Source: Candidatus Aquivivens invisus
GTDB lineage: Bacteria; Omnitrophota; Gorgyraeia; Aquiviventales; Aquiviventaceae
DNA length: 58,327 bases
Direction of reading: 5' to 3'
Assembly: GCA_001804415.1 (NCBI GenBank)
Contig: MHGA01000046.1
Span: 1 to 58,327, forward strand
Shown here piece by piece: positions 1 through 58,327 of the stretch; position 1 is the stretch's first letter; each line of letters opens with the position of its first letter. A model generated the notes under the pieces. It saw only the letters and a list, made by a program, of their open reading frames with translations, ran no database searches and was not told the origin of the DNA. A program made the translations under genes and the position numbers.

Positions 1-84
1 ACCCGTGCGAAGCGTCAGACGCCGTCGGTAGGCGCGCAGCAGCTGCTGGACGGATTCGGCGAGTCCTTCTTGCGAGCTACTCAT
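1..84 (-). CDS. N-terminus of a CDS truncated by the window edge (MSSSQEGLAESVQQLLRAYRRRLTLRTG...)
   Basis: ATG at 84 on the minus strand, open to the window start; family unknown. Confidence 0.3.
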   Translation of the reverse strand, partial: MSSSQEGLAESVQQLLRAYRRRLTLRTG

Positions 85-217
85 GGACGGGAGGAGAGGA
101 TTAAGAGACCCAGCCACCGAACGTACCAAGCTCAGCGGCGCAACGCGTTTTGCCGTCGTTCGCCAGCGTTGCGTCCGCTGCAGCGCGTTGTTGGGCGGCC
201 CGCGACGGAGCGATTCT

Positions 218-694
218 TCATTTGTTCACCATGAACTTTGCTTCGTTAGACCTATAGGCCCCGCAGACCAGGCTTAATGTGTGCTTGCCAGGAGACAAGT
301 TCAAAGATGTTTTTCCCGTTTTGGCGTCGACTGTCTCAAATCCGTCGTTCAACGTTAAGCTTCCATGATCAGTTACGGTATCATCCTCGATCAACCGCTC
401 AGGGTCTTCAAGTTTCGGCTTCGGAAATTGAGTGTAATAGGATCCACCGTCTACCTCTATAGTGCAGTCATACACATAGGGAATTCTCACGGGGGCTTTC
501 GACTCATTCTTCACGGATAGGTCGAATGACATTCGTTCGCTTTTCCTCCATTCCTTTTTTCTTGAATGAAGAATGAGCCTCACTTTGGATGGTGCCCGGT
601 CTTGACCGGAAGACACCTCATCCAGGACGAAACAAAAGGTCATTACAAACAATGCCATCGCAATGCCAACCGATCCGGCATTTCTATTGTTCAT
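218..694 (-). CDS. hypothetical secreted protein
   Basis: 158 aa ORF with N-terminal hydrophobic segment; no family recognised. Confidence 0.5.
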   Translation of the reverse strand: MNNRNAGSVGIAMALFVMTFCFVLDEVSSGQDRAPSKVRLILHSRKKEWRKSERMSFDLSVKNESKAPVRIPYVYDCTIEVDGGSYYTQFPKPKLEDPERLIEDDTVTDHGSLTLNDGFETVDAKTGKTSLNLSPGKHTLSLVCGAYRSNEAKFMVNK

Positions 695-840
695 GACTTC
701 ACGCTAACAAAATACCCACATGGCCGCGCTGGGCTCGTATGCGAGCCGCGCAAGGAGCAAGGAGGAAGACGTACTGATGGCACGAGGTATGGCGACGACG
801 AGCGACGCCGCACGGCCATGTCGGTATTTCGTTAGGGGCT

Positions 841-1212
841 CTAAGGAATGGCGCGGACTTCAAAGTGCCCGGCGAGCAGCCGTCCCGCTTCGACGCGTTC
901 ATCCACCCACACGCGCCTCGGAGCTCCCACCGGTGGGATCGACGACTCGGAGGTCATTGGGGACGACGGACGCGCGAGCTGGTCGTTGAGTTCCACCCGC
1001 TCCCGTTTTTCGCGAACCTGATCCAGCCGTTGTTCAAACACCAATCCCGCGAGTGTGCCCAGCAGCGCCCCAAGCGGCATGCCGAGTCCCGGCGCAAGCG
1101 CGGCCCCCGCGATGCTGCCGGCGGTCTGCCCGACTTGCGTCGGAGACATCCCGGCGCAGCCGGTCACGCACAACAACGCCACCATTCCCTTCGCGAGTCG
1201 TCGGCGTGTCAT
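841..1212 (-). CDS. small lipoprotein with glycine-zipper-like segment
   Basis: lipobox VTGC plus GQTAGSIAGAALAPGLGMPLGALLGTLAG. Confidence 0.55.
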   Translation of the reverse strand: MTRRRLAKGMVALLCVTGCAGMSPTQVGQTAGSIAGAALAPGLGMPLGALLGTLAGLVFEQRLDQVREKRERVELNDQLARPSSPMTSESSIPPVGAPRRVWVDERVEAGRLLAGHFEVRAIP

Positions 1213-1320
1213 CTGGTGTTATGCTACCCGAATTCTCCCTACTTGACAAGCAAGCCCACCCTCTCACCTCCATGCAGTTAATCCGTGTAATCATTTGAAA
1301 ATCTGTGTAATCTATTGCTC

Positions 1321-2151
1321 ATGTCTGCCGCGATTGAGGTGTCCAATCTCACCAAGCGGTATGGCGCCGTCACCGCGCTCAACCGGATCTCGTTCCAAGT
1401 CGAGCGCGGGGAGATCATGGGATTCCTGGGCCCCAACGGGGCCGGCAAGACCACGACCCTGCGCATCCTCACCGGCTTGATCGAGCCCACCGAAGGCCTC
1501 GTCCGCGTGGAAGGCATGGACGTCACCAACCACCCGGTGGAGGTCCGGCGGCGCATCGGCTACCTGCCTGAAAACGTCTCGCTGTATCCGGAATTGCGGG
1601 TGGAGGAGTACCTCTCTTATCGGGCGGCGATCAAAGGCGTGCCCCGCAGCCAACGACGCCCGCGGCTCGAGGAGGTCGTGCAGCGCTGCGCGTTGGGGGA
1701 CGTCCGGCGGCGCATCATCGGCCGGCTGTCCAAAGGGTATCGCCAGCGGGTCGGGTTGGCCGACTGCCTTATCGGGCAGCCCTCGATCCTCATCCTCGAT
1801 GAACCCACCGTCGGGCTGGATCCACACCAGATCCGTCAGACGCGCGAGTTGATCAAGGACGTGGGGCGCCAAACGACCGTGTTGCTCTCGACCCATATCC
1901 TGCCTGAGGTGGAGATGATCTGCGATCGGGTGGCGATCATCGACCACGGCGCCATCGTCGCGGTCGACAGCCCGGAGAATCTCCGCCGGGCCATGACCGG
2001 CACCCAGGTCGTTCATGTGGAGCTGCGGGGAGACAGTCAGGCCATCGAGCAAGCCGTCGCCCAGGTGCGCAGCATCCCCGGGGTGCAGGCCGAGATCCGG
2101 ATTCCGCTCGAAGAGGTCTTTATCCGCCTCACCACGAAGGACACTGAGTGA
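1321..2151 (+). CDS. ABC transporter ATP-binding protein (GldA/CcmA-like)
   Basis: Walker A GPNGAGKTT, signature LSKGYRQRVGLA, Walker B ILILDEPTVGLD, STHILPE. Confidence 0.93.
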   Translation: MSAAIEVSNLTKRYGAVTALNRISFQVERGEIMGFLGPNGAGKTTTLRILTGLIEPTEGLVRVEGMDVTNHPVEVRRRIGYLPENVSLYPELRVEEYLSYRAAIKGVPRSQRRPRLEEVVQRCALGDVRRRIIGRLSKGYRQRVGLADCLIGQPSILILDEPTVGLDPHQIRQTRELIKDVGRQTTVLLSTHILPEVEMICDRVAIIDHGAIVAVDSPENLRRAMTGTQVVHVELRGDSQAIEQAVAQVRSIPGVQAEIRIPLEEVFIRLTTKDTE

Positions 2152-2166
2152 ATTTTAGATTGCCGG

Positions 2167-2243
2167 AAAATCTAAAATCTCCGCCACAGTGCATGGCGGA
2201 TCCGCCAAGAAGTTTGGCGGACAAAATCTACAATCCAAAATTA
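2167..2243. repeat. heptanucleotide units flanking two tandem perfect hairpins
   Basis: AAAATCT x2 (2167-2180); TCCGCCA-CAGTGCA-TGGCGGA (2180-2200) and TCCGCCA-AGAAGTT-TGGCGGA (2201-2221); AAAATCT|ACAATCC|AAAATTA (2223-2243) directly before ATG 2245. Confidence 0.85.
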
Positions 2244-2244
2244 C

Positions 2245-2991
2245 ATGGGTAACCTCTTAGTACTCACGGCTCGGGAATGGAAGGCGTTCTGGTACTCCCC
2301 CGTCGCCTATGTGGTGGGAGGGTGCTTTTTGATCATGCACGGGTGGGTGTTCTGGCTCCTCATGGCCGTCCTCAACGACCCACGGGTCGATCCATCCTGG
2401 CGGATGAGCCAATTCTTCTTTGGCGGGACGCTCTTCTACTGGCTGTCGATGCTGGTGATGGCGCCGGTGTTGACCATGCGAACCTTCAGCGAAGAAAAGC
2501 GCACGGGCACCATGGAGCTCCTCCTCAGCGCGCCGGTCACCGACGTGCAGGTGGTGCTCGCCAAGTTCCTCGGGGCGTGGCTGTGTTACAGCGCGCTGTG
2601 GGCGTCGACGATCCTCTACTTCGCGCTGCTGCGTCGTTACACCCCGCTCGATTGGGGACCCATCCTCACCGGCTATCTCGGCACGTTCCTCCTCGGCGCG
2701 GTCTTGATCGCCATCGGCTGCCTCGCCTCCAGCCTGACCCGCAACCAGGTGATCGCCGCCGTCGTGGGGTTTGTCGCGATGCTCCTGCTCTTCTCCGTCG
2801 GGTTCCTCGCCGTCTTCGTCACGGATCCCGAGACCGTGAAGCTGGTGAAGTACCTCGCGCTCTTGGAGCACTTTCAGGATTTTTCCAAAGGCATCCTGGA
2901 TACAAGGCCCCTGGTGTTCTACGTGAGCCTGGGCGCGCTCGCCCTCTTCCTCACGGTGCGCACGATCAGCCACCCCCGTTGGAGGGCCTGA
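2245..2991 (+). CDS. ABC-2 type transporter permease
   Basis: six hydrophobic segments, FSEEKRTGTMELLLSAPVTD motif, downstream of ATPase. Confidence 0.88.
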   Translation: MGNLLVLTAREWKAFWYSPVAYVVGGCFLIMHGWVFWLLMAVLNDPRVDPSWRMSQFFFGGTLFYWLSMLVMAPVLTMRTFSEEKRTGTMELLLSAPVTDVQVVLAKFLGAWLCYSALWASTILYFALLRRYTPLDWGPILTGYLGTFLLGAVLIAIGCLASSLTRNQVIAAVVGFVAMLLLFSVGFLAVFVTDPETVKLVKYLALLEHFQDFSKGILDTRPLVFYVSLGALALFLTVRTISHPRWRA

Positions 2992-2996
2992 GGGTT

Positions 2997-4403
2997 ATGC
3001 GGCGTTGGTTTGCACGGTTGAATCTCGCGGCGACCCTGGCGCTGCTCGGCGTGTTGTTCATCTTGATCAATTTCCTCGCAAGCCGCCGCTACAGCCGCCT
3101 GGATCTGACCAGCACCAAGCTGGCGACCCTCTCCGACAAAACGGTTCAGATTCTCAGCCACCTGGCTGAGCCGGTGTCAATCGCCGTCTTCTACCAGCCT
3201 CAGTCTCCGCTCTACGGGATGATCGGGGATTTGTTGAAAGAATATGAGCGGCATGCGCCGCAGTTGAAGATCGAGTCCATCGACCCGTATCAGGATCGGG
3301 CCCGGGCGGAACAACTCGCGAAACAGTTCGAGATCGACCGGCTGAACGTGCTCATCGTCCACGCGGGCTCGCGGCACAAGTATCTCTCCGATACCGACCT
3401 GGCGGACTACGACTACGCGGCCCTGGACTTCGGGGCGGCCCCGACGGTCAAGACCTTCAAGGGGGAGGATGCCATCACCTCAGCCATTGTCAGCGTGACG
3501 CAGGCCACCCAACCCTTGATCTGGATCGTCCGCGGGCATGGCGAAGGCGCCCTCGAGAATGAGGAGCCGGAGGGCCTGAGCCATCTCAAGAAAGCGTTTG
3601 AGCAAGAGAACATGCGGGTGGAGCCGGTCGAGCTGCTTAAGACACCCGAGGTGCCCCACGAGGTCAATGCCATCGTCATTCCCGGCCCCACGCGGCGCGT
3701 GTTGGAACAGGAGGCTCTCATCCTCCAGTCCTACCTCGATCGGGGGGGGCGCGTCTTAGCCCTCCTGGATCCCCTCACAGACAGCGGGTTGGACGGGCTG
3801 TGCTCTCGTTGGGGCATCGAGCTGGGGCAGGATATCGTGGTGGACCCCGCCAGGCAATTGCCGTTTGTCTCCGCGGCGAACCTGTTCGTCACCACCTACA
3901 CCCAGCACCCGGTGGTTGAGCACATGGAAACGTTGATGACGCTCTTTCCTCTGGCGCGTTCCGTGCGGCCGGCCTCCGCCCCTCCGACCGACCTGACCGT
4001 GACCCCACTCGCCTTCACGTCAAACCAGGGATGGGGGGAGTCCTCGACCCAGGAGACGACCTTCACGTTCAACGAGGGGGCTGATCTGAAAGGGCCTGTG
4101 TCCATCGCGGTGGCGGTGGAACGCGCCACCGCGCCGCTGGCGAGATTGGTCGTCATCGGCGATTCGGACTTCGCCACGAACGCGCAGCTGGCCAATGCCG
4201 GCAACCGTGATTTCGTCCTCGCGGCGATGCATTGGCTGGCGGCCCAGGAACAACTGATCGGGATCGGCCCGAAGCCCTTGGAGTCGATGAGGCTGAGCCT
4301 CGCCGCCTCGCAGATGACGTACCTCTTCTGGTTCAGCATTGCGGTCTTTCCGGCGTGTGCCTTCGCGGGCGGGGCGGTCATGTGGTGGCTGCGAAGACAG
4401 TAA
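2997..4403 (+). CDS. GldG-family ABC auxiliary protein
   Basis: N-term TM, NFLASRRYSRLDLTSTKLATLSDKT motif, C-term TM; position in cluster. Confidence 0.85.
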   Translation: MRRWFARLNLAATLALLGVLFILINFLASRRYSRLDLTSTKLATLSDKTVQILSHLAEPVSIAVFYQPQSPLYGMIGDLLKEYERHAPQLKIESIDPYQDRARAEQLAKQFEIDRLNVLIVHAGSRHKYLSDTDLADYDYAALDFGAAPTVKTFKGEDAITSAIVSVTQATQPLIWIVRGHGEGALENEEPEGLSHLKKAFEQENMRVEPVELLKTPEVPHEVNAIVIPGPTRRVLEQEALILQSYLDRGGRVLALLDPLTDSGLDGLCSRWGIELGQDIVVDPARQLPFVSAANLFVTTYTQHPVVEHMETLMTLFPLARSVRPASAPPTDLTVTPLAFTSNQGWGESSTQETTFTFNEGADLKGPVSIAVAVERATAPLARLVVIGDSDFATNAQLANAGNRDFVLAAMHWLAAQEQLIGIGPKPLESMRLSLAASQMTYLFWFSIAVFPACAFAGGAVMWWLRRQ

Positions 4404-5896
4404 TGAAGTGGAAGACCACCCTCCTCCTGTTGCTCCTGACGGTCGGCGTGGGCGCGTACGTCTCCCTCTATGAGCTCAAACAACCCGACCCGGAAGAGCG
4501 CAGCCGGCGAGCCCACCAGGTCCTGAACCTTCATCCCGATGACGCCACCGGACTGATCGTCGCCTCCCCGCACGGGAATGTGACGCTTGAACGCACGGCC
4601 AACGTCTGGCAGCTCATCAGCCCACCGAATCTCCGAGCCGATGCGTCGCTCATCTCCAGAGTCTTGAACCAGCTCAATCCCTTGGAGGCTGAGCAAGTCC
4701 TTCGCCCGACCGCGCAACGTCCTCTGGCCCCGGCGGATTACGGCCTCCAATCACCCGGCGCCACGCTCACCATCCTCACCGCCAACGGGATGACGAAGCT
4801 GCTCTTCGGGGATCCCACGGCTGTCGGGGCGACGAGGTACCTTAGCGTGGAAGGCGATCCCGCCATCTTTGTCATCGGCGAGGCGCTCTTTGAGCTGCTG
4901 GATCAGCCCCTTGAGGCGTTTCGATCCCATGACCTGGTCGAGGCCACGGCGGCGGAGGTGCGCCGCATCACGGTGGCGTCCCCGGCCTCCTCCTACACCC
5001 TCGAGAGAATCTCAGAGCCTTCCTCGCCCTCCCAAGCCGATCGATGGCGGCTCACGCAGCCGGTGGAGGATCTCGCCGACAGCGCCGAGGCCTCCACGAT
5101 CTTCAGCGCCCTGAGAGGGCTCCGCGCGGAACGGTTTCTCGCGGAGGAGTTCACGGAGGGCGATCGGGCGCGGTTCGGCCTGGAGGCTCCCTATGCGACC
5201 ATCACCATGGCCGTCAAGGAAGGCTCCCCCCCGCTGGAGCTGGCGATCGGTCAGGTCACGGAAGACAACGACCAGCAGCGCGCTGCCATGCGCTTGGATG
5301 AGCCGACGGTCTTGGCGGTGGCGAGCTCGAAGGTTGAGGAGCTCCTGCGCGATCCCCAGGCGCTTCGTTCGCGCGCCTGCTTTGAGTTCTTCGCCAGCCA
5401 GGTGCAGACACTACACCTGACATGGGAAGGAACGAGCTGGTCGGTGGAGCGTCAGGACGATCAATGGAAGACGTCAACAGGAGAGGCGCTTGACGGAGCC
5501 GCCGTCGAGGAATTTCTCTGGAAGGTCCGCGACCTCAAGCTCACGCGCTTTGTCGACGAACAGGTCGGCAGCCCATCGGCTGCCGACACTCCCTCGGCAG
5601 CCCCGCCGATGGCGGGGCCTCGGTCGCTTCAGGACCTCGCGCGGTATGGCCTGGAACCTGCCAAGGGAACCATTCAGGTTTGGCTGGCAGGCGACTCGAA
5701 TCCGCAGAGGCTCTCGGTCGGCGATACCATCGAGGCGGGAACCACTCGCTATGGCCTGATGACCGGCCGCCGCGCCGTCGTCGAGCTGCCTGAGCCGATC
5801 AATGAGATCCTCGCCACCACACCGGACGCGTTCCTCCCCAAGCCTGAACCGGCAGCTGAATCCGCCGGGCCAGCCGCATCCCCCGCCACCCCTTAG
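4403..5896 (+). CDS. DUF4340 domain protein
   Basis: start overlaps upstream stop; N-term TM then DUF4340-like repeats following GldG-like gene. Confidence 0.8.
   Translation: MKWKTTLLLLLLTVGVGAYVSLYELKQPDPEERSRRAHQVLNLHPDDATGLIVASPHGNVTLERTANVWQLISPPNLRADASLISRVLNQLNPLEAEQVLRPTAQRPLAPADYGLQSPGATLTILTANGMTKLLFGDPTAVGATRYLSVEGDPAIFVIGEALFELLDQPLEAFRSHDLVEATAAEVRRITVASPASSYTLERISEPSSPSQADRWRLTQPVEDLADSAEASTIFSALRGLRAERFLAEEFTEGDRARFGLEAPYATITMAVKEGSPPLELAIGQVTEDNDQQRAAMRLDEPTVLAVASSKVEELLRDPQALRSRACFEFFASQVQTLHLTWEGTSWSVERQDDQWKTSTGEALDGAAVEEFLWKVRDLKLTRFVDEQVGSPSAADTPSAAPPMAGPRSLQDLARYGLEPAKGTIQVWLAGDSNPQRLSVGDTIEAGTTRYGLMTGRRAVVELPEPINEILATTPDAFLPKPEPAAESAGPAASPATP
5565..5617. repeat. two adjacent perfect hairpins inside the DUF4340 CDS
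   Basis: TCGGCAGCC-CATC-GGCTGCCGA (5565-5586) and CCCCGCC-GAT-GGCGGGG (5601-5617). Confidence 0.85.
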
Positions 5897-6504
5897 CTGC
5901 GCAGACGAATCAGGCGGCGGGCCCGCGCCATCCGCTGGAGGGCCGTGGCGTGCGTCAGGACCCCAAGCAGGAGCAGCGTCCACCAGTAGAGATCGTGCCC
6001 GCCGGGACGCCACGCAACGAGCTGGCTCGCCACGAGACCGACCCCGAAGACGATTGACCGTTCGCCCCGCTCCATCAGATCGGGCCACTCGGCGTTCGCA
6101 ATCGGCACTTCCATCGCGGCGCGGGCTTTGGCGTAGCTCGTCAGCAGCGCGCCGATGATCACCACCATGGAGAGCAGCCAATAGCCGGTCACCACCGCCA
6201 CGCTGAGCACCACGGCGGCTTCCACGTAGCGGTCGCACACGGCGTCCAGATACGCCCCGAACTTCGTGACCCGGCCGCTGGCCCGAGCCACCGCCCCGTC
6301 CAGGACATCGAACAGTCCCGCGATCGTCAGCAACCCGCAAAACACCAGGAGATGTTTGGTGAGGAGGACGTAGAGGCAGCTCGCGAAGACGAGGACGAGC
6401 CCGGCGAGCGTCACGACCGATGGGCTGACCCCGAGGCGACTCAGCGATTTGGCCAGCGGATCAAAGAAACGGGAGAGGAGCGGCTTATAACGCGCGGTCA
6501 CCAC
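5893..6504 (-). CDS. CDP-alcohol phosphatidyltransferase family protein
   Basis: DVLDGAVARASGRVTKFGAYLDAVCDRYVE matches the D-x2-D-G-x2-A-R-x8-G-x3-D-x3-D motif. Confidence 0.9.
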   Translation of the reverse strand: MVTARYKPLLSRFFDPLAKSLSRLGVSPSVVTLAGLVLVFASCLYVLLTKHLLVFCGLLTIAGLFDVLDGAVARASGRVTKFGAYLDAVCDRYVEAAVVLSVAVVTGYWLLSMVVIIGALLTSYAKARAAMEVPIANAEWPDLMERGERSIVFGVGLVASQLVAWRPGGHDLYWWTLLLLGVLTHATALQRMARARRLIRLRS

Positions 6505-6521
6505 GGTGGGACTTGATCGCG

Positions 6522-7073
6522 CTAGGGGGAGGGCGCGATATCCACGATGTTCACTTTGAACAGCAAGGTCTTGCCGGCGAGGGGATGGTTGAGGTCCAAG
6601 GTGACCGTGGTGTCGCGGAGCTCTTTGATCCGCGCGCGGAATGGCCGGCCTTCCGGATCCACCCCGCTCAAGCTCATGCCGGCTTCCGGCGTGACCGTGG
6701 CGGGGAGCTGCTCGCGGGGGATTTCGACGACGGCCTCGGGATCGACCGGGCCATAGCCTTCCTCCGGGCTCACCGTGATCTCTCTGGCATCACCCACGTG
6801 CAGGCCGGCCAACTGGCGCTCCAGCCCCGGGATAATCTGTCCCCGGCCATGGGTGTAGCGAAACGGTTCTCCTGCAGGACTCGCATCGACCGCCTGGCCG
6901 TCGGCCGTGAGCGCGTACTCCATCTGAACCGCCATATTCTCCGCAATGGCGAGCCTCTCGGCCGGTTCCTGGGCTGACGGTTCCTCCGCCTCGACGAGCC
7001 TGCTGTCCGACACCAACGGAAACCCAAACAACAGGACGAGGGAGGCGAGGACGTTCAGGTTGGCAGGTTTCAT
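6522..7073 (-). CDS. FKBP-type peptidyl-prolyl isomerase (SlyD-like), secreted
   Basis: signal-like N-term; GRGQIIPGLERQLAGLHVGDAREITVSPEEGYGP. Confidence 0.88.
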   Translation of the reverse strand: MKPANLNVLASLVLLFGFPLVSDSRLVEAEEPSAQEPAERLAIAENMAVQMEYALTADGQAVDASPAGEPFRYTHGRGQIIPGLERQLAGLHVGDAREITVSPEEGYGPVDPEAVVEIPREQLPATVTPEAGMSLSGVDPEGRPFRARIKELRDTTVTLDLNHPLAGKTLLFKVNIVDIAPSP

Positions 7074-7106
7074 GGGGGAGGACTATACGCCCGTCCCAAT
7101 TGTTTG

Positions 7107-7541
7107 TCAAGCGCTCCCCAGCGACCACTCGGCTTCGTCGAGCTCTTGAAGTTCTTGCCACACATCTTCACTCGCTTGGGAATCGTCCGTGGGATCCTCC
7201 GGCACTTCTTCGACTTCATCGAGCAACTCGAGGGTCTCCTCGATCCAGCGCTCCTCGTCGCCCACTTCAGCGACGACCCGCAGCCCGCGGTGGTGTTGCG
7301 TGAGCGTGACACCAATCATCAACGCGGCCACGGCCCCCATCACCAACGCCGGGAGGGGTTGAACCACCCAGCTCGTCAGGCTGGCGAACGACTCGAAGAA
7401 CGCGGAGCGCTTCGGCTCGGAGGCGCGGCGAATGCGCGTCATGACATGTTTCGTATAGTCTGGCGACGTGGCGTCTGGCATCCGTAGAGGATGTGTCCCG
7501 AGCCACCCCGTCAACCAGTCATGAAAGGTGTTGCGGTTCAT
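7107..7541 (-). CDS. small membrane protein, candidate anti-sigma factor
   Basis: single TM (ALVMGAVAALMIGVTLT); start overlaps end of ECF sigma gene. Confidence 0.55.
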   Translation of the reverse strand: MNRNTFHDWLTGWLGTHPLRMPDATSPDYTKHVMTRIRRASEPKRSAFFESFASLTSWVVQPLPALVMGAVAALMIGVTLTQHHRGLRVVAEVGDEERWIEETLELLDEVEEVPEDPTDDSQASEDVWQELQELDEAEWSLGSA

Positions 7542-8122
7542 CGTGTGATCCCTCCGGTCACATAGGGTGTTAAGCGACTGCGCAGGTGCTCGCAGGCCCG
7601 AAAGAGATGGGCTTTGACGGTCCCGATCCGGCATCGCATCACCCCCGACGCCTCTTCAATCGACAGGCCCTGCAGGTGATGCAGGACGAACGCCGTGCGC
7701 TGTTGCAAAGGCAACGCCCTGACGGCCACGCTCACCTGCCTGGCCAGCTCGTGATCCACGGCCAGCTGGCCGGAGTCTTTTGCCGGGTCCACGACGTCAA
7801 AGAGCACGAATCCATCGGCCTCAGGATCCGGCAGCAGACTGATCGCCTGCGGGGTGCGTTGGCGTCGCTTGAGAAAATCTTTGCATTCATTGACGACGAT
7901 CCGATAGAGCCACGTGGAAAACTTCGCCTCACGCCGAAAGGCCTGGAGATGCTGATAGGCCTTGACGAATCCGTTTTGGGAACAATCCTTCGCATCCTCC
8001 CAGTTCCCCACGAGGCCGAAGGCCACCTGCCACGCCGCAGATTGATAGCGGGTGACCAGCTCCGCGTAGCGGTCCACCTCGCCCTCCAGGACCGATTCGA
8101 TGATCTCGGTATCGGTGGCCAT
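7538..8122 (-). CDS. ECF-family RNA polymerase sigma factor
   Basis: region 2 (WEDAKDCSQNGFVKAYQHL..FSTWLYRIVVNECKDFLKRR) and region 4 (LPLQQRTAFVLHHLQGLSIEEASGVMRCRIGTVKAHLFRA). Confidence 0.95.
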   Translation of the reverse strand: MATDTEIIESVLEGEVDRYAELVTRYQSAAWQVAFGLVGNWEDAKDCSQNGFVKAYQHLQAFRREAKFSTWLYRIVVNECKDFLKRRQRTPQAISLLPDPEADGFVLFDVVDPAKDSGQLAVDHELARQVSVAVRALPLQQRTAFVLHHLQGLSIEEASGVMRCRIGTVKAHLFRACEHLRSRLTPYVTGGITR

Positions 8123-8155
8123 TGGGGTATCGGGACGAGTATAGCATAGCCCGGC

Positions 8156-9214
8156 TTAGGGACGGCCCCCGCCCCGGCGACCCCCGCCTCGAGATCCCCC
8201 GCTCGGAGGACCTTGCCGAACAGCCGGCGCGTGCGGCGCGCGATGCTCGCCTCCTTGCCCCACCCCACCGCGGCCTTCCCCGCGGCCGTGGTCACGCACC
8301 CCCTGGTCGCGATGGTCCTCCCGACGGTCCCGGACGTTCTCTCGATGATCCCGTCGATCTTCCCGCCGGTCGATGCGGTCCTCTCGACGGTCGACGTGGT
8401 CCTCCCGACGGTCCCGGACGTCCTCCGCCCGATCGCGCACGTCTTCGCGGCGATCCCGCACCCCGCCGTCATGTCGGCGGTCATCGCGGTCTTCACGCCG
8501 ATCCCATCGGTCTTCCGCCCGATCGCGCACGTCTTCGCGTCGGTCCCCGAGATCTTCCCGGCGGTCCCGACGATCTTCTCGACGATCCGCGCGATCCTCG
8601 AGCCGATCGTGGACGTCCTCGTGCGTGTCCCGAAGCCGCTCATGAGCCTTGTGGTGCCGTTGTTCCCTGGCAGGGGCCGGGACGTCCTCCGGCGAACCTT
8701 CCAGACGCTCATGGACGCCTTCATGGCGCTGCTCGAGACGCTCATGCGCGCGCTCGTGCGGCCGTTCTCCGTCGGCTCGACGCCGCGCGTCACGCCGTTC
8801 CATCAGTTCCTGGTAACGCGCCGGATGCGTGGTTTTCAATTCCTCCAGGCGGTTCTCCACATGCTCGCGGCGCTGCTCCACGAGCCTCTCAAACGCTTCA
8901 GGCCGATGCGTCTTCATCCATTCCAGACGCTCCTGCCGTTTGTGCTTGAGCTTCTCGATCGTCCGTCCGTAGGCTTCCGGGTTGGTCTCTTTCAGATGGG
9001 CCAAGCGCTCGCGCAGCGCGGTCTTCTTTTCTTGAACCGCTTGCTTGAAGGCTTCCGGGTCCTTCTCTTTCAGTTGGCGCAGCCGCTGGATTTCCTCATG
9101 ACGCCCCTTGCCCCAATCGTCCTTCACGACCCGCTCAGAGGCTTCTTCTGAGAAGGCGACGGTCGGCAAGACAAGCACCCCAAGCACCGCGATCCACACC
9201 AGGGTTCTCTTCAT
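8156..9214 (-). CDS. secreted highly charged repeat protein (DRRED-V/R heptads plus about 27-aa coiled-coil-like repeats)
   Basis: signal peptide MKRTLVWIAVLGVLVLPTVAFS; LKEKDPEAF / LKETNPEAY / MKTHRPEAF / LKTTHPARY repeats; RDRREDVRDRAEDVRDRRED tract. Confidence 0.7.
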   Translation of the reverse strand: MKRTLVWIAVLGVLVLPTVAFSEEASERVVKDDWGKGRHEEIQRLRQLKEKDPEAFKQAVQEKKTALRERLAHLKETNPEAYGRTIEKLKHKRQERLEWMKTHRPEAFERLVEQRREHVENRLEELKTTHPARYQELMERRDARRRADGERPHERAHERLEQRHEGVHERLEGSPEDVPAPAREQRHHKAHERLRDTHEDVHDRLEDRADRREDRRDRREDLGDRREDVRDRAEDRWDRREDRDDRRHDGGVRDRREDVRDRAEDVRDRREDHVDRREDRIDRREDRRDHRENVRDRREDHRDQGVRDHGRGEGRGGVGQGGEHRAPHAPAVRQGPPSGGSRGGGRRGGGRP

Positions 9215-9275
9215 GGTCGTCTCCCCCTTTCTGCCCATTTAGACGACAGGGGACACCAAAAGGTTTACCGGAGGT

Positions 9276-9947
9276 TTACGGGGAATCGGCGGCGCCTGAG
9301 TGAGCCTGAGGCACCGGATGGCGACGGAGGGAATCAATCCGATTGGTGAAATCCGCCCCTTGGGCCCTCACGTGCCCAACGAGCTCGCTATAGCCGTTCG
9401 TCTCGAGCCACTCCAGGGCATGGAGGAGATCATCCTGCGCGTAGCCCATGCCTCGAAGGTAGGCGACGGTTTTCGCATCGGCCTGAGGTTCCTGGCCTGC
9501 GCTCAGGGCGACTTCCAGCAACGGCCCGCCGAGGTAGTGGCCGTGACCGAGGCCCGGGACAAAGAACCCGCCCGCCTTAAACGCTCCTCGCTGGACGACG
9601 TTGATGGCGTTGCGCTGCGCGTAGTGGTGCAACCGGTGATGGGCCACACCATGCGCCACCAGCGCGGCCAAGATCGCCTCATCCGCCTCCTGCACCAGCG
9701 GCTCGGCCAGATACACGTGACGTTGCGGCAGCGCCGCCAGCCCGACCGGATGCGAGGATGCCTCCGAGACGCGGAGCCAATAGTGGATCGTCGGATCGCT
9801 CGTGTGGGGCAACACCGCCGCCAGGATGCGATCCAAGCGCTCCTGTTGGGGATGACGGCGGATTTCCTTGACGGTCGACGCGCATCCGCTGATGAGCAGC
9901 GCCGTCAGCCACCCGCCAACACTCCCCACCCACCCCGCCCGTCTCAC
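9276..9947 (-). CDS. M48-like metallopeptidase homologue with HGVAH in place of HExxH (lipoprotein)
   Basis: lipobox ISGCAS; LVAHGVAHHRLHHYAQ followed by EPQADAKTVAYLRGMGY. Confidence 0.65.
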   Translation of the reverse strand: MRRAGWVGSVGGWLTALLISGCASTVKEIRRHPQQERLDRILAAVLPHTSDPTIHYWLRVSEASSHPVGLAALPQRHVYLAEPLVQEADEAILAALVAHGVAHHRLHHYAQRNAINVVQRGAFKAGGFFVPGLGHGHYLGGPLLEVALSAGQEPQADAKTVAYLRGMGYAQDDLLHALEWLETNGYSELVGHVRAQGADFTNRIDSLRRHPVPQAHSGAADSP

Positions 9948-10573
9948 GTCGCACCCCCGGATGCCGGGAAGAGTGTGGGCAGGTCCTGCTGGACTTGGAG
10001 GAAGAGATCCCGAAACGTGTCTTCCATCGTGGCGGCAGGGACCTTGTAGCCCCAGAGGAACGGCATGGCGAAGAAGATCAGATGGCGCCTCAGGCGGTAA
10101 CGGCCCACCGCCTCATAGCGCTTCAGGGGTTGACCGTCCCGAGAGAGCGTGGCGTCGAGCTCGATGCACCCGGTGGCCGAGGAGGGAATGAGGCCATGCG
10201 TCATCCGGCTCAGCGCGTTGAGCGTTTTGTGTCCCCGGAGGGCATGGGTGGCCTCGATCAGGAGTCGCGGAGGGGACGTGGGGGCCTCCGGGGAGGCGAG
10301 GCGCAAGAAAGGAAATTCGCCGATCACGTCCTCCAGCTGGTGACGGACTTTGTGCTTGGACCACCACTTGGCCACGGAGGGGTCAGCAGGCTTGTCGAAC
10401 TCGAGATAGCGGGTATGCAAGACGACAAAGAGGGTTGGGGCTGAGGGTTCCTTCAGGGCGGGCTGCGGTCGCGCAAGGCGGCTGACCAACCCCGGCTCAT
10501 GCGAGAGGCGCGTCTGCGCGCATCCCGTAAGACTGATGGCGATCGCCAAGCTGATGATGGCGGAAAGCATCAA
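9944..10573 (-). CDS. hypothetical lipoprotein
   Basis: lipobox LTGC; translationally coupled to 9276..9947. Confidence 0.6.
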   Translation of the reverse strand: MMLSAIISLAIAISLTGCAQTRLSHEPGLVSRLARPQPALKEPSAPTLFVVLHTRYLEFDKPADPSVAKWWSKHKVRHQLEDVIGEFPFLRLASPEAPTSPPRLLIEATHALRGHKTLNALSRMTHGLIPSSATGCIELDATLSRDGQPLKRYEAVGRYRLRRHLIFFAMPFLWGYKVPAATMEDTFRDLFLQVQQDLPTLFPASGGAT

Positions 10574-10726
10574 CGGTAGTGTAGCAAAAACGGCGGCGGC
10601 TGACTACGAGGGGTAATGGTCTGTTGCAATGGCGCCGTGGCCGCCTAGCGGGAACAGACCGTTGAGATCGCGCTGGGGCCGAAGGGAGCCTTTGAGAACG
10701 GCAATATCGGCACCCTGACGCGCCGG

Positions 10727-11125
10727 GTGTCCGCCAACCAGGTCATGAGCGCCATCCTGCCACCCCGGGGCAAGCCCCTGTCTACGCCGTCGACGCGGCA
10801 GGTAGACAAGCCGCCCAGGGTGCCAAGAATACCCAGGGCGGTCGAGTTCCTCTGCAAGGCCCTCGAGTGGCAGGCCCTCCTTGCGTCCGGCCAGGCCAAA
10901 AACCAAGCCGACATCGCTCGCCAGGAGGGCATCAGCCGGGTCCGAGTTACGCAGGTCATGTGGATGCTTCGTCTGGCCCCCGAGATCCAGGAGCGCATCC
11001 TGGCCATGCCCAAAATGAACCGCCGGCCTGTGGTCAGTGAGCGCGTGCTTCGGCCCATCGCCCACTTGGAAGACGTTATGGATCAGAAAACCCGGTTCCA
11101 GGAGTTGATCGGGGAGGTCCGATAG
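10727..11125 (+). CDS. HTH protein resembling the accessory/C-terminal HTH segment associated with serine recombinases; possible remnant
   Basis: RVPRIPRAVEFLCKALEWQALLASGQAKNQADIARQEGISRVRVTQVMWMLRLAPEIQERILAMP; in-frame similarity-like text continues upstream of the GTG until a TAG. Confidence 0.55.
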   Translation: MSANQVMSAILPPRGKPLSTPSTRQVDKPPRVPRIPRAVEFLCKALEWQALLASGQAKNQADIARQEGISRVRVTQVMWMLRLAPEIQERILAMPKMNRRPVVSERVLRPIAHLEDVMDQKTRFQELIGEVR

Positions 11126-11131
11126 GCGCCC

Positions 11132-12364
11132 TCAGTGGCCATTCAGGTACACCATCTCCTCCGCAACCCCAAGTGTCAGAAACATCAAGAGATAATCCCG
11201 TAGATGGCGGGTGAGGAGGAAGTTCTGCCGGACATGTTCCCGGCCATTTTCACCAAGCCGTTTCGCATAGTCTGGATTGCTGAGGAGCTGCTTGATGGCG
11301 TAGGCGGCTCCTTCCACGCTGTGTACCAGCAGGCCGCTGTAGCGATGTTTCACCTGCAGTGGGATACCACCTACGGCTGAGGCCACGACAGGTCGAGCTT
11401 TCCACAGCGCCTCGGAGACCGTCAGCCCGAATCCTTCCCGAATAGATTTCTGCACGACCACCGCTGAGGTTCGCTGCAAGGCATTGATTTCGATATTGCT
11501 ATTCGGCGGCAGCATCAGGAGGTGGATGTCGGGGTTGCCTTTGGCCGCTTCGCGCGCGCGGTTCAACACCTCTTCGCCTTCAGGGTCATCGCTCGCGGGC
11601 CCGCCGGCCAACACCAACCGGCATTTGATCGACTTGCGGACCCGTCGGAACGCTTCGATCACCCCCAGGGGGTCTTTGAGGTAGTCAAACCGCGATACCT
11701 GCGTGATGATCGGCCGATCCCGAGGAATGCCAAGTCGCTTAAGGATAGCGTCGATTTCTTCAGGGGCTAGATCGCGGTTCTTGTCACTAAGCGGATCGAT
11801 GGAGGGCGCAATGAGCACCTGCTCCATCGGCATTTGCTGGGCGAAAGCGGAGGATGAGTACACCGCCGCGTCGAATTTGAGGATAAACGGCTGGAGGAAT
11901 TTCCAGACCCCCTGGTGCGGGCGTGACACATCCACATGGCACCGCCAGATCCAGCGAGAGGTCTGACCTGGACGGCGTTGTTCGACCAAGGTGATGGGTT
12001 GCGGATCGTGGATGAACACAATGTCGTCGTCCAGCACCAGACGCTCAGCGTTCTGTCGTCCGACGTCAAGGAACAGCTGAAACATCTCCGGGGCGATTGC
12101 CTCTTGCTTGCCGTGCAGCGCATTATGGAATGCTTTGGTCACTCGGTAGAACGGCTCGGAACCCTCGACCACCTCCCACCGCACGCGGAGTCCCAACTCC
12201 TCCAACAGCGGCACCATACGGTCGAGGATTTCCGCGACACCGCCGCCCACCCGAGTGGAGTTAACCATCGCCACGCGCTGACCCGCCATACGCTTGCCCA
12301 ACCCGCGCAACTCCTCAATGGTGCTATCACCCACAATGGGGGCGTAATCAACCAGGCTTGGCAT
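11132..12364 (-). CDS. treT: GT4 glycosyltransferase, TreT-like trehalose synthase
   Basis: VNSTRVGGGVAEILDRMVPLLEELGLRVRWEVVEG, VSRFDYLKDPLGVIEAFR, SIREGFGLTVSEALWKARPVVASAVGGIPLQV. Confidence 0.85.
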   Translation of the reverse strand: MPSLVDYAPIVGDSTIEELRGLGKRMAGQRVAMVNSTRVGGGVAEILDRMVPLLEELGLRVRWEVVEGSEPFYRVTKAFHNALHGKQEAIAPEMFQLFLDVGRQNAERLVLDDDIVFIHDPQPITLVEQRRPGQTSRWIWRCHVDVSRPHQGVWKFLQPFILKFDAAVYSSSAFAQQMPMEQVLIAPSIDPLSDKNRDLAPEEIDAILKRLGIPRDRPIITQVSRFDYLKDPLGVIEAFRRVRKSIKCRLVLAGGPASDDPEGEEVLNRAREAAKGNPDIHLLMLPPNSNIEINALQRTSAVVVQKSIREGFGLTVSEALWKARPVVASAVGGIPLQVKHRYSGLLVHSVEGAAYAIKQLLSNPDYAKRLGENGREHVRQNFLLTRHLRDYLLMFLTLGVAEEMVYLNGH

Positions 12365-13055
12365 GCGTCGTTCCTTGGCGATCCAATTCCTGTTTCACCA
12401 GTGAAAGCACTAATGATCGAAGGGTTTCCAGCGTATGCGCGTAGGGGTCGAGGTTGGCAACATGCTCCGCGAGATCCTTGAGGCCCAGGTGCTCATCCAG
12501 CCAGATGGCGAAATCATTGGTGGGCCGTCCGACGCGCAACCGAGCGTCGAAGACATGGAAGTACAGGGAATGGATGCTGACACGTGACAGGGCCTCGGCG
12601 AACTCAACTAGTGTGGAAGCCTCGTGCGACGTGGGCATGACGATGCGCACCGACTTGACGAAGAAGAACTCTTCCCCCTCTGAGGCGAATCTCAATGTAG
12701 CCGTTGGAGTACTGCTGAGATAGTCCTCGATGGTGCCCACCAGGGCTTCTCGAAGACTCTGGAGGGCGGAGTGCTCCATGATGTCGATGCCAGCCAGCAG
12801 TTCTCCCAGCCTTTCCTCGCCGAGCACCCCTGTCACCCAATAGGCGAAATCGTTCGGCGGCTCAGGAGTCAGGTAGTGGTGCGTCAGGAGAAAATAGTGG
12901 GTGTGGTAGTAGATGCATCCGTCAGGAACTTTCCGCAGAAGCGCCACCAGCTGCGGCAAGGTGGCTGCGCGCAGCCCGGTCGCCTTCTGCAGCACGAAGC
13001 TCGTGTAGAAGCGAAACGGGGTCTTCGCTTCTACCAAGGCGGAGGGCTGGGTCAT
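12348..13055 (-). CDS. DUF5752 family protein
   Basis: TPFRFYTSFVLQKATGLRAATLPQLVALLRKVPDGCIYYHTHYFLLTHHY; internal ATG at 13055 overlapping upstream stop. Confidence 0.75.
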   Translation of the reverse strand: MTQPSALVEAKTPFRFYTSFVLQKATGLRAATLPQLVALLRKVPDGCIYYHTHYFLLTHHYLTPEPPNDFAYWVTGVLGEERLGELLAGIDIMEHSALQSLREALVGTIEDYLSSTPTATLRFASEGEEFFFVKSVRIVMPTSHEASTLVEFAEALSRVSIHSLYFHVFDARLRVGRPTNDFAIWLDEHLGLKDLAEHVANLDPYAHTLETLRSLVLSLVKQELDRQGTTHAKPG

Positions 13056-13741
13056 GGCCCTTTGGAGGATTTCCATTTCTCCCAGAGCATCTCCTCCAGA
13101 AACCGCTTCACGAGCCCTTGCGAGCCCAAGCCCAACGCGAGAGCGAACGCCAACCCAAAGGTCGCCATGAGGATGTAGAGAGCCACCTCGATGGTCCTCG
13201 TCACCACGTGGAGTTGCTCCAAGGCGACGATGACCGTGACCAACAGCACAATGGTATAGACCGCCTGGCCTGCTAGGTGGCCTTGAGGAAACCCCGCATT
13301 GAGACTGGCCGCGCGCACCGTCGCCCCGAGGAACGAGGCCAACAACATCCCGAACAGAAACACCACGATGCTCATAATGATCCGCGGGAGGAATGCGCCG
13401 AATTGCGTCAGCCAATCCGCCGCAGCGGCAATGCCCACAAACTGCAGCGCCACCATGACCGACGCCATCATGAGCAGCCAGTAGACGAGTTGGCCCAGGA
13501 GCTCCACCACGGTCAGCCGAATCGCTCCTCGGTGGAGCGCCTCGCTGAGCTTCGCCTTCTCTGCGAGTCGCTCGAGCCCGATGGCACGGAGCGCTCGGAC
13601 CGTCACCATCCGGAACACGTTGGCGACGGTCCAGCCCACCCCAAGGATGAGCAGAGCGCCAAGCACCTTCGGGATGACCAGTTCGAGCTGCGCGAGCAAC
13701 AGCCGCAACGGATCCACAATCAGATGCGACCAATCCATCAT
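13052..13741 (-). CDS. mechanosensitive-channel-related conserved TM helix protein
   Basis: repeated PKVLGALLILGVGWTVANV / PRIIMSIVVFLFGMLLASFLGATVR hydrophobic motifs; ATGA overlaps both sides. Confidence 0.72.
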   Translation of the reverse strand: MMDWSHLIVDPLRLLLAQLELVIPKVLGALLILGVGWTVANVFRMVTVRALRAIGLERLAEKAKLSEALHRGAIRLTVVELLGQLVYWLLMMASVMVALQFVGIAAAADWLTQFGAFLPRIIMSIVVFLFGMLLASFLGATVRAASLNAGFPQGHLAGQAVYTIVLLVTVIVALEQLHVVTRTIEVALYILMATFGLAFALALGLGSQGLVKRFLEEMLWEKWKSSKGP

Positions 13742-14559
13742 GCACCTCCTTCCGTGGCGTTGAGCGGCTGGCAGGCATGGCAGAGGTCCGCTAACCACTT
13801 CTGGACTTCACGCGGGTTTTTCAGCCAATAACGCGCTGCGGTTCGCGTGCTCCGCCGACCCACGAAGATGGAGAGGCCGCCATGATGATTGACGACGTGG
13901 AAGGCATCTTCGTCTGTTCGGTCATCCCCAAGGCAGATGACCAAAGTGCTGCGGTTCGCGTGCATTCGCCGCAGCGCCCACCGGATTGCCAGGCCCTTAT
14001 GCCACCGGATATCGGGACGGATTTCCCAGATCGCCTTGCCGCGGCAGACTCGAACGTGTCGTTTGTCTTCATATGGCTGCATGGCGTTGCGGAAATTCCG
14101 CCGCAGCACAGGACGATGCGTGATGCTGACCCGACGGTAGTGCACGGAGAGTGTCAGCTCCTTATCCTCGACCCAGGCACCAGGGATCAGCTCGACGGCG
14201 CGTCGCAGCTTCCGGGCGAGCTGTTTCAAGAGCGGGCGGCTGCGGCGAGCTAGCGGATGGAGATAGCGGCCATAGGGCCCCTCGGCTTCCAAGCCGTGAT
14301 TGCCGATGTAGGAGAGGCCTCTGACGCAGACGCAGCGCTTAAGATCCTGTAGTCGCCTGCCGCTGACGATGCCGACGGACACGCGGGGCGTGTTCCTGAG
14401 TTGCTTCAGGAGAGCTCGCGCACGATCCGGCATGCGAGCCTTTGAGGGATGCTCCGCAAGAGGGGCCAGGGTCCCGTCGAAATCCAGAAACAGACAGACG
14501 TACCTGGCAGCCTGCAGTTGACGTCGCAGGCGTGGCCACGCGTTGCCAAGTGGCCTCAT
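13738..14559 (-). CDS. otsB: trehalose-6-phosphate phosphatase
   Basis: LFLDFDGTLAPL, VSGRRLQDL, GNHGLEAEGP, GDDRTDEDAF. Confidence 0.95.
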   Translation of the reverse strand: MRPLGNAWPRLRRQLQAARYVCLFLDFDGTLAPLAEHPSKARMPDRARALLKQLRNTPRVSVGIVSGRRLQDLKRCVCVRGLSYIGNHGLEAEGPYGRYLHPLARRSRPLLKQLARKLRRAVELIPGAWVEDKELTLSVHYRRVSITHRPVLRRNFRNAMQPYEDKRHVRVCRGKAIWEIRPDIRWHKGLAIRWALRRMHANRSTLVICLGDDRTDEDAFHVVNHHGGLSIFVGRRSTRTAARYWLKNPREVQKWLADLCHACQPLNATEGGA

Positions 14560-16838
14560 ACGGCTTGGGGTGCAGCCGGCGAAACCTTGGGCTCCCGTGC
14601 CGGGCGTAGCCGGGCCAGTTCGCTGACGAGATCGGCGGCCCACCGGTAGATGTTCCGCTCGTGGATCGTCTGACGCATGCGCTCCATCCTGGCTCGTTGC
14701 TCGGCTTCACCCATGGTGAGCGCCACATGGATGGCGTCTGCCGTCTGGTCAATATCGTACGGATTTACGATCAGGGCATCGTGCAGCTCACGGGACGCTC
14801 CGGTCAGCCCGCTGAGGATCAGCACTCCCTGTCCGTCCGTCCGCGCGGCAATAAACTCCTTGGCGACGAGATTCATGCCATCGTGGAGCGAGGTGACCAA
14901 GCAAAGGTTGGCGGCTTGATAGAAGGGCGCGATCTCGGCGTGGCTGTGGTGCTTCTTCAGGAAGATGATCGGTTTCCAGGTGCGGGTCTGAAACCGTCGG
15001 TTGATGCGGTCTGCTTCGGCATCCAACTCCGCACCGAGATCATGATACCGCTTGATCAGCGTCCGGCTCGGGGCTCCAAGCTCCACAAAGGTAAATTGGC
15101 CCTGGAACTCTTTGTGCTGTTCCAGGAACCGCTCGATGGCCCGGAACCGTTCCCCGATCCCCTTCGTGTAGTCGATCCGGTCCACGCCCACACCCAGGTA
15201 GGAGGCGGTGACGCCCAGTCCCTTCAGCAGGTTTTCTCTGATGGTGGAGGTGGCGGGGCGCGCTCCTCCAGTGTATGGCTCGTTCATCTCCTCTGCCGCA
15301 ATGCTGATTGGAAACGGCTTGACCAGGGTCGTCTGCTCATGCCGATTGACCGCAAACCGCTCCCAGTCGATGCGCGACTCCACGAGACGATCCACCGTAT
15401 CGAGGAAGTTATTGCAGTGGAACTGAATGTGAAAGCCGAGGAGATCCGCCCCCAACATGCCGTCGAGCAGGTCGCGCGCCCACGGGCAAATGGCGAAGGC
15501 TTCCGGGTTCGGCCAGGGGATGTGCCAAAACAGGGCGACCATGGCATCGGGCCGCCTGGCTTTGATGAGCCGGGGCAAGAGGGCAAAATGGTAGTCCTGG
15601 ATCAGCACACAGGGGTGCTCGGTTCCCTCCAGCTCTTCCAGAACCGCCGCGGCGAACTTGGCGTTGACCCGTTGGTACTCCGCCCAGGCATCGGCTTTGA
15701 AGATCGGGCGCGTATGCGCAATATGACACAGCGGCCAGAGTCCTTCATTCGCAAAGCAGTAGTAATACCCATCCTCTTCTTCTTTCGTCAACCAGACGCG
15801 CTTCAGCGTGTACGACGGGGTCTCCGGCGGCACCTTGAGCTTGCCGTGCGCATCGGCGGTTTCCCGGTCCGCATCGCCCGACCCGTGGGCGATCCAGGTC
15901 CCGCCGCAGGCCCGCAGGATCGGTTCCACCGCCGTCACCAACCCGCTGGCCGGCATTACCCAACGAATCTGCCGGCCCTCGCGGATGTGCACGTATGGTT
16001 CCCGATTCGCGACGACGACCAGCGCACGGCCCTGGAGGACGGACCGGACGTGCTCCTTGAGCCGCTCCGCCGTCCAGTGCGATTCCCCGGCATGGCGCAG
16101 CTTGGCCTCCTCTTCAGCAGCAGCGCGGGCCACCGTGAGGCTCTTGGCCATATGGGTGACCTCGCGGGCCAATGGTCCAAACAGCTCCCCCTTCGGCAAG
16201 GATTCGTGCTCAGAAAGTTCACCGGTTCGCAGGCGCCTGATCCACTCGATGGTCTTCGAGAGAGGCCGCAGGAGGTTCCACTGGACGATGAGGAGGGTGA
16301 TCAACGAGATCAACAGGACGTGGAAGAGGAGGCGCACAAAGTTTTGACGCCACAGCCCGTTGCGCTGTACGTCGATGTAGCTGGCGTCGTGAACGAGCAG
16401 GAGCGCTCCGCCAACCTGACCGGCACGATGGAGCGGCAAGACCTCCAGGTGCCATCGCTGTTGACCCACGACAAGGAACGCGTCTCGCCCCTGGTCCGTC
16501 TGTACCGCCTCACGAGCTATCTCCGGCAGTTCCTGAAAGCGAGCCGGAAGGCTGGCCGTGATGGCAAGCGGCTGGCCGTCGCTCGCATACACGACGATCC
16601 CCGCCAGGCGTTCGCGGTCTCCAAACCGCTGGACGAGGCGTCGTAATCCCTCCAGATTCTCACTTGCGACAAGCGGCTCAGCCGACTCCTGGAGGCTCTC
16701 AGCTAGAACGCTGGCTCGTCGCTCCAACTCCTCTTCGAGACGGACCTGCTCCTGTCGGGCCTGGAAGCCGGTCGAGATAAAGACCACGGCCGCGGCTGCC
16801 AGGACAAGTGCAAGAATGAGTCTGAGGGTAATCCGCAT
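14556..16838 (-). CDS. otsA: trehalose-6-phosphate synthase (GT20) fused to an N-terminal two-TM periplasmic sensor plus HAMP
   Basis: TM1 residues 5-25, about 140 aa extracytoplasmic loop, TM2, HAMP-like RPLSKTIEWIRRLRTGEL; GT20 motifs QDYHFALLP, FWHIPWPNPE, DRIDYTKGIGERFRA, SLHDGMNLVAKEF. Confidence 0.93.
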   Translation of the reverse strand: MRITLRLILALVLAAAAVVFISTGFQARQEQVRLEEELERRASVLAESLQESAEPLVASENLEGLRRLVQRFGDRERLAGIVVYASDGQPLAITASLPARFQELPEIAREAVQTDQGRDAFLVVGQQRWHLEVLPLHRAGQVGGALLLVHDASYIDVQRNGLWRQNFVRLLFHVLLISLITLLIVQWNLLRPLSKTIEWIRRLRTGELSEHESLPKGELFGPLAREVTHMAKSLTVARAAAEEEAKLRHAGESHWTAERLKEHVRSVLQGRALVVVANREPYVHIREGRQIRWVMPASGLVTAVEPILRACGGTWIAHGSGDADRETADAHGKLKVPPETPSYTLKRVWLTKEEEDGYYYCFANEGLWPLCHIAHTRPIFKADAWAEYQRVNAKFAAAVLEELEGTEHPCVLIQDYHFALLPRLIKARRPDAMVALFWHIPWPNPEAFAICPWARDLLDGMLGADLLGFHIQFHCNNFLDTVDRLVESRIDWERFAVNRHEQTTLVKPFPISIAAEEMNEPYTGGARPATSTIRENLLKGLGVTASYLGVGVDRIDYTKGIGERFRAIERFLEQHKEFQGQFTFVELGAPSRTLIKRYHDLGAELDAEADRINRRFQTRTWKPIIFLKKHHSHAEIAPFYQAANLCLVTSLHDGMNLVAKEFIAARTDGQGVLILSGLTGASRELHDALIVNPYDIDQTADAIHVALTMGEAEQRARMERMRQTIHERNIYRWAADLVSELARLRPAREPKVSPAAPQAV

Positions 16839-16857
16839 GGATGGCTGGCAATCGCCT

Positions 16858-18273
16858 TCAGTGCGGCATCAGGGACAGCTGCGCCAAGAGCAGCAGGTTG
16901 GCAAGCAGGAGTGTTGGGATGGCCACGAGCGCGCCCGCTTTGATCCATTGGACAAACGCGATCTCCCCAAGCTTGCGCCGTTCCAGCACGCCTGCGGCCA
17001 CGATATTGGCGGTCGATCCGATGAGCGTCAGATTCCCCAGCAGCGTTGAACCAAACAGCATGGCCCACCAGAGCGGAAAGGTCGGTAGCCCCTGCGCAGC
17101 CACATCGTTGACGATGGGGACAAACGTCGCCACCGCCAGCACGTTATCCATCACGGCGGTTAAAGCCCCCGAGCTCCAGGCAAAGAGCGTCGTGAGGATC
17201 GGGACGCTGCCGCCAGAGAGCGCGACGATGCGCTCAGCCAGCACGCCGGTGACACCGGTCTGCTTCAGTGTCCCGACGGAGGCGAACAGAAAGAGGAAGA
17301 ACGTCAACGTCCACCAGTCCACCCGCTTCTCGACCAACGGGCGGGCCTGCTCGCCGCTCATCATCAAGGCCGCTCCGGCACCAAGCAGCGCAACGCCCAA
17401 CAGCATCGTGTTGGCCGGCAAGTGCAGCCAGTACTCGATGGGGTGATGGAGCACGAGTCCCGCCACGACGCCGCCGAAGAGCCAGCCGCTTTGCCGTACG
17501 CCTTTCCTCGCCAGCCGATCATCGGCCACGACGTGCTCGATGTGCTCCTCGCCGCGCCGACCCGTCAAGACACCCTGAAGCGCATCAATGTCTTTGGCGA
17601 AGATTTTCAAACAGATCGGGATCGTGATGGCCAGGCACAGTGCCGAGATGGGTGTCGCCCAGCGCAGGAAGTCCGAGAACGTCAGGCCGCTGCGCAGCGC
17701 AATGATGACGCCGACCGGGTTGCCGACGACGGTGGCACTTGAGCCGACGTTCGTCGCAAAGACGAGCATCATGATGAAGGGAATGGGATTCACGCGGGCG
17801 CGGCCGAGCAGGTTGAGCATCGCGGCGGTGATGAAGAGAATCGAGGTCACTTCATCCACGAGTGCCGCGGACACCGCGGCCATCACCATCATCGCCACCA
17901 TGATCCGTTGGGGATGCGGGCCGACGAGCTTGAGCAGGCGCTCGATGAGATGCTCGAAGAACAGCTTCTCCTCCATGAACCCGATCACCATCATCATGGC
18001 TAGAAGAAATGCGATGATGTCCAACCCGGCGAACTCGACGAAGTGCGGGACATCCAACAGCCCGGCAGCCAAGAGGCCCGCGATGCCGAAGCATGCGAAC
18101 GCCAGTCGCTGGCGCCAGAAGAAGATGGCGCCGTACAGAACCACGCAGAAGCCTCCGACGGCGAGCGTTTGAGTAGCCGTGAGGCCAAGGCGTGCCAGTA
18201 GTAGCGGGGTCAGTAAGATGCCAGCGATATACCACAGCCAATCCCGCTTCGCCGATACGAGGTCACCGATCAT
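16858..18273 (-). CDS. NhaD/ArsB-superfamily ion transporter (putative Na+/H+ antiporter)
   Basis: about 12 TM segments; DEVTSILFITAAML, ATNVGSSATVVGNPVGVIIA, DNVLAVATFVPIV, GSTANIVAAGV. Confidence 0.88.
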   Translation of the reverse strand: MIGDLVSAKRDWLWYIAGILLTPLLLARLGLTATQTLAVGGFCVVLYGAIFFWRQRLAFACFGIAGLLAAGLLDVPHFVEFAGLDIIAFLLAMMMVIGFMEEKLFFEHLIERLLKLVGPHPQRIMVAMMVMAAVSAALVDEVTSILFITAAMLNLLGRARVNPIPFIMMLVFATNVGSSATVVGNPVGVIIALRSGLTFSDFLRWATPISALCLAITIPICLKIFAKDIDALQGVLTGRRGEEHIEHVVADDRLARKGVRQSGWLFGGVVAGLVLHHPIEYWLHLPANTMLLGVALLGAGAALMMSGEQARPLVEKRVDWWTLTFFLFLFASVGTLKQTGVTGVLAERIVALSGGSVPILTTLFAWSSGALTAVMDNVLAVATFVPIVNDVAAQGLPTFPLWWAMLFGSTLLGNLTLIGSTANIVAAGVLERRKLGEIAFVQWIKAGALVAIPTLLLANLLLLAQLSLMPH

Positions 18274-18391
18274 GGCCCTCTTTCTTATTCTTCCGCTCTT
18301 CCTGGCGGCTTTTGATGACTACGTAGGCAACGAAATACAGGAAGCCGCCAACGACAATGAGCACAAACCAATTCGCGGGGTCACGCATCAT
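18263..18391 (-). CDS. 41-42 aa single-pass membrane microprotein (MMRDPANWFVLIVVGGFLYFVAYVVIKSRQEERKNKKEGHDR)
   Basis: GGAGG at 18396-18400 (minus strand) before tandem ATGs at 18391/18388; stop overlaps transporter start by 11 nt; below the ORF-track length cut-off. Confidence 0.7.
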   Translation of the reverse strand: MMRDPANWFVLIVVGGFLYFVAYVVIKSRQEERKNKKEGHDR

Positions 18392-18414
18392 AATACCTCC
18401 TTGATGGGAAGCGC

Positions 18415-18453
18415 AAAAACAAAAACCGCCATCCAGCGAACGCTAGGTGGCGG
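18415..18453 (-). terminator. intrinsic terminator in the leader of the osmo operon
   Basis: minus strand CCGCCA-CCUAGCGUUCGCUGGA-UGGCGG followed by UUUUUGUUUUUG, ending about 15 nt before the RBS. Confidence 0.8.
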
Positions 18454-18500
18454 CCCGACCACTAGAGGAATCCTCCGGGCAAAGCTGCCCGGACCCTTAT
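18452..18500 (-). promoter_or_regulatory. candidate riboswitch aptamer preceding the terminator
   Basis: perfect hairpin UCCGGGCA-GCUU-UGCCCGGA (18474-18493), then GGAGGAUUCCUC; GGUCC (18491-18495) can pair with GGGCC (18452-18456), which overlaps the terminator 5' arm by 2 nt. Confidence 0.6.
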
Positions 18501-18616
18501 CGATACACTCAATTGTCACGCTAATGCTACCAGAAACGATGCGCCTGATCAAGCAAAGCAACACGAGGGGCAATAGTCAGGTGTGACGGGTGACGCGGAG
18601 CCAGGGCTCCCGCCGT

Positions 18617-18663
18617 CCCCACGGCTTCGTTTTGCTTCGCAAAAACGAAGCAAAACGGTGGGG
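18617..18663. repeat. nested palindrome CCCCAC...GTGGGG
   Basis: CCCCACGGCTTCGTTTTGCTTCG-CAAAAA-CGAAGCAAAACGGTGGGG. Confidence 0.85.
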
Positions 18664-18701
18664 AAGGCGCAGCGGCGGCCCTGCCAAACTTGACCAACAC
18701 C

Positions 18702-19685
18702 CTACGAGGAGAGGACGCGATCGTGGGACGAGCCGAAGAGACCTTCGCGTAAGTAGCGGTGGCCGGAATCAGGAAAGATCATGACGATGACGGCAGGGGT
18801 GCGCGTGGCTGAGAGGGTTTTGGCCACGCGCAGGCTCGCGGCGAGCGCCGCCCCTGAGGACGGTCCGACGAGCACTCCCTCCTCGTTCGTCAGACGCTGA
18901 AGGACGTCGTAGGCTTCCTCCGTGGAGACGAAGACGGTCTCATCGGGCAGCTGCGGATCGTAGATGCCCGGCACGATGGCTGAATCCAAATGCTTGAGCC
19001 CTTCCAGCCCGTGCAGGCCGCCAGCCGGCTGGACGGCGATGGCGCGGAGCGTGGGGTTGAATACCTGCAAGCGACGGCTGGTGCCGGTAAACGTGCCGGT
19101 CGTCCCGAGCCCCGCGACGAAGTGGGTCACCGCGCGCTTCGTCTGCTCCCAGATCTCCACCGCGGTCGTGTCGTAGTGCGCTTGCCAGTTCGCCGGATTG
19201 TTGTACTGGTCCAGGTAGAGGAACTCGCCGGAGTGACTGCGGGCGAGCCGCCGCGCCTCGCGGATCGCCCCATCGGAGCCTTGCATGGGATCGGTCAGCG
19301 TCAGCTCGGCTCCGTAGGCGCGCAAGAGCGAGAGGACTTGCGGATTCGCGTTGGTTGGGATGCAGAGCCGCAGACGGTAGCCTTTGGCGGCGCTGATCAT
19401 GGCGTACGCGATCCCGGTGTTGCCGGAGGTGGCGTCGAGCAGCGTCACGCCTGTATGAATCAGCCCGCGGGCCTCGGCCTCATGGATGATGGAGGCCGCC
19501 GCCCGGTCCTTGACTGAACCTCCTGGATTGAACCACTCGGCTTTCGCCAGCAGCGTGACCCCCGGCGTCTCGCGTTCAAGATGCGCGAGGGACAGCAGCG
19601 GGGTGCGGCCGATCAGACTCAAGAGAGGCTGCCCGATCGGTTTCCTAGATGTCCGCTGAGTCAACACGTCAGCGCTGGCTTTCAA
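18702..19685 (-). CDS. cysK: cysteine synthase-like PLP enzyme (start uncertain)
   Basis: NPGGSVKDRAAASIIHEAE, ATSGNTGIAYAMI, GTTGTFTGTSRRL, GPSSGAALAASLRV. Confidence 0.88.
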   Translation of the reverse strand: MKASADVLTQRTSRKPIGQPLLSLIGRTPLLSLAHLERETPGVTLLAKAEWFNPGGSVKDRAAASIIHEAEARGLIHTGVTLLDATSGNTGIAYAMISAAKGYRLRLCIPTNANPQVLSLLRAYGAELTLTDPMQGSDGAIREARRLARSHSGEFLYLDQYNNPANWQAHYDTTAVEIWEQTKRAVTHFVAGLGTTGTFTGTSRRLQVFNPTLRAIAVQPAGGLHGLEGLKHLDSAIVPGIYDPQLPDETVFVSTEEAYDVLQRLTNEEGVLVGPSSGAALAASLRVAKTLSATRTPAVIVMIFPDSGHRYLREGLFGSSHDRVLSS

Positions 19686-20040
19686 TGTCGCCTCCAGGCC
19701 CTTGACCTTCCTCTTCCTCCCACCCGCCGATGCCGAGCGCAATCTTGCAATCCTCGGAGGCCATCGTGCGGGGATCCCAGGGCGGCGTGAAGACGATGTT
19801 GACCGCCGCGTTCTTGACCCCAGGCAACGACGCGAGGTTACGCTGAACCATCGCCTTGAGCTGCGGTCCGTACGGGCAGAAGGGCGACGTAAACGTCATC
19901 GTCAGCTTCACGTCATCCCCTTCCGGTTGGGGATTGATCTCCGCTCCGTAGATCAATCCCAGATCCACAATCCCCAGATGCAGCTCCGGATCTTCGATCG
20001 GCTTGATCGCTTCCATCACCTGCTGCTCAGTGACCGCCAT
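19669..20040 (-). CDS. sufT: SufT/MIP18-family Fe-S assembly factor
   Basis: IEDPELHLGIVDLGLIY, TMTFTSPFCPYGPQL, VNIVFTPPWDPRTMASEDCKIALGI. Confidence 0.88.
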   Translation of the reverse strand: MAVTEQQVMEAIKPIEDPELHLGIVDLGLIYGAEINPQPEGDDVKLTMTFTSPFCPYGPQLKAMVQRNLASLPGVKNAAVNIVFTPPWDPRTMASEDCKIALGIGGWEEEEGQGPGGDIESQR

Positions 20041-20477
20041 CACATCCTCACCCCGTTCTGAAGTCCCTGCTCCACGATGTTCCATGCAAGCGCCGCGCAC
20101 TTCACCCGGACAGGAAACTTCCGCACGCCAGCCAGGGACTCCAAGTCGCCCAGATCGACCGACTCATCCGGCGCCTCGCCCCGCATCAACTTTTTCATCG
20201 TCTCGATGAGGCGAGCGACTTCCTTCACCGTCTTGCCTTCCAACTGCTCGGCCAGCATCGAGGCGGAGGCCTGGCTGATGGCACAGCCTTTGCCGGTAAA
20301 TCGCGCGTGTCCGATTTTACCGTCGGCCAGCGTCAGATAAAAGGTGAGCTCGTCCCCGCACAGCGGGTTGGCCCCTTCCGCTTTGATCTGGGCGTTCGGC
20401 AGCTCCCCCTTGCGATGCGGATTCTTGAAGTGGTCCAGGATCACGTCCCGATAGAGCTCATCCAGCTGCTCAATCAT
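20040..20477 (-). CDS. sufU: SufU-type Fe-S scaffold/sulfurtransferase
   Basis: NPLCGDELTFYLTL, FTGKGCAISQASASMLAEQL, RVKCAALAWN. Confidence 0.93.
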   Translation of the reverse strand: MIEQLDELYRDVILDHFKNPHRKGELPNAQIKAEGANPLCGDELTFYLTLADGKIGHARFTGKGCAISQASASMLAEQLEGKTVKEVARLIETMKKLMRGEAPDESVDLGDLESLAGVRKFPVRVKCAALAWNIVEQGLQNGVRM

Positions 20478-21739
20478 GGCCGGACTTTCTCTCGCACGCT
20501 CGAGGCGGCGCGGGGACGATCAAAGAACTTGCGTGCCACCCCTAACGCATCCACCAACTGGTCCACCTCATCCTGCGTATTATAGAGGTAGAAGCTGGCC
20601 CGCGCGGTCGCCGCCACCCCCAGCCGGCGCATCAACGGCTTGGCGCAGTGATGCCCCGCGCGAATGGCGACCCCTTCCATGTCCAGGACGGTGCCCACGT
20701 CATGCGGATGCAAGCCCTCGAGATTGAAGGATACCGCCGCCCCGCGCGCAGCCGCGTCCCTCGGCCCGTAGACGGCGATCCGGTCAAGCGACGAAAGCCG
20801 CTTGAGGGCATAGGCGGTGAGGGCGATCTCATGGGCGCGCACCTGCTCCATGCCCAGCCGGCTCAGGTACGTCAAGGCCTCCCCGAAGGCAATCACTCCC
20901 GCGATGTTCGGCGTGCCGGCCTCAAACTTCCAGGGCACCTCATTCCAGGTCGAGGAGGTCCACTGCACATCCGAGATCATCTCTCCGCCGCCGAGGAAGG
21001 GATCCATCGATTCCAAGAGCTCTTCCCTCGCCCACACGACCCCCACCCCGGTCGGCCCCAGCATCTTGTGGGCCGAGAAGACCAAGACGTCGCAGCCCAG
21101 CTGCTGGACATTGACCGGCAGATGCGGGACGCCCTGCGCCCCATCGATGACGACAAGGGCGCGATAGCGATGCGCGGCTTCGGCGATCTCCTGGACCGGC
21201 ACGATGGTCCCCAGGACATTCGACATCAACGTCACCGACACCACTTTGGTACGCGGGCTCAGGAGCTTCGGCAAGACGGTCAGATCGAGTCGACCGTCAT
21301 CGGTCACCGGCATGAACTTGAGCGTCGCCCCGGTGGCGCTCGCGATGAGCTGCCACGGCACGAGGTTGGAGTGGTGCTCCATTTCGGTCAGCAGGATCTC
21401 ATCGCCCGCGCGCAGATTTGATCGCCCCCACGCGTTGGCCATGAGGTTGATGCCTTCCGTGGCATTCCGAGTAAACACCACCCCTCGAGCCGAGGGTGCC
21501 CCGATGAACTGTGCCGTCTGCTCACGCACCGCTTCGTACGCGGCTGTCGCTTCCTCGGCTAAGGCGTACAGGCCCCGGTGGATGTTCGCGTTGTAGCGGC
21601 TGTAGTAGTTGACCAGGGCGTCGATCACCTGCCGAGGTTTTTGCGTCGTGGCCGCGTTGTCCAGGTAGACGAGGGGCTTGCCGTGCATGGTGCGGCTCAG
21701 GATCGGAAAATCTCGCCGAATCCGCGTCGTGTCCAGCAT
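20474..21739 (-). CDS. sufS: cysteine desulfurase SufS
   Basis: YLDNAATTQKP, TEMEHHSNLVPWQ, VFSAHKMLGPTGVGVVW, RAGHHCAKPLMRRL. Confidence 0.95.
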   Translation of the reverse strand: MLDTTRIRRDFPILSRTMHGKPLVYLDNAATTQKPRQVIDALVNYYSRYNANIHRGLYALAEEATAAYEAVREQTAQFIGAPSARGVVFTRNATEGINLMANAWGRSNLRAGDEILLTEMEHHSNLVPWQLIASATGATLKFMPVTDDGRLDLTVLPKLLSPRTKVVSVTLMSNVLGTIVPVQEIAEAAHRYRALVVIDGAQGVPHLPVNVQQLGCDVLVFSAHKMLGPTGVGVVWAREELLESMDPFLGGGEMISDVQWTSSTWNEVPWKFEAGTPNIAGVIAFGEALTYLSRLGMEQVRAHEIALTAYALKRLSSLDRIAVYGPRDAAARGAAVSFNLEGLHPHDVGTVLDMEGVAIRAGHHCAKPLMRRLGVAATARASFYLYNTQDEVDQLVDALGVARKFFDRPRAASSVREKVRP

Positions 21740-22053
21740 TACTGCACGCTCACCTTGACCTCATCCCCTTCGACCCGAACCGGGTACGAACGAATGCCCA
21801 CCGCAGCGGGCAGACACAGCACCTTGCCCGTGGTCACATCGAATCGCGCGCCGTGCCGCGGGCATTCGATCGCCGTCCCGTCGAGGAAGCCGTCTGCGAG
21901 CGGCCCGTCGTCGTGCGTGCACGTATCGTCAATTACCGAGAACCCCGCCTCGGTATGGCACACGAGCACTCGACGGCCAGCGACTTCAACCGGCTTGAAC
22001 TCACCCACCGGAACCTCATGCACCTTGGCAATCGATATCCACGTCTCTGCCAT
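21739..22053 (-). CDS. Rieske-type [2Fe-2S] ferredoxin
   Basis: CTHDDGPLADG and CPRHGARFDV Rieske-like motifs. Confidence 0.9.
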   Translation of the reverse strand: MAETWISIAKVHEVPVGEFKPVEVAGRRVLVCHTEAGFSVIDDTCTHDDGPLADGFLDGTAIECPRHGARFDVTTGKVLCLPAAVGIRSYPVRVEGDEVKVSVQ

Positions 22054-22057
22054 CAGT

Positions 22058-23365
22058 TCAATGGAGGCTTCCTTCAATCTCCTGCCTCAACTGTTCTTGC
22101 AACGGCGCAAAGGGAATTTGCTGCACGATCGGCTCCACGAATCCCATGACGACGAGCCGTTCCGCCGCCTCGCGCGGGACGCCGCGGCTCATCAGGTAGA
22201 ACGTCTGCTCTTCATCGATCGGACTGATGGACGCTCCATGCTTGCACTGCACGTCATCCGCGAGGATCTCCAGCATTGGAATCGTCTCGGCCTGGGCGTC
22301 GCGGCTGAGCATGAGATTGTGATTGGCCTGATAGGCGTTGGTGTGCTGGGCGCGTTTGGCGATGCGGATCAAGCCGGTGTACACCATGCGGCTCTGGTCC
22401 TGCAGGGCCGCCTTCACTTGCAGATCCGAAAAGGTGTGGGCGGCCTGGTGATCTTGCAGGGTATGTTGGTCGATGTGCTGGGTGTGATGCCCGAACACAA
22501 ATCCATAGAGCCGGCTTTCGGCATGCTCGCCGGTGAATCGCGTGGCGATGTGCGCCTTCGACAAGGCGGCCCCGAGGTTGATGTTGGCCATCGTCAGGTG
22601 AGCCCCGCCGGAGAGCGTGGCACGCTGCAACAGAAACTCCCGAGCCGTCGGCGCCCAGCGCTGCAACCGCACGTAGTGGACCGTGGCGTCAGACTCCAGG
22701 ATCAGCTCGATGCGGCTGTTGACCAGATGTGGCTCGGACGAGCCCGCGGGGATGCTGATGTACTCGTCGATCAGCGTCAGCGAACTGCCCGACCCGACGG
22801 TGATGATCGTCATGGGAAAGACCGCCTGTTTCGGCGCCACCGACAGGAGGTGGAGAAGGCGCACCGGCTGCTCGACGCGCACCCCGCCGGGCACCTGGAT
22901 GAACAGATCATCATGGTGAAACGCGGCGTTCAGGCTGGCGAATTTCTCTTCCGCATCCGTCAGCCCGTTCGATTCCAGGAGTCTCCGCACCACAGCCGGG
23001 CTGGACTTGGCGGCGTCAGAGAGCTCCTGAACGTTGACACCGGTGAGTGCGGGCGGCGACAGCCATGAGCCGTTGAGGCGCGCTGCAAGCTGCTCGCCGT
23101 CCAACGGCTTCAGCGACCGTGCCACCTGCGGGTGGTCGAGAGGAACGGCTTGCAGCAGCTTCGGTTCGGCTGGGACAAAGCCCTGCGACGGATCGAGCAG
23201 CGACACATCGGTGCGACGCCAGACATCGTCGCTCGGATGCGGCCACGGCAGCTCCCGATGGCGCGCAAGCGCCGTCCGCCGCAGCTCTGTCACCCACCCC
23301 GGCTCTCTGAGCTGTTTCGCAAGCCGATCAATGGTGACCTCGCTCCACGTCTCCGTCATCAGCAC
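22058..23365 (-). CDS. sufD: Fe-S assembly protein SufD
   Basis: SKGHT-like ARFTGEHAESRLYGFVFG, CKHGASISPIDEEQTFYLMSRG. Confidence 0.93.
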   Translation of the reverse strand: MLMTETWSEVTIDRLAKQLREPGWVTELRRTALARHRELPWPHPSDDVWRRTDVSLLDPSQGFVPAEPKLLQAVPLDHPQVARSLKPLDGEQLAARLNGSWLSPPALTGVNVQELSDAAKSSPAVVRRLLESNGLTDAEEKFASLNAAFHHDDLFIQVPGGVRVEQPVRLLHLLSVAPKQAVFPMTIITVGSGSSLTLIDEYISIPAGSSEPHLVNSRIELILESDATVHYVRLQRWAPTAREFLLQRATLSGGAHLTMANINLGAALSKAHIATRFTGEHAESRLYGFVFGHHTQHIDQHTLQDHQAAHTFSDLQVKAALQDQSRMVYTGLIRIAKRAQHTNAYQANHNLMLSRDAQAETIPMLEILADDVQCKHGASISPIDEEQTFYLMSRGVPREAAERLVVMGFVEPIVQQIPFAPLQEQLRQEIEGSLH

Positions 23366-23434
23366 TCAGGCACTCCCCGCCTGCCCCGGGGGCTCGCGCG
23401 GCGGGGCAGGCAGGCACCCAGGCACTTGGGCACC
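23361..23434. repeat. octamer units around a G/C palindrome between sufB and sufD
   Basis: AGCACTC|AGGCACTC; CCTGCCCCG...CGGGGCAGG; CAGGCACC|CAGGCACT|TGGGCACC (23411-23434). Confidence 0.65.
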
Positions 23435-23438
23435 GTTT

Positions 23439-24857
23439 TTATCCGACCGCCCCTTCCATCTCCAATTGCACGAGGCGATTCAGCTCCACGGAATACTCCA
23501 GGGGTAGCTCTTTCACGAACGGCTCAATGAAGCCGTTGACGATCATGCTCATCGCTTCCTGCTCGGTGAGGCCGCGGCTCATCGCGTAGAAGAGCTGCTC
23601 ATCGCCGATCTTGGAGACCGTCGCCTCGTGGCCGATGTGGACCTGCTTCTCGTCGATCTCCATCGTCGGGTAGGTGTCGGAGCGAGACTCTTCATTCAGC
23701 AACAGCGCATCGCACCGGACCGTCGACTTGGCGTTGGCCGCTCCGGGATAGACCTTGACCAGCCCGCGGTAGCTCGTGCGCCCGGTCCCCTTGGAAATCG
23801 ACTTCGAGGTGATGACCGAGGAAGTATCCGGCGCGGCGTGGATCATCTTCGCGCCCGCATCCTGATGCTGCCCGCTGTTGGCAAACGCCACGGAGAGCAC
23901 CTCGCCATGCGCTCCCGGGCCCATCAGGTAGACCCCGGGGTACTTCATGGTGAGCTTGCTGCCTAAGTTCCCGTCGAGCCATTGCACGGTCGCGCCTTCC
24001 TGCGCAATGGCTCGCTTGGTCACGAGGTTGTAGACGTTCTTCGACCAGTTCTGAATCGTGACGTACCGCAGCTTCGCGTGCGGCATCGCGATGAGCTCAA
24101 CGACCGCTGAGTGCAGCGAATCCGACGAATACGAGGGGGCGGTGCACCCCTCAAAATAGGTCACCTCGGATCCTTCATCGGCGATGATCAGGGTGCGCTC
24201 GAACTGCCCCATGTTCTTCGCGTTGATGCGGAAATAGGCCTGCAGCGGCATCGACACCTTGACGCCCTTCGGCACATAAATAAACGAGCCGCCTGACCAG
24301 GTCGCCGTATTCAGCGCCGCGAACTTGTTATCGGCGGGCGGGATCACCGTGCCGAAGTACCGCTTGATGATCTCCGGATGCTCCTTGAGACCCGTGTCCA
24401 TGTCGAGAAAGATCACGCCCTGCTTCTGCAAATCTTCCCGCATGGAATGGTACACCGACTCGGACTCATATTGTGCGCTCACCCCGGCAAGGAATTTCCG
24501 CTCGGCCTCGGGAATCCCAAGGCGGTCGAACGTTTCCTTGATTTCAGCCGGGACCTCATCCCACGACGCGCCTGGCTTCTCCGTGGGCTTCAGGTAGTAA
24601 TAGATATCGGCGAACTTGATGCTGTTCAACAACGCCGTGTTCGCCCAGACCGGCATCGGTTTCGCCAGGAAGGCGCGATACCCCTTCAGGCGCAGGTCCA
24701 GCATCCACGCCGGCTCCCCTTTCATGCCGGAGATCTGCCGGACCTTTTGCTCGTCCAGACCGGCCTCCGCCTTAAAGACCGAGTGCTCCGGCACGTGGAA
24801 GCCGTAGAGCTTCTCGTACTCGTCGTTGATGGTGACTTGGGGCTTGGCAACTGTCAT
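23439..24857 (-). CDS. sufB: Fe-S assembly protein SufB
   Basis: YIPKGV-like [62 protein letters not shown]. Confidence 0.97.
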
Positions 24858-24870
24858 CGTCCGTCCTCCG

Positions 24871-25641
24871 TTACGAGGCCACCGGCGTCACCGTCTCCTG
24901 ATCGCGGAACGTCTCGTAGCCTTTCGCTTCGAGCTCATGGGCCAACTCGGGACCACCGGATCTCGCCACGCGGCCGTTGACGAGCACGTGGACGACATCC
25001 GGGGTGAGGTAGTTCAGGATGCGCTGGTAGTGGGTGATGAGCAGGAGCCCCCGCTCAGGCGCGCGCAACGCGTTGATGCCCTCCGCCACGGTTTTCAGTG
25101 CGTCGATGTCGAGTCCGGAGTCGGTTTCATCCAGCACCGCAAGCTGGGGCGCGAGGACCGCCATCTGCAAGATCTCCAGCCGCTTCTTTTCCCCTCCGGA
25201 GAAGCCGTCGTTGACGTAGCGGCTCATAAACGATTCGGCAATGCCCAGCGCGTTGAGGTTGGCTTTCACAATCTGCCGAAACTCCTTCACCGGAACGTCC
25301 TGGCCTCGCACGCCGCGCAGCGCCGCGCGCAGGAAGTTGGCAATCGTCACGCCGGGGATGGCCGTCGGGTACTGAAACGCCAGGAAAATGCCTGCGGCCG
25401 CTCGTTCGTTGGGAGGGAGTGCCGCCATGTCCTGTCCGAGGTAGAGAATCTGCCCCGAGGTGACGTGGTACTTCGGATGCCCCATCAGGCAAAACGAGAG
25501 CGTGCTTTTTCCGGAGCCGTTGGGTCCCATCAACGCATGGACCTCTCCGGCGTTGACCGTCAGGTTGACGCCCTTGAGGATGGCTTTCCCCTCGACGGAG
25601 ACGTGCAGATCGCGAACGATCAATAGCGACGGGTTGGTCAT
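24871..25641 (-). CDS. sufC: Fe-S assembly ATPase SufC
   Basis: [51 protein letters not shown]. Confidence 0.97.
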
Positions 25642-26120
25642 CTTTTACCTTCTTTCACGGTCACCACGCCCTGCAAGCGGTCCGCAATGGCCTGCGAGGT
25701 ATCGTATTCGTTGGCCAGGAGACTCTCGAGCGCCGTCTGGTCCAAGAAGCGTTGAATATAGGTGGTCAGCCCAGACCAGACCGAGCGGATGCCGCAATCC
25801 GTGAAGTGCACGCAGGCGCGCTGTTGCCCGGTATACTGGTGGCAGATGCCGTCCGTCGTCTGCACGCCGCCCAGCGCGCGCACCACTTCCCCGAGGGTGA
25901 CGTGCGCCGGAGGGCGGTTCAAGACGTAGCCGCCTCGTAATCCCCGGACGCTATGCACCAATCCTGAGCGCGAGAGCAGGCGAAGAAGTTTCTCGACGTA
26001 GGCGCTGGACAACCCTTCTTTCCCCGCGATATCCCTGACGCGCACCACCTGGCCCTGCGGGGATTTGGCCAGCTGCAACAGACACCGCAATCCGTACTCC
26101 TCCTGGGCGGTGATTTTCAT
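25638..26120 (-). CDS. Rrf2-family regulator (candidate suf regulator)
   Basis: [45 protein letters not shown] with three Cys; first gene of the suf operon. Confidence 0.92.
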
Positions 26121-26265
26121 GGTTCGACATCCTGAGCGAGTGAAACGAGTCGAAGGATCATCTCACTTTCGAGTATACGATAACATGACTTTTTTGTCAA
26201 CTATCAAGACAACACGTCACCCCTGGCATTGAGCAGGAGTTGGGAGTCACCGAGAGGTCAGGGCG

Positions 26266-29178
26266 TTATTTGTCTTTGGGACGGCCATCCACGTAGGCGA
26301 GATAAATCTCGCGTTCGAGCCCTGACGCAGATAAGCGTTCCCAGACGACGACATCGCCTGAGAGGTCGGGGGGCGAGGGCATGCGAGCGCCGTCCGCCGT
26401 CAGCCGTCGCTCCTGCTGGCCTGGCGGGCGATTCAGGTCGAACAGATAGAGATCGTCTCCTCCGTGGCGCTTGTCAATCCACACGACGCGGGAGCCTGAA
26501 ATCTTGGGGTGGAGCTGATGGGCAGGATTGGCGGTCAGCCGCATCTCCTGTTGTCCAGCGGGCTTGTCCAAGTCATAGAGGTAGATATCCCAGTTGCCGT
26601 TGCGGGAGTCCTGGTAGACGATCTTGCGGCCGGAGATGTCGGGGGCGGCCAGCGTCCCTGAGGTCACCAGGGCTCTCGGCGATCCGCTCCCTCCGCCGAT
26701 GGCATCGAACTCGTACAGAGAGAGATCGCCGGCAATGACGCTGAGCCCCGGAAAGCGGACTTCCTGACGGGCCGTCCTGAACGCCATGCGATTCCCGTCG
26801 AGGGCGAATCCATCCCTCCCATAGGTGTGATTCCCTGCGACCACTTGGCGCCCCCACTGATCCGCCGGTGTCCGGAGATCGGCGCCGTAGAGCCCCTCCA
26901 GACGATAGCGCTGGTCCTCCCAGACGATGCGCCGGCCCCCGACGCGCGGGTAGCCTTGGGTGCCAAGGAGGGTCGTGATGCGCAGCTCGCGCCGGGCGGT
27001 CAGATCGTAGGCGTACACTTCTAAATCCATCGTCCGGACCACCGGATCGCCGCTGGGGTCCTTGACGTTGCGCCAGTCCACCCAGGCAATGAGGTCGGCG
27101 TTGATGTCCGGGGCCTCCTGGTCGTTTGGATCCGTCGTCATCCGGCGCTCCTGCTGGCTCGCCAGGCGATAGCTGTAGATGTCCTTGTTGCCGTGCCGGG
27201 TATCCACCCAGACGACCGTGTCTGCCGAGATGCGGGGCGAGGCGCCGGCTGCGAGGCGGCGAGCCGATCCCCCTAACAGCACCTCAAAGGGCAGCGTCTG
27301 CCGGTAGCCGTCCGCCTGGATGGTGATCACGCACCCTAACGAGGCGAGCGCATAGGGGAGGGTGCCGATCCGCATCAGAAACGGATTCGATTGGTTGTTC
27401 TTCGTCGCCCCGCTCGCCATGCTCCCAAAGGTTGAGGAGCCACTCACGAGCGTCGCCATCGTCGATCCCGAGATGCTCAACGTCGCCGAGACGGCCGCGG
27501 TCTCTTTCCAGACGTTTTCGAGATCCACGATGATGCGCATGACCTCGCCGGCCTGCAGGAACCCGTCGCCATCCGCATCTTCCCACCGAACCTTCCGCGC
27601 GCGGAAGAAGGGACGCCGGCTGGCGGTCATGGCCTGCGCCAGATTGATGCGGCCGGTGCCCATCAGATCCCGGACGGCCCACGCCTCCGGAGGCAAGGGA
27701 TCCGCCGTGGCCATGAGCCGGCCCTGGATGTCCGCCGCCGAAGCCAAGCGGTCGGCCGACATGAGCACGGCCGCCGCCCCGGCAACGTGCGGGGTCGACA
27801 TGGACGTCCCCTGGTTTCTGGCGTAGCCCGGCGCGACGCTTGACGCGCTGGATGTCGCCGGCGGGACGGTCGAGAGAACCGCCACCCCCGGGGCGCTCAC
27901 GTCGACGACGGAGCCGAGGTTTGAGAACAGGGCTTTCAGATCCGAGGGATCGGTCGCCGCCACCGCCAAGACAGACGGCATGTTCGCCGGGTACAGGTTG
28001 CCCGCGTCAGCCCCGTAGTCGTTGCCCGCGGCCGCCACATTCAGGCAGCCCTTCGCGGCCGCGTCGCTGACCGCATCCTGGATGAGCGCCGATGTCCCGG
28101 TGCCGCTCCATGAGTGGTTCAGAATCGCCGCTCCGTTGTCAGCCGCGTAGCGAAGGGCGTTGGCCAAGTCGGCGTCGGAGCCGAAGCCCTTCGCGTTGAA
28201 CGCCTTGATGGCCATCACACTCGCGCGCGGGGCCACCCCGGCGATTCCTTTGCGGTTGTTGGCGAGCGCGGCGATCGTGCCCGCCACGTGGGTGCCGTGC
28301 CCGTTGTCGTCCAGAGGGTCGTTGTCGGGGGTCTTCGGGGCGATGCATTCATCGGCCTGGTTGTAGTCCGTGCAGCTCACCGCGTCCCATCCGCGCACGT
28401 CGTCCACGAAGCCGTTGCCCTCATCGTCTCGGCCGTTGCGGGGGATTTCGTGCGGGTTCGTCCAGATGTTCGCCGCGAGGTCCTCGTGGTTGTAGTCCAC
28501 GCCGGTATCGATGACCGCGACGATGATGTCTTTGCCTTGGGCGGTCACCCAGGCCTTATCGGCTTGGATTTTCTTGAGACCCCAGAGGTCCTCGTAGGAT
28601 TGTTCCCACGCGCCGGTGCTCCAGGTCCCGTTCTGGTCCGGATCGACATAGGGGTCGTTGGGCAGCGTCTGAGGAAAGGCGTTGATCGTCACGAGATAAT
28701 TCGGGTGGGCGTACTCGACGTGAGGATCAGCCTGGTAGGCTCGGACCGCCTCGACGACGTTGATGGAGTTGGGGACTTCCACGAGGTAGACGTTGGTCAG
28801 ATCAGGCGCGGCGGGAACGCCGCGAACCACACCCCGCCGCTTGACGAGAATCTTCTCCCGAAGCTGACGCTCCTTGCTCTGGGCTTGGATGGTTGAGAGG
28901 TTGTCGCGACTCACAAACACGCTGCGGGCGGTCTTCACGCCGAAGCGCTGGTTGAGGCGGTCAATCGAATCGGAACGATCCGCCAGGGAGGAAGCGAAAG
29001 ACTGACGGTTCTTGAGGAGGCAGTGGGCGCATTGCGTGAGGGCGCGGGGACCGTCGCTCCTGAATTTGACAATCACCTGGCCGCGGACGTGCCGGGGCGC
29101 TGCCTGGGCCCAATCTCTCGCGGGCCAGACCATCAGCAGCGCCGCAAGTACCCCAGTCAGACCGACAATCTTTCGCAT
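26266..29178 (-). CDS. S8 subtilisin-like serine protease with C-terminal TolB/PD40-like repeats
   Basis: VAVIDTGVDYNHED, GHGTHVAGTIA, GTSMSTPHVAGAA; repeated DIYLYDL..W.D.R units. Confidence 0.95.
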   Translation of the reverse strand: MRKIVGLTGVLAALLMVWPARDWAQAAPRHVRGQVIVKFRSDGPRALTQCAHCLLKNRQSFASSLADRSDSIDRLNQRFGVKTARSVFVSRDNLSTIQAQSKERQLREKILVKRRGVVRGVPAAPDLTNVYLVEVPNSINVVEAVRAYQADPHVEYAHPNYLVTINAFPQTLPNDPYVDPDQNGTWSTGAWEQSYEDLWGLKKIQADKAWVTAQGKDIIVAVIDTGVDYNHEDLAANIWTNPHEIPRNGRDDEGNGFVDDVRGWDAVSCTDYNQADECIAPKTPDNDPLDDNGHGTHVAGTIAALANNRKGIAGVAPRASVMAIKAFNAKGFGSDADLANALRYAADNGAAILNHSWSGTGTSALIQDAVSDAAAKGCLNVAAAGNDYGADAGNLYPANMPSVLAVAATDPSDLKALFSNLGSVVDVSAPGVAVLSTVPPATSSASSVAPGYARNQGTSMSTPHVAGAAAVLMSADRLASAADIQGRLMATADPLPPEAWAVRDLMGTGRINLAQAMTASRRPFFRARKVRWEDADGDGFLQAGEVMRIIVDLENVWKETAAVSATLSISGSTMATLVSGSSTFGSMASGATKNNQSNPFLMRIGTLPYALASLGCVITIQADGYRQTLPFEVLLGGSARRLAAGASPRISADTVVWVDTRHGNKDIYSYRLASQQERRMTTDPNDQEAPDINADLIAWVDWRNVKDPSGDPVVRTMDLEVYAYDLTARRELRITTLLGTQGYPRVGGRRIVWEDQRYRLEGLYGADLRTPADQWGRQVVAGNHTYGRDGFALDGNRMAFRTARQEVRFPGLSVIAGDLSLYEFDAIGGGSGSPRALVTSGTLAAPDISGRKIVYQDSRNGNWDIYLYDLDKPAGQQEMRLTANPAHQLHPKISGSRVVWIDKRHGGDDLYLFDLNRPPGQQERRLTADGARMPSPPDLSGDVVVWERLSASGLEREIYLAYVDGRPKDK

Positions 29179-29306
29179 GTTGTGAGGAGAGAGTTCCCGT
29201 GAGCGTGTTCCAGAGGTGGTACGAAAGAACGATTCAGTCTAGGCAGGACGGTACACGGCTGTCAAGAGGGAGGATTTTACGTAACCTTATGCAACACAAT
29301 GAATTA

Positions 29307-30422
29307 CTACGTGGATTTAAGGGTCGAGCGTCCGGGGGAGAACGGGGAGAGGTCGAGAGGGGAGCGGCCGTGGAGGATCACGTCTGACAGCAGGACCGCC
29401 GTGATGGGGGCGAGCAGGATGCCGTGGCGGAAGTGGCCGGCGGCCAGGTACAAGCCGCCGATGGCGGTCTGCCCTATAATAGGGCGCGTGTCTGTGGAGC
29501 AGGGGCGCAGGCCGGCCCAGGCATCGACAAACGCGCAGCGGTCAAGGGCGCTCGTCATCCGACGCAGCCCTCCGAGAATCGCGCGAATGCCCTCCAGGGT
29601 CAGATGCTTGCGAAAGCCGACGAACTCGACGGTCGACCCCACGATCAGCCGCCCGTCCCGACGCTGCACCACGTAGGCCTGCTCCGACATCACCGCGCGG
29701 CGAAACAGCCCCCGCGGCCCCTGAAAGGCGAGCATCTGTCCACGGGCTGGCACGACCGGCAGCTTGATCGGCGGCGGCTCAACAAGCGAGGCCCAGCTGC
29801 CCAAACAGTTGATCGCCACCGGCGCGCGCAAGAGCCCCCGATCCGTTTCAACGCCCTGAAGGGCGCGTCGCTGAATGCGAAGACGCTGAACGCTGGTCTC
29901 CTCTAACAACGTCACGCCGTCGCGCTGGCACGTCCGCTGCAGGGCTTCCATCAACCGGACGTTGTCCACCTGCGCTTCAGCGGGAAAGAAGAACCCGCAG
30001 CGAAGCCGCCCATCCACTGACGGCTCCCGCCGCCGCACCTCGGCCTCCGACCAGCGCTCGACCGGGACCGCTTTGGCGCGCTGCCAACGCATCCGCGAGG
30101 CCATCCGCCGTTCATCCTGGCTCGTCAGGGCGAGATACAGAATGCCCTCGATGGCCAATCCGACGTCGATCCCCGACCGACGCTCCAGATGCTTCACCCA
30201 CGCCGGATACAGGCGCCGGGCCGCCTGGCAGAGGTCAAACATCACATCGGGACGGGGCAAGTCCATCTGGGCCGACAGGATCCCGGCGGCTGCGCTGGAA
30301 GCCTCTCCGCCGATGGCTCCCCGCTCCACCACGGCGACGCGTTGCTGGCGTCGGGCCAGCTCCTCGGCGATGGCGCAGCCGATGATGCCTCCACCCAGCA
30401 CAACCACATCAAAAGATTTCAT
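29307..30422 (-). CDS. thiO: glycine oxidase/FAD-dependent oxidoreductase ThiO-like
   Basis: DVVVLGGGIIGCAIAEELARR, GLRPCSTDTRPIIGQT, GHFRHGILLAPITA. Confidence 0.9.
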   Translation of the reverse strand: MKSFDVVVLGGGIIGCAIAEELARRQQRVAVVERGAIGGEASSAAAGILSAQMDLPRPDVMFDLCQAARRLYPAWVKHLERRSGIDVGLAIEGILYLALTSQDERRMASRMRWQRAKAVPVERWSEAEVRRREPSVDGRLRCGFFFPAEAQVDNVRLMEALQRTCQRDGVTLLEETSVQRLRIQRRALQGVETDRGLLRAPVAINCLGSWASLVEPPPIKLPVVPARGQMLAFQGPRGLFRRAVMSEQAYVVQRRDGRLIVGSTVEFVGFRKHLTLEGIRAILGGLRRMTSALDRCAFVDAWAGLRPCSTDTRPIIGQTAIGGLYLAAGHFRHGILLAPITAVLLSDVILHGRSPLDLSPFSPGRSTLKST

Positions 30423-30492
30423 CAGGGAAGGACGAGACCCAACCCGATCTCCGAAACCGATACGTGGCCGAGGCCGATACCGAAACCGATTC

Positions 30493-30993
30493 CTACGAGG
30501 TGTCACACGGCGGGACGAGTGCCTTCAGTTGCTTGCGCTTGGAAGGGGTGAGCGCGGATTCGAGTCTGAACGAGGGGTCAGCGTCCTGATCGGCTTTCTT
30601 GATCAACAACCACTCCTTGCCGGTTGTGCGAGGCCCCTTCAGTTTGACCATCGCAAAGTCCCCCCGCAGCCGCTGGCCCTCCAGACGGAATTTCAACGAC
30701 CCGGCCTTGAGCTGAACGGCGGGGTCCGTGCCCCCGAGCACGGTATACGTGCCGCGATCCCAGATGACGACTTCCCCCGCGCCGTATCGGCCTTTCGGGA
30801 TGATGCCTTCAAACTCGCCATACCCCAACGGGTGATCATCCACCATGACGGCGAGGCGCTTGTCCGCGGGATTCATCGAGGGGCCTTTCGGGATCGCCCA
30901 CGACTTCAGCACCCCGTCCATCTCCAGACGGAAGTCGAAGTGCAGGCGCGAGGCGTGGTGCTCATGCACCACAAAGACCCCGGAGGGGGACAT
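30493..30993 (-). CDS. standalone LigD-type 3'-phosphoesterase domain protein
   Basis: FVVHEHHASRLHFDFRLEMDGVLKSWAIPKGPS, HPLGYGEFEGIIPKGRYGAGEV. Confidence 0.92.
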   Translation of the reverse strand: MSPSGVFVVHEHHASRLHFDFRLEMDGVLKSWAIPKGPSMNPADKRLAVMVDDHPLGYGEFEGIIPKGRYGAGEVVIWDRGTYTVLGGTDPAVQLKAGSLKFRLEGQRLRGDFAMVKLKGPRTTGKEWLLIKKADQDADPSFRLESALTPSKRKQLKALVPPCDTS

Positions 30994-31010
30994 GCCGCCA
31001 AGCTAAGTGA

Positions 31011-31038
31011 GTGGCCAGTGATTAGTGACCAGTGAAAA
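31011..31038. repeat. heptanucleotide array GTGGCCA|GTGATTA|GTGACCA|GTGAAAA
   Basis: four in-register 7-nt units upstream of the LigD-PE gene. Confidence 0.75.
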
Positions 31039-31088
31039 GCTCGACGAGAACATGTTTCAAAGGGGTCAAGAAACTTTTGTCCAGATAC

Positions 31089-31625
31089 TTAATACTTGAC
31101 GAGCGAGAAGACGGGATGGGCACCGAGTTGCCGGCGGCCGCCCAGCGCCGTCAACTCGACGAGAAACGCCACCTCCACGACCTGGGCGCGAAAATGTTCC
31201 AGCAGGCTCACCACCGCGCCCATCGTGCCGCCGGTGGCCAAGAGATCGTCGATCAGGACCACGCGCGACCCTTCGGACAGGCCATCGGCGTGCATCTCTA
31301 ACATTCCCTCGCCATACTCGAGGGTGTAGGTCGCTTTGATCGTCTTGTGCGGCAGCTTGCCGGCTTTACGGACGGGCACCAATCCGATCCCCAGGCGATC
31401 CGCCAACGGGGCCCCGAAGATCAACCCGCGCGACTCAATCGCGACAACCGCCTCGAGACGCTGCGAGGCATAGCGGCGCGCGAACTGCTCCATGACTTGA
31501 TGAAAGACCGCGCCGTTCTGCAGTAAGGGGGTGATGTCCCGAAAGAGGATGCCCTGCTTGGGAAAATCCGGGATGTCGCGGATGTGGCGTTTGAGTTCAT
31601 CCTCTGTGACGACCGCCGCGCTCAT
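31089..31625 (-). CDS. apt: adenine phosphoribosyltransferase
   Basis: FPKQGILFRDITPLL, AIESRGLIFGAPLA, RVVLIDDLLATGGTM. Confidence 0.95.
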   Translation of the reverse strand: MSAAVVTEDELKRHIRDIPDFPKQGILFRDITPLLQNGAVFHQVMEQFARRYASQRLEAVVAIESRGLIFGAPLADRLGIGLVPVRKAGKLPHKTIKATYTLEYGEGMLEMHADGLSEGSRVVLIDDLLATGGTMGAVVSLLEHFRAQVVEVAFLVELTALGGRRQLGAHPVFSLVKY

Positions 31626-32149
31626 CCTTTGGTCACCATGTGATAGAGGCCTCCGCCCAGCCACCCGACCAGAGGCGGGACCCACAGCGACACGACGATC
31701 CGAACCACGGCGACCTGCGCCCCGAGGATCGGCAGCTCCCACACGAGAAAGCGGTTGAGCCCCAGCAGCGCCCAGGCCGCGATGTAGGCGCACACCGGGC
31801 CCACCCCGGCACCCTTCGTCAGGAACGAGGCGAGGATCGGAAAATGCGTAAAGGGTCCGCCGGGCGTCAGCGTCCCCGCCAACGTCCCCAGGAACAGGCC
31901 CCGCCACCCGGACCCGCGGCCCATCCATTGGACGATCACCTCGCTGGGGAGCAGCACCGTGAGAAACCCTGCCAACGCAAACCCGAGCACGAGATTGGGC
32001 AACACGCTGAGGAACAGCTTGCCGCCGCTGGTGAGAGCATCCTGCACGCGGAGCATCCCGCCGCGGTGAAATGCGATGACCGCGCATACCACGACCAGGC
32101 TGCCCACGATCACCCAGGAGCGCCACATGGACTGCACGGACGGCGTCAT
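31622..32149 (-). CDS. small predicted permease (UPF0718-like)
   Basis: several TM segments, GTLAGTLTPGGPFTHFPILASFL; overlaps apt start. Confidence 0.6.
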   Translation of the reverse strand: MTPSVQSMWRSWVIVGSLVVVCAVIAFHRGGMLRVQDALTSGGKLFLSVLPNLVLGFALAGFLTVLLPSEVIVQWMGRGSGWRGLFLGTLAGTLTPGGPFTHFPILASFLTKGAGVGPVCAYIAAWALLGLNRFLVWELPILGAQVAVVRIVVSLWVPPLVGWLGGGLYHMVTKG

Positions 32150-33327
32150 GCGGGACGGAAGAGACCGAGGCTGGCGGTGTAGCCATGGACAAAATTCCTC
32201 CCGCCCACCGGACCGATCTCCCCGTTGCAGAAGAAGCCGCCGATCGGCGCCTGCCCACCCACGACTTCCCGAATGGTCTTCAGATCCTGATGCGCCGCTC
32301 CGTAAAAGGCTTTGCCGCGCCCGAGGCAATCGAAGACCAGAATCCCTGCGGGGGCTGCCTCGGACCAGGAGCCGGCATGGCGGAGCAGCGTCCGGCGCAG
32401 CTCACCGCGCGAGATCGACGGGTCGCGCAGGTGAAACTGGAGGGTCTGCCCGATGGTGACTTCGTCCTCCACCGCAATCGCCCCGCTGGGCGGATCGATG
32501 CCCGCCAGATGGCGGATGAGAAAATCCTCCGGATGAAACCGCGGTGTCATCTCGTTGATGCACAGTCCGATGAAAATCGCATGCTGGGCGAGGGCTTGCT
32601 CCGTCGAGGAGAGCCCCACGAACACCTCCCGCAGTACCTCTAACGCCTGGCGACCACCCAGCTCCCAGATGACGCGCTCCTCGGCTTTCGTCACCACCAA
32701 GGGCTGGCCGATCGGGCGGCAGCCCGGGGCGACGACGGCCTCCAGCCGAAGGTGGCCCGTCAGCGCCACCCCCACCGCCCCGGCGCGGCGCACCTCGGTG
32801 TCGTAGAACAGGACGTGGTCGCCGGCTTCCCGACCGCCGCTGGCCAGCCCTCCGATCACAGGGCAGCCGGGAAACGTCGCATTGAATTCCTGCACGATCT
32901 TGGAGGTTTCGCAGGTGGCGGGATCGACGAGCAGGACGAAACTGGGACGCGCCTGCGCAGGAATTCCGACCTTGTCCACCCAAAACCCGCCGGCGCTGGA
33001 GATGGCGAGTTCGTCAGGGCTGATGACGAAGGGATAGAGCCGCGCTTCGGGCAGATGGGCGGCGAACACCGACACGGCAGGCACGGATTCCACCTCGCGC
33101 CCTCCGCCGATGACGCTCTGCCCGCTGCAACCTATAAGGACCGCAGGCCGAAGGTGCTCGTGGACGGCGCGGAGTGCTGCGTCCCAGTCAGCGTGATAGG
33201 CCGGTGAGACGAACAGGCACACCCAATGGCAGGGCGACCCGGCCAGTTGCTCGAGGATGTGACGACACGCCTGGTCGACCGCGCTCCGGAGATGGGGGGA
33301 CTCGCTGACGGCTGAGGCAAATCGCAT
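32146..33327 (-). CDS. FIST-domain sensory protein (FIST_N/FIST_C)
   Basis: LIGCSGQSVIGGGREVE, GGLASGG, GCRPIGQPLVVTKAEERVIWELGGRQALE, GGFFCNGEIGPVGGRNFVHGYTAS. Confidence 0.92.
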   Translation of the reverse strand: MRFASAVSESPHLRSAVDQACRHILEQLAGSPCHWVCLFVSPAYHADWDAALRAVHEHLRPAVLIGCSGQSVIGGGREVESVPAVSVFAAHLPEARLYPFVISPDELAISSAGGFWVDKVGIPAQARPSFVLLVDPATCETSKIVQEFNATFPGCPVIGGLASGGREAGDHVLFYDTEVRRAGAVGVALTGHLRLEAVVAPGCRPIGQPLVVTKAEERVIWELGGRQALEVLREVFVGLSSTEQALAQHAIFIGLCINEMTPRFHPEDFLIRHLAGIDPPSGAIAVEDEVTIGQTLQFHLRDPSISRGELRRTLLRHAGSWSEAAPAGILVFDCLGRGKAFYGAAHQDLKTIREVVGGQAPIGGFFCNGEIGPVGGRNFVHGYTASLGLFRPA

Positions 33328-33400
33328 AGCAATCGCTGAGCAACGCTGATCTATACGCGTGATGAACGCAGATCATGCGAGCGGTCTGCTCCGGTACAGC

Positions 33401-34476
33401 TTAGAACTGGTTCGCCGGATTGTCAATGGATGGCCACGCGTCGGCAAGAGGGTTCAGGCCGTCGATCCAGGCTGAGGGAATGACGTAGGGAGCCAACGCC
33501 TCCGGCGCCATCCGGAACAGGCGCGCATCCATCACCAGCACCACGGAGGATGGCGGCGGCTGAACCCGGTCGAGATCTCCCCACGGTTTCCTCCGAGCAA
33601 GACGCCGGTGAAACAACTCGGCGTGGGTCAGCCCGCGGAGCTCTTCGGCGGTCCCGGCGTACAAGCGATCCTGATGTTCCAGGAGCCAGGGCTCGTATTG
33701 CCGGTACACCCCGACCGGCAGGCGCAAGAAGATGGTGGCGTGGCGATGCGGGGTTCCGCGCGGAAGGTTGAGGCACGCCTCGAGAACGTTCTCCGTAAGG
33801 CTGATGGCCCCATCGACGCAGCGGGTCAGCGCGACGCTCAGGGCATGGGTCGTCTTGATCACCATCCACTGGGTCCCATCGACGGCTCGGCCAGGCAGCG
33901 TCCACGGGAACGCCCCGCGAGGCCGCCCGATCGCCCATCCCGCCCCCTCATTGAGGTCTCCGACGAGGTGCTGGATCCAATCGATGAGTTTGTTGGCTCG
34001 GACGATGGTTCCGCTGCCTGGGCTGATGGAGCCACCGGTCGCCACCGTATAGCTGACCGTGGCATCGCCCAGGCTGAGCTCTCGGAGCTGGAATGCATCC
34101 GCCAGCTCGCCGATTCGCCTGAGCGGACGGGCGTGGCCGAACCGATGCCACGCCCCGCGGATCCCCACAAACACATGTTCGATCAGACGAATCTCAGGAC
34201 CCGGAATCGGCAGATCAAGGAGCCAATCCGCCAGTCGCACGACCTCCAGCTCCGTCACGTTGGCCGTCGTGTAGAGTGCGCCATGCAGATCCAGCATCCG
34301 GTCGTCACGATGCACCGTCAGGCGCGCTTTCGACGGGCACGCGGCGAAGAACCGCTCCTCGAACGACTCCTCTGCTGAGACACCAGGAACACGCAGCACG
34401 CAGCAAGCACCAAGCAGCAAGCACCAAGCAGCAAGCAGCAAGTGACAGGTGACAGGCGACAACTCGTCATTCGACA
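33401..34476 (-). CDS. hypothetical exported protein
   Basis: MSNDELSPVTCHLLLAAWCLLLGACCVLRVPGVSAEE signal peptide, encoded by a heptamer array; mature part unrecognised. Confidence 0.6.
34391..34460. repeat. ten consecutive in-register heptamers
   Basis: ACGCAGC ACGCAGC AAGCACC AAGCAGC AAGCACC AAGCAGC AAGCAGC AAGTGAC AGGTGAC AGGCGAC. Confidence 0.95.
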
Positions 34477-36224
34477 TTCGAAAAGATTCCTTCCATCGCC
34501 GTCCCATCAAGTGATTCCGGGGGATACTCGATGCCAACCAGGTGAAGAATGGTTGGCATCAGATCAATGATCCGATGCGGGTGCGACGATTGGCCCAGCC
34601 GAATGTTCGGCCCGGCCAGGAAGCAGGTCATCCGCATCGCCTCGCGAAGTGGGGCGCCATGATCCGTGCCGGTCTCGCCATCGGTGCGAAACGTCCAGCC
34701 GCGGGCGGCGGTAGCGACAAGGTCAGGGTCTCGGCTGTCGGCCAGCTGCGCCACCGGAGGCTTCCAGCTGAAAAACTTCGCGATGCCGACGACCGCGTCG
34801 GGATAGTCGGTGCCGGCCGTCACTCGCAACCACTCCTCCGCCGAATGAGCCTCCGCCATCCATTGCGCGACGGGTCGCGGGGAGGCCGCCTCACGGACCG
34901 TGGGATCTCGCAGATAGCCGAGCGGATCGTCCTCGGGGAAGGAGGGCTCATACCGATACTGCTCCATGCCGGCCTCGTCCGTCTGCAGATGGATGAGGGC
35001 GTCAGGCGCCGAGGCGCGATGCACCAGCACGCGCGCGGCATCGAGTTTCACCAGGACCAGATCCACCCCATCGAACCGGCCCAACGCGTCAACCAGGTTC
35101 ACCCGGCCCCGGTTGGGCCCAAGGTCGTAGGCCAGCAATTCCTCGAGGGTGTTGCGCCGCCAGGCTCCGGTGTGATACGCCGCCTGAGGCAGAAAGATGG
35201 ACGCCTGGCCCCACGCCTGATGGTCGACGAACACAAACCGATTCGGATCGAATCCGGGATGCACCCACTCCTGTCCCACGACCCTGACGTTGCAACCAAG
35301 CCGGCGATGGACGAACGTCTCCACGAGCCCCGCAGGCCGGCTCGGATGGGTCGTGCCCCCCACGTGTCCATGATCGGAGATGAGAAAGAGGTAGGTCGAG
35401 TGACTCCAGCCGACCTGGCGAATCCTGCGCACCATCTTGCCCAGCCACCGATCGAACGCGATCAGGGTGTCCCGCACGTCGCCAAATTGTCCTCGGGGGC
35501 TGTGGTGGCTGAGCTTGTCCACCATCGGAAACCACGCCAGGATGACCCGCGCCTCCGGATCGCCGAGCACTTCTTCAATCAGGTACCGCGCGTTGACCTG
35601 ATCCAGCTCATGCGGGATCCGGTGGATCGCCGTAAACGGCTGCTCGATCGTGTTGAGCGCCCGGTGCAGCCACAAGGGCGGGGGATTCAGCGGCGCGATG
35701 GGGAGGACGGTATGCCGATAGCGTGCGCCGAGGTACGTGTCGAGCATGGGAACACCGCGCCGCCGCAAGACCTGATGGGTGTCTTCCGGCGCGAACTTGT
35801 CGAGCAAGTCGACGATGCGGGGGCCCTGGCGCGTGCGCCGCGCCAACCACTCGGGAAGCCATTCGCCCGCCTGGCCGGCCGGGAGGCGCGTCGTGCGCTC
35901 GAATTGGTTCTGGGACTTGATGCCCGTGCGATCCGGAAAGCGGCCGGTCACCAGCGCCCCGTTGGCCGTCAGGGTGTTCGAGGGAAAGGTGGTGAAGGCC
36001 TGCGTGAATTCGAGCCCGCCCTCCAGGAAGACCTGCTGGATGGTGGGCAGGAGCCCCTCCTGCGCCATGGCGCGAACGACATCAGGCCGAAGGCCGTCGA
36101 CGTAGAACACGATGACCCGCGCGTTCGGAATCGGCCCGGCGGGGGCCACACGACCGACCTCCTCCGCGGAGGCGACGGGATGGAGTGCGGCAAGCAGGAC
36201 GCCGGCGAGAATTCTGGCACGCAT
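34467..36224 (-). CDS. alkaline phosphatase/nucleotide pyrophosphatase family protein, secreted
   Basis: VIVFYVDGLRPDVVRAM, FPSNTLTANGALVTGRFPDRTGI, ISDHGHVG; reads into the upstream heptamer-containing gene. Confidence 0.88.
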   Translation of the reverse strand: MRARILAGVLLAALHPVASAEEVGRVAPAGPIPNARVIVFYVDGLRPDVVRAMAQEGLLPTIQQVFLEGGLEFTQAFTTFPSNTLTANGALVTGRFPDRTGIKSQNQFERTTRLPAGQAGEWLPEWLARRTRQGPRIVDLLDKFAPEDTHQVLRRRGVPMLDTYLGARYRHTVLPIAPLNPPPLWLHRALNTIEQPFTAIHRIPHELDQVNARYLIEEVLGDPEARVILAWFPMVDKLSHHSPRGQFGDVRDTLIAFDRWLGKMVRRIRQVGWSHSTYLFLISDHGHVGGTTHPSRPAGLVETFVHRRLGCNVRVVGQEWVHPGFDPNRFVFVDHQAWGQASIFLPQAAYHTGAWRRNTLEELLAYDLGPNRGRVNLVDALGRFDGVDLVLVKLDAARVLVHRASAPDALIHLQTDEAGMEQYRYEPSFPEDDPLGYLRDPTVREAASPRPVAQWMAEAHSAEEWLRVTAGTDYPDAVVGIAKFFSWKPPVAQLADSRDPDLVATAARGWTFRTDGETGTDHGAPLREAMRMTCFLAGPNIRLGQSSHPHRIIDLMPTILHLVGIEYPPESLDGTAMEGIFSNVE

Positions 36225-36252
36225 GGGTCGTGGGGTATTATACAATGAAGCG

Positions 36253-38286
36253 ATGAGCCCGCTTGAAGCGCCTCTGCACCCGTTTGCCTACGATCCGTTT
36301 CAACAGCGGGCGGTGGAGGTGATCGACCGCGACACCTCGCTGTTCGTCGCCGCGCCGACCGGAGCCGGCAAGACCGTCATCGCCGACTACGTCATCGAGC
36401 GCGCCCTGCGTCACCATCAACGGGTCATCTATACCGCGCCGGTCAAGGCCCTGAGCAACCAGAAGTTCCGCGATTTCAGCGCGCGCCACGGCGAGGACGT
36501 CGGGATCATGACGGGTGATGTGACCCTGAACCCCAACGCTCCCCTGGTGATCATGACGACGGAAATCTATCGCAACGCCCTGCTGGAACACGCCACCCAC
36601 TTGCCCCGCTGCGCGTGGGTCATCTTCGACGAGGTCCACTACCTCGATGACCCGGAGCGCGGCACGGTGTGGGAAGAAGCGATCCTCTTTACGCCCTCCC
36701 ACATTAACCTCCTGGCGCTGAGTGCTACCATCCCCAATGTGGAGGAGCTGGCGACCTGGATCCGGCAGGTCCATCACCGGCCGGTCGAAGTGATCACCGA
36801 GGCGAAGCGGCCGGTTCCACTGCACGTCCTGTTTCAATGCCAGAATCGCCTCATCGAAAGCTACAACGCCCTCAAGCACGAGGGGTACCACAACCGGGAG
36901 GACTGGGGCCGCCTCCCGACGCCCCCACCCATCCGGTTCTCCAGAGGGCGGAGAGGCTTCCGCCATCGCCGGCAGGCGCCGCGGTCTCGTCGCTCGTGGG
37001 ACGCGCAGGAGTCGGTTCATCCGAATCGTCTCGATCATCTGATCCAACATCTCAAAGACACCGACCGGCTTCCCTGCATCTTCTTTACGTTCGGGCGCCG
37101 CCGCACCGAAGAGCTTGCCTGGGAGGCCTCGCGGCTGCCGCTGATCGCGCCGGAGGAGTCGACGTCCCTGCGCCGGATGTTCCGCGAGCTGTGCGAGCGC
37201 TACCAACTCACGCACGACCCGACGGCGCAGGCGATGAGCCAACTGATCGACCGAGGGGTCGCCTACCACCATGCGGGGATGCTGCCCACGGTCAAAGAGG
37301 TGGTGGAACGCTGTTTCGTCAGCCGGCTGATCAAGTTCATCGTCACGACGGAAACGTTCGCGCTCGGCATCAACATGCCGGCGCGCAGTGTGGTCATCGA
37401 CAGCCTGAAGAAACGGATCAACGGGCGGATGGATCTCATCCGCTCCCGCCAGTTCCTCCAGATGGCGGGCCGGGCCGGACGCCGCGGGATGGATGAGGCA
37501 GGATTCGCCTACCTGCGGGTGCAGCCGACGATGGTCACCTACCACGACGTCATGCGGGTGATCCGCAGTCAGCCGGAAGTGGTCCAGAGCCGATGGAACA
37601 CCGCCTACGCCACCCTGCTGAATCTCTACCGGCGGCACGGGCGCGGGCTGTTGTCGATCTTCCTTCAGACCTTCTACGCCTTCCAGACTTCCGGCCGACG
37701 GCGCGAGGAGGGCCAAGCGCTCATGGAACGCAAGCTGGATGTCTTGGCACATCTGGGGTACCTCGGTCCTGAGGGACTGACGCCTCGAGGGGAGTTCGCC
37801 TCCTGGTTGTATGGCTATGAATTGCTGTTGACCGAGCTGCATGAGCAACGCCATCTCGAACAGCTCGACCCGCCCTCCCTCGCCGTGTTGATGACGGCGG
37901 TGGTCTACGAGCCCCGCCCGGGTCTGCGGGCGCCGAAGCCCACCGCGATCAGCCGTCGGCTCGAAGGACTCTGCGAAGAGCCCCTGGGCCGTCTCCATCG
38001 GGTGGAACGGCAGTTTCAGATCCGCCCGCTCTCCAAATCGCCCGCGTTTTCACTCGCGCCGGCGGTGGAAGCGTGGTTTCACGGCTCGGCCTTCACGAAG
38101 CTGAACCGCCTGTGCGACGTGGACGAGGGGGAGATCGTGCGGTATTTCCGGATGGCGATTCAACTGTTGCGCCAACTCGCCCAAGCCCCGGCCGCCGCAG
38201 AGGGTGTGCGGCACAAGGCCGAGGTGGCGTGGTCGCGCCTCAATCGGGATGTCGTGGATGCGGAACAGCAGCTGCGCATGGGCTAG
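36253..38286 (+). CDS. Ski2/Mtr4-like DExH-box helicase
   Basis: APTGAGKTVIADY, DEVHYLDD, LSATIPN, TETFALGINMPARSVV, QMAGRAGRRGMD. Confidence 0.93.
   Translation: MSPLEAPLHPFAYDPFQQRAVEVIDRDTSLFVAAPTGAGKTVIADYVIERALRHHQRVIYTAPVKALSNQKFRDFSARHGEDVGIMTGDVTLNPNAPLVIMTTEIYRNALLEHATHLPRCAWVIFDEVHYLDDPERGTVWEEAILFTPSHINLLALSATIPNVEELATWIRQVHHRPVEVITEAKRPVPLHVLFQCQNRLIESYNALKHEGYHNREDWGRLPTPPPIRFSRGRRGFRHRRQAPRSRRSWDAQESVHPNRLDHLIQHLKDTDRLPCIFFTFGRRRTEELAWEASRLPLIAPEESTSLRRMFRELCERYQLTHDPTAQAMSQLIDRGVAYHHAGMLPTVKEVVERCFVSRLIKFIVTTETFALGINMPARSVVIDSLKKRINGRMDLIRSRQFLQMAGRAGRRGMDEAGFAYLRVQPTMVTYHDVMRVIRSQPEVVQSRWNTAYATLLNLYRRHGRGLLSIFLQTFYAFQTSGRRREEGQALMERKLDVLAHLGYLGPEGLTPRGEFASWLYGYELLLTELHEQRHLEQLDPPSLAVLMTAVVYEPRPGLRAPKPTAISRRLEGLCEEPLGRLHRVERQFQIRPLSKSPAFSLAPAVEAWFHGSAFTKLNRLCDVDEGEIVRYFRMAIQLLRQLAQAPAAAEGVRHKAEVAWSRLNRDVVDAEQQLRMG
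36947..36964. repeat. palindrome GGCGGA-GAGGCT-TCCGCC inside the helicase CDS
   Basis: same TCCGCC/GGCGGA arms as the 2180-2221 hairpins; encodes part of RGRRGFRHRR. Confidence 0.7.
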
Positions 38287-38301
38287 CCACAGGAAAAACG
38301 G

Positions 38302-38329
38302 GACAAGCGACAAGCGACAAGCGACAAGC
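38302..38329. repeat. (GACAAGC)x4 perfect heptamer array
   Basis: four identical copies, 16 nt after the helicase stop. Confidence 0.95.
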
Positions 38330-38360
38330 AGAAAAAGCAGACAGCAAAGACCACGGCTCC

Positions 38361-39341
38361 ATGTTCAACGCGCCAACGCGCCAACCTGAGAACCCGCCGA
38401 CCCGCGCACCCCGGCACCCAGGCACACTTTTACTTGTCACTTGTCACTTGTCACTTGTCGCTGTCATGGGGTGCGCCGCCCCGCAGTACGCGATCCGTCC
38501 CACGCCGGTGCCGGAGGAGTCGGCGTGGGCCGTGGAGTTGGAACGGACGATCAGCGCTCAGCAGGCCCAAGCGCTGGAACGGCAGGACGCGCGCCTGCTT
38601 GGATCCGGCGAACGGCTCTGGGGATTCGACGTCCATCGCGTCCTGATGCGCTTAAGCCGCGTGACCGAGCGCCCTGGGTTGCCGTACCACGTGTTCCTGC
38701 TGCAGGACCCTGACCCCAACGCCATTTCCTTGGCGGACGGGCGAGTGTACGTGACGAGCGGCATGCTGGATTACCTCTCCTCACGGGGCAGCCGCGAGGA
38801 GGAGCTCGCGGCCGTCCTCTCCCACGAGCTGGCGCATACGGTCGCGCAACATCTCGTCAAACGGTATCGCCAGCTGCAGCAGCAGCAACTGCTGCTGGCC
38901 GTGGTGGGGGCTGGCACCGCGATCGCCTCGCAACAGGCCGGCGCGTCACTCGGCTCGCTGGCGAACGACGCGGCATCGCTGATCGCCTCGGTCGCCAACA
39001 GCGCCTACAGCCAGGACCAAGAACTGGAGGCGGATCAGCTCGGCGTGCGGTACATGGCGCGGGCCGGCTACGATCCCCGCACGACGATTGCCCTCCTGCG
39101 GGATTTCGTGCGTTTCGCGCCCGGCGGGATCTTTCTCAGCACGCACCCCGGCTCGGAGCGCCGGGCCCAGGATCTGGAACGGTTTCTCGCCGAGGCCGCA
39201 CCGGTCACGTCGGCCGCGCCGGCTCCTGCCTCCGTCGAGCAGCAGCGCCAACGTCTCAAAGCCGCCCAGCAGTCCTATCCGGTCGGCTCGCTCAGCTGGA
39301 AGAATCTCCAGCGACAGTTGGACGCGCTGGGGTCGCCGTAA
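38361..39341 (+). CDS. M48-family metalloprotease lipoprotein
   Basis: lipobox AVMGC; VLSHELAHTVAQHLVKRY; QDQELEADQLGVRYMARAGYDP. Confidence 0.9.
   Translation: MFNAPTRQPENPPTRAPRHPGTLLLVTCHLSLVAVMGCAAPQYAIRPTPVPEESAWAVELERTISAQQAQALERQDARLLGSGERLWGFDVHRVLMRLSRVTERPGLPYHVFLLQDPDPNAISLADGRVYVTSGMLDYLSSRGSREEELAAVLSHELAHTVAQHLVKRYRQLQQQQLLLAVVGAGTAIASQQAGASLGSLANDAASLIASVANSAYSQDQELEADQLGVRYMARAGYDPRTTIALLRDFVRFAPGGIFLSTHPGSERRAQDLERFLAEAAPVTSAAPAPASVEQQRQRLKAAQQSYPVGSLSWKNLQRQLDALGSP
38362..38461. repeat. octamer-then-heptamer array forming the entire signal-peptide coding region
   Basis: TGTTCAAC GCGCCAAC GCGCCAAC CTGAGAAC CCGCCGAC CCGCGCAC CCCGGCAC CCAGGCAC ACTTTTAC then TTGTCAC TTGTCAC TTGTCAC TTGTCGC. 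Confidence 0.9.
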
Positions 39342-40395
39342 CGAAGGCGCGGAGGGAGGACGCCGTCGGGTCGAGCAGCCCTCCTTCGGTGATGAAGCGG
39401 GTCACGAACGGCGCGGGGGTGAGATCAAAGGCGGGGTTCTTGGCTGGAGAGGCCTCCGGGGTGATGCGCACTCGTTCCAGCCGTCCCTGAGGCGTGAGGC
39501 CCGTCACCCAGGTCACCTCATCGGCCGAGCGCTCCTCGATGGGAATCTTCGATCCCTCCGGAATGGACAGATCAAACGTGGAGCGAGGGGCGGCGACGTA
39601 GAACGGCACCCCGTGGTGTTTGGCCAGCAGGGCGAGCGTGTAGGTGCCGATCTTGTTGACCACATCCCCGTTCGCGGCAATCCGGTCCGCTCCCACGATC
39701 ACGCCATCCACCTGGCCGCGCTGGAACAGGGAGCCGGCCGCCGTATCCGCGATGACGGTGTGGTCAATGCCTTCCTGGGCGAGCTCCCACGCGGTCAATT
39801 TCGCGCCTTGCGAGCGGGGGCGAGTCTCATTCACGTAGACGAACACGGCCCGTCCCGCTCGATGCGCGTGATAGATGGGGGCCAACGCGCTGCCCCAGTC
39901 GACGAACGCCAGCCACCCGGCGTTGCAGTGCGTCATGAGGCGCGCCCCATCGCGCAAGAGCGCCGAGCCCACGCGCCCGATCGTCTCCCCCGCTTTCGCA
40001 TTCTCATCCGCGAGCTGCTCGGCCACCCGCACCGCGTCGCGACGAGCCGTGGCAGGAGTACCCGCCTGTTGAATCGCTCGGAGCACGTGGTCCACGGCGT
40101 AGAACAGATCATGGGCGGTCGGACGGGTTGCACGAATCAGTGAGGCAGCTTCCTCGACGTAGGACAGCAAGGCGTCCTGGGGAGCTTCCAACGCCGCTTG
40201 AGCCATCGCATACCCCGCAGCGCCACCGATGGCGCCGGCCCCGCGCACCAGCATCGTCTGAATCGCCCGGGCGGTGTCGCGATGGGTTTGGCAGTCCGCG
40301 ATCGCAAAGGCGTGCGGCAATCGATGCTGGTCGATCAGCTTGACCGTCGAGCCCTCAAGCCACACCGTCCTGTATTCCTTCCCGTTGACGCGCAT
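39292..40395 (-). CDS. mtnA: S-methyl-5-thioribose-1-phosphate isomerase
   Basis: VRGAGAIGGAAGYAMA, LMTHCNAGWLAF, GVIVGADRIAANGDVVNKIGTYTLALLA. Confidence 0.93.
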   Translation of the reverse strand: MRVNGKEYRTVWLEGSTVKLIDQHRLPHAFAIADCQTHRDTARAIQTMLVRGAGAIGGAAGYAMAQAALEAPQDALLSYVEEAASLIRATRPTAHDLFYAVDHVLRAIQQAGTPATARRDAVRVAEQLADENAKAGETIGRVGSALLRDGARLMTHCNAGWLAFVDWGSALAPIYHAHRAGRAVFVYVNETRPRSQGAKLTAWELAQEGIDHTVIADTAAGSLFQRGQVDGVIVGADRIAANGDVVNKIGTYTLALLAKHHGVPFYVAAPRSTFDLSIPEGSKIPIEERSADEVTWVTGLTPQGRLERVRITPEASPAKNPAFDLTPAPFVTRFITEGGLLDPTASSLRAFVTATPARPTVAGDSSS

Positions 40396-40406
40396 GATCC
40401 CGTTAG

Positions 40407-40478
40407 CAGACAGCACACAGCACACAGCAGACAGCAGACAGAATTCGTCTCTGTGTGCTGTGTGCTAACTGCTGTGTG
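40407..40478. repeat. two complementary heptamer arrays (inverted)
   Basis: CAGACAG CACACAG CACACAG CAGACAG CAGACAG (40407-40441) versus CTGTGTG CTGTGTG CTAACTG CTGTGTG (40451-40478). Confidence 0.92.
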
Positions 40479-40479
40479 C

Positions 40480-42054
40480 TCATTCAAGGGGAATCCCGTG
40501 CCGCGTGGTATTCTCGCAAATCGTCTTGGGCACCACAAGCTGCAACAGATAATCCGGCCCGCCCGCCTTGGTCCCAAGACCGGAGAGCTTCGCGCCGCCG
40601 AAGGGCTGGCGGCCGACGAGGGAGCCGGTGATGGGACGATTCAGATACAGGTTCCCGACCTGGAAGGAATCGATCGCCTCCTTGAGATGCGACGGCGACC
40701 TGGAGTAGACGCCGCCGGTCAACCCGTACGCCGTGTCGTTGGCTAACGCGAGACCCTCCGAGAAGCTGCGAACCCGAAACAGGCAGACCACCGGGCCGAA
40801 CAATTCTTCCTGAGCCAAGGGGCTGCGCGGATCGACCTCGGCACACAGCGCGGGGCCGCAAAAAAATCCCTCCGCGGGCAGGCGCTCAGGAGGAGAGCGA
40901 TACAGGCACGTGGAGGAGGCGGCGGCCTCGGCAACGGCCGTCGTCACGCGCGTTTTGGCATCGGCGTCGATGAGGGGGCCGAGATCGCAGCGTGGCTCAA
41001 TCGGGTCGCACACCCGCAGGCCCGCCACGGCCGGGATGAGCCGTTCCACGAGCCGATCGTAGAGGGCCGCGTGCACGATGAGGCGCGAGGCGGCCGAGCA
41101 TTTTTGCCCCTGATAGCCGAACGCCGAGATGAGGACGCCGTGGATGGCCTCGTCCAGATCGGCGTCTTCATCGACGACGATCGCGTTCTTGCCTCCCATC
41201 TCCACGACCGCATGCTTGACGAAGCGCTGCGCGGCGGATGGATTGCCCACCGTCCGGAGAATCGACAGGCCCACCGCTTTCGAGCCGGTGAACATCACCA
41301 GCGCGACCCGAGGGTCCTCCACGAGGGCGCGGCCGGTTTCCTCGCCGAGGCCCGGTAGATACTGAAGGACATCCTCCGGCACGCCGGCTTCGTGCAGGAG
41401 GCGCACGAAGAAAGACGCGAGGATCGGCGACTGCTCGGCCGGTTTCACGATCACGACGTTGCCGGCCGCCAGGGCGGATGAGGCCATGCCGGCGAGGATC
41501 CCGACGGGAAAATTCCACGGGGCGATCACCGCGCACACCCCTCGCGGCACATAGCCGTAGCGATTGGACTCGCCGGGCTGCTGGATGACGGCTTTGCCTT
41601 GGGCCAGCTCCAAGGCCCCGGCACGGTAGTAGTCGAGGAAGTCGATCGCCTCCACCACATCCGCATCGGCCTCCCGCCAGGGCTTGCCAACCTCCAGGAC
41701 TGCCAGCGCCGCAAACCACGCGCGCTGCTGCCGCAGCCGCGCCGCGGCGGATTGCAGGAGCTCCGCTCGGGTCTCCACCGGCGTGCGGGCCCAGCGAGCC
41801 TGCGCCCGCAGGGCGCAGGCGATGGCCCGATCCACCTCCTCAGAACGAGCCAGCGCCGCCTGCCCCACGATGTGCGACGGATGGGCGGGGTTCACCGACG
41901 GCAGCCACCGGCCGGTGACCACCGGCTGCCCGCCGATCACGCATGGCGCCTTCCATCCGCACTCGCGGCGGACCTGCTCGAGGGTGCTTGCAAACCGGGT
42001 GCGCTGCGAGGAGTCTGAAAAATCTGCGAGGGGCTCGTTCTGAAATGCGGTCAT
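40480..42054 (-). CDS. L-glutamate gamma-semialdehyde (P5C) dehydrogenase
   Basis: APWNFPVGILAGMASSALAAGN, FTGSKAVGLSILR, VEMGGKNAIVVD, FGYQGQKCSAASRLIV, EELFGPV. Confidence 0.93.
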   Translation of the reverse strand: MTAFQNEPLADFSDSSQRTRFASTLEQVRRECGWKAPCVIGGQPVVTGRWLPSVNPAHPSHIVGQAALARSEEVDRAIACALRAQARWARTPVETRAELLQSAAARLRQQRAWFAALAVLEVGKPWREADADVVEAIDFLDYYRAGALELAQGKAVIQQPGESNRYGYVPRGVCAVIAPWNFPVGILAGMASSALAAGNVVIVKPAEQSPILASFFVRLLHEAGVPEDVLQYLPGLGEETGRALVEDPRVALVMFTGSKAVGLSILRTVGNPSAAQRFVKHAVVEMGGKNAIVVDEDADLDEAIHGVLISAFGYQGQKCSAASRLIVHAALYDRLVERLIPAVAGLRVCDPIEPRCDLGPLIDADAKTRVTTAVAEAAASSTCLYRSPPERLPAEGFFCGPALCAEVDPRSPLAQEELFGPVVCLFRVRSFSEGLALANDTAYGLTGGVYSRSPSHLKEAIDSFQVGNLYLNRPITGSLVGRQPFGGAKLSGLGTKAGGPDYLLQLVVPKTICENTTRHGIPLE

Positions 42055-43370
42055 TCCAAGTCTTGACGCAGGAACGATTCGTTGGCCGTGTTCTCCAAGA
42101 TCCGCCGCACCAGGTACGCCATGCCGGGGATCAGCTCTCCCAGCGGGGCGTAGACACGGACGGGGAAACCGAGTTGGCGGATCGCCCCTTGGATCGCATC
42201 GCCCATGCCGTAGAGCAGCTGATACTCCACTGCGTCCTTCGATGAGCCCAGCGACTCCGCCACCGCCATCGCATGGGCGATCGACCGGATGTTATGAGAG
42301 CCGAGCTCGGGACGCACGAGCTCACGGTGCGAGAGCATCTGCTCGGTCAACCGCTCAAAGGCTTCATCGGTCTGCCGCTTGTTGTGATAGACCGGCAGGA
42401 GCCAGCCCCGTTGTTTCGCATAGGCCACTTCGGAATCCCAATACGCCCCTTTGACCAAGCGCACCGACAGGCGCCGTCCGTGATCCCGCAGCCAGGACAG
42501 CAGCTCCCCGAACACCTGCGGCGTATCCCGCAGGTACGCCTGCAGGACGATGCCTAACTGCAGCCGTTCCCCAAGGCCCGGCTCCACGAGCAGCCGCCTG
42601 GCGAGCTCGAGCGTCAGATCCCGAAGCCGGTACTGCTCCATGTCCAGGGTGATGGCCACGTCATGGTCCACCGCGTCCCTCGCGATGACGCGCAGACGTC
42701 TCAGCGCATCCGCCACACTCTCCTCGAAACTCACCGGATCGAAGTGGGCCGACAGGCTGGAGGGCTTGATGGACAGATGCACCAGGGGCCGATCCCCGAC
42801 GGCGTCCGGCGCATGGAGCCGCCGGCAGGCGGTGCTCAATTCGCTGATGAGGGTCGTATACCTCCGCACCGAGGTGTTGGCTTCGTCGTCGCTCGTGACC
42901 TGTTCTCCCAACACGTCGAAGCTGACCAGCACGCCTCGATCCGCCATCCGATGAATCAGGCCGAGGGCATCGTGGAGGTGGGAGCCGGCGATGAATTGCC
43001 GTGCCACCTGCTCGACGATATGGCGGACCACCGCCGAGACGGCTGGGGCCGTCAAGAGTCCTGGACGGGACAACGACACGCCGAGCCGGAAGGCCGCCGG
43101 CAATCGCAGATGATGGAGCGGGAAGTAGTCGTGGAGGTGGCGCGCCACCGCCTGCGGGGTGGTGAGGCTGGGCAGGCAGTCGATGAACCGAAGGACGCCG
43201 GCCTTCAGCTGCGCATCCGAGAGCGACCACGCGAGGACGCGCTTGGTCCACCGATTGAGCGTCGTGAGGTGGTGGTGCTCCCGACGCGCCCTCTCGAGCA
43301 GCTCCCGAGCGATCTCCTGCGTCCGGTCTTCCACTGCAAGCCCTGGCGGGGCCAGGGGTGCGTAACTCAT
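42051..43370 (-). CDS. proline dehydrogenase (monofunctional)
   Basis: VHLSIKPSSLSAHFDP, DVAITLDMEQYRLRDLTLEL, RLVKGAYWDSEVAYAKQRG, LGSHNIRSIAHAMA, YQLLYGMGDAI. Confidence 0.92.
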   Translation of the reverse strand: MSYAPLAPPGLAVEDRTQEIARELLERARREHHHLTTLNRWTKRVLAWSLSDAQLKAGVLRFIDCLPSLTTPQAVARHLHDYFPLHHLRLPAAFRLGVSLSRPGLLTAPAVSAVVRHIVEQVARQFIAGSHLHDALGLIHRMADRGVLVSFDVLGEQVTSDDEANTSVRRYTTLISELSTACRRLHAPDAVGDRPLVHLSIKPSSLSAHFDPVSFEESVADALRRLRVIARDAVDHDVAITLDMEQYRLRDLTLELARRLLVEPGLGERLQLGIVLQAYLRDTPQVFGELLSWLRDHGRRLSVRLVKGAYWDSEVAYAKQRGWLLPVYHNKRQTDEAFERLTEQMLSHRELVRPELGSHNIRSIAHAMAVAESLGSSKDAVEYQLLYGMGDAIQGAIRQLGFPVRVYAPLGELIPGMAYLVRRILENTANESFLRQDLE

Positions 43371-43373
43371 CCC

Positions 43374-43472
43374 CCCACCTGCCTACCCCGCCATTTGGCG
43401 GGGCGAAAATTCGGGTGTGGAGAACGCAGCGATATTTTCGCGGCTCGCCTTCGGCGAGCCCAGGGAGGTGGG
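43374..43472. repeat. nested cruciform-like palindromic element between divergent genes
   Basis: outer CCCACCT/AGGTGGG; CCCCGCC-ATTT-GGCGGGG; CGAAAAT/ATTTTCG; GGCTCGCC-TTC-GGCGAGCC. Confidence 0.8.
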
Positions 43473-43519
43473 AGGATCATACCTATGATGATATACTACG
43501 TGGAGTGCCGGAGGGAAGG

Positions 43520-44737
<1,218 letters not shown>

Positions 44738-44760
44738 CCGCGCGTATGCGCCGCAGTCCC

Positions 44761-44788
44761 TTGCCCCTTGCCCCTTGCCCCTTGCCCC
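44761..44788. repeat. (TTGCCCC)x4 perfect heptamer array
   Basis: four identical units, 12 nt before the downstream ATG. Confidence 0.95.
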
Positions 44789-44799
44789 CGTCATTCCTT

Positions 44800-45579
44800 A
44801 TGTGTCGTCCCACGCACTACACCATCGCCTATGAGATCAATCCCTGGATGCGCCTCACCAGGCAGACGGTGCAACGGCGCGCCGCGCAACAGTGGGCGCA
44901 GCTCCATCGCCTGTTGACACGGCTGGGAAGCTCGGTGCGCCTGCTGCGACCGGTTGCCGGATGGCCGGATCTCGTCTTTACGGCGAACGCGGGCCTGGTC
45001 GCCGGAGGCACCTTCATCCGCAGCAACTTCCGCTACCCCGAACGCCAGGGCGAGGAGCCGGTCGTCGAGCGGCATTTCCGGGCGCGCGGGTATCGAGTCG
45101 TCACGCTGCCGCGGGGATGCAACTTTGAGGGCGAGGGCGACGCGTTGTGGATCGGTTCGACGTTGCTGCTCGGGTTTCGCTTCCGCTCCGACGCCGCCAC
45201 GCACGAGCGCCTCAGTCGAGTGCTTGAGCGTGAGGTGTTGCCGGTTGAACTCGTGGACAAGCGGTTCTATCACCTCGACACGTGCTTCTGCCCGCTGTCG
45301 ACGACCTCAGCGTTGTGGCACCCGAAGGCGTTCGACCGGTACGGACGGAAGGTGATTGAGCGGACGGTGGCTGAGCCGATCGCCGTCACGGGGTTGGATG
45401 CGCGAAGGTTTTGCTGCAACACGATTGTCGTCGGCCGTCACCTGGTGATGCCACGCGGCGTCTCCCGGCCGCTGCGACATCGCCTGGCCGATGGCGGGTG
45501 GGTGATCCACGAGGTGGACCTGTCGGAGTTTCTCAAGGCCGGCGGGGCCGCGAAGTGCTTGGTGTTACGGTTGGCGTGA
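44800..45579 (+). CDS. arginine dihydrolase-like (ArgZ/AgrE N-terminal-type amidinotransferase/guanidine-modifying fold)
   Basis: PDLVFTANAGLVAGGTFI, GCNFEGEGDALW, HLDTCFCPLS, FCCNTIVVGRHLVMP. Confidence 0.85.
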   Translation: MCRPTHYTIAYEINPWMRLTRQTVQRRAAQQWAQLHRLLTRLGSSVRLLRPVAGWPDLVFTANAGLVAGGTFIRSNFRYPERQGEEPVVERHFRARGYRVVTLPRGCNFEGEGDALWIGSTLLLGFRFRSDAATHERLSRVLEREVLPVELVDKRFYHLDTCFCPLSTTSALWHPKAFDRYGRKVIERTVAEPIAVTGLDARRFCCNTIVVGRHLVMPRGVSRPLRHRLADGGWVIHEVDLSEFLKAGGAAKCLVLRLA

Positions 45580-45912
45580 AGCGAGCAGGTGATCGATTTT
45601 TGCGGCGAGGATGAAATCGTTTTCGGAGAGGCCGCCGATGGCATGGGTCGAGAGCTCGATGGTGAGATGCCGGTAGTGGGTCAGATGCAGATCCGGGTGA
45701 TGGTCGTCGGCCTCGGCGATCGGCGCGATGCGCTGCATGAGGCGGATGGCATCAAGAAAATTCTTGCAGGTGATGGTTTTGCGGATCGCCTTCCCTGCGA
45801 CGAGCTCCCACCCTTGCAGGTCTTCTAGTAACGTCTTGGCCGCAGTCGGCGGCAACGGTTCGGTTCCCCCCTCACACGGCTTACATATCCGGTCGGCTAA
45901 CGGCTCCGTCAT
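45565..45912 (-). CDS. phhB: pterin-4-alpha-carbinolamine dehydratase
   Basis: RKTITCKNFLDAIRLMQRIAPIAEADDHHPDLHLTHYRHLTIELSTHAIGGLSENDFILAAKID. Confidence 0.92.
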   Translation of the reverse strand: MTEPLADRICKPCEGGTEPLPPTAAKTLLEDLQGWELVAGKAIRKTITCKNFLDAIRLMQRIAPIAEADDHHPDLHLTHYRHLTIELSTHAIGGLSENDFILAAKIDHLLASRQP

Positions 45913-46382
45913 GCGGGTCGCCCCAAATCGACGACCAGGTACGGGATCACGGCGTTCGGCAAGGTCAACGTGAACTGCTCGCCTTTTTTCTTCCCCAAGA
46001 GGCTCTTCCCTAACGGGGATTCGATGGAGAGCTTGCCGTTCGGCGGGTCCGCTTCTTCGGACCCGACGAGGACGTATCTGAATTCGTCCTTCGTCTGCAG
46101 GTCCCTCAGGGTCACCGTGATCCCGATCCGCGCTTCATCGCCGGCCACCTCCAACTCATCGATCAGCTGGACTTGCGTGAGCTTCGCATCCAGGTCGGCC
46201 AGCCGCCGGCTGACGTGCTGCAAGCGCTCGCGCGCCGCGTGGTATTCCGCGTTTTCCCGAAGATCGCCGAGCCCGCGTGCCCGCTCGACCTCCTCGAGCA
46301 GCTCACGGCGTTGTCGCTGCAGCGCCTTGAGCTCGTCCTGCAGTTTCTTCAGGCCTTCTTTTGTCAGATACGTGTAGCCCAT
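45909..46382 (-). CDS. greA: GreA/GreB-family transcription elongation factor
   Basis: YLTKEGLKKLQDEL..GDLRENAEYHAARERL; SPLGKSLLGKKKGEQFTLTLP. Confidence 0.93.
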   Translation of the reverse strand: MGYTYLTKEGLKKLQDELKALQRQRRELLEEVERARGLGDLRENAEYHAARERLQHVSRRLADLDAKLTQVQLIDELEVAGDEARIGITVTLRDLQTKDEFRYVLVGSEEADPPNGKLSIESPLGKSLLGKKKGEQFTLTLPNAVIPYLVVDLGRPA

Positions 46383-46414
46383 CGTGTTCCAGCCTACCAG
46401 AGGGGCGCGGGTTG

Positions 46415-47821
46415 TCAATGGATGAGGAAGATCGGCACGAGCCGACCTCCGCGCGAGATGTTGACGATCGGCTCCGGGGAGGCGCGCCCCACGAAGGCAA
46501 CCCCCTGGGGGGTGGCGATGAAGCCGATCGTCACGAACTCATGCGTCAGGCGCGCGACGTCGTCCGGGTCCAGAAAATCGGCCATCGGCAAGGGGGCGAC
46601 TTCCTGCGCGACCCACCCGTTGGGCTCACTCAACGCCTTCGCGAGGATCTGATCCCAGCCGGAGGCTGAAGCCTCCTTGCCGATGAGGACGTCCTGTCCC
46701 CCGTAGGCCCGATTGGGTTTGATGACGAGCTGCTCGCGATGGTCGCGAATGAAGCCGGGTAACTCCACCTCGTGGCCGCTGGGACCTGGGGTCTTGCGCT
46801 CGCGGATCAACCGCGTCCAGGGGATCACCGTCCGGTTGGTCCGCCGCTGCGACGGGGTGAAGTAGCGATCGAACTCCGGGTTGGAGAGCAGCTCGCACAG
46901 GCTCTTGTGATCAAACTCCCCGGTCAAACCGGAGACGACCTGATTGCGCTGAAAGGCGTGTTGGATGGCGTCGACCTGCCCGCCGTGCTTGTCGATCGAG
47001 AGGATCTCGTTAAGGCTGAAATCGCGGTAGAGCACGTCGATGGTCAGGTCGTGGTGGACGATCTCACCGCCCCGCACCTGCAGCTCCCGAGGGTCAACGC
47101 ACACCGTCTGCAGACCTTGGGTTTGGAGAAAGCGGCTGACGTGCAGCATTTCATCCGCCCCGCCGGGGGTGGTCTCTCGCCGTTCCACGAAGGCCACCAC
47201 ACACGTGGAGCGCCCGATGGCCTTCGCGTGCGCTTCCAGAACCTCCCGAAGCAGCAGGCGGGGATCCGCGGTGGGACGCAGCGTCGGCTCCGGCACCGCA
47301 GTCTGCAAAACGGGCAAGACATGCTCGGCGACCAGGGCGTTGGCCACCGGCATGAAGTGCAGGCAGCCGATGCCCACCGCGTTGAACTCCAGGATGCGCA
47401 GCGTGCGAGCCCAGTCCGGTTCATCCGCCACGAGGTTCGTGTCGAACCGCTCGAAGACGGTGGAAGGATCCGGAAACCCCTTGGGGGTCAGGCGGGCCAA
47501 CCACACCCGCTCATCCTCGCTGAATGGCAGGACCTCTTGCAAGGCCTGGTCGTCCAGGTACGTGCGCAGGACGCGGTTCAAGACCCGGCGGATGCGGTTG
47601 CCCAGCGCCTGGATGTAGAAGGATTGCGCTCGGGTGAGCAGCCAGGGCAGGAGATGAATCGCCACGGGATGGGCGGTTTTGGCGTCGGAGTAGATGACGA
47701 TGTCGTCTCGACGGGCGGCGTGCTGAAGTGCGGCGGCCGTCTGACGGCGCCATTCGGGGGATTGATGGCGGAGGGCTTCAAGAAGCTTGGCGTGCCAACG
47801 TTCTCGGCGGAATCGTGCCAC
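46415..47821 (-). CDS. hypothetical protein with possible ATP-grasp-like C-terminus
   Basis: REQLVIKPNRAYGGQDVLIGKEAS ... WVAQEV; 468 aa. Confidence 0.5.
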   Translation of the reverse strand: MARFRRERWHAKLLEALRHQSPEWRRQTAAALQHAARRDDIVIYSDAKTAHPVAIHLLPWLLTRAQSFYIQALGNRIRRVLNRVLRTYLDDQALQEVLPFSEDERVWLARLTPKGFPDPSTVFERFDTNLVADEPDWARTLRILEFNAVGIGCLHFMPVANALVAEHVLPVLQTAVPEPTLRPTADPRLLLREVLEAHAKAIGRSTCVVAFVERRETTPGGADEMLHVSRFLQTQGLQTVCVDPRELQVRGGEIVHHDLTIDVLYRDFSLNEILSIDKHGGQVDAIQHAFQRNQVVSGLTGEFDHKSLCELLSNPEFDRYFTPSQRRTNRTVIPWTRLIRERKTPGPSGHEVELPGFIRDHREQLVIKPNRAYGGQDVLIGKEASASGWDQILAKALSEPNGWVAQEVAPLPMADFLDPDDVARLTHEFVTIGFIATPQGVAFVGRASPEPIVNISRGGRLVPIFLIH

Positions 47822-47827
47822 GCGAGC

Positions 47828-48343
47828 TTATTTCGTGTACCGAGGTTTCTCCTCAGCAGGCGCAGGGGCCGACGGGGAGATGCCAGCCATCGAATCGCTC
47901 GGCGGGTAGACGCCCGCCGCGCCGATCTCTGGCTCGCCCTCAAGCGCGAGCGGCTCAGGCGTGGAGGAGGAGGCCGTGGTGGTCAGGCCGGCTAAGCAGT
48001 TCTCGTAGGAGTCGGAGACCGGAAAGCCGTTGAAGCCGGGCACCCAGAAGGTCGTCAAATCAACGCCGCCCGACAGGACCCGTAACCCCAGACAGCCGGC
48101 TCCCTTGCCGACGCCGACGAGTGTGCCCACCACCGGCGGGCCATTGCGGGTTTCGTTCACGACATTGACGAGCAGATCGACGAAGGACGTCACCACATTG
48201 ATCACGCCTCGGCCGATCATCCCGCCCATCTTGCGCCCGTACTGCGAAGATTCCGCCGCCTCGTGGACGGTCGTCCGCATCGCCCACGCATTGGGAATTG
48301 CCATCACGAACGCCACGAATGTCACGGCCACCAGTTTACGCAT
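47828..48343 (-). CDS. exosortase system-associated protein, TIGR04073-like
   Basis: signal peptide; KMGGMIGRGVINVVTSFVDLLVNV..GTLVGVGKGAGCLGLRVLSGGVDLTTFWVPGFNGFP. Confidence 0.7.
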   Translation of the reverse strand: MRKLVAVTFVAFVMAIPNAWAMRTTVHEAAESSQYGRKMGGMIGRGVINVVTSFVDLLVNVVNETRNGPPVVGTLVGVGKGAGCLGLRVLSGGVDLTTFWVPGFNGFPVSDSYENCLAGLTTTASSSTPEPLALEGEPEIGAAGVYPPSDSMAGISPSAPAPAEEKPRYTK

Positions 48344-48392
48344 CGATTCACCCTCCCTGTTGCGTTGAGTGTAGCGCGAACGCTTGCGTCTG

Positions 48393-48647
48393 TCAACGCC
48401 GTCGAGCGGCCCGCGCAAGCCGCCAGGCGATGCCCCCGATCATCAGCGCCGGTACCCCCAGCAACGCCGCGATGCTGAAGGCATAGCCACGCACCACGCC
48501 GCTTTGGGCGGCGGTACCGCTGGGATCAAAGAGCGCCTCCTTGCACAGCGGGCACGCCCACGCCACCGCAGTGACTAGTGACTGGTGACTAGTGACTAGT
48601 GCATAGAGAAAAAACTGCGCCCAGGTACGCGAGGTGATCTTCATCAT
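48393..48647 (-). CDS. small exported/membrane protein with CPLC motif at the end of the oxidase operon
   Basis: signal peptide partly encoded by a heptamer array, WACPLCKEALF, C-terminal TM. Confidence 0.6.
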   Translation of the reverse strand: MMKITSRTWAQFFLYALVTSHQSLVTAVAWACPLCKEALFDPSGTAAQSGVVRGYAFSIAALLGVPALMIGGIAWRLARAARRR

Positions 48648-48681
48648 CACTGGTCACTGATCACTAGTCACTGGTCACTGC
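48571..48681. repeat. two complementary heptamer arrays flanking the start of the CPLC gene
   Basis: GTGACTA GTGACTG GTGACTA GTGACTA GTGCATA (48571-48605); TCACTGG TCACTGA TCACTAG TCACTGG TCACTGC (48647-48681). Confidence 0.93.
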
Positions 48682-48683
48682 TC

Positions 48684-49097
48684 TTAGAGGTGGTACAGCA
48701 TCAGGTACACGATCACGCCGGTGACCGAGACGTAGAGCCACAACGGCAGCGCCACGCGCGCGAGACGCTCATGCGCCTTCCAATCCCGCCGGAAGGCCAG
48801 GCGCAGCGTCTGGACAACCAGCGGCACGATGACGACGGCTAAGATCGTGTGCGAGATGAGGATCGCGACATAGAGCGGACGCACCCATCCCTCCCCACTA
48901 AATCGCGTCACGCCGACCTGCCGATGGTAATTGACGTAGGAGACGAGAAAGGCGGTCGAGACCAGGCACGCCGCGAGCATGCAGAGGATATGGGCAGCGG
49001 TCCGCTTGGCACGGATACAAAGATACCCGCCGACGAGCAGGACCGCGCTGGTGGCGTTGAGGCACGCGTTGATCGCCGGAACGACCGACAGCGGCAT
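48684..49097 (-). CDS. DUF420 (CtaM-like) membrane protein
   Basis: PAINACLNATSAVLLVGGYLCIRA..HILCMLAACLVSTAFLVSYVNYH. Confidence 0.85.
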   Translation of the reverse strand: MPLSVVPAINACLNATSAVLLVGGYLCIRAKRTAAHILCMLAACLVSTAFLVSYVNYHRQVGVTRFSGEGWVRPLYVAILISHTILAVVIVPLVVQTLRLAFRRDWKAHERLARVALPLWLYVSVTGVIVYLMLYHL

Positions 49098-49101
49098 GGG
49101 G

Positions 49102-49707
49102 TTACTCCCGCACGAGACGCTGCACGTCACGCCGGATGCGCGTCATCGCCTCCGCCTCACCCGCATCGTACGATCCGCGAATCACCCCCTGCCGATCCAC
49201 CAGGACGAACCGACGGCTGTGCGTGATCGGCTCCTCCACGGTCCCTTCGTAGCTGAGGGCCAGCTGAAAGCCGGCCTGGGAGAGGCGGGTGATCGTCTGC
49301 AGGTCGCCGGTGAGAAACCGCCACTGCGCCGGGCGAGCCGCGTGGGAGGCGGCGTATCGCGCGAGGATCTCCGGGGTGTCATGCGCGGGATCCACCGTGA
49401 ATGACACCAGCACCAGCGAGGGCTCCCCCTGAAACGCCTGCGCCAACCGGCTCATCTGCGCGGTCATCACAGGGCATTGCCCCGCGCAGCGCGTGAAGAT
49501 GAAATCCGCAATCCAGACGACCCCCTTGAACGTCTCCTGAGAAACCGACCCTCCGGCCTGATCCGTCAGGGTAAATGAGGGGACGCGCCCGTACCGAGGG
49601 AGTGCGACGGCTTTCGCGGCGTCCGCGACATACCACAGGAGCCCGACGCCAGACACGACCGCCACCGCCCACACGCTCCACAGCAGCCGGCGCGCGCTAC
49701 GTTCCAT
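49102..49707 (-). CDS. SCO1/SenC family copper chaperone
   Basis: WIADFIFTRCAGQCPVMTAQM, VSFTVDPAHDTPEIL; internal ATG at 49707. Confidence 0.93.
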   Translation of the reverse strand: MERSARRLLWSVWAVAVVSGVGLLWYVADAAKAVALPRYGRVPSFTLTDQAGGSVSQETFKGVVWIADFIFTRCAGQCPVMTAQMSRLAQAFQGEPSLVLVSFTVDPAHDTPEILARYAASHAARPAQWRFLTGDLQTITRLSQAGFQLALSYEGTVEEPITHSRRFVLVDRQGVIRGSYDAGEAEAMTRIRRDVQRLVRE

Positions 49708-49709
49708 GA

Positions 49710-51410
49710 TTAGAGGAAGGTTTTGTCGACGACCATGATGCCTAAGACCAGCGGCAGGTAGCCGACCGACGCCAGGAACAACCGTTGCGCCCCCCTGTCG
49801 GAACCCTTGACCGCGTGTGTCAAGGGCGAGACCGCCTGCCAGGCGGTCCACAGCAACCACGACCCCAGACTTAACGCCGCCAGGACATACAACAAGCCGG
49901 CCGCCCCGAGGACGGCGGGAAAGAGACTGGTCACCAGCAGCGCCAACCCGTAGACCACCATCTGACGGGCCGTGCTCTGACCGGTCGGATCCACAACGGA
50001 CAGCATCCGAAATCCGGCTCGTCGGTAATCGTCCCGATGCACCCAGGCGATCGCGAGGAAATGCGGCAGCTGCCAGAGAAAGAGGATCGCGCACAACACC
50101 CACGCCTCGAGACTGAGCGACCCTGACGCGGCCGCCCATCCAATGATCGGCGGCAGGGCGCCGGGGACGGCGCCGATGAGGGTGCACAGCGGGCTGAGCC
50201 GTTTCATGGGGGTGTAGACGTTGACGTAGATCACCAGCGTCGTCAAGGCGCACCACGTCGCGAGCGCATTGACGAACAGCCAGAGACACGCAAGCCCTGT
50301 GATCGCCATCGTCACGCCGAAGGTGCATGCCTGCCACGGCTGCAAGCGGCCCGTGGGCAGCGGGCGGATTTTGGTGCGCTCCATCAGGGCATCCGCGTCG
50401 TGTTCAGCCCACTGATTCAAGGCGTTGGCTCCCGAACCCACCAGCCACGCGCCGATCAGCGTCGGGATGAGTGTCGCGGGGTCCGTGTAGATGGTCGACC
50501 CCATCAGGAATCCGACCGCCGTGGTGAGCAGCGCCATCATCGTCACGCGCGGCTTGGTGAGTTCCCAAAACGCCCCGACCCTCGCACGCCATGGAGTTCG
50601 AAGTTCGAAGTTCGAAGTTCGCAACACCCCTCGCCACGCTGTGAAGACGAGGACGGAGGCGGAGGCTAGCAAGAGTGCCCCAAGACTTTGATGGGCGGTT
50701 GTCATCAACACCGGCTCGCGCTGCCTCCACGCAAACCATCCGAGGGCAAGCTGCACGACCATGCCGAGGATCAACCCCGTGACGAGGCGATGCGCGCTGC
50801 GCAGACGGCGCGCCGACCACCAGAGCCACGCGACGAGACTGACGATCGCCGTCGCGCCGACCAGATGCAATGCGAGGGCCTGCCCGGTATGCCGCAGAAC
50901 CGCCCCGACGATCAGTTGAACCACCATGAGCCCGAACAGGCCAAGACTGCCAAGACGCACCGCACGCGGCCCCAGCACATCCCCTTGAGCACGTAACCAT
51001 CGGGGATCGAGAACCACCGCCACGCAGACCAGCATGCAGAATACCAGCGGCCCCAGGCACGCGTGCGCCACGGAAATCGACGGCGGCAACATCCACAGCA
51101 CCGTCAGCCCCCCGAGGACGGCCTGGGCGAACACCGCGGCCAATGCGCCCTCGCCCAACCGCCGAACCCACTGACGAGGCTCGCGCCGCCGCAACCAGAT
51201 CGCGAGGACAGCGATCAGCAACGCCACGATCCCGGCGATCACGCGATGGGTGTGCTCATAGCGGATGCCGCCCACCATCGGCGGGAACAACGTCCCATAG
51301 GACAGCGGCCAGTCCGGCACCGCCAAGCCGGAGTCGGTTGACGTGACGAGGCCGCCGGCGATGAGCAGGAGGAAGGTGGCCGCTGCGGTGAGCTGGGCGA
51401 ATCGATGCAT
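49710..51410 (-). CDS. heme A synthase (CtaA/COX15)-protoheme IX farnesyltransferase (CtaB/COX10) fusion
   Basis: N-half GGLVTSTDSGLAVPDWPLSYG, HRVIAG; C-half KPRVTMMALLTTAVGFLMG, NALNQWAEHDADALMERTKIRPLPTG. Confidence 0.95.
   Translation of the reverse strand: MHRFAQLTAAATFLLLIAGGLVTSTDSGLAVPDWPLSYGTLFPPMVGGIRYEHTHRVIAGIVALLIAVLAIWLRRREPRQWVRRLGEGALAAVFAQAVLGGLTVLWMLPPSISVAHACLGPLVFCMLVCVAVVLDPRWLRAQGDVLGPRAVRLGSLGLFGLMVVQLIVGAVLRHTGQALALHLVGATAIVSLVAWLWWSARRLRSAHRLVTGLILGMVVQLALGWFAWRQREPVLMTTAHQSLGALLLASASVLVFTAWRGVLRTSNFELRTPWRARVGAFWELTKPRVTMMALLTTAVGFLMGSTIYTDPATLIPTLIGAWLVGSGANALNQWAEHDADALMERTKIRPLPTGRLQPWQACTFGVTMAITGLACLWLFVNALATWCALTTLVIYVNVYTPMKRLSPLCTLIGAVPGALPPIIGWAAASGSLSLEAWVLCAILFLWQLPHFLAIAWVHRDDYRRAGFRMLSVVDPTGQSTARQMVVYGLALLVTSLFPAVLGAAGLLYVLAALSLGSWLLWTAWQAVSPLTHAVKGSDRGAQRLFLASVGYLPLVLGIMVVDKTFL
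50595..50622. repeat. (AGTTCGA)x3 + AGTTCGC heptamer array in the CtaA-CtaB linker
   Basis: in-register 7-nt units encoding part of LRTSNFELRTP. Confidence 0.92.
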
Positions 51411-51413
51411 TTT

Positions 51414-51566
51414 CTTGGTGCTTGTTGCGTTACTGCGTTAGTGCGTTGGTGCGTTTGCGAGTTAGCGCGTTCAACGCATTAACGCACAAACTCACAAACT
51501 CGTTAACAGACTTGTCGCTTGTCGCTTGTCACTTGTCGCTTGTCACTTGTCACTTGGTGCTTGGTT
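51414..51566. repeat. long octamer plus heptamer array between coxI and ctaAB, running into the coxI 3' end
   Basis: TGCGTTAC TGCGTTAG TGCGTTGG TGCGTTTG ... ACGCATTA ACGCACAA ACTCACAA; CTTGTCG CTTGTCG CTTGTCA CTTGTCG CTTGTCA CTTGTCA CTTGGTG CTTGGTT (51511-51566). Confidence 0.93.
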
Positions 51567-53258
51567 CTGCGGCAGCCAGTCTTGTGATGAACCGGGCACG
51601 CTGTATTCGTACGGCCCGTGGTAGACATGCGGGGTGCGTTCGAAATTGCCGTGCGGAGGAGGCGAGGGGGCGGCAGTCCATTCCAGCGTCGTCGCTTCCC
51701 ACGGATTGGCCGGCGCCTGCTTGCCCTTGAATAGGCTCCAGAAGAAGTTGCCGATGAAGAGGAGCTGCGAGGCGAATAAGAGGAAGGCGCTGAGGCTCAT
51801 CAGGCGGTTGAGGGGACCCAGGTGCGCGAGGTGCGCGTACTGCGACCAGTCGTAGATTCGGCGCGGCATGCCGTTGATACCTAAGAGAAACATCGGAAAC
51901 ATCACGCCGTTGAAGAAGATCAGGGTGAGCAGCAGGTGGAGCTTGCCCACGCGCTCGGACATCATCCGGCCGAACATCTTCGGGAACCAGTAGGTGAGGC
52001 CGGCGAACGCGCCGAAGAGGCTTCCACCAAAGAGGACGTAGTGGAGGTGCCCGACGATGAAGTACGTGTCGTGCACATACATGTCCACCGGCATCGAGGC
52101 GAGGAAGATCCCGGTCAAGCCGCCGATCAGGAACATCGCCACGAAAGCGCAGGCATGCGCCATCGGCACGGTCATGCGGATCGAGCCGCGCCAGAGCGTC
52201 GCCAGCCAGTTGAAGATTTTGACACCGGTCGGCACCGCGATGACCATCGTCGCGACCATGAAGCTCGTGCCCAGCGCGGGATTCATCCCGCTGACGAACA
52301 TGTGGTGCGCCCACACGATAAAGCCGAGCACCGCGATGGCGGCGATCGCGTAGACCATCGAATGGTAGCCGAAGAGCGGCTTGCGCGCGAAGGTTGGGAG
52401 GATATCCGAGATCATCCCCATCGCCGGCAGGATCATAATGTAGACGGCCGGATGCGAATAGAACCAAAACAGATGCTGCCACAGGATCGGCTGCCCCCCG
52501 CTGTGCGCCAAGGCGACGCCGTCCACGATGAGTCCGGAGGGCATGAAAAAGCTGGTGCCCAGCGTCTTATCAAGCAGCAGCATGACGAGGCTCGAGGCCA
52601 AGGCGGGGGTGGCGCAGAGCACCATAATCGCGGTGATGAACAGCGCCCAGATCGACATCGGCATGCGGAAGAAGGTCATCCCGGGCGCGCGGTGATTGAT
52701 GACCGTCGTGATGTAGTTGATCGATCCCATGATGGAGGAGGTGCCAACGAAGAGCAGGCTGACGACCCAGCACGTCTGCCCAGGACCCAGCGTCACGCTT
52801 AAGGGGGCATACGACGTCCATCCCGCGGCTGCCGCCCCGCCCTCCAGGAAGAACCCAAGGAACATGATGACAATCGCGGGCCACATCAGCCAGTAGGAGA
52901 CCATGTTCAGGCGGGGAAAGGCCATATCCGGCGCGCCGATTTTGAGCGGGATGAGGTAGTTGCCGAACGCCCCGACGAGGATGGGGATGATCCCGAAGAA
53001 GATCATGACGGAGCCGTGCATCGTGAAGAGCATGTTGTAGTATTCGGGCACCATCACCCCGCCCGGCATGCCGTTCGGCGCCAGCTGCCCCATCCACGAG
53101 AGCGGCTGGGACGGCCAGCCCAGCTGCCAGCGCATCAGCATCGCCAGGGCTCCGCCGATGAGCAGCATCGCCAGGCTCGTGAAGAGGAATTGGATGCCGA
53201 TGATTTTGTGATCCGTCGAGAAGACGTAGCGTCGAAGCAAAGAGGGCGATTGAGTCAT
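51543..53258 (-). CDS. ctaD: cytochrome c oxidase subunit I
   Basis: STDHKIIGIQFLFTSL, WQHLFWFYSHPAVYIMILP, FVSGMNPALGTSF, DTYFIVGHLHYVLFGG. Confidence 0.97.
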   Translation of the reverse strand: MTQSPSLLRRYVFSTDHKIIGIQFLFTSLAMLLIGGALAMLMRWQLGWPSQPLSWMGQLAPNGMPGGVMVPEYYNMLFTMHGSVMIFFGIIPILVGAFGNYLIPLKIGAPDMAFPRLNMVSYWLMWPAIVIMFLGFFLEGGAAAAGWTSYAPLSVTLGPGQTCWVVSLLFVGTSSIMGSINYITTVINHRAPGMTFFRMPMSIWALFITAIMVLCATPALASSLVMLLLDKTLGTSFFMPSGLIVDGVALAHSGGQPILWQHLFWFYSHPAVYIMILPAMGMISDILPTFARKPLFGYHSMVYAIAAIAVLGFIVWAHHMFVSGMNPALGTSFMVATMVIAVPTGVKIFNWLATLWRGSIRMTVPMAHACAFVAMFLIGGLTGIFLASMPVDMYVHDTYFIVGHLHYVLFGGSLFGAFAGLTYWFPKMFGRMMSERVGKLHLLLTLIFFNGVMFPMFLLGINGMPRRIYDWSQYAHLAHLGPLNRLMSLSAFLLFASQLLFIGNFFWSLFKGKQAPANPWEATTLEWTAAPSPPPHGNFERTPHVYHGPYEYSVPGSSQDWLPQNQAPSDK

Positions 53259-54043
53259 AAGGATTGCTCCACGCGCGTCTGCTCCAGCCACGACTGAAAG
53301 GCCTCAGCCGATTCGATGGTGACGTAGCCGCGCATCCGGTAATGCCCGAGGCCGCACAGCTCCGCGCACACCATCTCCACCTGCCCCGGCTTGATCGGCT
53401 GCACCCAGAGGCGCCCGGTCAATCCCGGCACCGCATCCAGCTTCATCCGGAACTGCGGCACGAAGAAGCTGTGGATGACGTCTTTGGACTTCAGGTGCAC
53501 CAGCGCCACCTGGTCGACCGGCAGATGGAGCTGGTTGATCAGCTCCAGATCATCCTCGGTGTGCAATCGCCCGTCAGGCCCCGCGTAGCGCACGTTCCAC
53601 GCAAACTGCTCCGCGGTGATCTCCACCTCCAGCTGGTGCGCCGGCGGAGTGCCTCGAATGTGGGCCCACACCCGCTGGCTGGCAAACGCCAGGGACGTCA
53701 CGATGATCGCGGGGATCACCGTCCAGATCACCTCAGCGCTGCGACAGCCGTGGACGTAGGCGGCGCGCGGGTTGGCCGGCTGCCGGTAGCGGATGAGAAA
53801 CCACAGCAAGGCGCCCTCGACGAGCAGGAAGATGATCCCGGTGATCCACAGGATCACCAGAAACATCTGATCGACCTGGCTGCCGACCGAGGAAAGGTTG
53901 TCCGGAAACCACACCCTCGCGGAGCCGGCCCACGCTGGATCAGCACCAAGCACCAAGCAGTACGCAGTAAGCAAAAGTGCTTTGAAATTTCTTACGGCCG
54001 ACGAGCCGACGAGCCGACGAGCCCAACACATCAATTCATCCAC
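53255..54043 (-). CDS. ctaC: cytochrome c oxidase subunit II
   Basis: two TM segments; CuA motif CAELCGLGHYRMRG; HSFFVPQFRMKLDAVPG. Confidence 0.96.
   Translation of the reverse strand: MDELMCWARRLVGSSAVRNFKALLLTAYCLVLGADPAWAGSARVWFPDNLSSVGSQVDQMFLVILWITGIIFLLVEGALLWFLIRYRQPANPRAAYVHGCRSAEVIWTVIPAIIVTSLAFASQRVWAHIRGTPPAHQLEVEITAEQFAWNVRYAGPDGRLHTEDDLELINQLHLPVDQVALVHLKSKDVIHSFFVPQFRMKLDAVPGLTGRLWVQPIKPGQVEMVCAELCGLGHYRMRGYVTIESAEAFQSWLEQTRVEQSL
53943..54027. repeat. heptamer and octamer arrays in the ctaC signal-peptide coding region
   Basis: GCACCAA GCACCAA GCAGTAC GCAGTAA GCAAAAG (53943-53977); GGCCGACG AGCCGACG AGCCGACG AGCCCAAC (53996-54027). Confidence 0.92.
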
Positions 54044-54055
54044 GCGCGTCAGTCG

Positions 54056-54862
54056 TTACTGCGCCTTGAATTCGAAGGCGACCGAGCCGGTTTCTCCGTC
54101 GCCGACCGTCACGGTCTGGGTCTGCTCGCCGTACTTCTCGTGCCACGCCGCCACCGTGTAGGTCCCGGCCGGCAACCCGGCGAGACTGAAGGTGCCCTCA
54201 TCCCCGGTCACCGCGAAATAGGGATGCGCCACCACTCCGATGTAGGCCGCCATCCAGGGATGCACGTTGCACACGCACTTGACCATGATCTCCGGCGCGG
54301 CGAACTGTTTCGAGGTCTTCATCCCTTTGGTGGGTTGGGCGAGGTTGAACGGCTTGCTCTTCGTCGCTTTGCAGTTGACGTTATGCAACGTCGCATCGCT
54401 GTTGACGATCGAAAGCTCCTGGCCGACCTGGACGCCGAAGACATGGGGCTCGTACATGCACCCGTGCTGATTCAAGGTCGCCGCCGACGCCGGCGCTGCA
54501 AACGATTTCCCTTCCAGACCCTGTTGGACATACACGAAGACGTGCTTGAGCGTGCCGTTGGCGTTCACAACGACTTCCGGCTTGTGGACGGCGTCCGTGT
54601 GTTGCAGCGCGCACTGGGGATCCGCGTCCATCTTCACGCGCTCAGCCGCCGGCGGCGCGCCGCTGAAGGCGACGCGCCCGGTGATCGCCGCACTGCCGGA
54701 CGGCTGGGCTGTGGCCGGATCCTCGGGGGCCTGCGCCAGTTGAAGGGGTCGCGCGGCCGTGTTGGACTTCGCCGAAGCCTCCTGCGGCTTGCCGCCTCCG
54801 CAGCCGATGGCCACGACCAGCGCAGCCAGTGTGACGAATTGAGCCCGTGGAGCAGATGCCAT
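54056..54862 (-). CDS. cupredoxin-like lipoprotein with carboxypeptidase-regulatory-like domain
   Basis: lipobox AIGC; NSDATLHNVNC ... KCVCNVHPWMAAYIGVVAHPYFAVTGDEGTFSLAGLPAGTYTVAAWHE. Confidence 0.75.
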   Translation of the reverse strand: MASAPRAQFVTLAALVVAIGCGGGKPQEASAKSNTAARPLQLAQAPEDPATAQPSGSAAITGRVAFSGAPPAAERVKMDADPQCALQHTDAVHKPEVVVNANGTLKHVFVYVQQGLEGKSFAAPASAATLNQHGCMYEPHVFGVQVGQELSIVNSDATLHNVNCKATKSKPFNLAQPTKGMKTSKQFAAPEIMVKCVCNVHPWMAAYIGVVAHPYFAVTGDEGTFSLAGLPAGTYTVAAWHEKYGEQTQTVTVGDGETGSVAFEFKAQ

Positions 54863-54874
54863 GGTCCGTTCCTC

Positions 54875-56386
54875 CTAGCGAGTTTTGATCACCAACCCGA
54901 GTCCAGCCACGAGGACGACGGACGCGATCGCCCAGATCGCCCCGCCGCCTCCCTGCGTCTTGGACGGAGCAGCCTCATGGCCCTGGCCGCGCGTCTTCGG
55001 CGGCCGCAGCACCACATCGATCCACATCGACACCGCCCGCTGGCTGGGGTTGCCGCCGTCCCACACGACAAACCCAACCGGCACGATCGCCTGAGCGTCC
55101 AGTTGCGCAGCACCAGGCACATCCGTTGGGGCGAGGGGCCGCGTGATCACCACCGTCCATTCCCCGTCGAGGTAGGCCGCGCGGCTTTCCCGAACCGTCC
55201 CAGCGATCGTCCCATCGAAGAGGGTACTAAAGTCCTTCGCCACCGCTTCACGCGCCTCTCCCGCAGTCTGTGCAGCACTCCACAGGCACAGATCAAGCGA
55301 CGGGGTATCGCGAAGCGGCCACGTCTGCAGGCTCACCACATCGCCGCCGAGGCCTTGCGGCAGCAGCGCCACCGCCAGCGCATCGGCCGGAGTCCCTCGG
55401 TCGTCGCTTGTGTCGTTCCACATGAGTCGCAGCCCCATCGCCTCCCCATTATGAAGGACCCAGACCGACAACCGCGTCACCGTCTGTGGCGCGTTGATCT
55501 GCCCTTGCGTGTCCACGACAGCGCGCAAGCGCGCATCCGCGCGGGGAGCCTCCTGCCAGCGGGGATCGTCCGGATCCTCGGGCAGCGGTCCCTCGAGGCG
55601 GCGGGCGTGCGCGATCATCGTCGAGGCGATGTCCCGCTGCAATGACCGGACATAGTACGCCAGCTGCCAGGCGTCGTCCGTCGAGACCGCCTCGGCATAC
55701 GAGGGCATCGGGGTGCCGTCGATGCCGGTGAGCATGCGCGCGACGATATCCCGCGGACGGTTGCCGCCCCGATAACTCCATCCCTCGGTCAGATCCTTCG
55801 GACGCGTCGGCCGTCCCCAGTTATCCACGAGGGTTGCGGCTGACGGCCCGTTGCCACGGCCGCCGAGGCCGTGGCAGGCGGCGCACCCGAGCTTCTCATA
55901 GACCGCGTGGCCCTGCGCGTGATCGGCCCGTTTGGGGCCGGGGTCCGTGCCGAGATTCACGGACTCGGGCGGCGCGTCCGTGAACGCCGCGGAGAGGCTT
56001 GTGAGGTACGCGACCAACTGCCAGCGCGCCCCCTCATCCAGATGACTCCAGTCCGGCATGCCGGTTCCCGGCAATCCGTTGGTGAGGGTGTTGAAGAGAT
56101 CCTCATCGGTCGGCGTGGTGCCTGTGGCGGTGGAACGGAATTTGAAGATCCCTTCGGTCAGATCGCGGGGACGTGGGTAGAGACGTTTGGCATCGTACCC
56201 ATCGCCTCGGCCTTCGACGCCGTGACACCGGGCGCAGTGCTGCTGGTAGGCCGCCCGTCCGACGGCCAGATCGGGCGATGGCCGGTGGCCTGCGATCGTC
56301 TCGGCCACGGCCGAGGGCGCAACAAGCACGGCGCTCTCCACGAGAGGGAGGAGGAGCAGCGCCGCTCGATGGACCAGGGATCTCAC
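54875..56386 (-). CDS. di-heme cytochrome c with ethylbenzene-dehydrogenase-like heme domain
   Basis: CARCH and CAACH motifs; C-terminal EB_dh-like region and C-terminal TM. Confidence 0.82.
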   Translation of the reverse strand: MRSLVHRAALLLLPLVESAVLVAPSAVAETIAGHRPSPDLAVGRAAYQQHCARCHGVEGRGDGYDAKRLYPRPRDLTEGIFKFRSTATGTTPTDEDLFNTLTNGLPGTGMPDWSHLDEGARWQLVAYLTSLSAAFTDAPPESVNLGTDPGPKRADHAQGHAVYEKLGCAACHGLGGRGNGPSAATLVDNWGRPTRPKDLTEGWSYRGGNRPRDIVARMLTGIDGTPMPSYAEAVSTDDAWQLAYYVRSLQRDIASTMIAHARRLEGPLPEDPDDPRWQEAPRADARLRAVVDTQGQINAPQTVTRLSVWVLHNGEAMGLRLMWNDTSDDRGTPADALAVALLPQGLGGDVVSLQTWPLRDTPSLDLCLWSAAQTAGEAREAVAKDFSTLFDGTIAGTVRESRAAYLDGEWTVVITRPLAPTDVPGAAQLDAQAIVPVGFVVWDGGNPSQRAVSMWIDVVLRPPKTRGQGHEAAPSKTQGGGGAIWAIASVVLVAGLGLVIKTR

Positions 56387-56453
56387 GGGAACAACCTGAT
56401 TGGCTGCGCGGCGACACGATGCGATGTCATTCTATCCAAGGAACGGAGGGGCG

Positions 56454-57500
<1,047 letters not shown>

Positions 57501-57558
57501 CGTCGGTTCCGTACCGTTAGGATAGCACAGCTTGGTCGACGAGACCACGAAAAAACCG

Positions 57559-57834
57559 TCAGAGGGCCTTGAAGAAGCGCCTGACCTGATCGTGGCTTCC
57601 GTAGAGGACGTACTGGATTAGATCCCCGGAGCGCCGATAGATGACTCGCATCTGGATGTCCGAGCGAAACTCGAAGTAGTCATCCCGGAGATGGGTGAGC
57701 CCCAAACCCTTCGGCCAGTGGTGGTGTTCCATAGCGGACTGGAATTTCTCGATGGCCTTCAGCAGCTTGGACGCTTGAGCGCGGGAGAGGTGGCGAGAGG
57801 TGTCGAGGAAGGACGGCTGATACGCATATCGCAT
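57559..57834 (-). CDS. RelE/ParE-fold toxin-like protein
   Basis: 91 aa; FRSDIQMRVIYRRSGDLIQYVLYGSHDQVRRFF. Confidence 0.7.
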   Translation of the reverse strand: MRYAYQPSFLDTSRHLSRAQASKLLKAIEKFQSAMEHHHWPKGLGLTHLRDDYFEFRSDIQMRVIYRRSGDLIQYVLYGSHDQVRRFFKAL

Positions 57835-58124
57835 CAGCCACGGCCGAGATGACGCTTCAGGTAACGCAGCGAATCGGCCGCGTTGTCGCAGGTGGCCGCG
57901 GGCGTCTCGGCAGCCAGCCGCTCAATCTGCTTCCACTCAACCTCCGTGAAGGGATCGCTAGAGGGCACTGGTTCGATCCGGGTGAGCGCCACACGGCCGC
58001 CTTGGACCACAAACCCCACGAGATCGTGCTGTGCCTTCAGATGCAGGGCTTCCCGCACCACCTTAGGGAGGGTGACTTGAGCCTTCGCTCCGACTGGCGA
58101 GGTGATGATTTTGGTCGTCATCAT
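57834..58124 (-). CDS. AbrB/MazE-like antitoxin
   Basis: KIITSPVGAKAQVTLPKVVREALHLKAQHDLVGFVVQGGRVAL; abuts the toxin start. Confidence 0.78.
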   Translation of the reverse strand: MMTTKIITSPVGAKAQVTLPKVVREALHLKAQHDLVGFVVQGGRVALTRIEPVPSSDPFTEVEWKQIERLAAETPAATCDNAADSLRYLKRHLGRG

Positions 58125-58236
58125 TTCTCCTGAATTCTCGGATTTCCAACTATAAACGTACCACGAGACTCTTGGTTCCGTCAAGGCACAAGAGGGCTCA
58201 GGCGACATGCCGGAACCCTCTCAATGAAGATCGTCA

Positions 58237-58284
58237 CCCCCACTGGTTTGCCCCGCTTCGCGGGCCAAACCAAAGCCGTGGGGG
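58237..58284. repeat. nested palindrome CCCCCAC...GTGGGGG, second copy of the 18617 element
   Basis: reverse complement CCCCCACGGCTTTGGTTTGGCCCGCGAAGCGGGGCAAACCAGTGGGGG aligns to 18617-18663. Confidence 0.8.
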
Positions 58285-58327
58285 TACTCATCCAAGCCCC
58301 CAAGATCACCACACATCAAAAGCCCCC

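What the first reader, a model, noticed from the sequence alone, without database searches (positions are those of the whole stretch)
34391..54027. Recurrent degenerate 7-nt/8-nt tandem arrays at gene boundaries, with a different unit at each locus
Reading the junctions shows strict 7-nt (sometimes 8-nt) register arrays at about 12 places: 2.2, 23.4, 31.0, 34.4, 38.3, 38.4, 40.4, 44.76, 48.6, 50.6, 51.4-51.6 and 53.9-54.0 kb. Units differ between loci (GACAAGC, TTGCCCC, AGTTCGA, GTGACTA, CACACAG, AAGCAGC, CTTGTCG) but the period is conserved, and many share a CTTG/CAAG core. Heptanucleotide STRR repeats are known from heterocystous cyanobacteria. This set of many unrelated units at the junctions of ordinary genes does not match any element I can name, and suggests a period-specific amplification or slippage process.
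Basis: partly seen in the sequence, partly recalled or inferred. Interest (0 to 1): 0.88.

Follow-up and report, generated by a model that had tools for sequence, protein, structure and literature searches.

The report
Inserted hairpins built from 7-base repeats
The 7-base repeat arrays between this bacterium's genes are mostly the two arms of short hairpin elements, about 100 bases long, that were inserted between neighbouring genes and now sit at well over a hundred places in the genome, each lineage having its own repeat words but nearly always the same 7-base spacing.

Summary
Exact lag-7 runs: 10 in the window against 0.05 expected, and about 150 in 1.08 Mb of the same genome (an Omnitrophota MAG). 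Lag 8 is weakly raised; other short lags are at background. The reading "unrelated units made by local slippage" is only partly right. About half of the intergenic arrays have an inverted partner within 150 nt (49% versus 2.6% for other loci's flanks), so they are arms of hairpins: about four purine-rich heptads, a unique 6-50 nt spacer, about four pyrimidine-rich heptads. Units fall into about a dozen families. Different loci share odd variant units and even a composite block of 106 nt. The two arms of one hairpin are no more alike than arms of different hairpins of the same family. In a related genome (about 80% protein identity) 10 of 49 shared junctions lack the element (spacer about 4 nt versus 97) and 3 carry one that ours lacks. 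So these look like dispersed inserted hairpins, REPIN-like in anatomy, but without target duplications, RAYT or reverse transcriptase. Heptad arrays and inverted heptad pairs are known (cyanobacterial STRR, Xanthomonas, Geobacter). New here: the insertion evidence, the lineage-private families and the Omnitrophota range. The mover, and the reason for 7, remain unknown.

The parts
34386..34461 (+). 7-nt array, AAGCAGC/AAGCACC units running into GTGACAG units; purine-rich, no inverted partner found
34462..34483 (+). short degenerate 7-nt array CATTCGA
38296..38334 (+). 5' arm of hairpin element, (GACAAGC)4, starts just after the stop of the DSHCT helicase gene
38366..38427 (+). two 8-nt arrays (CAACGCGC; GCACCCAG) inside the spacer of that element
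38428..38462 (+). 3' arm of the same hairpin, (ACTTGTC)4, ends 3 nt before the called start of the M48 peptidase gene; whole spacer folds at -59 kcal/mol
40402..40446 (-). pyrimidine-rich arm (gene sense) of the AGCACAC-family hairpin between the IF-2B-like and aldehyde dehydrogenase genes
40451..40484 (-). purine-rich arm of the same hairpin, with the variant unit GCAGTTA shared by 7 loci of the genome; hairpin -50.6 kcal/mol
44756..44792 (+). 7-nt array (CCCTTGC)4, pyrimidine-rich, inside the likely N-terminal coding leader of the DDAH-like gene; period kept but unit replaced in most related genera
48570..48608 (-). arm of the AGTGACY-family hairpin next to the DUF420 gene
48644..48683 (-). 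second arm of the same hairpin; about -67 kcal/mol
50593..50623 (-). 7-nt array AGTTCGA read in frame as the linker between the CtaA and UbiA (CtaB) domains of one fused ORF
51422..51507 (-). 8-nt hairpin (TGCGTTNG arms, almost no loop) of the composite element
51511..51565 (-). 7-nt array (CTTGTCR)n adjoining the 8-nt hairpin; composite recurs at contig C11:15145-15250 (91% over 106 nt)
53942..53969 (-). 7-nt array AGCACCA/AAGCAGT inside a 129-nt block absent from the orthologous junction of relative G001
53997..54028 (-). 8-nt array GCCGACGA in the same 129-nt block
23405..23433 (+). degenerate 8-nt array GCACCCAG-like at a gene junction
31003..31040 (+). weak 7-nt array AGTGACC at a gene junction

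Best explanation
The arrays are mainly the arms of short dispersed hairpin elements, about 75-130 nt long: about four purine-rich 7-nt units, a unique 6-50 nt spacer, then about four pyrimidine-rich units of the same family in inverted orientation. Shown: they sit between adjacent genes, often starting within about 5 nt of a stop codon and ending within about 11 nt of a start; they come in families private to each genus; copies at different loci share variant units; and they are present or absent as whole blocks at orthologous junctions. Inferred: they spread inside the genome by a copying or insertion process that needs the hairpin and leaves no visible target duplication, like a non-autonomous REPIN-type element. 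Inferred: gene junctions are where they survive, because insertions elsewhere break genes; weak use of Shine-Dalgarno sequences lets them sit right before start codons. Inferred: unit sequences within a lineage then turn over by in-array slippage and exchange between copies while the 7-nt register is kept. The enzyme that moves them, and the reason for 7, are not known.
For: Locus-specific inverted partner: 49% of 183 intergenic arrays (score >=14) versus 2.6% with other loci's flanks; direct partners 3%. Fixed polarity: 5' arm purine-rich in 89 of 97 own cases, 43 of 51 in relatives, 63 of 91 in other phyla. Two arms of one hairpin no more alike than arms of different hairpins in fine families (AGCACAC within 0.72, between 0.78; GACAAG 0.67 and 0.68). 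Variant unit GCAGTTA, three substitutions from the family unit, in 7 loci; unit order shared between loci, z 3.7-3.8 in the two largest clusters; one hairpin with identical spacer at two loci with different flanks; composite copied at 91% over 106 nt. Family AGCACAC: 31 hits in own genome, 0 in 116 other Omnitrophota. Relative G001: of 49 shared junctions 10 own-only (median spacer 97.5 versus 4 nt), 3 G001-only (6 versus 97), 5 both with different units; clean gaps of 77-129 nt in most of the aligned cases. Arrays in 27% of co-directional and 21% of convergent but 8% of divergent spacers. G-U versus A-C mismatches in sense stems 55:60, so no sign of selection on RNA pairing.
Against: No mobilising gene found: no Y1/RAYT transposase, no reverse transcriptase in a 93% complete genome; other transposases were not searched. 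No target-site duplication in the aligned insertions. Spacers are unique except for one pair. About half of the arrays have no detectable inverted partner. At one junction an array is kept across most genera with changed units, which simple insertion does not explain. Insertion rather than loss is inferred from ORF overlaps in the empty sites, not polarised with a third genome. Gene calls come from a simple caller written here.
Confidence: 0.55

Rival explanations
1. Local period-specific replication slippage (the first reader's view, and the polymerase-contact idea quoted for heptameric SSRs): each array grew in place from a random seed, and inverted pairs are by-products of template switching at the array.
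For: Strict lag-7 with lag-14 and lag-21 echoes; unit turnover with conserved period at an orthologous junction; published hypothesis (PMC4692102).
Against: Shared variants and composites between loci, whole-block presence/absence, arms of one hairpin not more alike than arms of other hairpins of the family, arm lengths peaking at 4-5 units with almost none above 7 rather than decaying.
Confidence: 0.17
2. Functional intercistronic RNA hairpins: the arrays form strong stems between genes in operons and act as partial terminators, mRNA stabilisers or translational couplers, as proposed for cyanobacterial STRR hairpins.
For: Position between co-directional genes right after stops; folding of -50 to -67 kcal/mol for three window elements; depletion between divergent genes; precedent text in PMC2670836; orthologous junctions sometimes hold other, unrelated hairpins.
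Against: No wobble signature in stems; most elements absent from the same junction in relatives; about half of the arrays lack a partner; few spacers look like terminators.
Confidence: 0.13
3. Arrays as spaced binding sites for a protein with a 7-nt footprint (a global DNA regulator as proposed in Geobacter, or cold-shock protein / ribosomal S1 on RNA).
For: About 4 units per arm, paired on opposite strands, in Geobacter, Xanthomonas and here; PMC4679880 cites CspB binding heptamer repeats, one protein per heptamer; the genome has 4 CSD proteins; pyrimidine-rich strand faces starts and SD-like motifs are at background there.
Against: Units differ completely between families and genera, so sequence-specific recognition is unlikely; no functional grouping of target genes seen.
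Confidence: 0.12
4. Assembly or binning artefact.
For: The genome is a 46-contig MAG.
Against: Arrays are short (20-75 nt), the architecture recurs in independent assemblies, and flanking genes stay intact.
Confidence: 0.01

Closest known systems
Cyanobacterial STRR (short tandemly repeated repetitive sequences), including the hupS-hupL and hoxW intergenic hairpins (PMC2670836)
   Same: 7-nt units, intergenic, several units per genome, able to form hairpins between genes
   Different: Here in Omnitrophota, genome-wide in inverted pairs with fixed polarity, with evidence of whole-block insertion and lineage-private families
GGGAATC / GGGGA(C/T)T heptad repeats of Xanthomonas and Nostoc (PMC4692102)
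   Same: 7 nt, mostly four units, many inverted pairs, near gene 3' ends, rare between divergent genes
   Different: One G-quadruplex-type unit there; about a dozen unit families here, mostly without G-tracts
Paired octa/heptanucleotide sites and four-heptad elements of Geobacter metallireducens (PMC2700814)
   Same: Three to five tandem 7- or 8-nt units, paired on opposite strands at variable distance, multicopy families
   Different: Interpreted there as global regulator sites or RNA elements; here presence/absence between genera at orthologous junctions is shown
REPINs (REP doublets forming hairpins; PMC3116915)
   Same: Two conserved inverted arms with a less conserved spacer, dispersed in extragenic space, within-genome families
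   Different: Arms are heptad arrays rather than REP palindromes; no RAYT/Y1 transposase found in the genome
TAACTGA repeats of Beggiatoaceae (PMC4679880)
   Same: Intergenic heptad arrays just before start codons
   Different: Single unit, almost never inverted there

Membership tests
Cyanobacterial STRR | tandem heptanucleotide units | tested here: met
   lag-7 spectrum
Cyanobacterial STRR | intergenic location with several different units per genome | tested here: met
   182 of 263 arrays intergenic; about 12 families
Cyanobacterial STRR | occurrence in filamentous cyanobacteria | tested here: not met
   genome is Omnitrophota: syntenic 62-87% identical proteins with JACQRA010000021.1
REPIN / REP-RAYT | two inverted conserved arms with variable spacer in extragenic space | tested here: met
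REPIN / REP-RAYT | cognate RAYT (Y1) transposase in the genome | tested here: not met
   PF01797 absent in the 93% complete genome; control genomes ring
REPIN / REP-RAYT | 16-18 nt REP palindrome as conserved arm | tested here: not met
   arms are 7-nt arrays
MITE | terminal inverted repeats | tested here: met
MITE | target-site duplication | tested here: not met
   none visible in the aligned filled/empty sites
MITE | cognate DDE transposase | not tested
   only Y1 and RVT_1 were searched
Xanthomonas/Nostoc G4 heptad repeats | about four 7-nt units, inverted pairs, rare between divergent ORFs | tested here: met
   compare
Xanthomonas/Nostoc G4 heptad repeats | GGG/GGGG tract in each unit | tested here: not met
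   main families GACAAGY, AGCACAC, AGTGACY, AGCAATC lack G-tracts
Slippage-type SSR | copy-number change by whole units at a fixed locus among close strains | not testable with these tools
   no same-genus genome or reads available

The most novel reading that the evidence does not exclude
Bacteria carry a widespread class of mobile or copied hairpins whose arms obey a 7-nt (rarely 8-nt) ruler with about four units per arm and a purine-first polarity, in which each lineage keeps generating its own unit families; a so far unidentified machine that reads spacing and hairpin shape rather than sequence makes and inserts them, and the scattered reports of heptameric repeats (STRR, GGGAATC, Geobacter paired sites) are all products of it.
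Probability: 0.25. Interest if true: 0.85.

Novelty: new variant of a known kind. Interest (0 to 1): 0.6.

Why it matters
Over-representation of heptameric repeats in bacterial intergenic DNA has been noted for years and explained only by a guess about polymerase contacts (quoted in PMC4692102). Here presence/absence at orthologous junctions, shared variants between loci and locus-specific inverted pairing turn it into a concrete, testable claim: the repeats are arms of inserted hairpins. It also shows a route by which overlapping genes gain spacers, N-terminal leaders and interdomain linkers.

Tried and rejected
RNA-level selection as the cause of arm pairing: G-U and A-C mismatches are equal. 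In-situ fold-back copying of one arm into the other: arms of one hairpin are not more alike than arms of other hairpins of the family. RAYT or reverse transcriptase as mover: neither found. Target-site duplications: none seen. Terminators as the core: only a few spacers hold a clear terminator. Stop-codon content as the cause of polarity: stops on the purine strand are not depleted and only slightly above shuffled units. Rfam: nothing at the arrays. Plasmid collection: no match.

Full report
What was checked. In the window, exact lag-k runs of at least 11 matches occur 10 times at lag 7, twice at lag 8 and never at other lags from 1 to 13; a 3rd-order Markov control gives 0.05 at lag 7. TRF lists the same arrays, and a tolerant scan gives exact coordinates and gene context. 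The window is one contig of a 1.42 Mb, 93% complete genome. In 1.08 Mb of it, lag 7 has 165 runs (about 13 of them due to N stretches) against 15 in a 5th-order Markov control with the same N artefact. With a tolerant detector 263 lag-7 arrays are found, 182 mostly intergenic, while about 89% of the sequence is coding.

Organism. A pattern scan of named genomes hit several Omnitrophota MAGs. One of them, JACQRA010000021.1, is syntenic with an own contig at 62-87% protein identity. The genome is therefore an Omnitrophota member.

Anatomy. Printing whole spacers shows a repeated plan: stop codon, a purine-rich heptad array, a short unique stretch, the reverse-complement array, start codon. Tested against other loci's flanks, 49% of 183 intergenic arrays have an inverted partner within 150 nt at score 14 or more, versus 2.6% in permutations; direct partners are 3%. 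In 57 paired loci the aligned stem is about 27 nt and the spacer about 20 nt. Polarity is fixed: the 5' arm is purine-rich in 89 of 97 own cases, in 43 of 51 in relatives and in 63 of 91 in loci from other phyla; the last set is biased, having been chosen by a GACAAGY array. Arms peak at 4-5 units. A minor class has 8-nt units; 16 of 22 such non-coding arrays are also in inverted pairs, without the purine-first rule.

Families and dispersal. 145 elements fall into about a dozen families (GACAAGY 33, AGCACAC 17, AAGCACC 13, AGTGACY 11, AGCAATC 10, others fewer; 25 unassigned). The variant unit GCAGTTA, three substitutions from the family unit, occurs in seven AGCACAC hairpins at unrelated loci, and one hairpin with the same spacer occurs at two loci with different flanks. 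Shuffling the unit order inside arms lowers similarity between loci (z 3.7 and 3.8 in the two largest clusters, not significant in small ones). The composite at window 51426-51563 (8-nt hairpin plus 7-nt array) recurs at contig C11 with 91% identity over 106 nt. Within fine families the two arms of one hairpin are no more alike than arms of different hairpins, except in the AGTGACY and AGACC groups. AGCACAC arrays give 31 hits in the own genome and none in 116 other Omnitrophota. GACAAGY gives 93 in the own genome and 1-7 in eight of 26 family members.

Insertion. In relative G001, with orthologues at about 80% identity, 49 junctions could be compared: 10 have an element only in our genome (median spacer 97.5 versus 4 nt), 3 only in G001 (6 versus 97), 5 in both with different units, 31 in neither. 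Alignments show clean single gaps, for example 103 nt between ...GTCGCTCCCGCCCG and ATGATTGGTCACGCACG at L052:6494, where the G001 genes overlap, and 125 nt the other way at L055:16101; no target duplication is visible. At window 53915-54055 a 129-nt block with two arrays is missing in G001. Other relatives show the same plan with other units.

One persistent site. At the junction after the TIGR00300 gene (window 44738-44799), most genera of the family carry a pyrimidine-rich 7-nt (rarely 8-nt) array with a different unit nearly everywhere, even between sister genomes. In almost all genomes read, the array is in frame between an upstream ATG and the conserved M-C-R/P-P-T motif, so it is probably translated as an N-terminal leader. 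Another array (50593-50623) is the in-frame linker of a fused CtaA-CtaB ORF. Arrays inside called genes crowd near ORF ends: 26 of 68 within 90 nt of the 3' end and 15 within 90 nt of the 5' end, versus about 6 expected each. Junctions, and what can be tolerated there, therefore decide where arrays are seen.

Function. Sense-strand stems show 55 G-U and 60 A-C mismatches, giving no sign that RNA pairing is selected. SD-like motifs are found before 31-33% of co-directional genes, 15% of genes directly behind an array and 16% of random sites, so start codons can evidently do without them here. Arrays occur in 27% of co-directional, 21% of convergent and 8% of divergent spacers. Together this fits tolerated insertions better than a dedicated RNA function, though effects on transcripts are likely where stems reach -50 to -67 kcal/mol.

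Known relatives. Cyanobacterial STRRs are 7-bp repeats that form hairpins between genes (PMC2670836). Xanthomonas GGGAATC repeats are mostly four units, with 70-75 inverted pairs per genome, and are rare between divergent ORFs (PMC4692102). Geobacter metallireducens has multicopy pairs of three to five 7- or 8-nt units on opposite strands (PMC2700814). REPINs are hairpin doublets with a variable spacer thought to be moved by RAYTs (PMC3116915). The present elements match the first three in anatomy and the last in likely behaviour, but no RAYT, reverse transcriptase or target duplication was found. Whether one process underlies all of these is open; that is the novel case offered here.

Limits. 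Gene calls come from a simple hexamer-based caller written for this work. Insertion versus loss is not polarised with outgroups. No same-genus genome and no reads were available. The mover and the reason for the 7-nt period are unknown.

Noticed in passing
window 18445-18496 (-): nhaA-I riboswitch match (43 bits, above gathering) upstream of an ArsB/antiporter-like gene at 16858-18273.
   Followed up: no
window 50593-50623: Fused CtaA-CtaB (COX15 + UbiA) ORF whose interdomain linker is a 7-nt array; other family members also have both domains in a row.
   Followed up: partly
window 44746-44799 and loci L260-L280: Fast-evolving, low-complexity N-terminal leader in a DDAH-like gene, made of heptad arrays of different unit in most genera, in frame in nearly all.
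   Followed up: partly
window 18586-18676; 43335-43519: Other dispersed long inverted repeats (MITE-like families, e.g. GCTTCGTTTTGCTTCG... and CATCCCCCCACCTGC...) repeated at many intergenic places of the genome.
   Followed up: no
L206 (relative G003) several junctions; L209: REP-like palindromes GGGGACGTTTCTATTTTCGC... and AAGTGTCTGACACTT at junctions orthologous to array sites.
   Followed up: no
window 8305-8600: 21-nt tandem repeats inside a coding region (gene 8156-9238, minus strand).
   Followed up: no
own genome (1.08 Mb sampled): Weak Shine-Dalgarno usage: about 32% of ATG starts versus 16% background.
   Followed up: partly
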